The translations under genes were made by a program, and so were the position numbers. Shown piece by piece: positions 1 through 64,000 of a stretch of DNA of 64,000 bases (positions are counted from its first letter, which is position 1; each line of letters starts with the position of its first letter). The stretch is from Xestospongia muta (taxonomy: Eukaryota > Porifera > Demospongiae > Haplosclerida > Petrosiidae). The notes below the pieces were generated by a model. It did not search any database. It saw only the letters and a program-made list of their open reading frames with translations, and was not told the origin of the DNA. The stretch spans positions 8,063,156 to 8,127,155 of the forward strand of contig OY848918.1 in NCBI GenBank assembly GCA_963693285.1, written 5' to 3'.

Positions 1-1636
1 AATATTAGTAAGTGTACAATAATGTATTAAATGTTACTGTCATAATTAACTTGTGATGGAGTATAGAAAATACAAGTACTTCAATGTTTTTATCACAAGT
101 TATATCTGAGACAATTACTGCATCTTCAAACTTAGCTAGTAGGTTCATAGCAAATTAAATATTAATTGTACATATAATGATTATATAATTTATAGTAGTT
201 CATATATCAAGTTCTATCTATAGCTTTTTAAGTTCATTTCTTATTAATTATTAATTTAATTATTATAATAAAAATAAATATTTCTACTCTGACAGTCACT
301 ACTACATCATCATCAACATCATCTACTGGAATATATTATGTTATTGGGACTGTTGGAGGTATTATTGTTTTCATACTAATTGTTGTAGTACTAGTTCTAA
401 CTGTTTGTATAATGATTAGAAGACAAAATAAAAGTTAGGCTCTCTTGTAATTTCTTGATGCTTTAAAACTCTCAATATAGCCAACAAACCAAGTGGTAGT
501 CCATTAACTGTTTCTCTGAGGTAAACTAATACAGTCATATAATGTGTTAACAGTTCAATGATCATACTTTAGAAGTATCAAAGACAATAACATAGAAGAG
601 GTATAATATTGTCACTTACATGTACAAAGCTAAGAACAGGAATCAAATTTCAAATCCTATACAATACCTACACAATAAATTAAATATGACATTTATTTGA
701 TGTCAAAATGAGCATTAAACTCACCATTAGTTGTAACACATTCAAGTCAATCTAATGTCAGGAGTTAGTCATCATTCCTTTATATTAGACGTTAATAGTC
801 ATATCTGATGTTTATTAATTCTGTTATAGATATCATCAAATCCTGTTTATGCAGAAGTAAACAAGAAATTAAAACCTTTATCTCTACAACATGATGATGT
901 CCCTCCTCCCATATCACCTTACTTAGTTGATAATGACCAACCACCTCCTATACCTCTGTTTCATAGTAGAGATGAACCTCCTGTACCACCTTATAGTGAA
1001 TCTTTGACAACACATTACTCTGAAGTCAAGAAAAAGCATGTGGCACCTCATGTATTACCTCATAATAGTACAGCAGCTAAAGGAGATTATTCAGTATTAA
1101 ATAGAGATGATATACCTCATGTACCACTACATAATGTGACAGCTGGAGGAGACTACTCTGTCATAAGTAGAGATGATATACCTTATGGTAAAGCAGCTGG
1201 AGGTGTCTATTCTGTCTTGAAGAGAGAAGAGAGAGAGGTTAGTTAAACATAGGTAGTCTAATTTACAATATTATTATAGAGCGGAGAAAATAATTCTCAG
1301 TTACAACAGACTGGTTTGTATTCAACTCTAAATGATGAAGTATGAGATAATACAGTCAACTATATCATAAAAACTCACATCATATTAGATCAACAAACCA
1401 GCTGGAACTATGCCAAAAGGAGCTGGAAATATAGCATATGATGAATTAGACAATGTTCCTAAGAACATACCAATGACACCTCCTACATCAAATTTAAAGC
1501 AGTCTGTTATCTACTCTGATATCAAGGTGCCAACTGATTCTAGTAAGGTATGATATATTATGATATATGGTATAATTATCATTCTCTTTTTAATCTCTTA
1601 CAGAGGTTCTCTACAAGTGAGGACAATCAACAATAG
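1..1636 (+). CDS. A1: class A immunoreceptor-like protein, 3' part (stalk, TM, long Tyr-motif tail)
   Basis: The 5' end lies outside the window. Exons seen: 1-7, 67-138 (Ser/Thr-rich stalk), 296-433 (TM), 481-520, 573-600, 830-1237, 1280-1339, 1389-1547, 1604-1636 (stop TAG). All have GT-AG borders and matching phases, giving 314 residues. The TM segment runs from YYVIGTVGG to TVCIMI and is followed by RRQNK as stop-transfer. The tail holds NPVYAEV (NPxY), PPPISPY, PPPIPL, PPVPPY, THYSEV (ITSM-like TxYxxV), DYSVL, DYSVI, VYSVL, LYSTL, IAYDEL and VIYSDI (both ITIM-like). No catalytic domain is present. By analogy with vertebrate immune receptors it probably docks SH2/PTB/SH3 adaptors or phosphatases; that is inference. 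The reading frame is intact throughout. Confidence 0.82.
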
Positions 1637-3635
1637 TAACATCCTCCGTACATCACCTGTAAAATGATAACAATATATTTTTAACTTACTGCTGACTTGT
1701 ATAATGTTATAATGTGTTACTTTTTAGTTCATTATTTTATTGTGTCATCACAATATACATGTACATGTATATGTATATAACCACATACATAGAATACAGA
1801 TTAATACATTGATTATATTTAATGTTCACTAATTTCATATTACTGAATACAATATCAAAATGAGCTATCAACTTACATTCTTATTATTCACATAATGATG
1901 TATATCAAGTTTAGATGATAACTTGACAGCTGTTTGTACTAAATAAAGTATGATATACTGTTGTAGTAAATATTACTATATACCAGTATATAATACACTA
2001 TATTGTTATACTTCTGGCAATAATATGACTGATAATAAATTAAGTAGAGAATGTATTACAGCTAACCTCATTGGTTTTAACTATGATAACAAATCGTGTT
2101 GACAGCTGTTCATATTGAGTAGACTATGATATACAGTTGTAGTAAATATTATTATATAATAGATTATAATACTATTCCCTTATACTACTATATTACTATA
2201 ATACTAAATTACTAATATAATATTAATATATGATACACTATGATACTTCTCTTTATAAAAATAATATTATAATACATTATATTAATATACTATTATACTT
2301 CTATAATAATAATATATAATACACTATAATATTTAATATCATTATTGCCCTTATTATTAACAGATTGCTGTTGTTACTGTAAATAAAGTCACTCAATACA
2401 GTGTTACACTCCATTACATATGTCCTCCTTTATTTACTTGTAGTTTGTCTATTTATTACAAAATATGTACAATGATCTAATACTTGTACTTAATGAAACA
2501 CTTGTTGCGATGACTAAAATAACAGGAGAAAGTACTAAGTACATTTACTAATACTAAGTATCAATTAATACTGATCTCTCTCAGTCAGTAGAGTATATAG
2601 TACAGAGTAGTAGGGTTTGATACTTAATGGCACATAATATATTATATATACATATATAGGCTAGCTATAAACAATAATACTTACTGTCATAAAAAAGACT
2701 AAATTGACAAAATGGAGAAAAGGATATAGTAATGTATTTCTCCATAAACAATGTTGTCTCTTAGTTCAAGATATTGTTTCTCAATGTTAGCTTTATTAGT
2801 AGTGTCATATATAGGAGACAATCCCTTTGTATGACAATTGTTTCTTTCACATGACAAACAAGTGTATCATTGATGTGATGATGATAGCTATTACTGATGA
2901 CAGTATTGTCACTAAATAGTATATACTACAACTGTAAGTAATTTAAATGTTATTGCTGTTGATAATAAACTTATGTTTACCTAACAAAGAAGTACTCATA
3001 TCACATTCTATATTATTGTAATCTATAAAATTGAACAAACTCACATAGATTAATGGTTTAATAATATATTTTATATGAAATATATTTACTCTACTCTACT
3101 TAGTATATGAAAACATGAAAAAAACATGACACCTTAAAATATAGTATCAATACATATTACTTGTTGATATACTGAACCATAAATTATATCTATATAACAA
3201 TACTGATATCTAGCTATTTATTATTTACTTTACTTATGAGAACAGTGCCCAAAATATCAATATCAGAGGAGACAGAATAAAAGTATAACATAAAGGTCAC
3301 TAACATTATTACAGTAATATTATTACTAAGACTACTACCATTACATTGACAGAATAGTATCACTGTTGTATCCTACATATGTTAAATAATACAATAATTG
3401 ACTTTAAAATACTGATATAGAACAAAGTATAAATAATTTGATTGTAATATTGGTAGTTTTATATCTAGCTATTACATTATCAATACTTTAAGGTCTGTCA
3501 ATATAATGTTCATCAATTCTTACTTTAATGTTGTTGTTTCTACACAGGATATATACTTAATGAAGAATACACAATGTTCCATTACCATCTGTTTAGATAT
3601 CTTGTCTATATAAACATGTTGACTTATCTAATATT
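1637..3635. other. A1-A2 spacer, first half: dispersed AT-rich modules
   Basis: No gene seen. It contains two copies of a module around GACAGCTGTT plus GATATACTGTTGTAGTAAA (about 1925-2010 and 2095-2180), runs of TATAATAC, and further modules at about 2990-3110 and 3330-3450. The same modules recur in the same order at about 16.9-17.6, 24.4-25.5 and 55.3-56.5 kb, so this is duplicated spacer rather than unique sequence. Confidence 0.6.
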
Positions 3636-3758
3636 GTCCAATAATAACAGTCTATAATATATAATACAACATACATTGACTATATAGTATGTAATACTGT
3701 CCAATAATAACAGTCCATAATATATAATACAACATACATTGACTAAATAGTATGTAAT
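3636..3758. repeat. 63-bp minisatellite, two copies
   Basis: Two tandem copies of a 63-bp unit that starts GTCCAATAATAACAGTC and ends GACTATATAGTATGTAATACT. The same unit forms longer arrays at 9943-10318 and 57450-57762 and a single copy at 17562-17612. It is always followed by the same flank (TGGTTTTAGTTGAAG) and, about 200 bp later, by a relic class B tail. Confidence 0.85.
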
Positions 3759-3948
3759 GGTTTTAGTTGAAGTAATGTTTGTACAAAATATATCATTTAC
3801 TTTGAGTTGTTAGTTTAACTATATCACAACATTGACATGTTTATTTTATCATCAGTAACTATGTATAGCTATAGTTATTGTAACATGATACTGTATATGA
3901 CTAACATTAGTACAATTTATGTAAGTGAAGACTAACTGATGTTATTAT

Positions 3949-4055
3949 CATCTCTCATTATGAGGAGGAGGAGCTACAATAAAGACACTCCATCCACTAC
4001 TACTACTACCACCCAATTAGGTCATATATATAAGTTACCAGAGAAAGAAACATGG
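3949..4055 (+). pseudogene. Relic class B TM/tail exon
   Basis: About 100 bp match the class B terminal exon: the codons for MRRRSYNKDTP, the Thr-run and QLG are recognisable. The YDDV codons are lost through a deletion, so the line reads GGTCATATATATAAG instead of the intact copies' sequence. The same damaged version recurs at 10505-10615, 17805-17900 and 57950-58060, so the damage predates spacer duplication. Confidence 0.75.
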
Positions 4056-6220
4056 ATTAAAAGATACATCATTAACAATTACATAATAATATTATAATTG
4101 TAAAATGTCATCTTACAATTGTTTTGAAAGTACCATTAATATTATTACTAAATGTAGGTTGAGACTGGTTCCATTGACCTTATAACAAACAACTTCTTTC
4201 TCTACTAATAAGTTAACAAGTATGTTGTTCTATAAGTCATTATTTTAAGGACATATTACATAATAGTGATATATTTTGGTTATATAACAATTCAGTGTAA
4301 TTATGAACTATAATAGATACTAGATATCATGTTGTTCAACTACTACCACTAGATATTAGTTAAGACTTCATAATGTATATATATTACTAACAGAGGATAT
4401 TAGAAGTAGTCCTCTCATGTGACTGAACCTAGAGCAAACTAAATTAACAAGAATGATTTTAAGCAAACACTTCTAACCTGATTATAAGTGTACATTACAC
4501 AACATCATAATGATTTATAGCTCTTATCTAGTTCCTCTCAAATCACTGGACAATGTATAGGACATGAATTTGGTTCATCAGGAAATAGAATAGTGTTATA
4601 AGAATAATATAATTATTAGACTCAACACACCCACTCACTTAAACATGTTGATTACTGAGGTGATTCTGATGAGGATGGAACAACAAACAATTCATATTTT
4701 AATTTAAAACACTTACATTGACCAAACAGCTCCTTTTTTAATTATACAGTACTCAAGAGAACACTTAGGTTAGTGTTAATATATATATATATATATTCCT
4801 AACATTAGATATTGAAAGTAGTCCTCTCATGTGACAGTATATCAATAATACCAACAAGTATTACAAGTAAGATATTAATATACTATTAACTACTAAGTGA
4901 CAACAGCCATAGTTATAAACTGAGGTACATGTACATATTATGAACTCCATTTTAGAAATACACATTACTATTGTTATGATGTTATATAGTATATTACACT
5001 CACTCAGTATTAATAATGAGCACATTTATATATAATTACTTATAATGTTAGATCTTATCACTTATTAATTCTAACTCAATTATAAGGTCATACATTCACT
5101 TATATCAATTTGTATTTAATTTAGATGTCTTGTTTACATTAATAAGTACCACTAATACAACCAATACTATTACATCAACAATGTACACACAAAGTACATT
5201 AGTATAATTATAGTACTGTTATATCTACATTATCAACAACTGATACTTCTAGTAAGTAAAACTCTATCCATACAAAATATTTTCTTAATTCATTCATTGC
5301 TATATATAATATAGATAAATACATATATTTCTATTGTTGAACTAACAAGTTCACATTTATTATTTAAAGTATATTCTATTATTTGATACACATTTAAAAA
5401 TATTGTGACTACAAGATTTTATATTATATGACTACGAACTATGTGTACTAATTTATTATTAAAATATTAATATCTTTTATTTAGAAAATATAAATATTAC
5501 TAATTATATATAATATAAACAATCATTTTAGTTTGTATCATTAACATCTGTTATTAGTATTATTTGGTCAACACACATTGTATATTGTATTTCATCTTTA
5601 GTTATATTAATGATTGTTTATTGTAGAAAAATGATGTTAACATGAACATCATCCTTTTAGGAAAAATAATCTTGATAAGTAAATACACAACATAGCAATA
5701 ATGATCTACAGACTTTATAATAATAAAGCAATAACAATAACATATATTATATTAAAATACAATCCATATAAATATGACATGCTATATAGACCACATGTTA
5801 TATATTATATACTATACTCCAATATAAGTTACTACTTAAAACTAGTGCTTATATTTTTAATGTAATTGTGTTATTTATATAATGTAGTAATTAACACTCA
5901 CCACAACATGTAGGTGAAGGCTACAGTACTTGCTTTGTTACAGCTAGTAATTGACTAAAGTATTTAGTTCTAAAAATATTGAAATTATGAAAAATATTAA
6001 AAAGAAAAAAAGGTTAATTTTTTCAATTTGATGAAAATGAGATTACTAATTATTAAAAATACTTATATAATAACAAAGTTAAACAAATGGTTAATATGTC
6101 ATCACTGTTTTTTTACTTTCATGTTTCCAAGTATGCACGTATACATGTATATAGATCTCAACAACACCCACACACATACAGTAATAATATAATTAGTCTA
6201 TATTTTACTAAATAGGCATT
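4056..6220. other. A1-A2 spacer, second half
   Basis: No intact gene. It holds duplicated spacer blocks shared with 10.6-12.2 kb in the same order, and parts of them with 18.0-19.3 and 58.2-60.3 kb. At 5125-5251 there is an exon-like Thr-rich stretch with acceptor TTTAG and donor GTAAGT, interrupted by a stop. Around 5638-5760 and 6120-6190 are two dispersed modules (one containing ACATGAACATCATCCTTTTA, one containing ACTCAACAACACCC-like sequence) found many times in the window. Confidence 0.55.
5125..5251 (+). pseudogene. Relic Thr-rich stalk exon
   Basis: A stretch bounded by TTTAG and GTAAGT codes for Thr/Ser-rich peptide at both ends but contains TAA/TAG in between. Its length (127 nt) does not keep the phase 1-1 rule of the family's stalk exons. 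A near-identical copy sits at 11276-11402. It is probably left over from a lost family member. Confidence 0.4.
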
Positions 6221-6230
6221 ACACTAATAA

Positions 6231-6250
6231 TATATAAACTCAACCCACAA
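6231..6250 (+). promoter_or_regulatory. Probable TATA box and conserved promoter block of A2
   Basis: TATATAAACTCAACCCACAA lies 100 bp upstream of the A2 ATG. TATAAACTCAACCCAC or a close variant is found at the same distance before A3, A4, B1, B3 and B4. The TATA-like core and its fixed spacing suggest a core promoter; no start site can be seen from sequence alone. Confidence 0.5.
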
Positions 6251-6330
6251 TAACAGCACACCACTAATTAATAAGACTATATTACAATACCATACATTCA
6301 TGACCTACATAGCCTAGCAATGCAGTCAAA

Positions 6331-9315
6331 ATGGATAAGTGTGCTGTAATATATTTGATTTCTCTTCTCTTAGTTATCACAAGTGAGTTAATATATTATA
6401 ACATAATATTTGTAGTTTATTTCTTAAAATGAACATAGAAGCTTCAGTTACAAGTCTAGACTGTAATCATGGAGTATGTCCACAGACACAAGGAGCAGTA
6501 ACTTGTACAATAACAGGCAGTACAGTAGCTTGGTATTCTCCTCCATCAGATAGTAATCTCATTGCTACAGTAAAAACCTCTGGAGAAGTTAGTAATGTTG
6601 GTAATACTGGGTTTACTGCTGCTTTTGTGACCAACAATTCTGGACTAACAACTAATTTAAGTTTTACTGCCACTGCTGATAAGAATGGAACACAAGTCAG
6701 GTGTTTGGATGGTGACAATAGAAACTCAATGATTTGCACTATCATGATATCAGGTATGTCACTAATAGTATCATATATAACTAACATGTACTATCATTAT
6801 AAGACCCTCCAAGTGATACTCCTACAGGACTGGGTTTTACAGCTCTCACAAACACTTCAGTTACTCTCTATTGGTCACCTCCTACTCTTCATCCTAACTG
6901 TATACTTAACTACACTGTTGAGATCAGGACAACCAGTGATAATATATTGATCAGTAATCTTAGTACTGGTAGTAATATCACCAGTATTAATGTATCTACT
7001 GGTCTCTCTCAGTCAGTAGAGTATCAGTACAGAGTAGTAGGGTTAGAACCCTGTAGTCAGTATACTATGTTCACTCTGGATGGTAAGAATCAAATTGTTT
7101 TAATATCTTAAGTAATATGCTTTATTAGTTCTACAAGCTGTACCACTAATTACTTATACCATTACTAGCAACACAGAGGATTATACTATTTTTATTGTTT
7201 GGGAGGTATAATATTATTTATGATTCCTTGATAATATGCTAATTTCATTTAGTCACCTCCTCTCTCCTCTTGTCCTCCTCTCTTGTACTATAAAGTCTAT
7301 CACAACATATCAGGTTCACTAACTGTTAATATAACTACTGTTACTAACATTACATTAACTGGAGTACTAGCTGGATATACCTACATTATAACAGTGATAC
7401 CAGTTAATATACTAGGAGATGGATACCCTAATAAGACTATAGGTTATTTATATTTTATTATAAAGTGTGATATATTTACTCATACAGCTATCATTCCTAA
7501 TGAAGAACCAATAATCACTAGTGTCATAACAACATCATTTCAATATCATAGTAAGGATGTTTAACATAAAAATATTATTTTAGTTTAAACAATCAATTAT
7601 TTAACATCAATAACATCATTAGGTGTACTTAGTACATTGTCTGTAGTCATGACAAGTGATACATCAAATATTAGTAAGTATACAATAATGTATTAAATGT
7701 TACTGTCATAATTAACTTGTAATGGAGTATACTTCAATGTCTTCATCGCAAATAACAACTCAGACAATCACTTCAAATGGAGCTAGTAGGCTCTATGTAT
7801 TTTAAAAAATTTTGTTGATATTAGTTGCCCTAATTATAATAGATATATATAATTTATAGGTTTTCATATATCAAGTTCTATCTATAACTTTTTAAGTTCA
7901 TTTCCCATAAACAATCCAACAAGTATTAATTTAATTATTTTAATAAAAATAACTATTTCTACTTTGACAGTCACTACTACAATATCATCAACATCATCTG
8001 CTGAAATATATTATGTTATTGGGACTGTTGGAGGTATTATTGTTTTCATACTAATTGCTGTAGTACTAGTTCTAACTGGTTGTATAATGATTAGAAGACA
8101 AAATAATAGTCAGACCTCTTGTAATTTTTTGATCCTTTAAAACTTTCAATATAGATAACAAACCAAGTGCTAGTCCATTAACTGTTTCAATGAGGTAAGC
8201 TCACACATACTAATAACCATTTTTATGATCATTCTTTAGAAGTATCAAAGACAATAACAGAGAAGAGGTATAATATTGTTACTTATATGTACAAAGCTAA
8301 GAACAGGAATCAAATTTCAAATCCTATACAATACCTACACAATAAATTAAATATGACATTTATTTGATATCAAAATGAGCATTGAACTCACTATTAGTTG
8401 TAACACATTCAAGTCAATCTAATGTCAGGAGTTAGTCATCATTCTTTATATTAGACTTTAATAATCACATCCAATTTTTATTAATTTTCTTATAGATATC
8501 TTCAAATCCTGTCTATGCAGAAGTAAACAAGAAACAAAAACCTTTATCTCTACAACATGATGACATCCCTCCTTCCATACCACCTTACTTAGTTGATAAT
8601 GACCAACCACCTCCTATACCTCTGTTTCATAGTAGAGATGAACCACCTGTACCACCTTATAATGAATTTTTGACAACACATTACTCTGAAGTCAAAAAAA
8701 AGCATGTGGCACCTCATGTATTACCTCATAATAGTACAGCAGCTGAAGGAGACTATTCAGTATTAAAGAGAGAAGATATACCTCATGTACCACTACATAA
8801 TGTAACAGCTGGAGGAGAGTACTCTGTCATAAGTAGAGATGATATAACTTATGGTAAAGCAGCTGGAGGTGACTATTCTGTCTTGAAGAGAGAAGAGAGA
8901 GAGGTTAGTTAAACATAGGTAGACAATCATAATTTAATTTACAATATTATTATAGAGCAGAGAAAATAATTTTCAGTTACAACAGACTGGTTTGTATTCA
9001 ACTCTAAATAATGAAGTATGAAATAATACAGTCAACTATATCATAAAAACTCACATCATATTAGATAAACAAACCAACTGGAATTGAGACAAAAGGAGAT
9101 GGAAATATAGTATATGATGAATTAGACAATGTTCCTAAGAACAGACCAATGACACCTCCTACATCAAATTTAAAGCAGTCTGTTATCTACTCTGATATCA
9201 AGGCACCATTTGATTCTAGTAAGGTATGATATATCATGATATATGCTATTATTATCATTCTCTTTTTGATCTCTAACAGAGGTACTCTACAAGTGAGGAC
9301 AATCAACAACAGTAA
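6331..9315 (+). CDS. A2: complete class A Ig-FN3-FN3 receptor with long Tyr-motif tail
   Basis: Exons: 6331-6382 (signal, MDKCAVIYLISLLLVIT), 6439-6753 (Ig), 6804-7082 (FN3-1), 7129-7205 and 7253-7442 (FN3-2), 7488-7550 and 7623-7673 (stalk), 7971-8108 (TM), 8155-8194, 8240-8267, 8496-8903, 8956-9015, 9065-9223, 9280-9315. The total is 631 residues: signal 1-17, Ig 18-122, FN3s 123-304, stalk 305-355, TM about 356-383, tail to 631. The tail has NPVYAEV, PPPIPL, PPVPPY, THYSEV, DYSVL, EYSVI, DYSVL, LYSTL, IVYDEL and VIYSDI. Oddities: the usual acceptor of the Ig exon is mutated (AAAA instead of TATAG), and an acceptor 9 nt downstream keeps the frame; the second stalk exon has lost its acceptor and is presumably skipped in frame; six residues are missing near the end of FN3-1. 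Inferred to be a type I surface receptor signalling through recruited SH2 proteins. Confidence 0.82.
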
Positions 9316-9942
9316 CCTCCTCCATACATCATCTATAAATGATAACAATATGTTTTTAACTCACTGCTCACTTGTATAATGTTATAATGTGTTAGTTTTT
9401 AGTTCATTATTTTATTGTGTCATGTTTTATTATAAGTAATTGAGTTATTTAGTATTCATTATAAGACTAGCTATTAATTTATTAATATGAGCTTAATATG
9501 ATCACCTTGTATCATTATAGCAGCTGTAACTATTTATTATTTACTTTACCTATGAGAACAATGCCCAAATTATTAATATCAGAGAAGACAGATTAAAAGT
9601 GCAACATAAAGGTCACTAACATTATTACAGTAATATTCTTACTAAGACTACTATCATTACATTGACAGAATGGTATCTCTGTTGTATCCTACATATGTTA
9701 AACAATACAACAACTGACTCTAAATACAGAAGTATAAATAATTTGATTGTAACATTAGTAGTTTTATATCTAACTATTACATTATCAATACTATAAGGTC
9801 TGCCAATATAATGTTTATTAATTATTCTTACTTTACTGTTGTTGTTTTTACATAGGATATATACATGATGGATGATACACAATTTTCCATTATCATCTGT
9901 TTAGATATCTTGTCTATATAAACATGTTGACTTATCTAATAC
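9316..9942. other. A2-A3 spacer, first part
   Basis: No gene seen. It is the 3' flank of the class A unit, then the module with GACTACTATCATTACATTGACAG-like sequence also present at 3330-3450 and 56390-56520. It is shorter than the A1-A2 spacer because the modules found at 1.9-3.1 kb are absent. Confidence 0.5.
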
Positions 9943-10318
9943 CATCCAATAATAACAGTCCATAATATATAATACAACATACATTGACTATATAGTATGT
10001 AATACTGTCCAATAATAACAGTCCATAATATATAATACAACATACATTGACTATATAGTATGTAACAATGTCCAATAATAACAGTCCATATTATATAATA
10101 CAACATACATTGACTATATAGTATGTAATACTGTCCAATAATAACAGTCCATAATATATAATACAACATACATTGACTATATAGTATGTAATACTGTCCA
10201 ATAATAACAGTCCATAATATATAATATAACATACATTGACTATATAGTATCTAATACTGTCCAATAATAACAGTCCATAATATATAATATAACATTCATT
10301 GACTATATAGTATGTAAT
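9943..10318. repeat. 63-bp minisatellite, six copies
   Basis: Six tandem copies of the 63-bp unit also seen at 3636-3758 and 57450-57762. The period is a multiple of three and stop-free in one antisense frame, which creates a false repetitive reading frame. Confidence 0.9.
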
Positions 10319-10504
10319 GGTTTTAGTTGAAGTAATGTTTGTACAAAATACATCATTTACTTTGAGTTGTTAGTTTAAGTATATCACAACATTGACATGT
10401 TTATTTTATCATCAGTAACTATGTATAACTATAGTTATTGTAACATGATACTGTATATGACTAACATTAGTATAATTTATGTAAGGGAAGACTAATTAAT
10501 GCTA

Positions 10505-10615
10505 TTATCATCTATATCATTATAAGGAGAAGGAGCTACAATAAAGACACTCCATCCACTACTACACTGCCATCTAATTAGGTCATATATATAAGTTACC
10601 AGAGAAAGAAACATG
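10505..10615 (+). pseudogene. Relic class B TM/tail exon
   Basis: The same damaged class B tail piece as at 3949-4055, with extra changes (GGAGAAGGAGC for the Arg-rich stop-transfer and a shortened Thr run). Confidence 0.7.
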
Positions 10616-12180
10616 GATTAAAAGATACATCATTAACAATTACATAATAATATTATAATTGTAAAATGTCATCTTATAATTGTTTTTAAAGTGTCATTAT
10701 TATCATTACTAGATGTAGGTTGAGACTGGTTCCATTGACCTTATAACAAACAACTTCTTTCTCTACTAATAAGTTAACAAGTATGTCGTTCTATAAGTCA
10801 TTACATTAAGGACATATTACATAATAACAATATAATTTGGTTATATAACAATTCAATGTAATTATGAACTATAATAGATACTAGATATTAACTTGTTCAA
10901 CTACTACCACTAGATATTAGTTAAGACTTCATAATGTATATATATTACTAACAGTGGATATTGGAAGTAGTCCTCTCTGTGACTGTATATCAATAATATC
11001 AACAAGTATTACAAGTAAGATATTAATATACTATTAACTACTAAGTGACAACAACCTCAATTATAAACTGAGGTACATGTACATATTATGAACTCCATTT
11101 TAGAAATACACACATTACTATTGTTGTGATGTTATATAGTATATTACACTCATACAGTATTAATAATGAGCACATTTATATAATAATTATTTATAATGTT
11201 AGATCTTATCACTTATTAATTCTAACTCAATTATAAGGTCATACATTCACTTATATCAATTTGTATTTAATTTAGATGTCTTGTTTACATTAATGAGTAC
11301 CACTAATACAACCAGTACTATTACATCAACAATGTACACACAAAGTACATTAGTATAATTATAGTACTGTTATATCTACATTATCAACAACTGATACTTC
11401 TAGTAAGTAAAACTCTATCCATACAAAATATTTTCTTAATTCATTCATTGCTATATATAATATAAATAATTATGTAATATTTCTATTGTTGAACTAACAA
11501 GTTCAAATTTATTATTTAAAGTATATTCTATTATTTGATACACATTAAAAAATATTGTGACTACAAGATTTTATATTATATGACTACAAAATATGTGTAC
11601 TAATTTATCATTAAAATATAAATATCTTTTATTTAGAAAATATAAATATTACTAGTTATATATAATATGAACAATCATTTTAGTTTGTATCATTATCATC
11701 TGTTATCAGTATTATCTGGTCAACACACATTGTATATTGTATTTCATCTTTACTTATATTAATAAGTAAAGTGCTTGTATTTTCAATGTAATTGTGTTAT
11801 TTACATAATATATTAATTAACCCTCACCATAATGGCATAACATGTAGGTGAAGGCTACAGTACTTGCTTTGTTACAGCTAGTAATTGACTGAAGTATTTA
11901 GTTCTAAAAATATTATTGAAATTATGAAAAATATTAAAAAGAAAAAAAAGTTAATTTTTTAATTTGATAAAAATGAGATTACTAATTATTAAAAATACTT
12001 ATATAATAACAAAGTTAAACAAATGGTTAATATGTCATCAGCGTTTTTTTTATTTTTTGCAAATTTACTTTCATGTTTCCAAATATGTACGTATACATGT
12101 ATATAGATCTCAATAACACCCACACACATACAGTAATAATATAATTAGTCTATATTTTACTAAATAGACATTATACTAAT
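10616..12180. other. A2-A3 spacer, second part
   Basis: No intact gene. It is collinear with 4056-6220, with scattered small indels; the segment equivalent to about 4430-4800 is missing. It includes the relic stalk exon at 11276-11402. Confidence 0.55.
11276..11402 (+). pseudogene. Relic Thr-rich stalk exon, second copy
   Basis: A copy of the relic at 5125-5251, bounded by TTTAG and GTAAGT, carrying the same internal stop. Confidence 0.4.
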
Positions 12181-12182
12181 AA

Positions 12183-12200
12183 TATATAAACTCAACCCAC
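12183..12200 (+). promoter_or_regulatory. Probable TATA box and promoter block of A3
   Basis: TATATAAACTCAACCCAC lies 108 bp upstream of the A3 ATG, matching the A2 block in sequence and spacing. Confidence 0.5.
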
Positions 12201-12290
12201 AAAGACACCACACCACTAATTCAAAAGTCTAGTCACCATATTACAATACCATACATTTATGACCTACAAAGCCCTGCCAATGCAGTCAAA

Positions 12291-15245
12291 ATGGATAAGT
12301 GTGCTGTAATATATTTGATTTCTCTTCTTTTACTTATCATAAGTGAGTTAATATATAATATTTGTTAGTATGACCTTATAGTGAACATAGAAGCTTCAGT
12401 TACAAGTCTAGACTGTAATCATGGAGTATGTCCACAGACACAAGGAGCAGTAACTTGTACAATAAATGGCAGTGTAGCAACTTGGTATCTTCCTCCAATA
12501 GATAGTAATCAAATTGCTACAGTAACAACCTCTGGACTAGTTAAAATTTTTCGTAATACTGAGTTTATTGCTAATCTTGTGAGCAACAATTCTGGACTAA
12601 CAACTAATTTAAGTTTTACTGCCACTACTGATAAGAATGGAACACAAGTCAGGTGTGTCGATGCAACAGATAGAAACTCAATGACTTGTACTATTATGAT
12701 ATCAGGTATGTCACTAACAGTATCATATATAACTAACATGTACTATCATTATAAGGTCCTCCAAGTGATGCTCCTACAGGACTGGGTTTTACACCTCTCA
12801 CAAACACTTCAGTTACTCTCTACTGGTCACCTTCTACTCTTCATCCTAACTGTATAATTAACTACACTGTTGAGATCAGGACAACCAGTGATAATATATT
12901 GATCAGTAGTCTTATTACTGGTAGTAATATCATCAGTATTAATGTATCTACAGGTCTCTTTCAGTCAGTAGAGTATCAGTACAGAGTAGTTGGGTCTGAC
13001 ATTATTAATAGATTAGGACCCTATAGTCAATATTTGAACTTTACTCTGGATGGTTAGAATGAAATAAGTATAATTTTAAAAACGTTATGTATATTTTATT
13101 GATTAGTTCTATTAGCTGTACCACTACTCTTTTATAATATTACAAAGAACACAGAGAACTACACTATTGTTGTGATTTGGGAGGTATATATTATGGCTCA
13201 TAATATTGTTACTCTAATTTCATTTATAGTCACCTTCTCTCTCCTCTTATCCTCCTCTCTTGTACTACAAAGTCTATCACAACATATCAGGTTCACTAAC
13301 TGTTAATATAACTACTGTTACTAACATTACATTGACTGGAGTACTAGCTGGATATACCTACATTATAACAGTGGTACCAGTTAATATACTAGGAGATGGA
13401 TACCCTAATAAGACTATAGGTTATTTAAATATTATCATAAAATGTGTTACATTTACCTCTCATACAGTTATCATTCCTAAAGAACCAGTTATTACTGGTA
13501 CTAGTGGCAGTGCTAAACCAACACCATCTCAATATCATAGTAAGAGTGTTTAAGATATAAATATTATTTATATTTAAAACAATCAATTATTTAACATCAA
13601 TAACATTATTAGGTATACTTAGTACATTGTCTACAACTGTAGTCATGACAAGTGATACATCAAATATTAGTAAGTGTACAATAATGTATTAAATGTTACT
13701 GTCATAATTAACTTGTGATGGAGTATAGAAACTATAAGTACTTCAATGTCTTTATCACAACTTGTAGCTGAGACAATTACTGCATTGTCAAACATAGCTA
13801 GTATGTTGTATGTGCTTTTGAAAAAGTTCTTTTAATTATTAATTGTAAATATAATGTCTATATAATATTATATTATTTCGTATATCAGGTTCTGTCTCTA
13901 GCTTTTAAAATTCATTTTCTATAAATAATCTAACAAGTATTAAGTTAATTGTTCTAATAAACTATTTCTACTTTGATAGTCACTACTACAACATTATCAA
14001 CATCTGCTGGAATATATTATGCTATTGGGACTGTTGGAGGTATTATTGTTTTCATATTAATTGCTGTAGTACTTGTTCTAACTGGTTGTATAATGATTAG
14101 AAGACAAAATAAAAGTCAGACTTTCTTGTTATTTTATGATCCTTTAAAACTCTCAATATAGATAACAAACCAAGTGGTAGTCCATTAACTGTTTCTCTGA
14201 GGTAAGCTAATACAGTCATATGTGTTAACAGTTCAATGATCATACTTTAGAAGTATCAAAGACAATAACATAGAAGAGGTATAATATTGTTACTTACATG
14301 TATAAAGCCAAGAACAGGAGTCAAATTTCAAATCCTATACAATACCTACACAATAAATTAAATATGACATTTATTTGATATCAAAATAAACTCACCATTA
14401 GTTGTAAGACATTCAAGTCAATCTAATGTCAGGAGTTAGTCAACATTCCTTTAAATCAGACTTAAATAGTCACATCTGGTTTTTATTAATTCTGTTTAGG
14501 TATCTTCAAATCCCATCTATGCAGAAGTAAACAAGAAACAACAACCTTTATCTCTACAACATGATAAAGTTCCTCCTCCCATATCACCTTACTTAGTTGA
14601 TAATGACCAACCACCTCCTATACCTCTGTTTCATAGTGGAGATGAACCACCTGTAGCACCTTATAATGAATCTTTGACAACACATTACTCTGAAGTCAAG
14701 AGAAATCATGTGGCACCTCATGTATTACCTCATAATATTACAACAGCTGAAGAAGATTACTCAGTATTAAAGAGAGATGATATATCTAATGTACCACTAC
14801 ATAATGTGACAGCTGGAGGAGACTACACTGTCATGAAGAGAGATGATGTATCTCATACACCACTTTATAGTACATCAGCTGAAGGTGATTATTCTGTCTT
14901 GAATAGAGAAGAGAGAGAGGTTAGTTAAACATAGGTAGATAATCAAAGTCTAATTTACTTTATTATTATAGAGCAGAGAAAATAATTCTCAGTTACAACA
15001 GACTTGTTTGTATTCAACTTTAAATAATGAAGTAAGAGATAATACAGTCAACTATATCATAATAACTTATGTCATATTAGTCAAACAAACCAATTGGAGT
15101 TGGACCTGAGCCAAAAGGACCTGGAAATATAATACATGATGAATTAGGCAATGTTCCTAAAAACAAGCCAATAGCACCTCCTGGATCAAATTTAGATCAG
15201 TCTGTTATCTACTCTGATATTAAGGCACCAGCTGATCCTACTTAG
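12291..15245 (+). CDS. A3: class A Ig-FN3-FN3 receptor, stop moved to last splice junction
   Basis: Exons: 12291-12342 (signal, MDKCAVIYLISLLLLII), 12382-12705 (Ig), 12756-13052 (FN3-1), 13107-13183 and 13230-13419 (FN3-2), 13468-13539, 13613-13669, 13729-13800 (three Ser/Thr-rich stalk exons), 13980-14114 (TM), 14162-14201, 14251-14278, 14500-14919, 14972-15031, 15081-15245. The total is 662 residues. The frame is open through all exons. The tail has NPIYAEV, PPPIPL, THYSEV, DYSVL, DYTVM, LYSTSA, DYSVL, LYSTL and VIYSDI; the IAYDEL motif is IIHDEL here, so its Tyr is lost. The exon that normally splices to the terminal RFSTSEDNQQ exon ends in an in-frame TAG, and the unused last exon at about 15310 has itself picked up a stop. 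The extracellular part is close to that of B1. Confidence 0.82.
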
Positions 15246-15480
15246 GTATGATATATCATGATATATCAAAGTTGCTATAGTTACCATTCTCTTTTTTGTC
15301 ACTAGCAGAGGTTCTCTACAAGTTGAGGACAATCAACATCAGTAACCTCCTCCATACATCACCTGTAAAATGATAATAATTTTTTAACTGACTGCTGACT
15401 TGTATAATGTTATAATGTGTCACTTTTTAGTTCATTGTTGTATTGTCTTAAGTTTTATTGTAAGTCATTGAGTTATTTGT
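15246..15480. other. A3 3' flank with dead terminal exon
   Basis: It contains the former last exon (from about 15310, AGGTTCTCTACAAGT then TGA) now beyond the A3 stop, followed by the usual class A 3' flank. Confidence 0.5.
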
Positions 15481-16450
15481 AAGGATCAGAGCCAGAGTGG
15501 TCTAACCCCCCTTACATGTACACTGTAATAACAGTGATTAAAGTTAATTTTAAAAATAAAATTCATCGAGACATTTATTGTAATTCTGCCTGTGTCAAGT
15601 GACTCTTTTAGGGTAGTATAGTTGTTTGATCATAGATTAATGGAACACAATCAAATAGTCTCAATACATGCACAAATGACAAAAAGTTTTTTGTTTTGAA
15701 ATGAATCATGTCTTTATCAATGAATGAAAAAAATTGAAGTAACTATTTTGAATCATCACTCTTTTCATCCTCATTGTGATCAGACTCTCCATTGTCTTTA
15801 TCACAGTCATTTTCATTATTATCTTCCTGGTAGTCCTCTTCCTCTTCTTCCCCACGAGAAGTTGCTGTCGATTGCTTGAGGTTCTGATAAAATGGTAAAC
15901 TGGAGGATTGAATAAAGCAATTCCAGTAGATCATTTTTTGATGGGATGTGAACTTGGATAAAGGGTTTCCAGAGACACCGTCTCCTATACCTGCTCACCT
16001 TCCTCTTTGTCATGGCTTCAAGTCAATCACCTTCCATGCTTCAAGATAGTTGTGACTAAATTGGTACTTGTACTTTAGAGGGACAAATTTCTCAACTCTA
16101 ATCCATAAAAATTTGAGCCAATTTACCTTCTAGCAATCTTTGTTCTTCTTTCGATTAACAATATACTTCATAAGACCTTTTATCGCCAGGAAATGTTCTG
16201 TTTTCATCTCTCTCACACAATTGGGTTCTTCCTACAAGAGTTGCAAATTAGAGACCAGTAATCAGCAGGAACATAAACATATTGTGCCTGTCGTTTAGCT
16301 GTCTCAATACTACCAAAATCACAGTCATTCCATAAGTATGAGTGGCCACTGAACATGTGTGGTCAATTATCTCATAAGAGAAATCACTGCTAACAACAAT
16401 GTATAGCCACAAAACAGCAAGGTTTATGTTACAATTCTGGCCACCGCATT
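15481..16450 (-). pseudogene. CpG-richer relic of a foreign or transposon-like gene
   Basis: This block has no counterpart in the other spacers. I count about eight CG dinucleotides here, against one in the 3 kb of A2. On the minus strand it gives broken protein-like reading: near 16350-16250 a piece containing WNDCDFGSIETAKRQAQYVY, near 16013-15819 MTKRKVSRYRRRCLW and following residues, then an acidic Glu/Asp-rich end (EEEEEDYQEDNNEND) finishing at 15743. Several stops and frame changes lie between. The first piece resembles uncharacterised, transposon-associated proteins common in sponge and cnidarian genomes; I recall the style but cannot name the family. It is most likely a decayed insertion. 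Confidence 0.4.
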
Positions 16451-17561
16451 TGTCACTATAAAGTACCAGTAAAGACTAGTTATTAACTTATTAATATGAG
16501 CTCCATATAATCATCTTGTATCATTATAGCAGCTGTCAATATATTATCATTCATTAACAAGTATGATACAATAACATAACTACATGTACTAATATATGTA
16601 CTATAGACCACATCACAATATACATGTACATGTACATGTAAATAACCACATAGAATACAGATTAATACATTGAGTATTACTGAAGACAATATCAAAATGA
16701 GCTATAAACTTACATCCTCCACTAGACACATGTTACATGTAGGGACAGCTAGTCTACATTTCTTATAATGTGTGTACAGTTTATGTAATAGTAGTAGCAA
16801 TATCGTGATTACAATCTAATTAATAGTATGTAGCTGTTAAAACATTAAACAGAGCTTCATTAGTTTAACTATGACAACAAATTATGTTGACAGCTGTTCA
16901 TACTGAGTAGAGTATTATATACTGTTGTAGTAAATATTACTATATACCAGTATATAATAGACTATAATAAACTATAATACTACTATAATAATAATACTAT
17001 AATACACTATAATACTATAATATTATACTATTATAATACTACTATAATATAATACTATATAATACACTATATTACTATACTACTGCCAATAATATAGTTA
17101 TTGTCATTATTAACAGATTGCTATTGTCACTGATAATAAATATACTACACTTAATACAGTCTTACATTCCATTACATAATAGAGTATTAGCAAATAATAA
17201 TAAACTTACATTTATCTAACAGAGAAGTACTCACATCACATTCTATAATATTATAATCATCACAGCTTACAAAATGAACAAACACACAGAGATTAATGTT
17301 TCAATAAGATATTTCATATGAAATATATTTACTCTAATCTACTTAGTGTATGGACCTTTAAAATAATATCAACATATATCATTTGTTGATATATTGAACC
17401 ATAAATTATATCTATATAACAATACTGATATATAACTATTAGACTACTACCATTACATTAACAGAATAGTATCTCTGTTGTATCCTACATATGTTAAACA
17501 TTACAACAACTGACTTTAAATACTGATACAGAACTAAGTATAAATAATTTGATTGTAATAT
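16451..17561. other. Spacer modules between A3 and A4, first part
   Basis: No gene seen. It contains the class A 3' flank (GACTAGTTATTAA), a short alternating ACATGTACATGT run near 16622, TATAATAC-rich sequence at 16960-17090, and the modules found at 1.9-3.5 kb in the same order. Confidence 0.5.
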
Positions 17562-17612
17562 CAACAGTCCATAATATATAATACAACATTCATTGACTAT
17601 ATAGTATGTAAT
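17562..17612. repeat. Single unit of the 63-bp minisatellite
   Basis: One partial unit (AACAGTCCATAATATATAATACA to TATGTAATGG) with the standard right flank. It is probably a contracted array. Confidence 0.7.
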
Positions 17613-17804
17613 GGTTTTAGTTGAAGTAATGTTTGTAAAAAATATATCATTTATTTTGAGTTTTTAGTTTAAGTATATCACAACATTGACATGTTTATTC
17701 TTTCATCATATACTATGTATAACTATAGTTATTGTAACATGACGTTGTATATGACTAACATTAGTACAACTTAATGTAAGTTAAGACTAACTGATGCTAT
17801 TATC

Positions 17805-17900
17805 AACTATCTCATTATGAGGAGGAGGAGCTACAATAAAGACACTCCACTCACTACTACTAATAAAGTACAATATATGAATTACCAAAGAAAGAAATGT
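17805..17900 (+). pseudogene. Relic class B TM/tail exon
   Basis: The codons for MRRRSYNKDT are present, then degenerate sequence. It is in the same position relative to the 63-bp unit as the relics at 3949 and 10505. Confidence 0.65.
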
Positions 17901-20239
17901 ATATCATTAATTAACAATTTCATTTTGACATATTTTGTTAATTTACTATACTGATGTATTGATCTAGAAATAATATTATACTTGTAAAATGTCATTTTAC
18001 AATTGTTTTTAAAGTATCATTATTATCATTACTAGATGTAGGTTGAGACTGGTTCTATTGACCTTATAACAAACAGCTTCTTCCTCTACTAATAAGTTAA
18101 CAAGTATGTTGTTCTATAAGTCATTACTTTAAGGATATATTACATAATAACAATATAATTTGGTTATATAACAATTCAGTGTAATTATGAATTATAATAG
18201 ATACTAGATATCAAGTTGTTCAACTACTACCACTAGATATTAGTTAAGACTTCATAATGTATATATATTCCTAACAGTGGATATTGGAAGAAGACCTCTC
18301 ATGTGACTAAACCTAGAACAAACAAAATTAACAAGAATAATTTTAACTAAACACTTCTTAACCTGATTATAACCTTACATTATACAACATCATAATGATA
18401 TACAGCTCTTATCTAGTTCCTCTCAAATTACTGGACATGATTTTGTATCGTCGGGACATAGAATTGTGTTATAAGAATAATATAACAATTAGATACAACA
18501 CACCTATTCACCTGAACATGTTGATTACTGAGGTAAGTCTGATGAGGATGGAACAATACACGATTCATATTTAAATAATTTTCATTATTACATTGAACAA
18601 ATAGCTCCTCTTTTAATTATACAATTCTAAAGAGAACACTTAAGTTAGTGGACATTATTATATACAGTAAAAAAATATGATTTATGAATATTACAACATA
18701 ACTATGTGAATGTACTTTATGTAAGACTAAATGTATTGTTACAGTTCAATGACAGCAAACATAAGCACTGACCATTAAATTTTTCTTAACAAATATATAG
18801 TGAATAGAAATTGATTCCATTAACTAAACAACCACCGTACTGAAATTGCTTTGTCATAAAAATGACCTTTATATAGAAAGTCCCTTATGTGGTGGTAGAG
18901 TATAAGGCTCAATAGAAATGAAATGAGAACAATCACATCATGGAAGGTAAACTGGTAAACAAATAATTGATTGTTCTGCAGTTTTGATAACATCATGATG
19001 TACCACATGGTTTAGATATCTCTAATTGAAATGGACAAAACACCTGAAACAATTTACATATTGTTTTAATGATATCATGATTTAACATACAGCAATGATC
19101 AATAAATTGATGTTAAATTGAGTATCATCCTTTTAGCAAATATAAGTTATTTCAATAAATACAGTCATAATTATAGCAACTATGATCTATAGACTTTATA
19201 ATAATTATTTAAAAATTTAAACAAATGGTTAATGTAACTTTGTAATTTTTGCAATGAATTTTGCAATTTACTTTCACTTTTCCAAGAATGTACATGTACA
19301 TGTATATAGTACTCAACAACACCCACACACATATAGAGTAGTTATAATATGTGGTCTGTTCAGTTTACATTAACTATCATAACATATGTACTTTATTTCC
19401 TCTACAACCAACAAAATATAATATACAGTATATGAAACAAGGAACAGTGACTATATAAGTGTATAAGTATGTATACAATATACCAGTATATAATACACTG
19501 TGTTGCTATACTACTGCCAACAATATCACTGATAATAAACTTAATAGAGTATGTACATGTATTATAGCTAACCTCATATTACCATTTCTCTAATACACTA
19601 CACATATCAAGTACATAATAGCCACATGCTCATGTTACATGTAGAGACAGCTAGTCAATACTTCCTATAACATATGAACAGTTCATACAATAGTAATATA
19701 ACTAACATAACGTATATATTTCATTTCCTACATTTCCTTTGTACAGTTGTAAAAACAAAGAGGTATCTCCTATACATCATATATTTAAATAATGAAATAA
19801 AACATAACAATAACATGACATGATGTGACAATATAGAGTACCAATAGTAAACAAACAATGTATAGAGATTTGTTTTAGTAAATCAATTTCATATAACAAT
19901 TCATTTACATATAGTAACAGTTGATATTACAATATTATAAATTTCATGTAGTGATTGTTATAATGAAATGATGTGTTACAACCTTACTTTGTTTGTTTAT
20001 TATTTGGTATTAATTGTCAGTGCTACATATTTAGTAATTTTAAATTTGATTTTTATTACTTGTTTCCAAGATTTTTTCAGTAATATCAAAATTATATTAA
20101 GTAGCATTATATCATATTATATCATTAGACATATTACTCACAATATCTGTGACACTCTGAAAATGATATTTTGCATTAATGACTAAAATTTCATTGTCAA
20201 AGATTAAAACATTGTTTTGCCATATTTGACTTATAATAT
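17901..20239. other. Spacer before A4, second part
   Basis: No gene supported. 18.0-18.7 kb is collinear with 4.1-4.8 kb; 18.66-19.08 kb is a block also found at 51.4-51.8 and 58.8-59.25 kb; 19.1-19.45 kb holds the two dispersed modules named under 4056-6220. An open stretch at 18820-19008 on the minus strand is broken in the other copies and is not taken as a gene. Confidence 0.5.
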
Positions 20240-20383
20240 TTATCATTTATTGTCTATCTAATTATGAAGAGGAGGAGCTACAATAAAGACACTCCACCCA
20301 TTATTACTACCCAATTAGGTCCGATTTATGGCAATGTTGAATTAAACAGAGACTTAAGAAGCTTAAACCATTTGCCATATTGA
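20240..20383 (+). pseudogene. Relic class B tail exon with altered C-terminus
   Basis: It reads MKRRSYNKDTPPIITTQL then GPIYGNVELNRD and stops soon after at LNHLPY. IYDDV has become IYGNV and the C-terminal TAYGYI motif is gone. The TM part upstream is broken by a stop. It is less damaged than the spacer relics. Confidence 0.6.
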
Positions 20384-20493
20384 TTTTACTAGATGAGAAT
20401 ACAATTATTTTATGTATATAACTAGTAACTTACAAACTTTGCAATGATCATAATCAAGATGACAACATTAACATTATAAGTGACTTTTACATT

Positions 20494-20716
20494 AGGTAGT
20501 GCCTATAGTCCAGCAGGAAGAGATACATTGGTGTGTATAGTTAATATATAGGAAGTGTCTATAGGTCCAGCAGGAAGAGATACATTGGTGTGTATAGTTA
20601 ATATATAAGAAGTGCTATAGGTCCAGCAGGAAGTGATACATTGCTGTGTATAGTTAATATATAGGAAGTGCTATAGGTCCAGCAGGAAGTGATACATTGC
20701 TATGTATAGTTAATGT
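20494..20716. repeat. Tandem repeat, four copies of about 56-58 bp
   Basis: Units contain TATAGGTCCAGCAGGAAG and GATACATTG and end GTATAGTTAATATATA. A single diverged unit is found at about 27085-27145. In both places it stands just before a relic FN3 exon. Confidence 0.85.
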
Positions 20717-20731
20717 TTAGCCAATAGTAGT

Positions 20732-20916
20732 AGTATCTGATACTATCAATAGATTAGGACCCAATAGTCAATATATGAACTTTTCTCTGGAAAGTAAGGA
20801 TAAAATATGTATCATTCTCTAAACATTTTATGTATACTTCAATGATTAGTACTACAGGTTGTACCACTAATAACTTATAATATCACAAAGGTTACACTAT
20901 TGTTGTGATTTGGAAG
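20732..20916 (+). pseudogene. Relic FN3-1 end and FN3-2 first exon
   Basis: The end of FN3-1 (SDTINRLGPNSQYMNF) and a damaged copy of the 77-nt first FN3-2 exon are present, with internal deletion. There is no Ig or tail around them. Confidence 0.6.
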
Positions 20917-20985
20917 GTGTGTGTTATTTATTTATATAGTATTATAATTAGTCTACATGTTACTAAATAAACATTACACTAATAA

Positions 20986-21003
20986 TATATAAACTCAACC
21001 CAC
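20986..21003 (+). promoter_or_regulatory. Probable TATA box and promoter block of A4
   Basis: TATATAAACTCAACCCAC, 104 bp upstream of the A4 ATG, as in A2 and A3. Confidence 0.45.
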
Positions 21004-21089
21004 AAAGACACCACCTCCATAAATAGGTCTATTCATTATGTTGCAATATCATAAGTTAATGACCCATTTAGTCTATCAATGCAGTCAAA

Positions 21090-23949
21090 ATGGATAAGTG
21101 TGCTGTAACATATTTGATTTTTCTTCTCTTACTTATCATAAGTGAGTTAATATATTATAACACAATATTTGTAGTTTATTTCCTATAGTGAAAATAGAAG
21201 CTTCAGTTACAAGTCTAGAGTGTTATCATGGAGTATGTCCACAGACACAAGGAGCAGTAACTTGTGCAATAACAGGCAATGCTGCAGCTTGGTACCTTCC
21301 TCTATTAGATAGTAATCAGATTGTTTCTGTAACAACCTCTGGACTAGTTAAAATGTATCGTAATACTGGGTTTATTGCTAATCTTGTGAGCAACAATTCT
21401 GGACTAACAACTAATTTAAGTTTTACTGCCACTACGAATGAGAATGGAACACAAGTCAGGTGTGTTGATGCTACAGATAGAAACTCAATGACTTGTACTA
21501 TTATGATATCAGGTATGTCACTAACAGTATTATATATAACTAACATGTACTATCATTATAAGGTCCTCCAAGTGATGCTCCTACAGGTCTGGGTTTCACT
21601 GCTCTCACAAACACTTCAGTTACTCTCTACTGGTCACCTCCTACTCTTCATCCTAACTGTATAATTAACTACACTGTTGAGATCAGGACAACCAGTGATA
21701 ATATATTGATCAGTAGTCTTAGTACTGGTAGTAATATTACCAGTATTAATGTATTTACTGGTCTCAATCAGTCAGTAGAGTATCAATACAGAGTAGCAGG
21801 GTCTGATGCTATCAATAGATTAGGACCCTATAGTCAAAATATGAACTTTACTCTGGATGGTAAGAATGAAAAATATTTTTTTAAAAAGTTATGCATATTT
21901 TATTAATTAGTTCTACAGGCTGTGTCACAAATCACCTATAGTATTATAAAGAATACAGAGAGCTACACTATTGTTGCAACTTGGGAGGTGTGTATTATTG
22001 TTCATAATGTTCTTACTCTAGTTTCCTTTAGTCTCCTCCTCTCTCCTTTCATCCTCCTCTCTTGTACTACAAAGTCTATCACAACATATCAAGTTCATTA
22101 ACTGTTAATATAGCTACTGTTACTAACATTACATTGACTGGAGTACTAGCTGGATATACCTACATTATAACAGTGGTACCAGTTAATATACTAGGAGATG
22201 GATATCCTAATAAGACTATAGGTTATTTAAATATTAATATAAAGTGTATTATGTTTACTTCTCATACAGTTATCATTCCTGATGAAGAAACAGTTGCTAC
22301 AAGTACATTATTTTAGTTTTAACAATCAATTATTTAACATCAATAACATCATTAGGTGTACTTAGTACACTGTCTACAAATGTAGTCATGACAAGTGATA
22401 CATCAAATATTAGAAATTTTACAATAATGTATTAATGTTACTGTCATAATTAACTATAAAAACTACAAATACTTCAATGTCTTTATCACAAGTTATAGAT
22501 CACTATATAACTTATATTACTGCATCTTCAAACTTAACTAGTATGTCCTATGTGCTTTGAAAAAGTCCCATTGATTATTACCTAATTAAATGACTATATA
22601 TGTTCATTTCCTATAAATAATCTAATAAGTATTAATTTAATTATTCTAATATAATTAACTATTTCTACTTTGACAGTCACTACTACAACATCATCATCAA
22701 CATCTGCTGAAATATATTATGTTATTGGGACTGTTGGAGGTATTATTGTTTTCATAGTAATTGCTGTAGCACTAGTTTTAACTGGTTGTATAATGATTAG
22801 AAGACAAAATAAAAGTCAGACTTCTTGTAATTTCTTGATCCTTTAAAACTCTCAATATAGGTAACAAACCAAGTGGTAGTCCATTAACTGTTTCTCTGAG
22901 GTAAGCTAATACAGTCATATGTGTTAATGGTTCAATGATCATACTTTAGAAGTATCAAAGACAATAACATAGAAGAGGTATAATATTGTTACTTACATGT
23001 ACAAAGTTAAGAACATGAATCAAATTTCAAATCCTATACAATACCTACACAATAAATTAAATATAACATTTATTTGATATCAAAATGAACATTAAACTCA
23101 CCAGTAGTTGTAACACATTCAAGTCAATCTAATGTCAAGAGTTAGTCATCATTACTTTATATTAGACTTTAATAGTCATATCTGGTCTTTATTAATTATG
23201 TTATAGATATCTTCAAATCCCACCTATGCAGAAGTAAACAAGAAACGACAACCTTTATCTCTACAACATGATAAAGTCCCTCCTCCCATATCACCTTACT
23301 TAGTTGATAATGACCAACCACCTCCTATACCTCTGTTTCATAGTGGAGATGAACCACCTGTACCACCTTATAATGGACCTTTGACAGCTCAGTTCTCTGA
23401 AGTCAAGAAAGAGCATGTGGCACCTCATGTTCTACCTCATAATAGTACAGCAGCTGAAGGAGATTATTCAGTATTAAAGAGAGATGATATACCTAATGTA
23501 CCAATACATAATGTGACAGCTTGAGGAGACTACTCTGTCATAAAGAGTGATGATATACCTTATAGTACAGCAGCTGGAGGTGACTACTCTGTTTTGAAGG
23601 TAAAAGAAAGAGAGGTTAGTTAAACATAGGTAGATAATCATAGTTTAATTTACAATATTATTATAGAGCAGACAAAATAAATCTCAGTTACAACAGAGTG
23701 GTTTGTATTCAACTCTAAATAATGAAGTATGAAATAATACAGTCAACTATATCATAACATATCATATTAGATAAATAAACCAACTGAAGCTATGCCAAAA
23801 AGAACTGGAGGTATAATACATGACGAATTAGGCAATGTTCCTAAGAACCCAGTAAGGTATGATATATCATGATATATGCTACAATTATCATTCTCTTTTT
23901 GTTCTCTAACAGAGGTTCTCTACAATGAAGGACAATCAACAACAGTAAT
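21090..23949 (+). pseudogene. A4: class A receptor copy with nonsense mutation in the tail
   Basis: Well-kept exons: 21090-21141 (signal), 21189-21512 (Ig), 21563-21859 (FN3-1), 21911-21987 and 22032-22221 (FN3-2), 22677-22814 (TM), 22861-22900, 22950-22977, 23207-23614, 23667-23726. Damage: the third stalk region is shortened and its donor lost (a GTACAT site after 22302 could keep phase); the next stalk exon lost its donor (TTAGAAAT at 22409); the following stalk exon lost its TATAG acceptor; the long tail exon has an in-frame TGA at 23522-23524 (GGA to TGA); a deletion in the penultimate exon removes VIYSDI; THYSEV has become AQFSEV. The extracellular part is otherwise open. A tail truncated after two Tyr motifs could in principle still be made. 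Confidence 0.75.
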
Positions 23950-25491
23950 CTTCTCCATACATCACCTGTAAAATGATAACAATATGTTTTTAACTCACTG
24001 CTGACTTGTATAATGTTTTAATCTGTTACTTTTTAATTGTTTGTTTTTATTTGCCTTGTTTTATTATAAGTCATTGAGTTATTTAGTGCTCATTTGAAGA
24101 CTAGTTATTGATTTATCAATATGAGCTACCTTGTGTCATTATAGCAGCTGTTATATATTATCATTTATTATCAAGTATGATACAATAACGTAACTACATG
24201 TACTATAGACCACAATATACATGTACATGTATATAACTACATAGAATACAGATTAATACATTGAGTATATTCACTAATTTCATATTACTGAAGACAATAT
24301 CAAAATTAGCTATCAACTTACATTCTTATTAGTCACATAATGATGTATATCAAGTTTAGATGATAACTTGACAGCTGTTCATACTAAATAGAGTATGATA
24401 TACTGTTGTAGTAAATTTACTATATACCAGTATATAATACACTATGTTGTTATAATACTACCAATAATATCACTGATAATAAACTTAGTACAGTATGTAC
24501 ACCCATTATAGCTAGCCTCATATTACTATTTCCCTTGTATAATAACATATCAAGTACATGATAGCTACATCCTCCACTAGACACATATTACACATAGAGA
24601 CAGCTAGTATACATTTCCTATAACATGTGTATGGTTTCTGCAGTAATAGTACTACCATAGTGATTACAATTCAATTAAGGGTATGTAACTGTTAAAACAT
24701 TGACCTGTTTACAAAGCTTCATTGGTTTAAGTGTGACAACAAATCATGTTGACAGCTGTTCATACTGAGTAGAGTATGATATACTGTTGTAATAAATATT
24801 ATTATATACCAGTATATAATACACTATATTATTATAATATATTATAATACTTATATAATACTACTATGCTAATGATATATAATACACTATATTAATATAC
24901 TACTGCCAATAATATCATTATTGTCTTTATTATTAACAGATTGCTATCACAGATAATAAATAAAGTACACTTAGTTACATTCCATTCCATTACATAGTAC
25001 AGTATTAGATATTAATAATAAACTTATGTTTTATTAACAGAGAAGTACTCACATCACATTATATATTATTGTAATCATCACAGCTTACAAAATTGAACAA
25101 ACACACATAGATTAATGGTTTAATAAGATATTTTATATCAAATATATTTACTCTACTCTACTTAGTGTATGGATCTATAAAATAGTATCAATACATATTA
25201 CTTGTTGATATATTGAGCCATAAATTATATCTGTATAACAATATTGATATCTAACTATTTGTTATTTACTTTACCTATGATAACAGTACCCAAAATATTA
25301 ATATCAGAGGAGACAGTATTAAAGTGTTACATAATGGTCACTAATATTATTACTAAGACTACTACCATTACATTGACAGAATAGTATTTCTATTATATCC
25401 TACATATGTTAAACAATACAACAACTGACTCTAAAGTACTGATATAAAACAAAGTATAAACAATTTGATTGTAATATTAACAGTCCATTAC
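23950..25491. other. Spacer after A4
   Basis: No gene seen. It holds the same ordered modules as 1.7-3.5 kb (GACAGCTGTT modules at about 24370 and 24750, AT-rich run at 24830-24900, later modules at 25040-25480). It ends abruptly in Ig-domain sequence at 25492, where the minisatellite would be expected. Confidence 0.5.
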
Positions 25492-26365
25492 TGCCACTAC
25501 TGATAAGAATGGAACACAAGTCAAGTGTAGTAATGTGATAGATACAAACTCAATGATTTGTACTATTATGATATCAGGTATGTCACTAACAGTATCATAT
25601 ATAACTAACATGTACTATCATTATAAGGTCCTCCAAGTGATGCTCCTACAGGACTGGGTTTTACAGCTCTCACAAACACTTCAGTCACTCTTTACTGGTC
25701 ACCTCCTACTCTTCATCCTAACTGTATAGTTAACTACACTGTTGAGATCAGGACAACCAGTGATAATATATTGATCAGTAGTCTTAGTACTGGTAGTAAT
25801 ATCTCCAGTATTAATGTATCTACTGGTCTCTCTCAGTCAGTAAAGTATCAGTACAGAGTAGTAGGGTCTGATGTTATTAATAGATTAGGACCCTATAGTC
25901 AATATACTGTGTTCACTCTGAATGGTAAGAATGAACAATTAAAATTTATTAACTAATACTTCATAGTTCTACAGGTTGTGCCAATAATCACTTATATCAC
26001 TTCAAAAAATAAAGAGAATTGCATTTTATAAAATGGGAGGTATATTGACTTAATCATCATCATCATGTCGTTGTCAATTTCAGCATGTACTACATCTTGT
26101 AACATAACTGACAAGTCCTATGTAATTAGTTTTACTAAATGATTACTTATCTATTTCCCAGACACTTATTTGAGTTTTTCAGTCAATCAAATTCCTACAG
26201 TCACTGTAACTTCAACTGTTTGTACATGTCCAAGTAATTTATAGTCAAAAGTGTAAGTGTACAATTATATTTCTTTTATAGCTAATGAAGAACAACGAAC
26301 ATCATTTAGCTGGTAATTTATAAAACAAACATGTTACATTACTGAATTATTACTTAACAGTGTAT
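25492..26365 (+). pseudogene. 5'-truncated receptor copy with class B stalk exons
   Basis: It begins inside the Ig exon at its conserved second half (25492-25577), then a full FN3-1 exon (25628-25924). The next exon (from 25967) runs into TAA. FN3-2 is missing. Downstream are two class B stalk exons, near 26190-26240 and 26282-26312 (TNEEQ). The terminal TM exon is lost just after its acceptor. There is no signal peptide and no tail. Confidence 0.7.
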
Positions 26366-27221
26366 TAATTTAATTGTTATATACAATATGAACTTCATTA
26401 CAATCATAATTATTTAAAAACTGTTATATTTATCATTATTAACTGGTTAAAATTGTATTATTTTAATATCTTTAGTTAATGATTGTTTTTTTTAAAACAA
26501 TTGATGTTGACATGAGCATCATCCTTTTAACAAATATAAGCTATTATAACCTTATAAATAAATATACCCACATAGTAACAATCATTAATAGTCTTTATAA
26601 TAATAATGATTCAAAAATACAACAAAAAACATAGTAGAAAATAAATTTAAACAAATGTATCATCAGTTTTTTTATAATTTTTGTAATAATTGTTATAATT
26701 TACTTTCACCCTCCAAGTATTTACATACACTTGTAAAATATAATGTGCAGTATATAACACTAAGAAAAGTAATTTTATAATATTACTAGTAACAATACAT
26801 ATATACATGTATCTAAATAGCACTCAACAACACACACACACACATAGTAATTATAGCATGATTTCTTTTCATTACTTGTTTCCAAGTTTTTTTTAGCAAT
26901 ACCAAAATCATATTAAGTATTATCATATTATTAGACATCTTACTCAGAGTATATAGTGATGCACTGAAAATGATACTATGCATTAATGACCAAGATTTAA
27001 TTATCAAAGCTTAAAAAATTTGTTTTGCCATATTGGACTTATACATAAGACAACATCAACATTATAGATGACAATTACATTACCAACTGCCTATAGGTCC
27101 AGCAGAAAGTGGTACATTGCTATGTATAGTTAATGTCTAGGCAGTGAGTGCCTTTAATATGGACAATGAGAATGAAATAAGTATAATTTTCTAAATATTT
27201 TATGCATACTTCATTGATTAG
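26366..27221. other. Spacer with dispersed modules
   Basis: No gene seen. The module with GACATGAGCATCATCC is at 26510-26610 and the CAACACACACA module near 26820. A single diverged unit of the 20494-20716 repeat lies at about 27085-27145. Confidence 0.45.
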
Positions 27222-27515
27222 TTTTACAGGCTATATCACTAATAACTTAATATCACAAAGAATACAGAGAACTACACTATTGCTGTGATTTGGTAGGTGT
27301 GTATTATTTATTTAGTTTAGTCTTTTAGTCTATATGTTACTAATAGACATTACACTAATAATATATGCACTCAACCCCCAAACACACCACCTCCATAAAT
27401 AAGTCTATTCATTATATTACAATATCATATGTTAGTTACTCATAAGACCTACTAATGCAATCAAAATGGATAAGTGTGCTGTAACATATTTGATTTCTCT
27501 TCTCTTATAATAAGT
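27222..27515 (+). pseudogene. Relic FN3-2 first exon and relic signal exon
   Basis: 27222-27296 is a damaged copy of the 77-nt FN3-2 exon (donor context changed to TGGTAG). Next comes a promoter-like block, then a signal exon from ATG 27466 that reads MDKCAVTYLISLLL and stops because the last codons before GTGAGT were deleted. The Ig exon that should follow is cut off after its acceptor at about 27560. Confidence 0.65.
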
Positions 27516-28185
27516 GAGTTAATATTTTATGAAACAATATTTGTAGTTTATTTCTTATAGTGAACATCTGATATGACACCATGACTAATGTCTAGTAGTA
27601 GTTGTTGAATAACTGGATAATTAGTAACTATTATAGTTCATACCTACCTGAATTGTTATTTAGTCAATTTATATTACTATTATATTAGTTGATTAATGTG
27701 TCTTTAAATTGATGACTTATAAAACCACATACTTATTAACTTAAATAAAATTATTTCTAAGTTGTGTGTTATAAGTTAAGTAGGTACCAATCTTAACCCA
27801 CTTCCAGTATAATGTCAACCAGATCATTTAGTGGCATTACATAATATGAATCTCAATTTTCTATATGTTATTTCTCATTTGAAACATATTAAAAGTTAAA
27901 AATTTCTTTTTACTAATAATTGTAATATGTTATATCCTTTGTAAGTTTCAATCGTACATCTTTCTATTTAACTTTCATATTGTGTCTTGAGATAAATTAT
28001 TATAAGATGTTTATCAGGTTATTTATAAAAGAAATGTGTCTGTCCATCTGTTAGCTAGTAATGCACTTTAGACTGCTCTAACGTGGCAACGACGGTGTCT
28101 TATACATCTATAGTTTTAACATCATCTACTAATCATGTGTAGCTCATTTGTATTACTTAACAGTAAGTATACCAGTCAGTATGTT
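27516..28185. other. Unique-looking spacer
   Basis: I see no coding exon or known repeat here. The stretch near 28070-28110 contains two or three CG dinucleotides, unusual for this window. Confidence 0.35.
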
Positions 28186-28740
28186 CTCTATTAACAACTC
28201 TCTGTTAATAGGTTACTACTGGGTTCAGTCCTAAGATTTTACAGAAAGTCTCTTTCTAGTAAAATTTAATATAAATTAATGTGAGGTTTAAAGTAAGATA
28301 TAATATTTTACCTTGTAATATAACGTCATCACATATCACTACACCATACCCTTCTCTTATTTGTACTACAGCAATGCAAAGTCTATCACAATATATCAGG
28401 TTCACTAACTGTTAATATAACTACTATGACTAATAATATGTTCTTTTTTCTATTAACAATTAGCTGCTAATAGGTTACTACTAGGTTTAATCCTAGGATT
28501 TACAGAAAGTCTCTTCCTAGTAAAATTTAAGATAAACTAATGTGAAGTTTAAAGTAAGATGTAACACTCACTTGACTGATGAATCATTTGTTTATCACTA
28601 CACTATGCCATCACTACACCATATTCTTCTCTTATTTGTACTACAGCAATGCAAAGTCTATCACAACATATCAGGTTCACTAACTGTTAATATAACTACT
28701 ACAACTAATAATACATTGACTGGAGTAATTGAGAGCTAGA
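28186..28740 (+). repeat. Tandem duplication of about 265 bp, each copy with an FN3-2 exon relic
   Basis: The segment starting CTATTAACAA at 28186 is repeated from about 28450. Each copy ends in ACAG plus a relic of the large FN3-2 exon (KVYHNISGSLTVNITT, at about 28370-28440 and 28645-28735). The second relic reads further (NNTLTGVIES) before a stop. Confidence 0.65.
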
Positions 28741-29130
28741 TATACTTACATATAGCTAAATTATAACAATAAATAGCCATTAGTTTTAGAAGATGGATAG
28801 CTCATGTAATCAATTGTCAGATGTATATGAATTGATAATATGCTAGCATAACTAAACTGTCATACATAATTTGCTCAAACAGTAAATAGATATTATTCCA
28901 ATTACTGTATTCAATATGTAAATTGATTACTTTCACTTTTACTTTTACAGTATCTCTATCTATGTCATTCATTTCTCAGTAAGGTGAAAAATAATAATAC
29001 AATTTCAACTTCCTATATTGTAAGAAAAACAAAGGGATTCTAAATTCCTGTAATTGACAATCAGTCTATTTTTAAGAACAGTTGTCTTATTTACAATTTG
29101 TAATATAAATAGCCTAAATGTTACTAAATT
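28741..29130. other. Spacer, no feature seen
   Basis: AT-rich; nothing recognised until the promoter-like block that precedes the next broken copy. Confidence 0.4.
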
Positions 29131-29226
29131 AACTCAACCCACAAATACACTACTTCCATAAACAAGTCAATTCAGTATATAGAATAACACAAGTTTATGA
29201 CCCTTTTAGTCTACTAATACAATCAA

Positions 29227-31680
29227 ATGGATAAGTGTGTTGTAATATCTTCTTTTACTTATCTTAAGTGAGTTAATATATTATAACACTATTTCCTATA
29301 GTGAAAATAGAAGCTTCAGTTACAAGTCTAGAATGTAATCATGGAGTATGTCCAGAGACACAAGGAGCAGTCACTTGTACAATAAATGGCACTCTAGCAG
29401 CTTGGTATTCTCCTCCTTCAGTAAGTACTAAACAAGCTGGTAATGTTGCTAATACTGGGTTTATTGCTGCTCTTGTGAGTGTTAATTCTGGACTAACAAC
29501 TAATTTAAGTTTTACTGCCACTACTAATAAGAATGGAACACAAGTAAAGTGTGTTAATGATGCAAGTTCAATGACTTGTACTATTATGATATCAGGTATG
29601 TCACTAACAGTATCATATATAACTAACATGTACTATCATTATAAGGTCTTCCAAGTGATGCTCCTACAGGACTGGGTTTTACAGCTCTCACAAACACTTC
29701 AGTCACTCTCTACTGGTCACTTCCTACTCTTCATCCTAACTGTATAAGAATGTTTAATATTAAAATATTATTTTAGTTTTAACAATCTATTATTTAACAT
29801 CAATAACATCATTAGGTGTACTTAGTACATTGTCTACAATTGTAGTCATGACAAGTGATACATTAAATATTAGTAAGTGTACAATCATGTATTTAAATGT
29901 TACTGTCATAATTAACTTGTGATGAAGTATAGAAACTACAAGTACTTCAATGTCTTTATCACAAGTTATATTTCAAACAATTACTGCATCTTCAAACTTA
30001 GCTAGTAAGTTCTATGCATTTTGAAAAAAGTTTGTTGATTAATAATTGTATATACAATCTTTTAATCATTACTATTTTTATTTTGACAATATAGCTTCAG
30101 TCATTCCTAAACAACCAATAGTCACTAGTGTTGTAATAATAACATCATTTAATAAAAGTAATCAATGTATAATTTACCAATACACTTACTACGTTTCCCT
30201 ATTATTGCAGCCATTATAACAAGTATTTCATTAAATATTGGTAAGTATATATATCAGATTATTGTACATATTTTGTGATAAGTATAGAAACTACAAGTTC
30301 ATTGAAGTTTTGCCAGCTCCAACAAGATATTCAACTAGTATGTCCTATGTAATGATTTTAAAAATTTAAATTATTGTTGTAGCAATACAATTTCAATCAG
30401 TAAGCTTGTAGATTTGCATATTAAATTCATTCCCTACAAGTACTTATGATATTTTATTCAGTTATTAAAACTATTTCTAATAGCTCTAGTCACTACTACC
30501 GGGTTATCAACATCTGCTGGAATATATTATGCTATTGGGACTGTTGGAGGTATTATTGTTTTCACACTAATTGCTGTAGTACTAGTTCTAACTGGTTGTA
30601 TAATGATTAGAAGACAAAATAAAAGTCAGACTTTCCTATAATTCTTGATCCTTTAAAATTCTCAACATAGATAACAAATCAAGTACATGTTTCAATGAGG
30701 TAAGCTCACACATACTAATAACCATTTTTATGATTATACTTTAGAAATATTAAAGACAATAACATAGAAGAGGTATAATATTGCTACTTACATGTACAAA
30801 GCTAAGAAGAGGAATCAAGTTTCAAATTCTATATAATACCTACACAATAAATTAAATATAACATTTATTTGATATCAAAATAATCATTGAACTCACCATT
30901 AGTTGTAACACATTCAACTCAATCTAATATTAGGAGTTAATCATCATTCCTTTATATAAGATTCTAATAGTCACATCTGGTATTTCATTATAGTTATCTT
31001 CAGATCTCACCTATAAAGAAGTAAACAAGAAACCACAGCCTTTATCTCTTCAATATGACAAAATTCCTCCTCCCATACCACCTTACTCAGCTAATAATGA
31101 CCATAAATCTCCTATACCTCTGTTCCATTGTGGAGATGAACCTCCTGTACCATCCTACAATGTACCTGTGACAGCTCAGTACTCTGAAGTCAAGAAGGAA
31201 AATATGACACCTCATGTACTACTTAATTGTGCAGCAGCTTGAGGAAATTACTCTGTGTTAAAGAGAGATGATACGATATCATAATAACTTAGATCATGTT
31301 AGATAAACAAACCAACTGGAACTGGGACTGAGCCAAAAGGAACTGGAGATTAAATATATGATGAACTAGGCAGTGTTCCTAAAAACAGACCAATGGCACC
31401 TCCTCCATCAATTACAGACCAGTCTGTTATCTACTCTGATAACAAGACATCAACTGATCCTAATAATGTATTAAATCTCATGAAATATTAATGTTGCTAC
31501 AATTACAATTCTCTTCTTTGTCATTAAAAGAGGGTATCTACAAGCGGTGCTATGATTCAGGCTCAGTTAGGAGAAATGGAGATCCCTCCATCATGCCCTC
31601 CTAAACCTGGTCCCAAACCTTTTTCCCACGGTAATGGAGGACAATCAACAACAGTAACATCTTCCATACATCACCTGTAA
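29227..31680 (+). pseudogene. Broken class A copy with internal deletion and alternative Pro-rich last exon
   Basis: The signal exon 29227-29267 has lost 11 nt and is out of frame. The Ig exon 29302-29595 is intact, with a short C'-D region. FN3-1 (from 29646) is cut at NCIR and joined to sequence before the stalk exon 29816-29872, so most of FN3-1 and all of FN3-2 are deleted. Stalk exon 29933-30004 and three extra diverged stalk-like exons (about 30090-30340) follow, then TM 30490-30624. The 40-nt juxtamembrane exon is 29 nt here and shifts the frame. The long tail exon (30994 on) stops at TGA 31240-31242; a later tail exon also has a stop. The last exon 31531-31680 is a longer form (PPSCPPKPGPKP) than in A1-A3. 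Confidence 0.72.
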
Positions 31681-33180
31681 AATGATAACAATATGTTTTT
31701 AACTCACTCCTGACTTGTATAATGTTATAATGTGTTAGTTTTTAGTTCATTATTTTATTCTGTCTTGTTTTATTATAAGTCATTGAGTTATTTAGTGTTC
31801 ATTATAAGACTAGTTATTAATTTATCAATATGAGCTCCATATGATTACCTTGTATCATTATAGTAGCTGTCAATATATTATCATTCATTATCAAGTAATT
31901 TTCTCTTAATATTATACATTGTATTATTATAATATAGTGATGTCATTTTTAGTTAATTTTATGTTTACTGAATAAATTAACATCATATTTTAATGTTGAC
32001 ATGAACAGCATCTTTTTATGATAAGCTTATTATTTTCTCACTATAAACAAACACACATAGTAACAACCATCTATAGACTTTATAATGATATAATAACATA
32101 ACTACATGTAATATAGACCAAATGACTATATGTATAACAGAGGTCAATATATGTAGTATAAACAACATGACCACATACATATTATAATACTAATAACATT
32201 ACACACATTATACATAGTGCAGTATATACTATAGACCATACAAAGTACCTACAAGCCATTACATAGGAGGCTGAAGGGGGGCTGAAGGGGCTAGAGCTCT
32301 CCAATATTTAGAAAGAAGGGGCTCAGTCCCCCCCAAAATTTTTATTGCTTTCTACTTACCCCACAAAAAGAATCTAAGTTAATCTTATTGGTGTTGATGA
32401 AACTGTCAAAAGTTTTGACATATTTGCAGGCCACAATGATGGAAAAACGGCTTAACAATTGTCTGGTCCTTCATGTACACAAATTCATAAGTAATGAGTG
32501 TGATTGTGACATTACCGACTAACCTCAAGTAAGGATATAGTGTAATAATTAATAAAATATGCAATACTATGTATATGTATATACACACAACACATATTAT
32601 GTATGTATGTATGTATATAATTATATATGATATTATACTACATATACTGTTATTGTCTTCTCTTGCATTGTAAAGGCCATCACAACATATCAGGCTCACT
32701 AACTTAAAATTGCAGCTGTTAATATTACAATTAAAATGAATTTTTATACATGTTATATATTGATAATTTCAGATCAGTAACATTGGTGGCATACAAATGT
32801 TAAGAATCCATCAGTCCTTTGATGTTTAGTACTGGACTCCACATCTTCATTATTCAATTTATATATTGTAATTTAGTTATTGCTATACAAACTTCATCCA
32901 ATTCTTAGTTAATTATTATAATTATTTCCACCTTCACAGTGACAGAATTGCTATCAGTAACTACTATTGGTTTATTATTAGTCAATAAAGTGGAATTATA
33001 ATACATTGTCTATCTTATATATCAGTAGAAGAACTCTCATTTTAATTCCAGAAATTATTTTAAACACAATCAATACAGGTAGATCAAACTCAATATTATA
33101 TATTAATCATTATTGCTAAAATTGGAACCAATTGTAAGAATAACAATATTATTCACTATGAGTAACCTAATAGTTGAATC
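31681..33180. other. Spacer before B1
   Basis: Class A 3' flank, the ACATGAACAGCATC module near 31990-32090, and a G-rich/C-rich patch at 32265-32345. A relic of the large FN3-2 exon (CCATCACAACATATCAGG, about 32664-32800) is followed by a GTGACAG exon-like remnant near 32940. No intact gene. Confidence 0.45.
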
Positions 33181-33184
33181 ATAA

Positions 33185-33200
33185 TATAAACTCAACCCAC
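33185..33200 (+). promoter_or_regulatory. Probable TATA box and promoter block of B1
   Basis: TATAAACTCAACCCAC, 112 bp before the B1 ATG. Confidence 0.45.
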
Positions 33201-33296
33201 AAAACACACCACCTCCATGTATAAATAAATCTAACAGGTATCATTGCCATTCATAAATCCATTGTATCATTACCATAATCTACCCATGTAGTCAAA

Positions 33297-34939
33297 ATGA
33301 ACAAGTATTGTGCAACATTGATTTGTCTACTATTACCAGTCATAAGTGAGTTAATATATAATATTTGTTAGTATGGCTTTATAGTGAACATAGAGGCTTC
33401 AGTTACAAGTCTAGACTGTAATCATGGAGTATGTCCACAGACACAAGGAGCAGTCACTTGTACAATAAATGGCAGTGTAGTAGCTTGGTATCTTCCTCTA
33501 TTAGATAGTAATCGCATTGCTATAGTAACAACCTCTGGACTAGTTAAAATTGAGCGTAATACTGAGTTTATTGCTAATCTTGTGAGCAACAATTCTGGAC
33601 TAACAACTAATTTAAGTTTTACTGCCACTACTGATAAGAATGGAACACAAGTCAGGTGTGTTGATGCAACAGATAGAAACTCAATGACTTGTACTATTAT
33701 GATATCAGGTATGTCACTAACAGTATCATATATAACTAACATGTACTATCATTATAAGGTCCTCCGAGTGATGCTCCTACAGGACTGGGTTTTACACCTC
33801 TCACAAACAGTTCAGTTACTCTCTACTGGTCACCTTCTACTCTTCATCCTAACTGTATAGTTAACTACACTGTTGAGATCAGGACAACCAGTGATAATAT
33901 ATTGATCAGTAGTCTTATTACTGGTAGTAATATCATCAGTATTAATGTATCTACAGGTCTCTTTCAGTCAGTAGAGTATCAGTACAGAGTAGTTGGGTCT
34001 AACATTATTAATAGATTAGGACCCTATAGTCAATATTTGAACTTTACTCTGGATGGTAAGAAGAAATACGTATAATTTTAAAAAGGTTATGTATATTTTG
34101 TTGATTAGTTCTACAGGCTGTACCACTACTCTCTTATAATATTACAAAGAACACAGAGAACTACACTATTGTTGTGATTTGGGAGGTGTGTATTATTGTT
34201 CATAATATTCTTACTCTAGTTTCCTTTAGTCTCCTCCTCTCTCTTCTTGTCCTCCTCTCTTGTACTACAAAGTCTATCACAATATATCAGGTTCACTAAC
34301 TGTTAATATAACTGCTGTTACTAACATTACAATGACTGGAGTACTAGCTAGATATACCTATATTATAACAGTGGTACCAGTTAATATACTAGGAGATGGA
34401 TATCCTAATAGGACTAGAGGTTATTTAAATATTATTATAAAGTTTGTTGTGTTTACTTCTTATACAGTCATCATTCCTAAAGAACCAGTTATTACTGGTA
34501 CTAGTGGCAGTGCTAAACCAACACCATCTCAATATCATAGTAAGAGTGTTTAAGATATAAATATTATTTATGTTTAAAACAATCAATTATTTAACATCAA
34601 TAACATCATTAGGTATATAGATATATTTATATTATAGCTAATGAAAAACAACAACCCTCATGTTTATCAGGTAATAAAACAAACAGGTTACATCACTGAA
34701 TAGTTTACTTAACAGTGAGTATACCAGTTAGTATGTTCCTCTCTTCTCTATTAACTGCTGTTATTACTACACTTATTGTCTATCTCATTATGAGAAGGAG
34801 GAGCTATAATAAAGACACTCCACCCACTACTACTACCCAATTAGGTCCAATATATGATGATGTTAAGTTAGCAGAAACCTCAGAACAGAAGGAGATCATT
34901 GAATTACAAGGAAATACTGCTTATGGATATATTAATTAA
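33297..34939 (+). CDS. B1: complete class B Ig-FN3-FN3 receptor, mosaic with A3-like ectodomain
   Basis: Exons: 33297-33345 (signal, MNKYCATLICLLLPVI), 33385-33708 (Ig), 33759-34055 (FN3-1), 34109-34185 and 34230-34419 (FN3-2), 34468-34539 and 34638-34670 (stalk), 34716-34939 (TM and tail). The total is 421 residues, and all phases and splice sites agree. TM is about residues 350-373 (VSMFLSSLLTAVITTLIVYL), followed by MRRRSYNK. The tail has GPIYDDV (Tyr 394) and TAYGYIN at the C-terminus (Tyr 417), the latter fitting the ITSM consensus TxYxxI. The signal exon is of class B type (compare B3, B4), but the Ig, FN3 and first stalk exons are nearly those of A3. The switch to class B sequence falls in the intron after 34539, at about 34611-34622. 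Inferred to be a surface receptor paired with the long-tail genes. Confidence 0.88.
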
Positions 34940-35843
34940 GAACATGTGTTAACTTTATTATATGTAATTACTAATCTCAATCAAATTATGTGATATATGT
35001 TTTTATGAAGAGTGAAAATAGTCAGTTTAAAAATAAACATAAAGAATCATATTGTTAACAAAATAATTTTGTTACATCTACTGATGACAAATAATATATA
35101 AATAATATTATAATGTGTAGTGCTCATTGTACTCTAAATAATTACATTATTTCTATTGTTATATTAACAAAGTTCACTTCTATTTATTATTTGAAGTATA
35201 TTACATTATATGATACACATTTAAAATACAATCCATATAAATATGACATGTTATATAGACCACATATTATATATTATACTATATTATTACTAAGCTATTT
35301 GTTTAATATATTATTCTAAAGAGTAAATATACTGTCTTGGTAACAAATTAGATAATACAGTGAATAATTAATTTATTTTGCTCCATTGTTTCTATCATTG
35401 AACTAACAAGTTAGATATGTAAAATATTCTAAAAGCAAGATGTTACATTTGTGTGATTTAAAACTATAGCTAGACTCTAATATCATTTTTATAACTTTGT
35501 ATAAAACTTTATTATTTTGTATCATTTGCAGCTGTTAGTGTTATCATTTTATATTATGTAACTATACCACAATTACATAGATCATTAATCAAATATGTGT
35601 TAGTTATTGAGAAAGATTCTCAACACAAACACATAACATTCAGTAAAAATAGTGAAAATGTGTAGACGTTTTTTAGAATGTGATGTGAACTGTATATAAT
35701 ATTATAGTGATCCTCCTCTTGGATCAAATGAAGGTTGTTGCCATGACAACCTCATAGTATCACATGATAATACTGAGGCAATGACTCCAACAGATTGACC
35801 AGGTTTATTCATATATGAGATTATGAAATAATATCTGATAATA
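34940..35843. other. B1 3' flank and spacer
   Basis: The class B 3' flank (GAACATGTGTTAACTTTATTA) is also found after B3, B4, B5 and, inverted, at 38.59 kb. After it is AT-rich sequence with no exon recognised. Confidence 0.45.
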
Positions 35844-36518
35844 TCATGACTTTAATGTACCTAATATTAACTCTATTGATCTACTAGCTACACTCCCAGT
35901 ACCAGCACAGTTACTAGCACTAACATTGATGATATAGTTAGTACTATAACTCAATCCTAATAATATAAAGAACTCTTCAGTAGTATTACATACTCCTTCA
36001 ATACAACTACTATATGATAATAAAGGAGATGGATGCACTTGAATATACTATGATGATATATGAGGTTATAAATATTATCTTTCCTTGGATTTTAGTGGGT
36101 GTGGCCCAAGTGATGTCCGTAGAGGAACAGTTGAGAAATGAGGTAGTCAAATTAATAGGGAGGTAGGAGGAGCTATAAAATGATGATGGAGTTATTATTT
36201 ATTTTATATGTGATATTAAATGTTAAGCTTTGACATTGTGCAGGAAAAACAACATCACTTGTATCATAGCATGAGATAACAAGACTATTGAATGTGGAGT
36301 TTACAATAAATGACAAAGATGAGTTTCCTCCTGTTCTGGAGTTTGGTATAATAAAAAAAAGTAACATTATTTATGAACTTATCAACATCATTTACAACAG
36401 CAAAGGCAAGTGTTACACTTAATGATACAATCCTCCAGCCAAAAGCAGCTGAATCAACAACACAAACCAGTTGTGTTGTCTCATATGGACATAATGTTTT
36501 CTCTGGAAGATCTTTCAC
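35844..36518 (-). pseudogene. Diverged Ig-FN3 family member, minus strand, frameshifted
   Basis: Reading right to left: an Ig-like stretch (36518 to about 36350: LCPYETTQLVCVV then AFGWRI) continues in another frame (about 36367-36220: NSRTGGNSSLSFIV, LVISCYDTSD, QCQSLTFNI). The change falls at a run of eight A/T around 36353-36360, so either a one-base indel or an assembly error. Further on, 36038-35844 is an FN3 end (HPSPLLSYSS, LGLSYSTNYIINVSASNCAG, then SRSIELILG). The order and Cys/Trp layout match the family, but identity to the other members is low. Confidence 0.55.
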
Positions 36519-36638
36519 ATGATATCACACCAGCATTTAAGACATTATACATGTAATTATAGATATATACAATTGTAAAAAGAACAGTTAAACTAGTGGA
36601 CAAAGTAAAACTTAATTTTTTTCTGTTTGTTATTACAG

Positions 36639-36692
36639 CACTATCTCAAGAATACAGCACTATTGAATACACATCATTAGTAACATCATATA
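36639..36692 (+). other. Orphan stalk-like exon
   Basis: TTATTACAG precedes and GTAAGTG follows a 54-nt open stretch that reads LSQEYSTIEYTSLVTSY in phase 1-1, like the family's stalk exons. No partner exons on this strand are near. Confidence 0.3.
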
Positions 36693-36779
36693 GTAAGTGA
36701 CACATTGTAATTACATTTCTAATAAAATGAAGGAATTGGTAATCATATCAAGTTGATAAATTGGGATAATAATCTTCGT

Positions 36780-38596
36780 TATGATTTATCATAGGAAGTT
36801 TAGAGATACCTTTCCTTGTTTTATATACTGTATATTATATTTTGTTGGTTATAAAGGAAATGAAGTACATATGTTATGATAGTTAATTTAAACTGAACAG
36901 ACCACATATTGTAATTATTCTATATGTGGGTGTTGTTGAGTACTATATATATACATATAGATGTACATACTTTGAAAAATGAAATCAAATTGCAACAATT
37001 ATTACAAAAATTATAAAAACCTGATGACATATTTGTTTAAATTTATTTACTGTTATGTTATTTGTTGTATTTTTGAAATCATTAATGATCTCATTATCAT
37101 CAAAACCTTATCAAGCTGTCATCTTGAATTTCATATCATAATCTTAAAATGTTTTTAAAACTGAATACCAATCTATTACCAGCTGTAATATATACATTAT
37201 GTAAATTATATAACTACATAATTGAAAATACAAGTATAATAGTATAAATAATTAATAATTATCAAGGAAAGGCATGTTATACATGTGTAGATATATTGTA
37301 CATACTTGGAAAGTTAAAAACAAATTGCAAAATTTATTGCAAAAACTATAATAAACCTGATGACACATTAGTTGTTTGTTTAAAATTTTGTTTACTGTTA
37401 TATTATTTTATTATATTTTTCAACAATATAATTGTGTTAATATTTTAATTACTGCTGGTAATTGGGATATTTAGTTTAAAAAATATTATTATATACAAGA
37501 TGATAACTTGACAAGGTTGATTGTTTTTATAATAATGAGATCACTAACGATTTGAAAATACAATCACTAGTTTTAAGTAGTAACTTATATTATATCGAGT
37601 AATACAAGTACTAGTTTTAAGTAGTAACTTATATTGGAGTATAGTATACAATATATAACATGTGGTCTATATAGCATGTCATATTTATATGGATTGTATT
37701 TTAAATATATGTTATTGTTATTGTTTGATTATAAACAGTCTGTAGATCATTATTGGTATGTGAGTGGCTTACAATTTCTAAAAGGATGAACTCATGTCAA
37801 CATCAATTTTCAAAATGAACAACCATTAACTAAAGATATTAAATTAATGCAATGTTTTCAACCAGATAATAATGATAAGAACAACAGCTGTTAAATGTCA
37901 TCATATGAAGTTTATACTGTATATAACTAAAAATTAGTGTTCATAGATTTAAGTCACACAATGTAACATATTGCGTTTATAATATTTTTGGTTTTATAAT
38001 ATTTGCACTATATAACTGAATATACTTCAGATGATAAATGGATGTGAATTTATTGAGAATAATGGAGTTTAGCATTTATAAATTATTAACTCTATTGTCT
38101 AAAAAATACAATTTACACTAGATAATATGATAACTATAACAGCTGCTAATAATATAGAGTGATCATACGAAGTTCATATTGTATAAAGCTTGTACTATTT
38201 TATAAATAAATGGTATCAGTGACTAGTGTTAATGATAATAATGTGTTAATAATAACAATAATAAATTAGTTAGCATACTTTTTATCACACAATGTAACAT
38301 AATTTCGTTCTTTTATGAACTGTTACATGTATATCATTTAACTGAATATACTTAAAATGTTGAGTGGATGTGAACTTTGTTAGTTCAACTATAGAAATAA
38401 TGTAGTAACATTAATAAAAATAAATAAAATAATGTGATATAAGTAAATTATTCACACTATTATATCTATTTTGTTACCAATATGATTCTTTTTTAAGTGA
38501 GTATCTTTACTCCTTACAACAAAACATTAAACATATTATTATCACATAACTTGACTGAATTTAGTAATTTTGTATAATAAAGTTAACAAAATGTTC
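36780..38596 (-). other. Spacer modules in inverted orientation
   Basis: The dispersed modules that lie downstream of class B genes on the plus strand (for example 62.5-63.6 kb) occur here as reverse complements and in reverse order: the TTGTTGAGTACTATATATAT module near 36790-36975 and the AAAGGATGAACTCATGTCAAC module near 37720-37810. With the gene fragment to the right they form one inverted block. Confidence 0.6.
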
Positions 38597-39748
38597 TTAA
38601 TTGATGTATCCATAAGCAGTATTTACTTGTAATTCAATAATCTCTTTCTGTTTTGAGATTCCTGGTAACTTAACATCATCATATATTGGACCTAATTGGG
38701 TAATAATAGTGGATAGAGTGTTTTTATTGTAGCTCCTCCTCCTCATAATGAAATAGACAATAAGTGTAGTAATAACAGCAGTTAATAGAGAAGAGAGGAA
38801 CATACAGACTGGTATACTCACTGTTAAGTAAACAAATAAGTAATGTAATATGTTTGTTTTATAAATTACCTACTAAAAATGATGTTTGTTGTTCTTCATT
38901 AGCTATAATGGAAATATATCTAATTGTAGTTTACTGTAATTAATACATACTTGGACAAACAGCTGTAGTTACTGGTGAACTTATTGTCACTGTCAAAGTA
39001 CAGAATTAAAATGAACTGATTAATATTTAAAACATGATCACTATTTAGTACTTACTAATAGTTGATGTGTCACTTATAATGACTACATTTGTAGAAGAAA
39101 GACTAGGCACATTTACTGGTGTTACTAATACTAAATAAAATGTAATTTCTATTATATGTTATATTGATCACTCCTACAATGTTCAGATGATATTTTTACA
39201 ACAGTAGAATTAGTTATTATTGGTTTTTTAGGAATGACAACTGTATGAGAAGTAAACATAACACACTTTATAATAATATTTAAATAACCTATAGTCTTAT
39301 TAGGGTATCCATCTCCTAGTATATTAACTGGTACCACTGTTATAATGTAGGTATATCCAGCTAGTACTCCAGTCAATGTAATGTTAGTAACAGTAGTTAT
39401 ATTAACAGTTAGTAAACCTGATATGTTGTGATAAACTTTATAGTACAAGAGAGGAGGACGAGAGGAGAGAGGAGGTGACTAAATGAAAAAAACTAGACTC
39501 AATTAATATAAACAAAAGTATACACCTCCCAAATCACATCAATAGTGTAGTTCTCTGTATTCTTTGTAATATTATAAGTAATTAGTGGTACAGTCTGTAG
39601 AACTAATGAAATATTAGTTAAGGTATCAAAACTATTTCATTCTTACCATCCAGAGTGAATACAGTATATTGACTATAGGGTCCTAATCTATTGATAGCAT
39701 CAGACCCTACTACTCTGTACTGATACTCTACTGACCGAGAGAGACCAG
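38597..39748 (-). pseudogene. Inverted class B receptor, 5' half missing
   Basis: On the minus strand: partial FN3-1 39748-39647, FN3-2 exons 39602-39526 and 39478-39289, stalk exons 39240-39178, 39130-39056, 38989-38951 and 38902-38870, TM/tail exon 38820-38597. Every exon present is open with correct splice sites and phases; the tail has GPIYDDV and TAYGYIN. The copy ends abruptly at about 39748 inside FN3-1, where plus-strand class A 3' sequence begins, so Ig and signal exons are missing. It keeps the fullest set of class B stalk exons. Unless a new 5' end is supplied it is non-functional. Confidence 0.8.
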
Positions 39749-39776
39749 TTACCATTCTCTTCATTGTCATTAACAG

Positions 39777-39926
39777 AAGCTCTCTACAAGAGGTGCTATG
39801 ATTCAGGCTCAGTTAGGAGAAATAGAGATCCCTCCATCATGTCCTCCTAAACTTGATCCCAAACCAGGTTCTCATGGCAATGGAGGACAATCAACAACAG
39901 CAACTTCGTCCATGTATCACCTGTAA
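39777..39926 (+). pseudogene. Orphan alternative class A last exon (Pro-rich)
   Basis: After TTAACAG, 50 codons open to TAA: contains GAMIQAQLGEIEIPPSCPPK and DPKPGSHGNGG, ending SSMYHL. It is the long form of the class A terminal exon also seen at 31531-31680. The preceding class A exons are absent because of the inversion junction at about 39748. Confidence 0.65.
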
Positions 39927-42900
39927 AATGAGGACAATATGTTTTTAACTCACTATTGACTTGTATAATGTTATAATGTGTCACTTAGTTTATTATTTTA
40001 TTTGTCATGTTTTATTAAAAGTTATTGAGTTGTTTAGTTTTAATTTCATTATAAGACTAGTTATTAAGTTATCAATATCAGTTCCATACGATCACCTTGT
40101 ATCATTATAGCAGCTGTCAATATTATCATTCGTTAGCTAGTACTATTCCCTCTCGATATTATACATTGTATTATTATAATATAGAGATGTCTTTTTTAGT
40201 TAATTTATGTTTACTTAGTAAACTAACATCATATTTTAATGTTGGCAAGAACATCATTCTTTGATGATAAACTTATACACATAACAACAACCATCTATAG
40301 ACTTTAGATAATGATATAATAACATATATAACTACATTGTAATATAGACCAAATGAGTATATGTATAACAGAGGTCAATATATGTAGTATAAGCCACATG
40401 ACCACATACATATTACAATACTAATAACATTACACACATTATACATAGTGCAGTATATACTATAGATCATACAAAGTACCTACAAGCCACTATGTAATAT
40501 AATATACCACATAATTGACATGAAGCCATAAATTAAACCAGATGAAGTATAGTATGATAAATATATTATAAAACATATAAAATACAGTCACAATATAATA
40601 TAATATATCACATTAAGAATAGAGTAATAGCTGAACAACAGACCATGAAGTTATAAAGTCTAAATGTTCAGTATACAAGTACCTCTAATGTACCTGTATA
40701 TAATGTAATACTCTAATATGTATTGGTTACTTTGAAAACTACTGTATATATGAAATGACTGATGTTCAAAGTTAGTAGAAGACATAATATATTAATTATA
40801 GCTAGAAATTAATTGGATTCTAATAATGTTATTGATATTATAACATAAAACTGATAATGGTAAAATTGATTATTAATATAATTAGATTTAATTTACCATA
40901 ATTTGACAATTATATGAGATAATTAATCAATTGAAAAGCACAACAAATTTTTTATCACAAAAACCAATTGGTAGATCATCCTCAATACATGTACATGTAC
41001 ATGTATATAGTACTCAACAACACCCACATATAGAGTAATAATTATAACATGTGGTCTGTTCAGTTTACATTAACTATCATAACATATGTACTTCATTTCC
41101 TTTATAACCAACAAAATATAATATACAGTGTATAAAACAAGGAAAGATGAGTTTACAATATTACTAGTACATCTTGATGTGTGTGTGTGTGTGTCAGTTA
41201 CATGTTAAACTATTAACAACTAATGTGACATATTTCATGTTCATTTCATACCACTTTGTCTTGTGACAATATATACTTTGTGAGGAACGAAGGCCAATAG
41301 TATATGTTAACACTATTAATCTTATTGCACAACTAACAACTAATGTGTTACTCGTTATAGTTCCATTATATTTAAAACACTGTTGATGTACACAGTATTA
41401 CATTTATAATGAATTATGGTACTGTCAAGTAAGTATGTCATGATTACTTATTAATTTTAATGTTTAAATTATTTTAAATTAATAATTACAATCATAATTA
41501 CCTTCAATATGTCATAATTATAATCTTTAATAATAGCTCTTATCAATTGTGTAGCTAGTAAATGTATATGTAGTCATTGTTATTAGGTATGATATAGTGA
41601 TTAGTGATTTAGAATAACTACTACCACTTACAAATTACATTATAATTACTTCCAAGGTACAGTAATATAGTCAATAGTTATTATAACAATTATTATAAGT
41701 ACAATTTACAGAACTCTGTAGCTAATGTTTACAATATATTACACTAGGCAATTAATATATTACATATTATCACAATGTTATATGATTATGGTTCATTGAT
41801 TATTAGTAGCTATTCTTCTTCAATAGACCAAACACTAGTATAGGTGTTCAAGGTTGTTTTTATATAATATATTCATTTTGTCTTTGAATGAAGAAGTTAG
41901 ATCTATAACAAATAGCCAGCCCTTAATGGATATATTATTTAATAAAAACACTATACTAAAGAGAAATAAAATCAATGATCAAAATTTAATATATGAGAGG
42001 ACCATTAAGTTATTATAACTGTTACTTGTCAAATAGCAATATATAGTTTTGTTTGTAATCTACAAAGGATATTGTAACATATACTGATGTATGTATATAT
42101 TGTTGAGAGGATAAGAGGTCATCATTTCCCTTCATATCCTACATGAGTACATCCTTATAAAGTTCAAAATGAGTCTACTCATCATTCTATATAGTCACAT
42201 GACAATGTGTGTCATTGTCAAAGTAAATAGTATGTCAAGTGTACAAAGGTTTTGATAATAAAACTATTTCAATTTAAGTGAAAATCATAAAATATTAAAA
42301 CCTTAAAAATATATGTCATAAGATATATGTACTAAAAATCATAAGTGAAATTTGTTTAGAAAATAAAGTTATATTGTTTATATAATTATAAGTCAAACAT
42401 TTTACTCATTATAAAACGTTTTGCTTGTCTAGTGTTGAAGTAAAGTATTCCCACTTAAATATTATTACATCAATAGGTTATTAGTAGGTTACCTAATTTT
42501 TGAAAGATAGAACTTATCCATCTGAATGTCACTGATCTAGACCTAAATACATAACAGCTATATCTTTACTGTTTGTAGTTCAGTATGTGACTGTAAGGGA
42601 GATCATGTGATATCAGAGTAGTTGTAAATGGTTAATATCATTAAGACATTTTATTGTGAGCTGTTTGAACAATCATGGAACCTCATTGCCTTCCAGCTTT
42701 CTTTGTTGGCTATATCAAAACACTTACATTTAATTAAGCAAATAAGTAAATAAACTTTTTCTATAAAATGAAGCAAATAATGCAGGGTGATGCAATTTCC
42801 ATCCCTACTATCTTGTTTACATTCTTTGTATTGGACTGATATTACCCATCTTTATATTTACTTCCTTTTTTAGAAAAAGTTTTTTATTTAATTGTAGGAC

Positions 42901-43008
42901 ACGTTTAGCTATAAGTTATATAGATAATTATAATTATTTTACATACACAATTAGTAACTTATTGCTGCTTTAATATTGAAATGTAAAGAGTTTTATTATA
43001 TATAGCGC
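39927..43008. other. Long spacer without genes
   Basis: Class A 3' flank (to about 40140), the dispersed module near 40235-40310, and a stretch collinear with 32.0-32.25 kb (TAGACCAAATGA...GTAC). An ACATGTACATGTACATG run lies near 40988, the CTCAACAACACCC module at 41010-41120, and a short GT microsatellite at about 41178-41197. From 41.2 to 43.0 kb I recognise nothing. Confidence 0.5.
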
Positions 43009-43311
43009 AAGTCTGGGCTGCAATCATAGAGCCTGCTCACAGAAATGAGGAGAAATCTCTTGTACAATAACAGACATTACTGTAGCAGTTTGATATTCTT
43101 CTCCATCAGATAGCATATGCACTGTAACCTCCGGACAAAAATGTACCAAATACTTTATTGTAATGTATTGGTTTATTGCTGCTCTTGTAAGTATTAACAA
43201 TCCTGGACTAACAACTAATTTACGTTTTACTATCACTACTGATAAGAATGGAATCAGGGATGTTGAAGTTCAAAATAGAAACTCAATGACTTGTACTATT
43301 ATGATATCAGG
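43009..43311 (+). pseudogene. Degenerate Ig exon
   Basis: A recognisable Ig exon (start GCTGCAATCATAGAGCCTG, end ATGATATCAGG) with stop codons and indels in its first half. The second half (ALVSINNPGLTTNLRFTIT, NSMTCTIMISG) is better kept. No neighbouring signal or FN3 exons. Confidence 0.7.
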
Positions 43312-43836
43312 TAGCAATATTAATTTAAAACTAACTAGTAGTAATATTATCAATATTTATTCTCTTATATTTTATGTATTCTCTCTTAAAAGAAATACAT
43401 AAATATTTATTTCATTACAGGAGGAAAACTAAATATAACAATTAAGTTTTCCAATTGAAGAGGTTGCAATGAAATGTAAATAGAACTATTATATAGCAAT
43501 GCTTTAGATTAAAGATTTGCTTCATTAATCAAATAAAGGACACTATCATTGGTTGATTAACCACAATATGTCAGGATGCTAAATCTTGAATTACCATGAT
43601 ATCATTACAGATGAAAATTCAGAATATTCTTTTCATAAAATTGCTTAGATCTCTGCCTGGCAATTTTCTTATTCCCTTGTCAATTGCAACCTGCTTTTCT
43701 CAAAATGATGTCAATTATTGATTGTCTCAACACCACTGTACTTGTACTGTACTTGTCACTTCTTTTTTGATAGTGTCATAAAGATATGGAATTTGTGACT
43801 CACAATTTACTAAATTGATTTATATATATATATAAA

Positions 43837-44007
43837 GGGTGCTTCTTTGTGTAACTTGAATGATGATGTAACAACATGTCCTATGTGTCATAGAGTTAAT
43901 AATGTTAGGTTTGGTTTAGGGTTTAGGTGATGTCATCATATATGATGACATCACTTGTGTCATTTCATTATGATGTCATCATAGTCAAGTTACACCAAGA
44001 ACCACCC
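43837..44007. mobile_element. MITE-like element with terminal inverted repeats
   Basis: The left end GGGTGCTTCTTTGTGTAACT and right end AGTTACACCAAGAACCACCC are imperfect inverted repeats of roughly 35 bp. The 171-bp body has no coding capacity, contains its own near-palindrome (GATGTCATCATATATGATGA) and is flanked by TATATA on both sides, fitting a TA target duplication. It resembles a non-autonomous DNA transposon; the superfamily is not assigned. Confidence 0.7.
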
Positions 44008-44271
44008 ATATATAAGACTCCATTTAAATTACAGAGTAATCAGCTTATAGATTAACTGCATATTTGCTAAAAGATGATCATACAGGTATATATAATCTTT
44101 CCTAGGATTAGCCACTTCATGAAACTTCTTGACATTAACTCAATTGAAATCATCTTATGTATTTTATTACAAAAACGTATGTTTACTCCTATAAGTAATA
44201 AATTTGAGTAGAGTTTGTTGCATCATAATGCATCCAATGTATCACATGACTAGTACTTCGTTATAGAGCTG

Positions 44272-46021
44272 ATGGAAGTAAAAGTTGTTTCCATTATTAT
44301 TCCCCTTATCTGTTTATTCTTATTCAGTGGTAAGAGCAAAAATATGAAGTGATATTTGCCTGGCATTCTTTAGGACAATGTCTATCTGAAGTGATCTTTC
44401 CATGTCATGATATTTGTCTACAAGATAATGTGGTATATACTTGTACTGGTATTGGAGCTAACCTGATAACATGGACTGTTCCTAACTTAATGGGTGGAAC
44501 TATAGAGCTACAAGTTCATCAGTATCATCGAGATGATACTAGTGGTCTATTTACTGCACAGTTTGTATCATATCAGAACAATAACATAATATCTACACTG
44601 TCTTTTACTACTACTACTGTACTACATAATAAAGACATAGTGTGTGATACTGGAGGTAGTAGTAAGACATGTAACAATATAATTATTGGTAAGATATTTA
44701 TAAAGATACTATATAAACTATTACTATTATTATATACTATATAGGTAACCCACAGCTCCATTAAACCTCAGTGTTGTAGCTACTACTCCTCATACAGTAG
44801 TTGTTACATGGACATCACCAGTTACTGGTAGTCAATGTATAGATCATTATATTGTAACTGTGTTCAATGAAACACACAATACTATGACATCAGTTAATAC
44901 AACAAATAATATCACATCTTTCACAATATATGGACTAGTAATAGGAAATAACTACTCATTTACTGTTAAAGGTGTTGATTATGCTGGTAGAACTGGATCT
45001 AGTAGTCAGTCAATATATCTTGTACTTGATGGTAAGGAAATATTATACAATGCTAATATTTTTCATACAATTGCTATGCATTACAGTTCCAGAGTCAGTT
45101 GTTAATCTTGCATATATCTTTGATGAAACATACATGACAATTTTGGTTACATGGAAAGTAATTACATTACTATATCTGTCACAACTTCACATCATATGAT
45201 GGCAGTATATTACACAATATCACTAACAATATAACACAACTCACTTTTAATGGTATTAGTTATGGTAACAAGTATAGTGTGACTGTAACAACTGAAAATG
45301 TGGTAGGACAAGGACCAGGAATTAACATTGAAGGTAATGAGAAGACTTACAAAAATTAATTGATGCTTGTACAACAGTAATTATATCATCACATTTATTT
45401 TCAACAAGTTTGTCATCAGTAAAAAATACTTACTATACTTCACTGCCAACTTCAAGTTCAACAGTAGCATCTTCACAATTAATATTTGGCTCTTCAAAGA
45501 CACATCATGGTAAGACATGTAAGTACTTGATATTTATTGTCTGTCGTGTACTGAAATACTATAATATGTACATTGGTATTTATTAATGTAGTTATTTCTA
45601 TTGGTGGATACTACACTACTTCTGTGATTACTTCAACATTGGTGTGTACATCTACATCACCATCAATGTTAACAACAACTGTGACATCTTGTATAAAAGA
45701 TACTATGATAGAAAGCTCAAAAGAAGAATCCTTAAACTTATCAGGTAACATACATACAAATAATTTGTCTAAACTAACATTGTAAATCATTCATTGTACT
45801 GTGTATTTTTAGTTGCTATTCCAGTCAGTATGTTTCTCTCTTCTTTTCTTACTGCTGTTATTACAACTTTCATTGTTTATTTTGCTATGAGAAGGAAGAA
45901 TTGGTGTACAAAAGAGACTATTGCTAACCAATTGGTATCAGTATATGACTTATCAAAGAACTCAAATAAAGAGACCATTGAGCTGAAGGAAAACACTGCT
46001 TATGGACATATTCAGTATTAG
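44272..46021 (+). CDS. C: diverged Ig-FN3-FN3 short-tail receptor
   Basis: Exons: 44272-44329 (signal, MEVKVVSIIIPLICLFLFS), 44374-44688 (Ig, 105 residues), 44756-45031 (FN3-1), 45087-45157 and a piece ending at 45333 (FN3-2), 45378-45509 and 45592-45744 (Ser/Thr-rich stalk), 45813-46021 (TM, tail). The TM segment is close to class B (VSMFLSSFLTAVITTFIVYF), and the tail ends TAYGHIQY, again TxYxxI; IYDDV is replaced by SVYDLS. Same exon phases as the array, but most residues differ, so it is an older relative. Lesion: between 45158 and about 45185 the usual intron acceptor and start of the second FN3-2 exon are missing and the frames do not join. It is either a recent deletion or a sequence error; everything else is open. 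Confidence 0.65.
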
Positions 46022-46750
46022 TTTTCATAATGGACCAAAATATTGTGTTTATAGTGTAGTTGATTTTAATATAATACTTTATATAAAGTATAGTTAGTAT
46101 GGTTCTGTATGATAAAAATACTGTATGGACTAGGAAAATAAAATCAATAACTAACACTGCTAAATATATATAAACAAGACAGTTATGGATCTAGTAGTTA
46201 GTCAGTATAATTAATCATGTATTTGATGGTAAGGAAATATTATACAATTAATGTTATTTTTTATATACAATTACTATGCATTAAAGTTCCAGAGCCAATT
46301 GTTAATCTTACGTATATCTTTGATGAAACTTAATGTGAGATCTAATAGTATGTACTAGTACTACATTCTAATAAATTAATATATATTTTAATTTAATAGA
46401 ATGTAGCATTATAATATATACTCAACATTATTGTAGAGTTCTCACTATCAAAGAGTGAAACATTATTAAGGTATGCAGTAATTATGTAACCAAGCTATCA
46501 TAGCGTCTCTACCAGAAAGAACAAAAGATCTAATGGAGATATGGTATACTATAAAGTTTTAAAGATTTTACTATAGTGTCTTAATAAAACTAATCCTAGT
46601 ACTGAACTAAGAAATTGTATGGTTCTTTTAAACTTGCTATTGAATATCTTGACATTGGTCTTCTCTGACTACAAAATACAGTCTCTCTCTTATTTATGTC
46701 ATTTGTTATATCTGTTTATGTCTCTTCCTAATTTAAAAATTTTATTTCAG
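46022..46750 (+). pseudogene. Partial duplicate of gene C (FN3 exons) and spacer
   Basis: 46175-46335 repeats, with damage, the end of C FN3-1 (TATGGATCTAGTAGT to GATGGTAAGG) and the start of its FN3-2 (VPEPIVNLTYIFDET). The rest to 46750 shows nothing recognisable. Confidence 0.55.
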
Positions 46751-46918
46751 ATATCATCAGACCCCACCTGTGTTGAAATACATAAAAAATGTATATCTTT
46801 ACAATATGATGAACTCCCTCCTTATTCAGCTGATAATGACCTCCTACTCTATACCTCTGTTTCATGATGGAGATGAACCACCTCTATGTCCTTATAATGG
46901 ACCTGTGCCAACATGATA
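46751..46918 (+). pseudogene. Relic of the class A long tail exon
   Basis: After TTTCAG the frame reads ISSDPTCVEIHKKCISLQYD then PPYSADND, and shifts out of frame at CTCCTACTC before the DEPPLCPYNGP part. The NPVYAEV Tyr is lost (Cys). No other class A exon is adjacent. Confidence 0.65.
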
Positions 46919-48443
46919 TTTTGATTCAAACAACTTCATGTAATATACTATACTATTATAATATTACTCTAATATACTAAACTACATTATAATACATTAT
47001 ATGACTATACTACTGCCAATAATATCATTATTGTCCTTAATATTAACAGATTGCTATTGTCACTGATAAAAAGTATAGTACACTTAATACAGTATTACAT
47101 TCCATTACTTAGTACAATATTAGCAAATAATAATAAACTTACATACAGAAAAGTACTCATATTACATTCCATATTATTGTAATCATCACAGTCTACAAAA
47201 TTGAACAAACACAGATGGATAATGATTAAATAAGATATTTCATATGAAATATATTTACTCTACTCTACAAAAGAAGCAAAATCATGTCCTACAATTTGTC
47301 CAGTGATTATTGAGGAACCATGTGTTACTTCTCATTTGAAACATATTACAAGTTAGCTTCACTTTCTTTTTCAAAATAATATATGTAATATATTAGTTTT
47401 AACATTCAATCATACACCACTCCATTGTAATTTCATATTATAGATATGTTACACTAGTGGTACTGTACTTGCATTGTTAAAAGGATATATAGAAACACAA
47501 TATTTTTATATAGTGGTATATTGTCTGGAGCTGTCATACCTTCTCATTAAATATAATCGAGATACTGTAACATTATAGTTCTGTTTAAGCAAATGGAGCT
47601 AGTATTAGTGATAGCTATGGCTGGAAGAATAGAATGAAGTGAAAGATCTCACTGAGGATATGAATATAATAATCTATCATATTAGAATGTACTGTTATGA
47701 TTGTGACATTACCAACTAACCTCAAGTAAAGATATAGTGTACTAATTAATAAAATATGCAATACTATGTGTACGTATACACAGTTACACACACGCACACA
47801 TTATGTATGTATGTATGTATGTATGTATATATATAATATATAATGTTACACTATACATACTGTTATTGTCATCTCTTGTATTGCAAAGGCCATCACAACA
47901 TATCAGATTCACTAATTAAAATTACAGCTGCTAATATTACAATTAAAATGGATGTTAATATTATGTGTTATATGTTGATAATTTCAGATCAGTATCATTG
48001 GTGGTATACAAATGTACCTAGTTCTTCAACAAATGTACTTAACAAATTTTTTCATCATATAATGTTGAATATGTTAAGAATCAATCAGTTCTTTGACGTT
48101 TAGTACTAGACTCTATATCTTCATTATTCAACTTATATATATAATTTAGTTATTACTCCACAAACATCATCCAATTCTTAGTTAAATATTTCCAACTTCA
48201 CAGTGACAGCATTTTTTTCATTAACTAATCTTTATTATTAGTCAGTAAAGTGAAATCATAATACAATTTCTATCCTATATATCAGTAAAGTAATTCTCAT
48301 TTTAATTCCAGAAATTAAATTTAAACACAATCAATACAGGTAGATCAAACTCAATATTGTATATTGACCACTATCATTGTTAACATTGAAGTCAATTGTA
48401 ACAATAACAATATTATTCACTATGAGTAACCTAATAGTTGAAT
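46919..48443. other. Spacer before B3
   Basis: Spacer module at 47150-47270; a TATG microsatellite at about 47800-47830; a relic of the large FN3-2 exon (GGCCATCACAACATATCAG) with its usual 200-bp tail at about 47868-48200. This last block recurs at about 32664, 50888, 51934 and 57019. No intact gene. Confidence 0.5.
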
Positions 48444-48464
48444 CATAATGTAAACTCAACCCAC
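48444..48464 (+). promoter_or_regulatory. Promoter block of B3, TATA core changed
   Basis: The block reads ATGTAAACTCAACCCAC, so TATAAA has become TGTAAA, at the usual distance (about 110 bp) before the ATG. Confidence 0.35.
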
Positions 48465-48560
48465 AAAACACACCACCTCCATCTATAAATTAGTCTATCA
48501 GGTATTATTGCCATGTATAAAACCATTATATCATAACCATAATCTACCCATGTAGTCAAA

Positions 48561-50530
48561 ATGATAAAGTATAGTGTAACATTGATTTGTCTTCTATTAT
48601 CAGTCATAAGTGAGTTAATATACAATATTTGTTAGTATGACATTATAGTGAAAATAGAGGCTTCAGTTACAAGTCTAGACAATAATCACGGAGTATGTCC
48701 ACAGACACAAGGAGCAGTCACTTGTACAATAACAGGCAGTTTAGCAACTTGGCATTCTTCTCCATCAGATAGTAGTCCCATTGCTACAATACATTCTAAA
48801 CAACTTAGTAATGTTGCTAATACTGGCTTTACTGCTGTTATTGTGAGTATTAACAATCCGAGACTAACAACTAATTTAAGTTTTACTGCCAATACTGATA
48901 AGAATGGAACAAAAGTCAGGTGTAGAGATGAAATAGATACAAACTCAAGTACTTGTACTATTACGATATCAGGTATGTCACTAACAGTATCATATATAAC
49001 TAACATGTACTATCATTATAAGGTCATCCAAGTGATCCTCCTACAGGACTGGGTGTTACAGATCTCAAGAACACTTCAGTCACTCTCTATTGGTCACCTC
49101 CTATTCTTCATCCTAACTGTATAGTTAACTACACTGTTGAGATCAGGACAACCAGTGATAATATATTGATCAGTAATCTTAGTACTGGTAACAATATCAC
49201 CAGTATTAATATATCTACTGGTCTCTCTCAGTCAGTAGAGTATCAATGCAGAGTAGTAGGGTCTGATATTATCAATAGATTAGGACCCTATAGTCAATAT
49301 ACTATGTTCACTCTGGATGGTAAGAACTAAATTATTTAACGTTTTAAGCAATGCTAATTTTATTAGTTCTACAGGCTGTACCACTAGTCATTTATAATAT
49401 TACAATGTATACAGAGAACTACACTATTGTTGTTAATTGGGAGGTATATATTATTGTTCATAATATTGTTGCTCTAGTTTCCTTTAGTCACCTCCTCTCT
49501 CCACTTGTCCTCCTCTCTTGTACTACAAAGTATACCATAACATATCAGATTCACTAACTGTTAATATAACTACTGTTACTAACATTACATTGACTGGAGT
49601 ACTAGCTGGATATACCTACATTATAACGGTGGTACCAGTTAATATACTAGGAGATGGATACCCTAATGAGACTATAGGTTATTTAAATATTATTATAAAG
49701 TGTGTTATGTTTACTTCTCATACAGTTATCATTAATGATCATTAATGATCATTCCTAAAGAACCAGTTATTATTAGTACTAGTACTAGTGTTGTAACAAC
49801 ATCATCCGAATATTACAGTGAGAATATTCAATATAATATTAGTTACAGTAATTATTTAATTAATATATATGAACAATAACCACAACAAATGTAGCCAGTT
49901 CATTTTCAACATCAGTAATGATCATAAGTTATTTATCAAATATCAATAAGTATAAACAGTAAATACAAACCTCTCATAATTTATTTGATTTGTGATGAGT
50001 ATAGAAACTACAAATACTTTGATGTCATTGTTAACCTCAACAAATACTGCATCTTCACATTTAACTAGTCCGTTCATATAACAATGATCAATTTTAATAT
50101 TATGATGAAATTTTAATTCTGTACTTTGACAGTGACAGTATGCTCACGAGTAACTACTGCTGTTTGTCTAAGTATGTCTTCATACAGTATGGTATAATTA
50201 GATATATTTCTATTATAACTAATGAAAAACAATAAATCTCATGTTTATCAGGTAATAAACAAACATGTTACATTACTGAATTGTTTACTTAACAGTGAGT
50301 ATACCGGTCAGTAAGTTCCTCTCATGTTCCTCTCTTCTCTATTAACTGCTGTTATTGCTACACTTATATTCTATCTCATTTTGAAGAGGAGGAGCTACAA
50401 TAAAGACACTCCACCCACTCTTACTACCCAATTAGGTCCAATATATGATGATGTTAAGTTACCAGAGACTTCAGAACAGAAAGAGATCATTGAATTACAA
50501 GGAAATATGGCTTATGGATATATTAATTAA
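48561..50530 (+). pseudogene. B3: class B receptor copy with several small lesions
   Basis: Intact exons: 48561-48609 (signal, MIKYSVTLICLLLSVI), 48649-48972 (Ig), 49023-49319 (FN3-1), 49367-49443 and 49488-49677 (FN3-2). Then the stalk exon from 49726 carries an extra doubled ATTAATGATC block that brings a stop. Stalk exon 50133-50171 is fine. The next one lost its acceptor (TATAA) and has a stop. The TM exon (from 50296) has a short duplication of TTCCTCTC that shifts the frame before the TM. The tail after 50324 is open and ends NMAYGYIN, so TxYxxI has become MxYxxI. The first Ig Cys is Asn (LDNNHGVC). Confidence 0.72.
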
Positions 50531-52393
50531 GAACACATGTTAACTTTATTATACATAATTATTATTACCTAACAAAATATTATACACAGTATACCAAACA
50601 AAGAGAGGTATCTCTACAATATATTCTTTTAAAAAATAACATAAAAGGATGACAATACATAAACAAAATTAGTTATTACATATTAATTTAATATAACAAT
50701 TCCTATAAGTGGGTAACATAATATAATATGTCTCATCTAAAGATTGTTATAACATGTTACAGGAAGTCCTTACCTTTTTGCTTTTTATTGTCAACAATAC
50801 ATATTTTATCATTATTAAAATTTATTCTGGTTACTTGTCTCCAAGCTTTTTCAATAACACCAAAATCATATTAAGTAGTATCATATCCAAAGGCCATCAC
50901 AACATATCAGGTTCACTAAGTTACAGATATTAATATTGCAATTAAAATGAATGTTAATATTACATGTTATATGTTTAAGTTGAGTTCAAATCTTCAACAA
51001 AACTAGATAAATCATTAAACGTAACTTTCTGTAATCCATATTTCACAATATCTTTTGTTATATCATCCATTCATACATAGTATTTATTATAAATGAAACA
51101 ATGACTTTAGTTTAGGCTATAGTGTTGTATACATTATGATAAAATAATTTGAAGGAAATAGAATAGTGTTATAAGAATAATGTAATAATTAGACACAACA
51201 TACCCACTGAACATGTTGACTGCTGAGGTGAGTCTGATGAGAATGGAATAATAAACAATTCATATTTTAATAAGTTTCATTATTAAAACACTTACATTGA
51301 ACAAACAGCTCCTTTTTTAATTATACAGTACTCAAGAGAACACTTAGGTTAGTGGACATTATTATATTCAGTAAAATAATATGATTCATGAATATTACAA
51401 CATAATTATTTGTATGTATAATATGTAAAATTAAATGTATTGTTACAGTTAAATGACAGAATATATATGCACTGACCACTGCATTTTTGCAGACAGATAG
51501 TGAGTAGAAATTAATTCCATTAGCTAAATAACCACCATGCTGAAATTACTCTATCTTTAAAAATGACCTTTATATAGAAAGTCCCTTATGTGGTGGTATA
51601 GTACAAGACAGGCTCTAAAGAAACAAAATGAAAACAATCACATCATGGAAGGTAAACTGGTAAACAAGTAATTGGTTTCTTCTGTTGTACAGTTTTGATA
51701 ACATGATATACCACATGTTTTTGATATCTCTACTTCAAATGAGCAACACCTAAAACAATTTTGACAATTTTTAATGATATCATGATTTAACATACAGCAA
51801 TGATCAAGAATGTCATTTATGTTATTGTATGTTTTATGTGTTCTGTGTGTGTGTGTGTATGTATATATGTATGTATGTATATATAATTATATATAATGTT
51901 ACACTATATATACTGTTATTATCCTCTTTTGTATTGCAAAGGCCATCACAATATATCAAGTTCACTAACTTGAAATTACAGCTGTTAATATTACAATTAA
52001 AATTGATGTTAATATTATATGTTATATGTTGACAATTTCAGATCAGTAACATTGGTGGTATACAAATATACCTAGTTCTTTTGACAACTGTACTTAACAA
52101 ACTTTTTCATCATATAATGTTGATTATGTTAAGAATCATCAGTCCTTTGATGTTTTGACTCTATATCTTAGTTATTCAACTTAGATCTATATATGTAATT
52201 TAATTTATTATAATGTTATTACTCCACAAATATCATCTAATTTTAGTTTGATTATTTCCACCTTCAAAGTGACAAAATTTTATCAGTGTTTATAATTTTA
52301 AACACAATCAATACAAGTAGATCAAACTTAACATTGAAATCACTTGTAACAATAACAATATTATTCACTATGAGTAGCCTAATAGTTGAATCA
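50531..52393. other. Spacer between B3 and B4
   Basis: Class B 3' flank; a short FN3-2 relic at 50888-50975; the block shared with 18.5-19.08 and 58.6-59.2 kb at about 51150-51800; a GT/TATG microsatellite at 51845-51885; a longer FN3-2 relic block at 51934-52300. No gene. Confidence 0.5.
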
Positions 52394-52412
52394 TAATGTA
52401 AACTCAACCCAC
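52394..52412 (+). promoter_or_regulatory. Promoter block of B4, TATA core changed
   Basis: TAATGTAAACTCAACCCAC, 97-115 bp before the ATG, the same variant as in B3. Confidence 0.35.
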
Positions 52413-52508
52413 AAAACACACCACCTCCATGTATAAATAATTCTAACAGGTATCATTGTCATTCATAAATCCATTGTGTCATAACTATAATCTACCCATG
52501 TAGTCAAA

Positions 52509-54418
52509 ATGAAAAAGTATAATACAACATTGATTTGTCTTCTATTACCAGTCATAAGTGAGTTAATATACAATATTTGTTAGTATATCCTTATAGTAAA
52601 GATAGAAGCTTCAGTTACAAGTCTAGACTGTAATCATGGTGTATGTCCACAGACACAAGGAGCAGTCACTTGTACAATAACAGGCAGTACATTAGTTTGG
52701 TATTCTCCTCCATCATATAGTAATCCCATTGCTGGTGTAACAACCTCTGGACAAGTTATAAAGTTTGGTAATAATACTGCGTTTACTGCTGCTCTTGTGA
52801 GCAACAATTCTGGACTAACAACTAATTTAAGTTTTACTGCCACTACTGATAAGAATGGAACACAAGTCAGGTGTAGTGATGGTAGAACTTCAATGACTTG
52901 TACTATTATCATATCAGGTATGTCACTAACAGTATCATATATAACTAACATGTATTATCATTATAAGGTCCTCCAAGTGATGCTCCTACAGGGCTAGGTT
53001 TTATAGCTCTCACAAACACTTCAGTCACTCTCTATTGGTCACCTCCTATTCTTCATCCTAACTGTATGGTTAACTACACTGTTGAAATCAGGACAACCAG
53101 TGATATTATGTTGATCAGTAGTCTTAGTACCGATAGTAATATCACCAGTATTAATGTATCTACTGGTCTCTCTCAGTCAGTAAAGTATCAGTACAGAGTA
53201 GTAGGGTCTGATGCTATTAATAGATTAGGACCCTATAGTCAATATTCTGTGTTCACTCTGGATGGTAAGAATCAAATATTCTCAATATCTTAAGTAATGT
53301 GTTTTATTAGTTCTACAAGCTGTACCACTAATCACTTATACTATTACAAATAACACAGAGGACTATACTATTTTTATAGTTTGGGAGGTATAATATTATT
53401 TATAATTCCTTGAGGTATTATTCTAGTTTCATTTAGTCACCTCCTCTCTCTTTTCATCCTCCTCTTTTACACTACAAAGTCTATCACAACATATCAGGTT
53501 CACTAACTGTTAATATAACTACTGTTACTAACATTACATTGACTGGAGTACTAGCTGGATATATCTACATTATAATAGTGGTACCAGTTAATATACTAGG
53601 AGATGGATACCCTAATAAGACTATAGGTTATTTAAATATTATTATAAAATTTGTTATGTTTACTTCTCATGCAGTTATCATTAATGATGACGAATCACTC
53701 ATTACTAGTGTCATAACATCATCATTTCAATATCATTGTAAGAGTATTTAATATGATATTACTTACAGAAATTATTTATTTAATATATCAACAATAACCA
53801 CAACAAATGTAGCTAGTTCATTTTCAACATCAGTAATGATCATAAGTTATTCATCAAATATCAGTAAGTATGAATTTATCATGATTTGTTTGACTTGTGA
53901 TGAGCATAGAATCTTTGATATCTCAGTTAATCTCAACAAATACTGCATCTTCACATTTAACTAGTATGTTTGTTTAACAGTGATCATTTTAAATATTAAG
54001 ATAGTAATTTTAATTCTTCACTTTGACAGTGACAATATGTTCACCAGTAACTACTGCTGTTGGTAAAAGTAAGTTTTCACTACAGTAAACTACCATTAGA
54101 TATATTTCTATTACAGATAATGAAAAACAACAATCATCATGTTTATCAGGTAATAAAACAAACATGTTACATTACTGAATTGTTTACTTAACAGTGAGTA
54201 TACCAGTCAGTATGTTCCTCTCTTCTCTATTAACTGCTGTTATTACTGCATTTATTGTCTATCTCTTTATGAGAAAGAGGAGCTACAATAAAGACACTCC
54301 ACCCACTACTACTACCCAATTAGGTCCAATATATGATGATGTTAAGTTACCAGAAACCTCAGAACATAAAGAGATCATTGAATTACAAGGAAATACTGCT
54401 TATGGATATATTAATTAA
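52509..54418 (+). CDS. B4: complete class B Ig-FN3-FN3 receptor
   Basis: Exons: 52509-52557 (signal, MKKYNTTLICLLLPVI), 52597-52917 (Ig), 52968-53264 (FN3-1), 53311-53387 and 53437-53626 (FN3-2), 53675-53737, 54030-54068, 54117-54149 (stalk), 54195-54418 (TM, tail). The total is 430 residues, all open, and all phases fit. TM is VSMFLSSLLTAVITAFIVYL with MRKRS stop-transfer; the tail has GPIYDDV and TAYGYIN. A further exon-like stretch ending at about 53862 (SSFSTSVMIISYSSNI) fits poorly by phase at its start and may be a decaying stalk exon. Ig loop residues differ from B1 and B5, while the framework is the same. Role as for B1. Confidence 0.87.
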
Positions 54419-55912
54419 GAACATGTGTTAACTTAATTTTATTATACATAATTACTAAACTCAGTCATGGGATAATATTATGTTTAATGTTTTGTTGCAA
54501 AGAGTTAATGATGAAAACATGCTGTTATAAAGAGTGAAAATAGTTAATTTTAAAAGAATCATAAAGAATCATATTGGTAACAAAATAATTATGTTACATA
54601 CTACTGATAACAAATAATGATATGAGTAATGTTATAACAAGTACTACTCATTGTACTCTAGATAATAAATAATTATATTATTTCTATTGTTGTACTAACA
54701 ATGTTCACATCTATTTATTATCTGAAGTATATTACATTATATGATACACATTTAAAATATTATAAATTACATTACATTGTGTGACTTAAAGTTATATTTA
54801 CTAATTTATCATTAAATTAATTTACTTAGAAAATATAAGTATTACTAGTTATATATAATATGAACAATCATTTTAGATTGTATCATTATCATCTGTTATC
54901 AGTATTATCTGGTCAATACACATTGTATATTTTGTTTTCTATCTTTAGTTATATTAATGATTGTGATTGTATGATATAATTGTATTATTTACATAATGTA
55001 TTAATTAACACACACCACAACATGTGTTACAGTACTTGCTTGTTACAGCTAGTAATTGACTAAAGTATATTATAAAAATTATGAAAATTATTTTAAAAAG
55101 GTAAGGTAGATTGTTCTTGATTTGATGATAATGAGATCACCAATGATTTTAATAATACATCAAAAGATTTAACAGTAAACCAATTTAATTAAATATATCA
55201 TCAGGTTTTTACAAAATAGATAATAAATTTAATAATATCAGAACTTCATTGGTTTTAACTATGAGATGTTGACAGCTGTTCATACTAAATAGAGTATGAT
55301 ATACTGTTGTAGTAAATATTACTATATACCAATATATAGTACACTATAATACCATACTACTATAATAATAATATACACTATAATACTACACTACTGTCAA
55401 TAATATCATTATTCCCCTTAGTATTAACAAATTGCCACTGGTAATAAATAAAGTACACTTACATTCCATTACTCAGTACAGTATTAGCTATTAATAATAA
55501 ACTTACATTTATCTAACAGAGAAGTATTCACATCACATTCTATATTAATTGTAATCATCACAACCTACAAAATGAACAAACACACATAGATTAATAGTTC
55601 AATAAGATATTTCATATTAGATATTTCATATTAGATATATTAACTTTACTGTATAGAGCTATAAGATAGTGTATCAACACATATTACTGTGTTGATATAT
55701 TGAACCATAAATTATATCTATATAACAATACTGATATCTAACTATTTATAATTTGCTTTACCTATGAAAACAGTGCCCAAAATATTCATATCAGAAAAGA
55801 CAGGATATAAGTGTCATACATTATATTACTATGCTACTGCCAATAATATCATTATTGTCCTTATTATTAACAAATTGCTATTGTCACTGATAATAAGTTT
55901 AGTACAATTAAT
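54419..55912. other. Spacer after B4, first part
   Basis: Class B 3' flank, sequence collinear with 11.6-12.0 kb (CAATCATTTTAG...), then the ordered modules seen at 1.9-3.4 kb (from about 55260). A TTCATATTAGATA direct duplication lies near 55610-55640. No gene. Confidence 0.45.
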
Positions 55913-56012
55913 ACAGTATTACATTCCATTACTTAGTACAGTATTACATTCCATTACTTAGTACAGTATTACATTCCATTACTTAGTACAGTATTACATT
56001 CCATTACTTAGT
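55913..56012. repeat. 25-bp tandem repeat, four copies
   Basis: Unit ACAGTATTACATTCCATTAC plus TTAGT, four nearly perfect copies. The unit itself occurs once at the same place in the other spacer copies (for example near 47090), so it expanded locally. Confidence 0.9.
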
Positions 56013-57449
56013 ATAGCTAGTATTAGCTATTAATAATAAAGTTACATTTATCTAACAGAGAAGTACTTACATCACATTCTATATTTATTGTAATCATCAC
56101 AACCTACAAAATTGAACAAACACACATAGATTAATGGTTCAATAATATATTTTAAATGAAATATATTTACTCTACTCTACTTGGTATATAGACCTTAAAA
56201 ACAATAGTAACACATATTACTTGTTGATATACTAAATCATAAATTATATCTATACATCAATACTGATATCTAACTATTTATTATTTACTTTACTTATGAG
56301 AACAGTGCTCAAATATTGATATCAGAGGAGACAGAATAAAAGTGTAACATAAAGGTCACTAACATTATTACAGTAATATTCTTACTAAGACTACTACCAT
56401 TACATTGACAGAATAGTATCTCTATTATATCCTACATATGTTAAACAATACAACAACTGACTCTAAAATACTGATACGGAACAAAGTATAAATAATTTTA
56501 TTGTAATAATGGTAGTTTTATATCTAATTATTACATTATCAATACTTTAAGGTCTGTCAATATATATAATGTTTATCAATTCTTACTTTACTGTTGTTGT
56601 TTCTACATACATAATTGAGAATATACAACTTTAGTGTGATTACAGCTGGTAATTGATAGGGTACTCAGTTAAGAAAATTATTTTTAAGATTATAATATGA
56701 AATTCAACATGACAACATGACAAGGTTGATTGCTCTTAATTCGATAATAATTATTATGATTTGAAAATACATCAAAATTATATTTAGAAAATTTTAAACA
56801 AATGGTTAATGTATCTTTTGTAATTTTTTATCCACACACACACACACACACACACACATATCTGTATCTATACATAGTAATCAACAACACACAGAGTAAT
56901 TATAACATGTTGTCTTTTCAGTTTACGTTAACTATAATAACATATGTACTTCATTCCCTTTATAACCAACAAAATTATACAATTATATTTGCTTTATCTA
57001 ACAAAATATAATTATATGTCTTTTCTTGTATTGCAAAGGCCATCACAATATATCAGGTTCACTAACATAAATTACAGCTGTTAATATCACAATTAAAATG
57101 GATGCTAATATTATATTTTGTATGTTGATAATTTCAGATCAGTAACATTGGTGGTATAAAAATGTACCTACTTCTTTCAGCAACTGTACTTAACAAATTT
57201 TTCATCCTATATTGTTGAATATGTTAAGAATTCATTAGTCCTTTGATTTTTAATACTAGACTCCAGATCATCATTATTCAACTTTTATATATAATTTAGT
57301 TATTACTCTACAATTCAATTCTATCAATTCTTTCTATACTGTTGTTGTTTATACACAGGATACATATATAATGGAGAATACACAATTTTCCATCTGTTTA
57401 GATATCTTGTCTATGAAAACATGTTGTTTATTATGACGTATCTAATATT
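56013..57449. other. Spacer after B4, second part
   Basis: Spacer modules repeated a second time (56050-56520). A CA microsatellite at about 56833-56859, the CAACAACAC module at 56880-56990, and an FN3-2 relic block at 57019-57200. No gene. Confidence 0.45.
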
Positions 57450-57762
57450 GTCCAATAATAACAGTTCATAATATATAATACAACATACATTGACTATATA
57501 GTATCTAATACTGTCCAAAAATAACAGTCCATAATATATAATACAACATACATTGACTATATAGTATCTAATACTGTCCAATAATAACAATCCATAATAT
57601 ATAATACAACATACATTGACTATATAGTATCTAATACTGTCCAATAATAACAGTCCATAATATATAATACAACATACATTGACTATATAGTATGTAATAC
57701 TGTCCAATAATAACAGTCCATACTATATAATACAACATACATTGACTATATAGTATGTAATG
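57450..57762. repeat. 63-bp minisatellite, five copies
   Basis: The same unit and right flank as at 9943-10318. Copies inside one array are more alike than between arrays only in part; one unit has an AAAAATAACAG variant. Confidence 0.88.
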
Positions 57763-57949
57763 GGTTTAGTTGAAGTAATGTTTGTACAAAATATATCATT
57801 TACTTTGAGTTGTTAGTTTAAGTATATAACAACATTGACATGTTTAATTTATCATCAATTACTATGTATAACTATAGTTATTGTAACATGATGTTGTATA
57901 TGACCAACATTAGTATAATTTATGTAAGTGAATACTAACTGATGTTATT

Positions 57950-58060
57950 ATCATCTATCTCATTATGAGGAGGAGAAGTCACAATAAAGACACTCCATCC
58001 ACTACTACTACTACCACCCAATTAGGTCAGATATATAAGTTACCAGAGAAAAAAAACGTT
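57950..58060 (+). pseudogene. Relic class B TM/tail exon
   Basis: MRRRSHNKDTP-like codons, Thr run and QLG, then the same YDDV deletion as at 3949 and 10505. Confidence 0.7.
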
Positions 58061-60584
58061 GATTAAAAGATATATCATTAACAATTTCAATTTGACATAT
58101 TTTGTTAAATTACTATATTGATCTATTGATCTATTGATCTATTGATTATTATAATTGTAAAATATCTTTGAACGAATTGTTTTGAAAGTGTAATTGTTAT
58201 CATTGACCTTATAACAAACAGCTTCTCTACTAATAAGTTAATAAGTATGTTGTTCTATAAACCATTATTTTAAGGATATATTACATAATAACAATATAAT
58301 TTGGTTATATAACAATTCATTGTAATTATGAACTATAATAGATACTAGATATTAGTTATTCAACTATTATAACTAGATATTAGTTAAGACTTTATAATGT
58401 ATATATATTACTAACAGTGGATATTGGAAGAAGTCCTCTCATGTGACTGAACCTAGAATAAACCAAATTAACAAGAATGATTTTAAGCAAACATTTCTTA
58501 ACCTGATTATAACTTTACATTATACAACATCATAATGATATACAGCTCTTATCTAGTTTCTCTCAAATCACTGGACAATGTGTAGGACATGATTTCATTT
58601 CATCAGGAAATAGGATAATTTTATAAGAATAATATAACAATTAGACACGGCACACCTATTCACCTGAACATGTTGATTACTGAGGTGAGTCTGATGAGGA
58701 TGAAACAATAGACAATTCATATTTAAATAATTTTCGTTATTACATTGAACAAACAGCTCCTCTTTTAATTATACAGTACTTAAGAGAACACTTAGGTTAG
58801 TGGACATTATTATATTCAGTAAAATAATATGATTTATTAATATTACAACATAATTATGTGGATGTACTTTATGTAAAATCAATTGTGTTGTTATAGTTTA
58901 ATGACAGCAAATATAAGCACTGACCACTGCATTTATCTTTATAGACAAATAGTGAGTAGAAATTGTTTTCATAGCTAAACAGGCACCATACTGAAATTAC
59001 TCTATCTTAAAAATAACCTTTATATAAAGGTTGTAGAGTACAAAGAAAGCTCTATAGAAAGGAAATGAGGACAATCACATCATGGAAGGTAAACTGGCAA
59101 ATAAATAGTCATTTTCTTCTGTTGTAATGTTATGATAACATGATGTACCACATGATTTAGATATCTCTAATTCAAATGGACAAACACCTAAAACAATTTA
59201 GACATTGTTTTTAATGACATAGTGATTAATGTACAGTAAATGATCATTATCAATTGTCATTTTGATTAATAAAGAATTTAGTTATACTAAATGTTAACAT
59301 TTAAATTCTGAGGTTCAGATTTTTGAGAACAAGTTTGATGATCGCAAGATTAATAGGTCAGATAATGGGATGTTTGTTAACAGGATGTGTTACTACAAAA
59401 ATAAAAAGTTACTATCATTGTTATAATTATACTAACATATCATTTGTTGTTTATTATAAATATTTTTGACTATTATTAGTTATTGGTGTTGTGTCATATA
59501 ACTAAAACTAAAAGTGTAAATATACTAAGTATTTTAGTAATGGGTCTAGAGTTTTAGGATTAAACTAATAATGAAATTAAGTCAATTCTATAACTAAAAG
59601 TTATGTTAAAGTTTGAACATTTTTAAAACTATTGTTTATAGCTATTATTTATTTACTAAAAATTTGATGTTGACTTGAGTGTTATCCTTTTAGCAAATAT
59701 AAGCTATTTCAATAAATACATTCACATAGCAACTATCATTTACAGACTATACATACAGAATACATATAAATTTAGCAATAACAATAACATATATTATATT
59801 AAAGTACAATCCATATAAATATGACATATTATATAAACCACACGTTGTATATTATATATTATACTTCAATATAAGTTACTACTTAAAAATAGTACTTGTA
59901 TTTTCAATGATTAAATTGAATTTATATAATGTATTAATTACAGCTGGTAATAGATAAGGTATTCAGGTAAGAAAATTATTTTTAAGATTATAATATGAAA
60001 TTCAAGATGGCAACTTGACAAGGTTGACTGTTCTTAATTTGATAATAATGGAATCACCAATGATTTGAAAATACATCAAAATAATATTTTTAAAAATTAA
60101 ACAAATGGTTAATGCATCTTATATAATTTTTTGCAATGAATTTTGCAATTTGCTTTCATTTTTCCAAGTATGTACATGTACATACATGTATACAGTACTC
60201 AACAACATTCACAGATAGAGTAATTATAACATGTGGTCTGTTCAGTTTACATTAACTATCGTAACATGTGTACTTCATTTCCTTTATAACCAACAAAAAT
60301 GATATGATTATATTTCTTCTAATATAATAACAGTATGTAAATCAAAGAGAGGTATCTTTACAATATATCCTTTTTAAAAAAAGTAAAATAATGGAATGGC
60401 AATGTATAAGGAAGATTTGTTATAACACATTAATTCAATATGACTAATGAGAGTAAAAAGGAACAAAATTATTTACATCATTCATAATATGATTATTACA
60501 TTATGCTAAAAATATGGGTAAATTATCAGTAATAACAAAGTAGATGCATGCACATAAATAAACAGACAGATACAAAATATGTTA
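58061..60584. other. Spacer before B5
   Basis: Collinear with 4.1-4.8 and 18.0-19.1 kb to about 59250, then AT-rich unique sequence. Dispersed modules are at 59670-59880 and 60170-60300. A short run of four ATCTATTG units lies near 58110. No gene. Confidence 0.45.
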
Positions 60585-60615
60585 ACTCAGCCCACAGTTT
60601 TCGCCCACAGTTAAA

Positions 60616-62444
60616 ATGGAGAGGTATGATGCAACAGTTGTTTGCTTTCTCTTCCTTGTCAGAGGTAATATTATAACTTTATCTTATACTATTATGAATA
60701 AAATGTACAGTGTAATTATAGTTTATACAGGAGCTTCAGTTACAAGTCTAGACTGTAATCATGGAGTATGTCCACAAACACAAGGAGAAGTCACTTGTAC
60801 AATAACAGGCAGTGTAGCAGTTTGGCATTCTCTACCAAATAGTAGTCTCATTGCTAGTGTAACAACCTCTGGACAAGTTATAAAGTATGGTAATAATGGG
60901 TTTACTGCTGTTCTTGTGAGTATTAACAATCCTGGACTAACAACTAATTTAAGTTTTACTGCCACTACTGATAAGAATGGAACACAAGTTAATTGTCATG
61001 ATGGAACAGGTAGAACTTCAATGACTTGTACTATTATGATATCAGGTATGTCACTAACAGTATCATATATTACTAACATGTACTATCATTATAAGGCCCT
61101 CCAAGTGATACTCCTACAGGACTGAGTTTTACAGCTCTCACAAACACTTCAGTCACTCTCTACTGGTCACCTCCTACTCTTCATCCTAACTGTATAGTTA
61201 ACTACACTGCTGAGATCAGGACAACCAATGATAATATATTGATCAGTAGTCTTAGTACTGATAGTAATATCACCAGTATTAATATATCTACTGGTCTCTC
61301 TCAGTCAGTAGAGTATCAGTACAGAGTAGTAGGGTCTGATATCATTAATAGATTAGGACCCTGTAGTCAATATATAAACTTTACTCTGGATGGTAAGAAC
61401 TAAATTATTTTAACTTTTTAAGCAATGCTAATTTTATTAGTTCTACAGGCTGTGCCACTAATCACTTATAATATTACAAAGAATACAGAGAAATACACTA
61501 TTGTTCTAAATTGGGAGGTATATATTATTGTTCACAATATTATTATACTAAAATCCTATTGTCACCTCCTCTCTCCTCTTGTCCTCCTCTCTTGTACTAT
61601 AAAGTCTTTTGCAACATATCAGGTTCACTAACTGTTAATATAACTACTGTTACTAACATTACATTGACTGGAGTACTAGCTGGATATACCTACATTATAA
61701 CAGTGGTACCAGTTAATATACTAGGAGATGGATACCCTAATAAGACTATAGGTTATTTAAATATTATTATAAGTGTATTATGTTTACTTCTCATACAGTT
61801 ATCATTTCTGAAGAACTAATAACAACTAATCCTAGCATTGTAAAAATATCATCTGAACATTGTAAGTGTGGAAATGCTCAATATAAATTATAATAAAAAT
61901 TACGTATCATTAAGTATTAGTAACACCAGTAAATGTGCCTAGTCCCTGTTCTACAACTGTAGTTATTACAAGTGATAGATCAACTATTAGTAAGTAGAAA
62001 ATAGTGATCAATTAATATTAAGCTGTTCATTTTAATTCTTTACTTTGACAGTGACAGTATGTTCACCAGTAACTACTGCTGTTTGTCCAAGTATGTCTTC
62101 ACTACAACAAATTACAATTAGATATATTTTCATTATAGCTAATGAAGAACAACAAACATCATATTTAGCAGGCAATTTATAAAGCAAACATATTACATTA
62201 CTGAATTGTTTACTTAACAGTGAGTATACCAGTCAGTATGTTCCTCTCTTCTCTATTAACTGCTGTTATTACTACACTTATTGTCTATCTTATTATGAGG
62301 AGGAGGAGCTACAATAAAGACACTCCACCCACTACTACTACCCAATTAGGTCCAATATATGATGATGTTAAGTTACCAGAGACCTCAGTACAGAAAGAGA
62401 TCATTGAATTACAAGGAAATACTGCTTATGGATATATTAATTAA
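60616..62444 (+). CDS. B5: class B Ig-FN3-FN3 receptor, one splice acceptor lost
   Basis: Exons: 60616-60664 (signal, MERYDATVVCFLFLVR), 60731-61045 (Ig), 61096-61392 (FN3-1), 61441-61517 and 61562-61751 (FN3-2), 61799-61861, 61915-61989, 62052-62090, 62139-62171 (stalk), 62221-62444 (TM, tail GPIYDDV and TAYGYIN). If all are used, 453 residues. Three oddities. The first intron is 66 nt, in frame and stop-free, so it could be retained. The acceptor before 61562 is TATTG instead of TTTAG, with no usable AG nearby, which should break FN3-2 splicing. The intron after 62171 starts with GC rather than GT. The signal exon differs from all others. All coding exons are open. Confidence 0.68.
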
Positions 62445-64000
62445 GAACATGTGTTAACTTTATTATATATAATTACTAAAGTCAGTCAAGTTATGTGGTG
62501 ATAATATATTTAATGTTTTGTTATGAAGAGTGAAAATATTCACTTAGAAAGTTATTATTAAGTTATTACCTATTCTTAACAAAATAGATAAATAAAGTGA
62601 ATAATTTATTCATATCACTCCATTATTTTTTAATAGTGTTACTACATTTCTATAGTTAAGCTGACAAGTTCACATCCACTCAACATCTTTAGTCTATTCA
62701 GTTAAATTATATACATGTAAATGCAAAATGCAAATGCAAGAAGTTACATTTGTTTGGTGAAAAGTACATGTACTACTTTCACTATTAAGACAAGTCACTG
62801 ATATAATTTATTTATAAAATATTACTAGTTATATGCAATATGAACTTCATATGATCACTCTATTTCATTATATCATATTATCTAGTATAAATTGTATTTT
62901 TTTATCTTTAGAGTAATGATTGTTTATTTTTAAAAATTGATGTTGACATAAATACTATCTTTTTAGCAAAAATAAGCTATTATAGCTTGATAAATAAATA
63001 CACCTACATAGCAACAATCATTAATAGCCTTTACAATAATAATGATCCAACTACAATAACCTATATTATATATAATTCGCAACCTATAATTATAAATATT
63101 ACATGCTATCTAGACCTCCATGTTATGTAAAGACTTATGTAATACAAGTTACTACTTAAAACTAGTACTTGTATTTTCAATAATGTAATTGTGTTATTTA
63201 CATAATGTAGTAATTAACCCTCACTACAACATGTGGGTGAGGGTTACAGTATTTGCTTTGTTATAGCTAGTAATTGACTGGAGTATTTAGTTATTTAGTT
63301 AGAGATTATAAAATTATTGGAAAAGGTAATATTGATTGTCCTTAGTTTGATTATAATGAAATCACAAAAGATTTAAAAAAACAACAAAATACTATAACAA
63401 TAAACAAATGGTTAATGTATCACCATTTTTTTAATTTTGCAATTTACTTTCACTTTTCTAAGTATGTACATATGCCTGCACATACATAGTACTCAACAAC
63501 ACTCACACATAAAGTAATTATAACATGTGGTCTGTTCAGTTTACATTGACTATCATAACATATGTACTTCATTTCCTTTATAACCAACAAAAATTATGTA
63601 ATTACAGTATATAAAACAAAGAGAGTTATCTCTACAATAATATCTATCATTTCAAAAGTAAAATACCATATTAAGGATGACAATATAGGGTATCAAAAGT
63701 AATGATACATCAATTCCAAATAAAAATTCCTATATTAGTACTTTAGTAGCAATTATTCAATTATTAATACAACATCATATAATTTTCATGTAGGGATTGT
63801 TGTATGGAAGTTGTGTGTAACAAAAGTCCTTACCTTATACTTTTTGACATTGTCCAGTCCATTCATTTTAATAAGTGATTTTCATTACTTGTTTCCAAAC
63901 TTTATTCAGTAGACAAATTCATACTAAGTGAACTAATAACATTATCATATTTTGATCAGTTTCGAGTGAGATATTCATTGTTTTCAGTCAATATATTTCA
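62445..64000. other. 3' flank of B5 and spacer to the window end
   Basis: Class B 3' flank, the GACATAAATACTATC module at 62935-63060, blocks collinear with 5.9-6.2 kb, and the CAACAACACTCAC module at 63490-63600. No gene; the next family member, if any, starts beyond the window. Confidence 0.45.

Follow-up and report, generated by a model that had tools for sequence, protein, structure and literature searches.

The window, a stretch of 64,000 nucleotides of Xestospongia muta DNA, contains genes predicted to encode type-I membrane receptors with a distal V-set immunoglobulin (Ig) domain, two fibronectin type III (FN3) domains and a Ser/Thr-rich stalk, and it lies within an array of such receptors on chromosome 2. 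The most likely function, which we propose with moderate confidence, is that this V-set receptor array reads individual-specific (self/non-self) surface ligands, for allorecognition and the control of cell mixing.

Receptor genes in the window

An earlier note on this DNA had claimed at least 14 copies of one receptor family in 64 kb; from ORF families and repeats, we counted 16 whole, partial or broken copies within the window. Only U1, U2, U6 and U10 are intact genes lying wholly inside it; U0 is also intact, but it begins upstream of the window, in L011, and ends at window position 1553. The damaged copies are U3, U9, U11 and probably U8, while U4, U5, U7 and additional fragments are partial. 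All coordinates below are on the + strand except those of U7.

U0 (1..1553) is the 3' part of a long-tail gene whose 5' exons lie in L011. Its 14-exon model over L011 and the window has GT-AG introns, an open frame and eight Yxx[ILVM] motifs in the tail, with a transmembrane (TM) exon at 296-433 and tail exons at 481-520, 573-600, 830-1237, 1280-1339 and 1389-1553. U1 (6331..9229, 621 aa) is an intact long-tail receptor with GT-AG introns and an open frame in the spliced model; the acceptor of exon 8 is lost and the exon is omitted in phase, and a shifted acceptor is used at exon 2. The spliced model of U2 (12291..15245), also an intact long-tail receptor, has 14 exons and GT-AG introns and encodes 662 aa, with the Ig domain at 12382-12705, FN3-1 at 12756-13052, FN3-2 at 13107-13183 and 13230-13419, the TM at 13980-14114 and the tail at 14162-15245. 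Spliced models also gave two intact short-tail receptors, U6 (33297..34939, 421 aa) and U10 (52509..54418, 11 exons, 465 aa).

The damage could be placed in three genes. The long-tail gene U3 (21090..23856) has an in-frame stop in stalk exon 6 and a TGA in the main tail exon, and the short-tail gene U9 (48561..50530) has a stop in stalk exon 6, a lost exon 7 donor and a frameshift in the TM exon; the Ig and FN3 exons are open in both. In the short-tail gene U11 (60616..62444), the FN3-2b acceptor reads TG and stalk exon 7 contains a stop, with Ig and FN3-1 open. U8 (44272..46021; ORF families and Pfam scan) is a member of a divergent subfamily with a short-type tail, its Ig domain being 25-30% identical to those of U6 and U10, and it is probably damaged by a one-base misfit at the exon 3 join. 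ORF families further identified U4 (25481..25953; the end of Ig plus FN3-1), U5 (29227..31467; signal and Ig exons, a long-tail TM at 30490-30624 and tail pieces, with FN3 exons incomplete or missing), the short-tail copy U7 (38600..39812, - strand; FN3 pieces, TM and tail) and a partial Ig copy (43094..43399), as well as short-tail relics at 3936..4094 (TM/short-tail ORF family) and 17775..17951 and a long-tail relic at 46577..46913. The exon phases were shared, as the note had stated: the ectodomain modules are phase 1, and the introns of U2 are GT-AG. Neither Rfam nor tRNA scanning gave a match in the window.

Domain structure of the ectodomain

The checks suggested for the claimed plan of one Ig and two FN3 domains, an HMM search and structure prediction, both yielded support, by different routes for the two folds. 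FN3-1 alone exceeded the Pfam fn3 cut-off of 25 bits (31.2 bits in U6), FN3-2 passed the same cut-off only once its two exons were spliced (27.3 bits in U2), and the whole proteins U2 and U10 each showed two fn3 stretches. The Ig exon had no Pfam Ig match above cut-off, the nearest being the sub-threshold bacterial Ig-like family Big_3_5 (E 0.14, U10); its AlphaFold2 model is a V-set domain, with a predicted nine-strand V-type sandwich and a C-W-C core. A PDB profile search with the Ig alignment returned nothing significant (best E 0.5), and when homologues of the full U2 protein were sought, a single FN3-repeat protein came back and nothing else. Because the Ig domain falls below the Pfam cut-off, this receptor family would probably be overlooked in surveys of sponge immune genes that count Pfam domains.

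Extent of the array

The receptor cluster runs beyond the window over about C2:7.37-8.75 Mb, or ~1.4 Mb. This interval contained 94 of the 95 long-tail matches, 148 of the 150 Ig matches scored (from 263 candidates), 148 of the 150 short-tail matches scored (from 216 candidates) and 145 of the 150 matches scored in a further search (from 373 candidates). The clustering is more than chance, because nearly all tail and Ig matches fall in one interval, and the receptor gene has over a hundred copies at this one locus, with about 100 Ig-bearing units.

Two tails on shared ectodomains

Long and short tyrosine-motif tails were both present, as expected from the note. The long tail carries seven or eight Yxx[ILVM] motifs, including ITIM and ITSM types, together with an NPxY and PxxP sites. 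Among the three of the array's long tails that were examined, a strict ITIM occurred once in U2 (VIYSDI) and twice each in U0 and U1, and the ITSM-type motif THYSEV was found in all three. The short tail has YDDV and an ITSM-like TAYGYI. Neither TM stretch (short, VSMFLSSLLTAVITTLIVYLIM; long, GIYYAIGTVGGIIVFILIAVVLVLTGCIMI) contains charged residues, and the genes examined yielded no strict ITAM, so that an activating short form can only be tentative.

The tails next behind 116 Ig exons were long in 53 cases and short in 50, as assigned by nearness only (at a distance of <4.5 kb, with no further Ig in between on the same strand); 116 of 150 Ig, 91 of 95 long-tail and 125 of 150 short-tail rows were used, after removal of short fragments, of weak matches and of those lying outside the array. 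Tail type was scattered over trees of 29 genes, those of the 32 examined with a tail found, and the label was slightly less scattered on the joined-ectodomain tree (8 changes; 70 of 500 shuffles were as low). By sliding identity, U2 and U6 have the ectodomain in common and differ in their tails, with U6 being a mosaic of a short-type 5' end and tail around a U2-like ectodomain. The claim that long and short tails sit on a common variable ectodomain is thus upheld by both the trees and this pair. The type of signal peptide does not predict the tail perfectly: in L017 the signal peptide is of the long type but the tail is short, and in the distal half of the array short-type signal peptides occur in long-tail genes.

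Selection and diversity of the Ig domain

Selection statistics came from 32-34 genes, drawn from 26 fetched array loci outside the window and 8 window copies; where an exon of a copy contained a stop, that copy was excluded from the statistics of the exon. The sample was not random, because the genes were picked by similarity to U6. The tree-based omega was 0.98 for the whole Ig exon, not above 1. Omega was about 0.5-0.6 for FN3 and 0.44 for the Ig framework; these two values indicate purifying selection. The F-G part of Ig alone gave an omega of 1.08 and the variable segment a maximum-window permutation p of 0.027, figures that go with hypervariable sector bounds set after viewing the data and with dN/dS assumptions that are broken by paralogues exchanging sequence. 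Variable residues were related to the fold through the strand list of the model. A mutation hot spot behind the variable segment was rejected, since synonymous changes were fewer in residues 31-65 (21 in 35 codons) than in the remainder (63 in 64). These patterns fit diversifying selection acting on part of the Ig domain.

We also compared a database set of Ig ORFs (117 proteins, of which subsets of 32, 21 and 9 were used), with contigs told apart by size alone. Some ORFs on contigs of 1,554,166 and 841,867 bases were 99-100% identical to Ig exons of the assembly. Four Ig ORFs of further long contigs were tested and all were absent from the assembly, the database proteins being clustered at 90% identity, and we infer that these further contigs represent the alternate haplotype. 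The apparent diversifying selection on part of Ig and the divergent Ig genes on other contigs are compatible with an allorecognition role.

Proposed function and alternatives

Our proposal for signalling, ligand and allorecognition role builds on the gene structures, V-set prediction, clustering, selection, tail mixing, missing Ig ORFs and the SHP-type (SH2-SH2-PTP) phosphatase genes present in the X. muta genome. The distal V-set Ig would be the variable, ligand-contacting part, held off the membrane by the FN3 pair and the Ser/Thr-rich stalk, and the contacts may be V-V, between family members. Ligand contact would lead to tyrosine phosphorylation of the tails; the long tail would then recruit SHP-type phosphatases and other SH2/PTB/SH3 proteins, so that the response is restrained or modulated, and the short tail would give a different, perhaps activating, output. 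Recombination inside the array would exchange ectodomains between the two tails and generate new variants, and both outputs would therefore read the same ligands. More tentatively, the array may be a sponge histocompatibility complex, a 1.4-Mb haplotype of about a hundred V-set receptors in which individual-specific ligands are read by a hypervariable C-C'-C''/CDR3-like surface, recombination continually re-pairs the two outputs with the same ectodomains, and SHP-type phosphatases act as conserved effectors. If so, paired V-set receptors and SHP-coupled self-recognition would exist outside eumetazoans.

The same receptors and paired-type signalling could instead meet microbial ligands, as a germline-diversified innate family that sorts symbionts, food and pathogens, a possibility that we rate as doubtful but serious. 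X. muta has a dense microbiome, an analogous proposal exists for expanded SRCR families, and microbe-driven selection would leave the same pattern; V-domain selection and tail mixing would also suit paired receptors facing non-self ligands (PMC3533184, excerpts). Available portions of PMC4772301 describe expansions of immune-receptor domains in sponges, with SRCR-like domains as possible recognizers of microbial ligands, but report that the immune-domain repertoires of Stylissa and Amphimedon exceed that of the congener X. testudinaria. We think it unlikely that the family serves cell sorting, adhesion or gamete recognition, with variable V-set domains as codes for homotypic adhesion, inside one individual or between several, and tails that only tune the cytoskeleton. 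Adhesion molecules often have ectodomains that combine V-set and FN3 domains. A review (PMC11999971), as far as its excerpts go, presents the sponge IgSF chiefly in an adhesion role; the seven or eight Tyr motifs, the mixed two-tail ectodomains and the very large rearranging array exceed, in our judgement, usual adhesion.

Many copies are broken or partial, as they would be if the array were mostly decayed tandem duplicates of little function and the selection signal were relaxed constraint or conversion noise. We already disfavor this reading and consider it very improbable: splice sites are conserved and frames open in most copies fetched from the array, FN3 and the Ig framework appear to be under purifying selection, and residues 31-65 are no mutation hot spot. 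An assembly artefact, in which the array would look too large because haplotypes or repeats had been placed in tandem, is hardly credible, even though some blocks recur almost exactly (equal-score matches at 8,229,130 and 8,283,528, 54.4 kb apart). Near-full Ig exons among the matches listed are mostly 64-94% identical to that of U6, hence not plain repeats; the 1,554,166- and 841,867-base contigs bear the near-identical ORFs described above; and the uncertain-order stretch of chromosome 2, at 16.1-18.9 Mb, is outside the array.

For the self/non-self reading, the background is that sponge discrimination is described as remarkably specific and that repeatable graft responses imply a polymorphic genetic system (PMC5450542, excerpts, with classic Xestospongia exigua graft work among its references). 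In the available portions of the open-licence PMC literature, we recognized no sponge allorecognition locus or receptor locus of this kind, and the accessible text of an Amphimedon graft transcriptome paper yielded no mention of immunoglobulin. The array is a mapped single-locus candidate for sponge self/non-self recognition that combines a variable V-set domain with signalling tails and has candidate effectors, so that genotypes of grafted pairs could now be used to address sponge allorecognition. The array is also relevant to how V-set immune receptors and ITIM/SHP-type signalling arose.

Comparison with known systems

Paired receptors are defined by similar ectodomains, different signalling tails, an ITIM in the long form and a chromosomal cluster (PMC3533184, excerpts). 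The X. muta array is like the KIR, LILR and PILR type in these features, and this part of the KIR/LILR-like layout claimed in the note stood. Strict KIR/LILR membership was rejected, given the uncharged TM, including that of the short form, the lack of a strict ITAM in the genes examined and a short tail with Tyr motifs of its own. The ectodomain, a V-Ig with two FN3 domains, also differs, and the likeness described here is one of layout.

Hydractinia Alr comprises at least 41 clustered IgSF loci, many of them likely pseudogenes, with highly polymorphic Alr1 and Alr2 ectodomains and Ig membership backed by AlphaFold (PMC11067881, excerpts), and it has V-set and I-set domains (PMC11999971, excerpts). 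The supposed resemblance to Alr extends to clustering, a V-set-like first domain missed by sequence profiles, Tyr motifs and possible signs of polymorphism, but not to I-set Ig: X. muta has two FN3 domains in place of further Ig-like domains. The X. muta array also differs in its about 100 Ig-bearing units and its two alternative tails on mixed ectodomains, and the likeness, drawn against published descriptions, is again one of layout.

Botryllus fuhc/fester, according to partial sources, are histocompatibility genes that are polymorphic in a sessile invertebrate with fusion or rejection on contact; their domain plans differ from that of the X. muta array, and so does the number of genes. Geodia RTK, sponge adhesion molecules and aggregation factors are, in the excerpts available, surface or matrix molecules also discussed in adhesion or self/non-self recognition. 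Sponge Ig molecules and aggregation factors are known as single or few genes, and no Mb-scale V-set/FN3 two-tail array was found among them in the accessible portions of the open-licence PMC literature. Within the X. muta genome, other tandem arrays coding for Ig or phosphatase domains occur on C7, C5, C11 and C12 and at C2:9.4-9.7 Mb; unlike those of the receptor array, their Ig domains are recognized by PF07679, and they represent different families at different loci.

Organization of the receptor array

The V-set/FN3 receptors form a very large, rearranging, single-locus family in which two kinds of tail occur, and part of their V domain carries a diversifying pattern. All-against-all ORF comparison and a repeat search revealed one exon set recurring repeatedly across the window, and the count of receptor copies, which the earlier note had put at at least fourteen, came to 16, including whole, partial, and broken ones. 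The reference genes modeled for the long tail (U2) and the short tail (U10) have GT-AG introns with fitting phases, in agreement with the shared exon phases also claimed there. The exon order runs from the signal peptide through Ig (phase 1-1), FN3-1 (1-1), and FN3-2 (two exons) to a stalk of several small Ser/Thr-rich exons, the TM exon, and a tail encoded by one or more exons after it. Four copies read through openly (U2, 662 aa; U1, 621 aa; U10, 465 aa; U6, 421 aa), and the long-tail gene U0, with 14 exons and its 5' part within the 10 kb preceding the window, is also open throughout. Copies U3, U9, and U11 are damaged, U8 is probably damaged as well, and all remaining copies are partial. 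Window positions 3625-3758, 9933-10318, and 57438-57761, which lie between receptor units, share one 63-bp tandem repeat.

Across the genome assembly (28 contigs; 158,027,690 bases), the long-tail exon had 95 matches (all 107 candidates scored), 94 of them within C2:7.47-8.75 Mb, on the contig of the window, and the remaining one at C2:14.85 Mb. Similarly, 148 of 150 scored Ig matches fell within C2:7.37-8.71 Mb, 148 of 150 scored short-tail matches within C2:7.37-8.74 Mb, and 145 of 150 scored FN3-1 matches within C2:7.37-8.71 Mb, with two further FN3-1 matches at 7.28-7.29 Mb. Of 116 near-full exons taken from the Ig matches, 110 were on the plus strand, and the median spacing was 6.8 kb; the next tail behind them was long in 53 cases, short in 50, and not found in 13. 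The window (C2:8,063,156-8,127,155) thus makes up roughly one twentieth of a single array. A lone array member, L027, sits on another chromosome (C1:33.17 Mb, minus strand); its Ig and FN3-1 exons are stop-free with conserved splice sites. Near-identical blocks, spaced about 54.4 kb and 55.6 kb, occur within the array at C2:8.225-8.29 Mb and C2:8.51-8.58 Mb and are either recent segmental duplications or assembly duplications.

Two tails on common ectodomains

The two kinds of tyrosine-motif tail proposed in the earlier note are real and differ in size and motifs. The long tail (237 to 242 aa in U0 and U2) contains seven to eight Yxx[ILVM] motifs, one ITSM-type motif, one to two strict ITIMs, one NPxY, and several PxxP motifs; the short tail (47 to 48 aa) carries YDDV and YGYI, the latter inside TAYGYI, which matches the ITSM pattern too. 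Scanning of the genes with a readable tail (U0, U2, U6, and U10) revealed no strict ITAM, and neither TM type has a charged residue.

As read from sequence, both tails are borne by the same ectodomains, the layout that the earlier note had described, and this is borne out by the scatter of tail labels on trees and by a mosaic gene. In 29 genes (15 long and 14 short, the tail being assigned by nearness), the Ig, FN1, and FN2b trees each had 9 tail-label changes, and shuffled labels behaved alike (means of 9.9 to 10.0). The joined tree had 8 changes, and as few were obtained in 70 of 500 shuffles. The minimum number of changes forced by starred branches was 3 on the Ig, FN1, and joined trees and 1 on the FN2b tree. 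U6 is a direct case of tail mixing, since a U2-like middle part is set between a U10-like front and rear: its identity to U2 is 57 to 60% at 33,100-33,300, 88 to 100% at 33,400-34,600, and 45 to 65% further on, while its identity to U10 is 82 to 95% in the front part and 89 to 96% from 34,600 onward.

Diversification of the Ig domain

In 32 to 34 genes, mean dN/dS was 1.11 for the Ig exon, compared with 0.57 for FN3-1, 0.56 for FN3-2a, and 0.48 for FN3-2b, values from a class of methods that conversion between copies weakens. For the Ig exon, dN exceeded dS in 315 of 528 gene pairs. Tree-based counting gave omega values of 0.98 (Ig), 0.63 (FN3-1), and 0.62 (FN3-2b); thus, by this method omega does not exceed 1 for the Ig exon as a whole. 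The Ig counts differ from those of FN3-1 (p = 0.010) and of FN3-2b (p = 0.005). Residues 31-65 and 92-98, which correspond to strands C to D and to the F-G turn behind the second Cys, had 211 nonsynonymous and 33 synonymous changes (omega 2.14), versus 89 and 63 in the remainder of the exon (omega 0.44). This sector, which was delimited post hoc, differs from the remainder (Fisher, 7e-10) and departs from neutrality (8e-6); for the best 30-codon window, the permutation p was 0.027. Separately, residues 31-65 had an omega of 2.69 and the F-G part 1.08. The same Ig sites vary on a separate 1.45-Mb contig, with a rank correlation of site entropy of 0.79.

Ig variants on other contigs

Used as a database query, the U6 Ig ORF retrieved 117 proteins, 112 on ENA contigs and 5 from the window itself. 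Contigs of 1,554,166 and 841,867 bases include Ig copies 99 to 100% identical to fetched Ig exons of the assembly, and further Igs lie on contigs of 1,454,069 (32 of the 117 proteins), 1,600,931, and 726,659 bases. Four of the latter (two from the 1,454,069-base contig, one from the 1,600,931-base contig, and one from the 726,659-base contig) had best identities of 91, 84, 82, and 82% in the assembly and therefore are absent from it. Twenty-one Igs of the 1.45-Mb contig were 76 to 95% identical (median, 84) to the closest listed assembly Ig, in a protein set whose clustering at 90% identity hides shared alleles, and differences per site were 0.28 at the variable residues and 0.08 elsewhere. 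In a tree of 74 Igs, genes of this contig and of the assembly interleave non-randomly, with 31 changes of contig label versus a shuffled mean of 42. The simplest reading is that this contig is an alternate haplotype. Four database proteins on two of the other contigs (P0082, P0086, P0094, and P0112) form a deeply divergent Ig clade, with 32 to 39% identity to the U6 Ig.

Possible roles and signaling partners

The signaling direction, ligand, and biological use of the receptors are matters that we infer. Individual-specific recognition is the use that we favor, with about even confidence; recognition of microbes comes second and seems rather unlikely. In the open-licence PMC literature, a scope outside which most subscription journals and bioRxiv preprints fall, we recognized no report of a comparable locus in a sponge.

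SH2 had 76 matches in the genome (all 94 candidates scored), and four genes encode SH2-SH2-PTP within a single open frame, three in tandem at C3:11,956,215-11,961,741 and one at C5:8,741,067-8,742,560 (loci L043 and L044). The best structure matches of the C5 protein were SHP-2 (E = 1.4e-196) and then SHP-1 (1.9e-174). By inspection, the PTP signature (active-site) loops are altered in two of the three C3 copies, and C8:8.077-8.079 Mb probably holds an exon-split gene of this type. Given the presence of the four SHP-type genes, ITIM-SHP coupling is possible.

Tandem arrays of I-set Ig exons, recognized by PF07679, occur at C7:0.30-0.67 Mb, C5:0.94-1.33 Mb, and C5:4.66-4.74 Mb; tyrosine-phosphatase matches are interspersed among the exons of the C7 array, a pattern that suggests tandem Ig receptor phosphatases. 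Large tandem arrays of exons for tyrosine-phosphatase domains lie at C11:3.76-3.99, C12:0.98-1.33, and C2:9.41-9.70 Mb (150 of 521 candidates scored).
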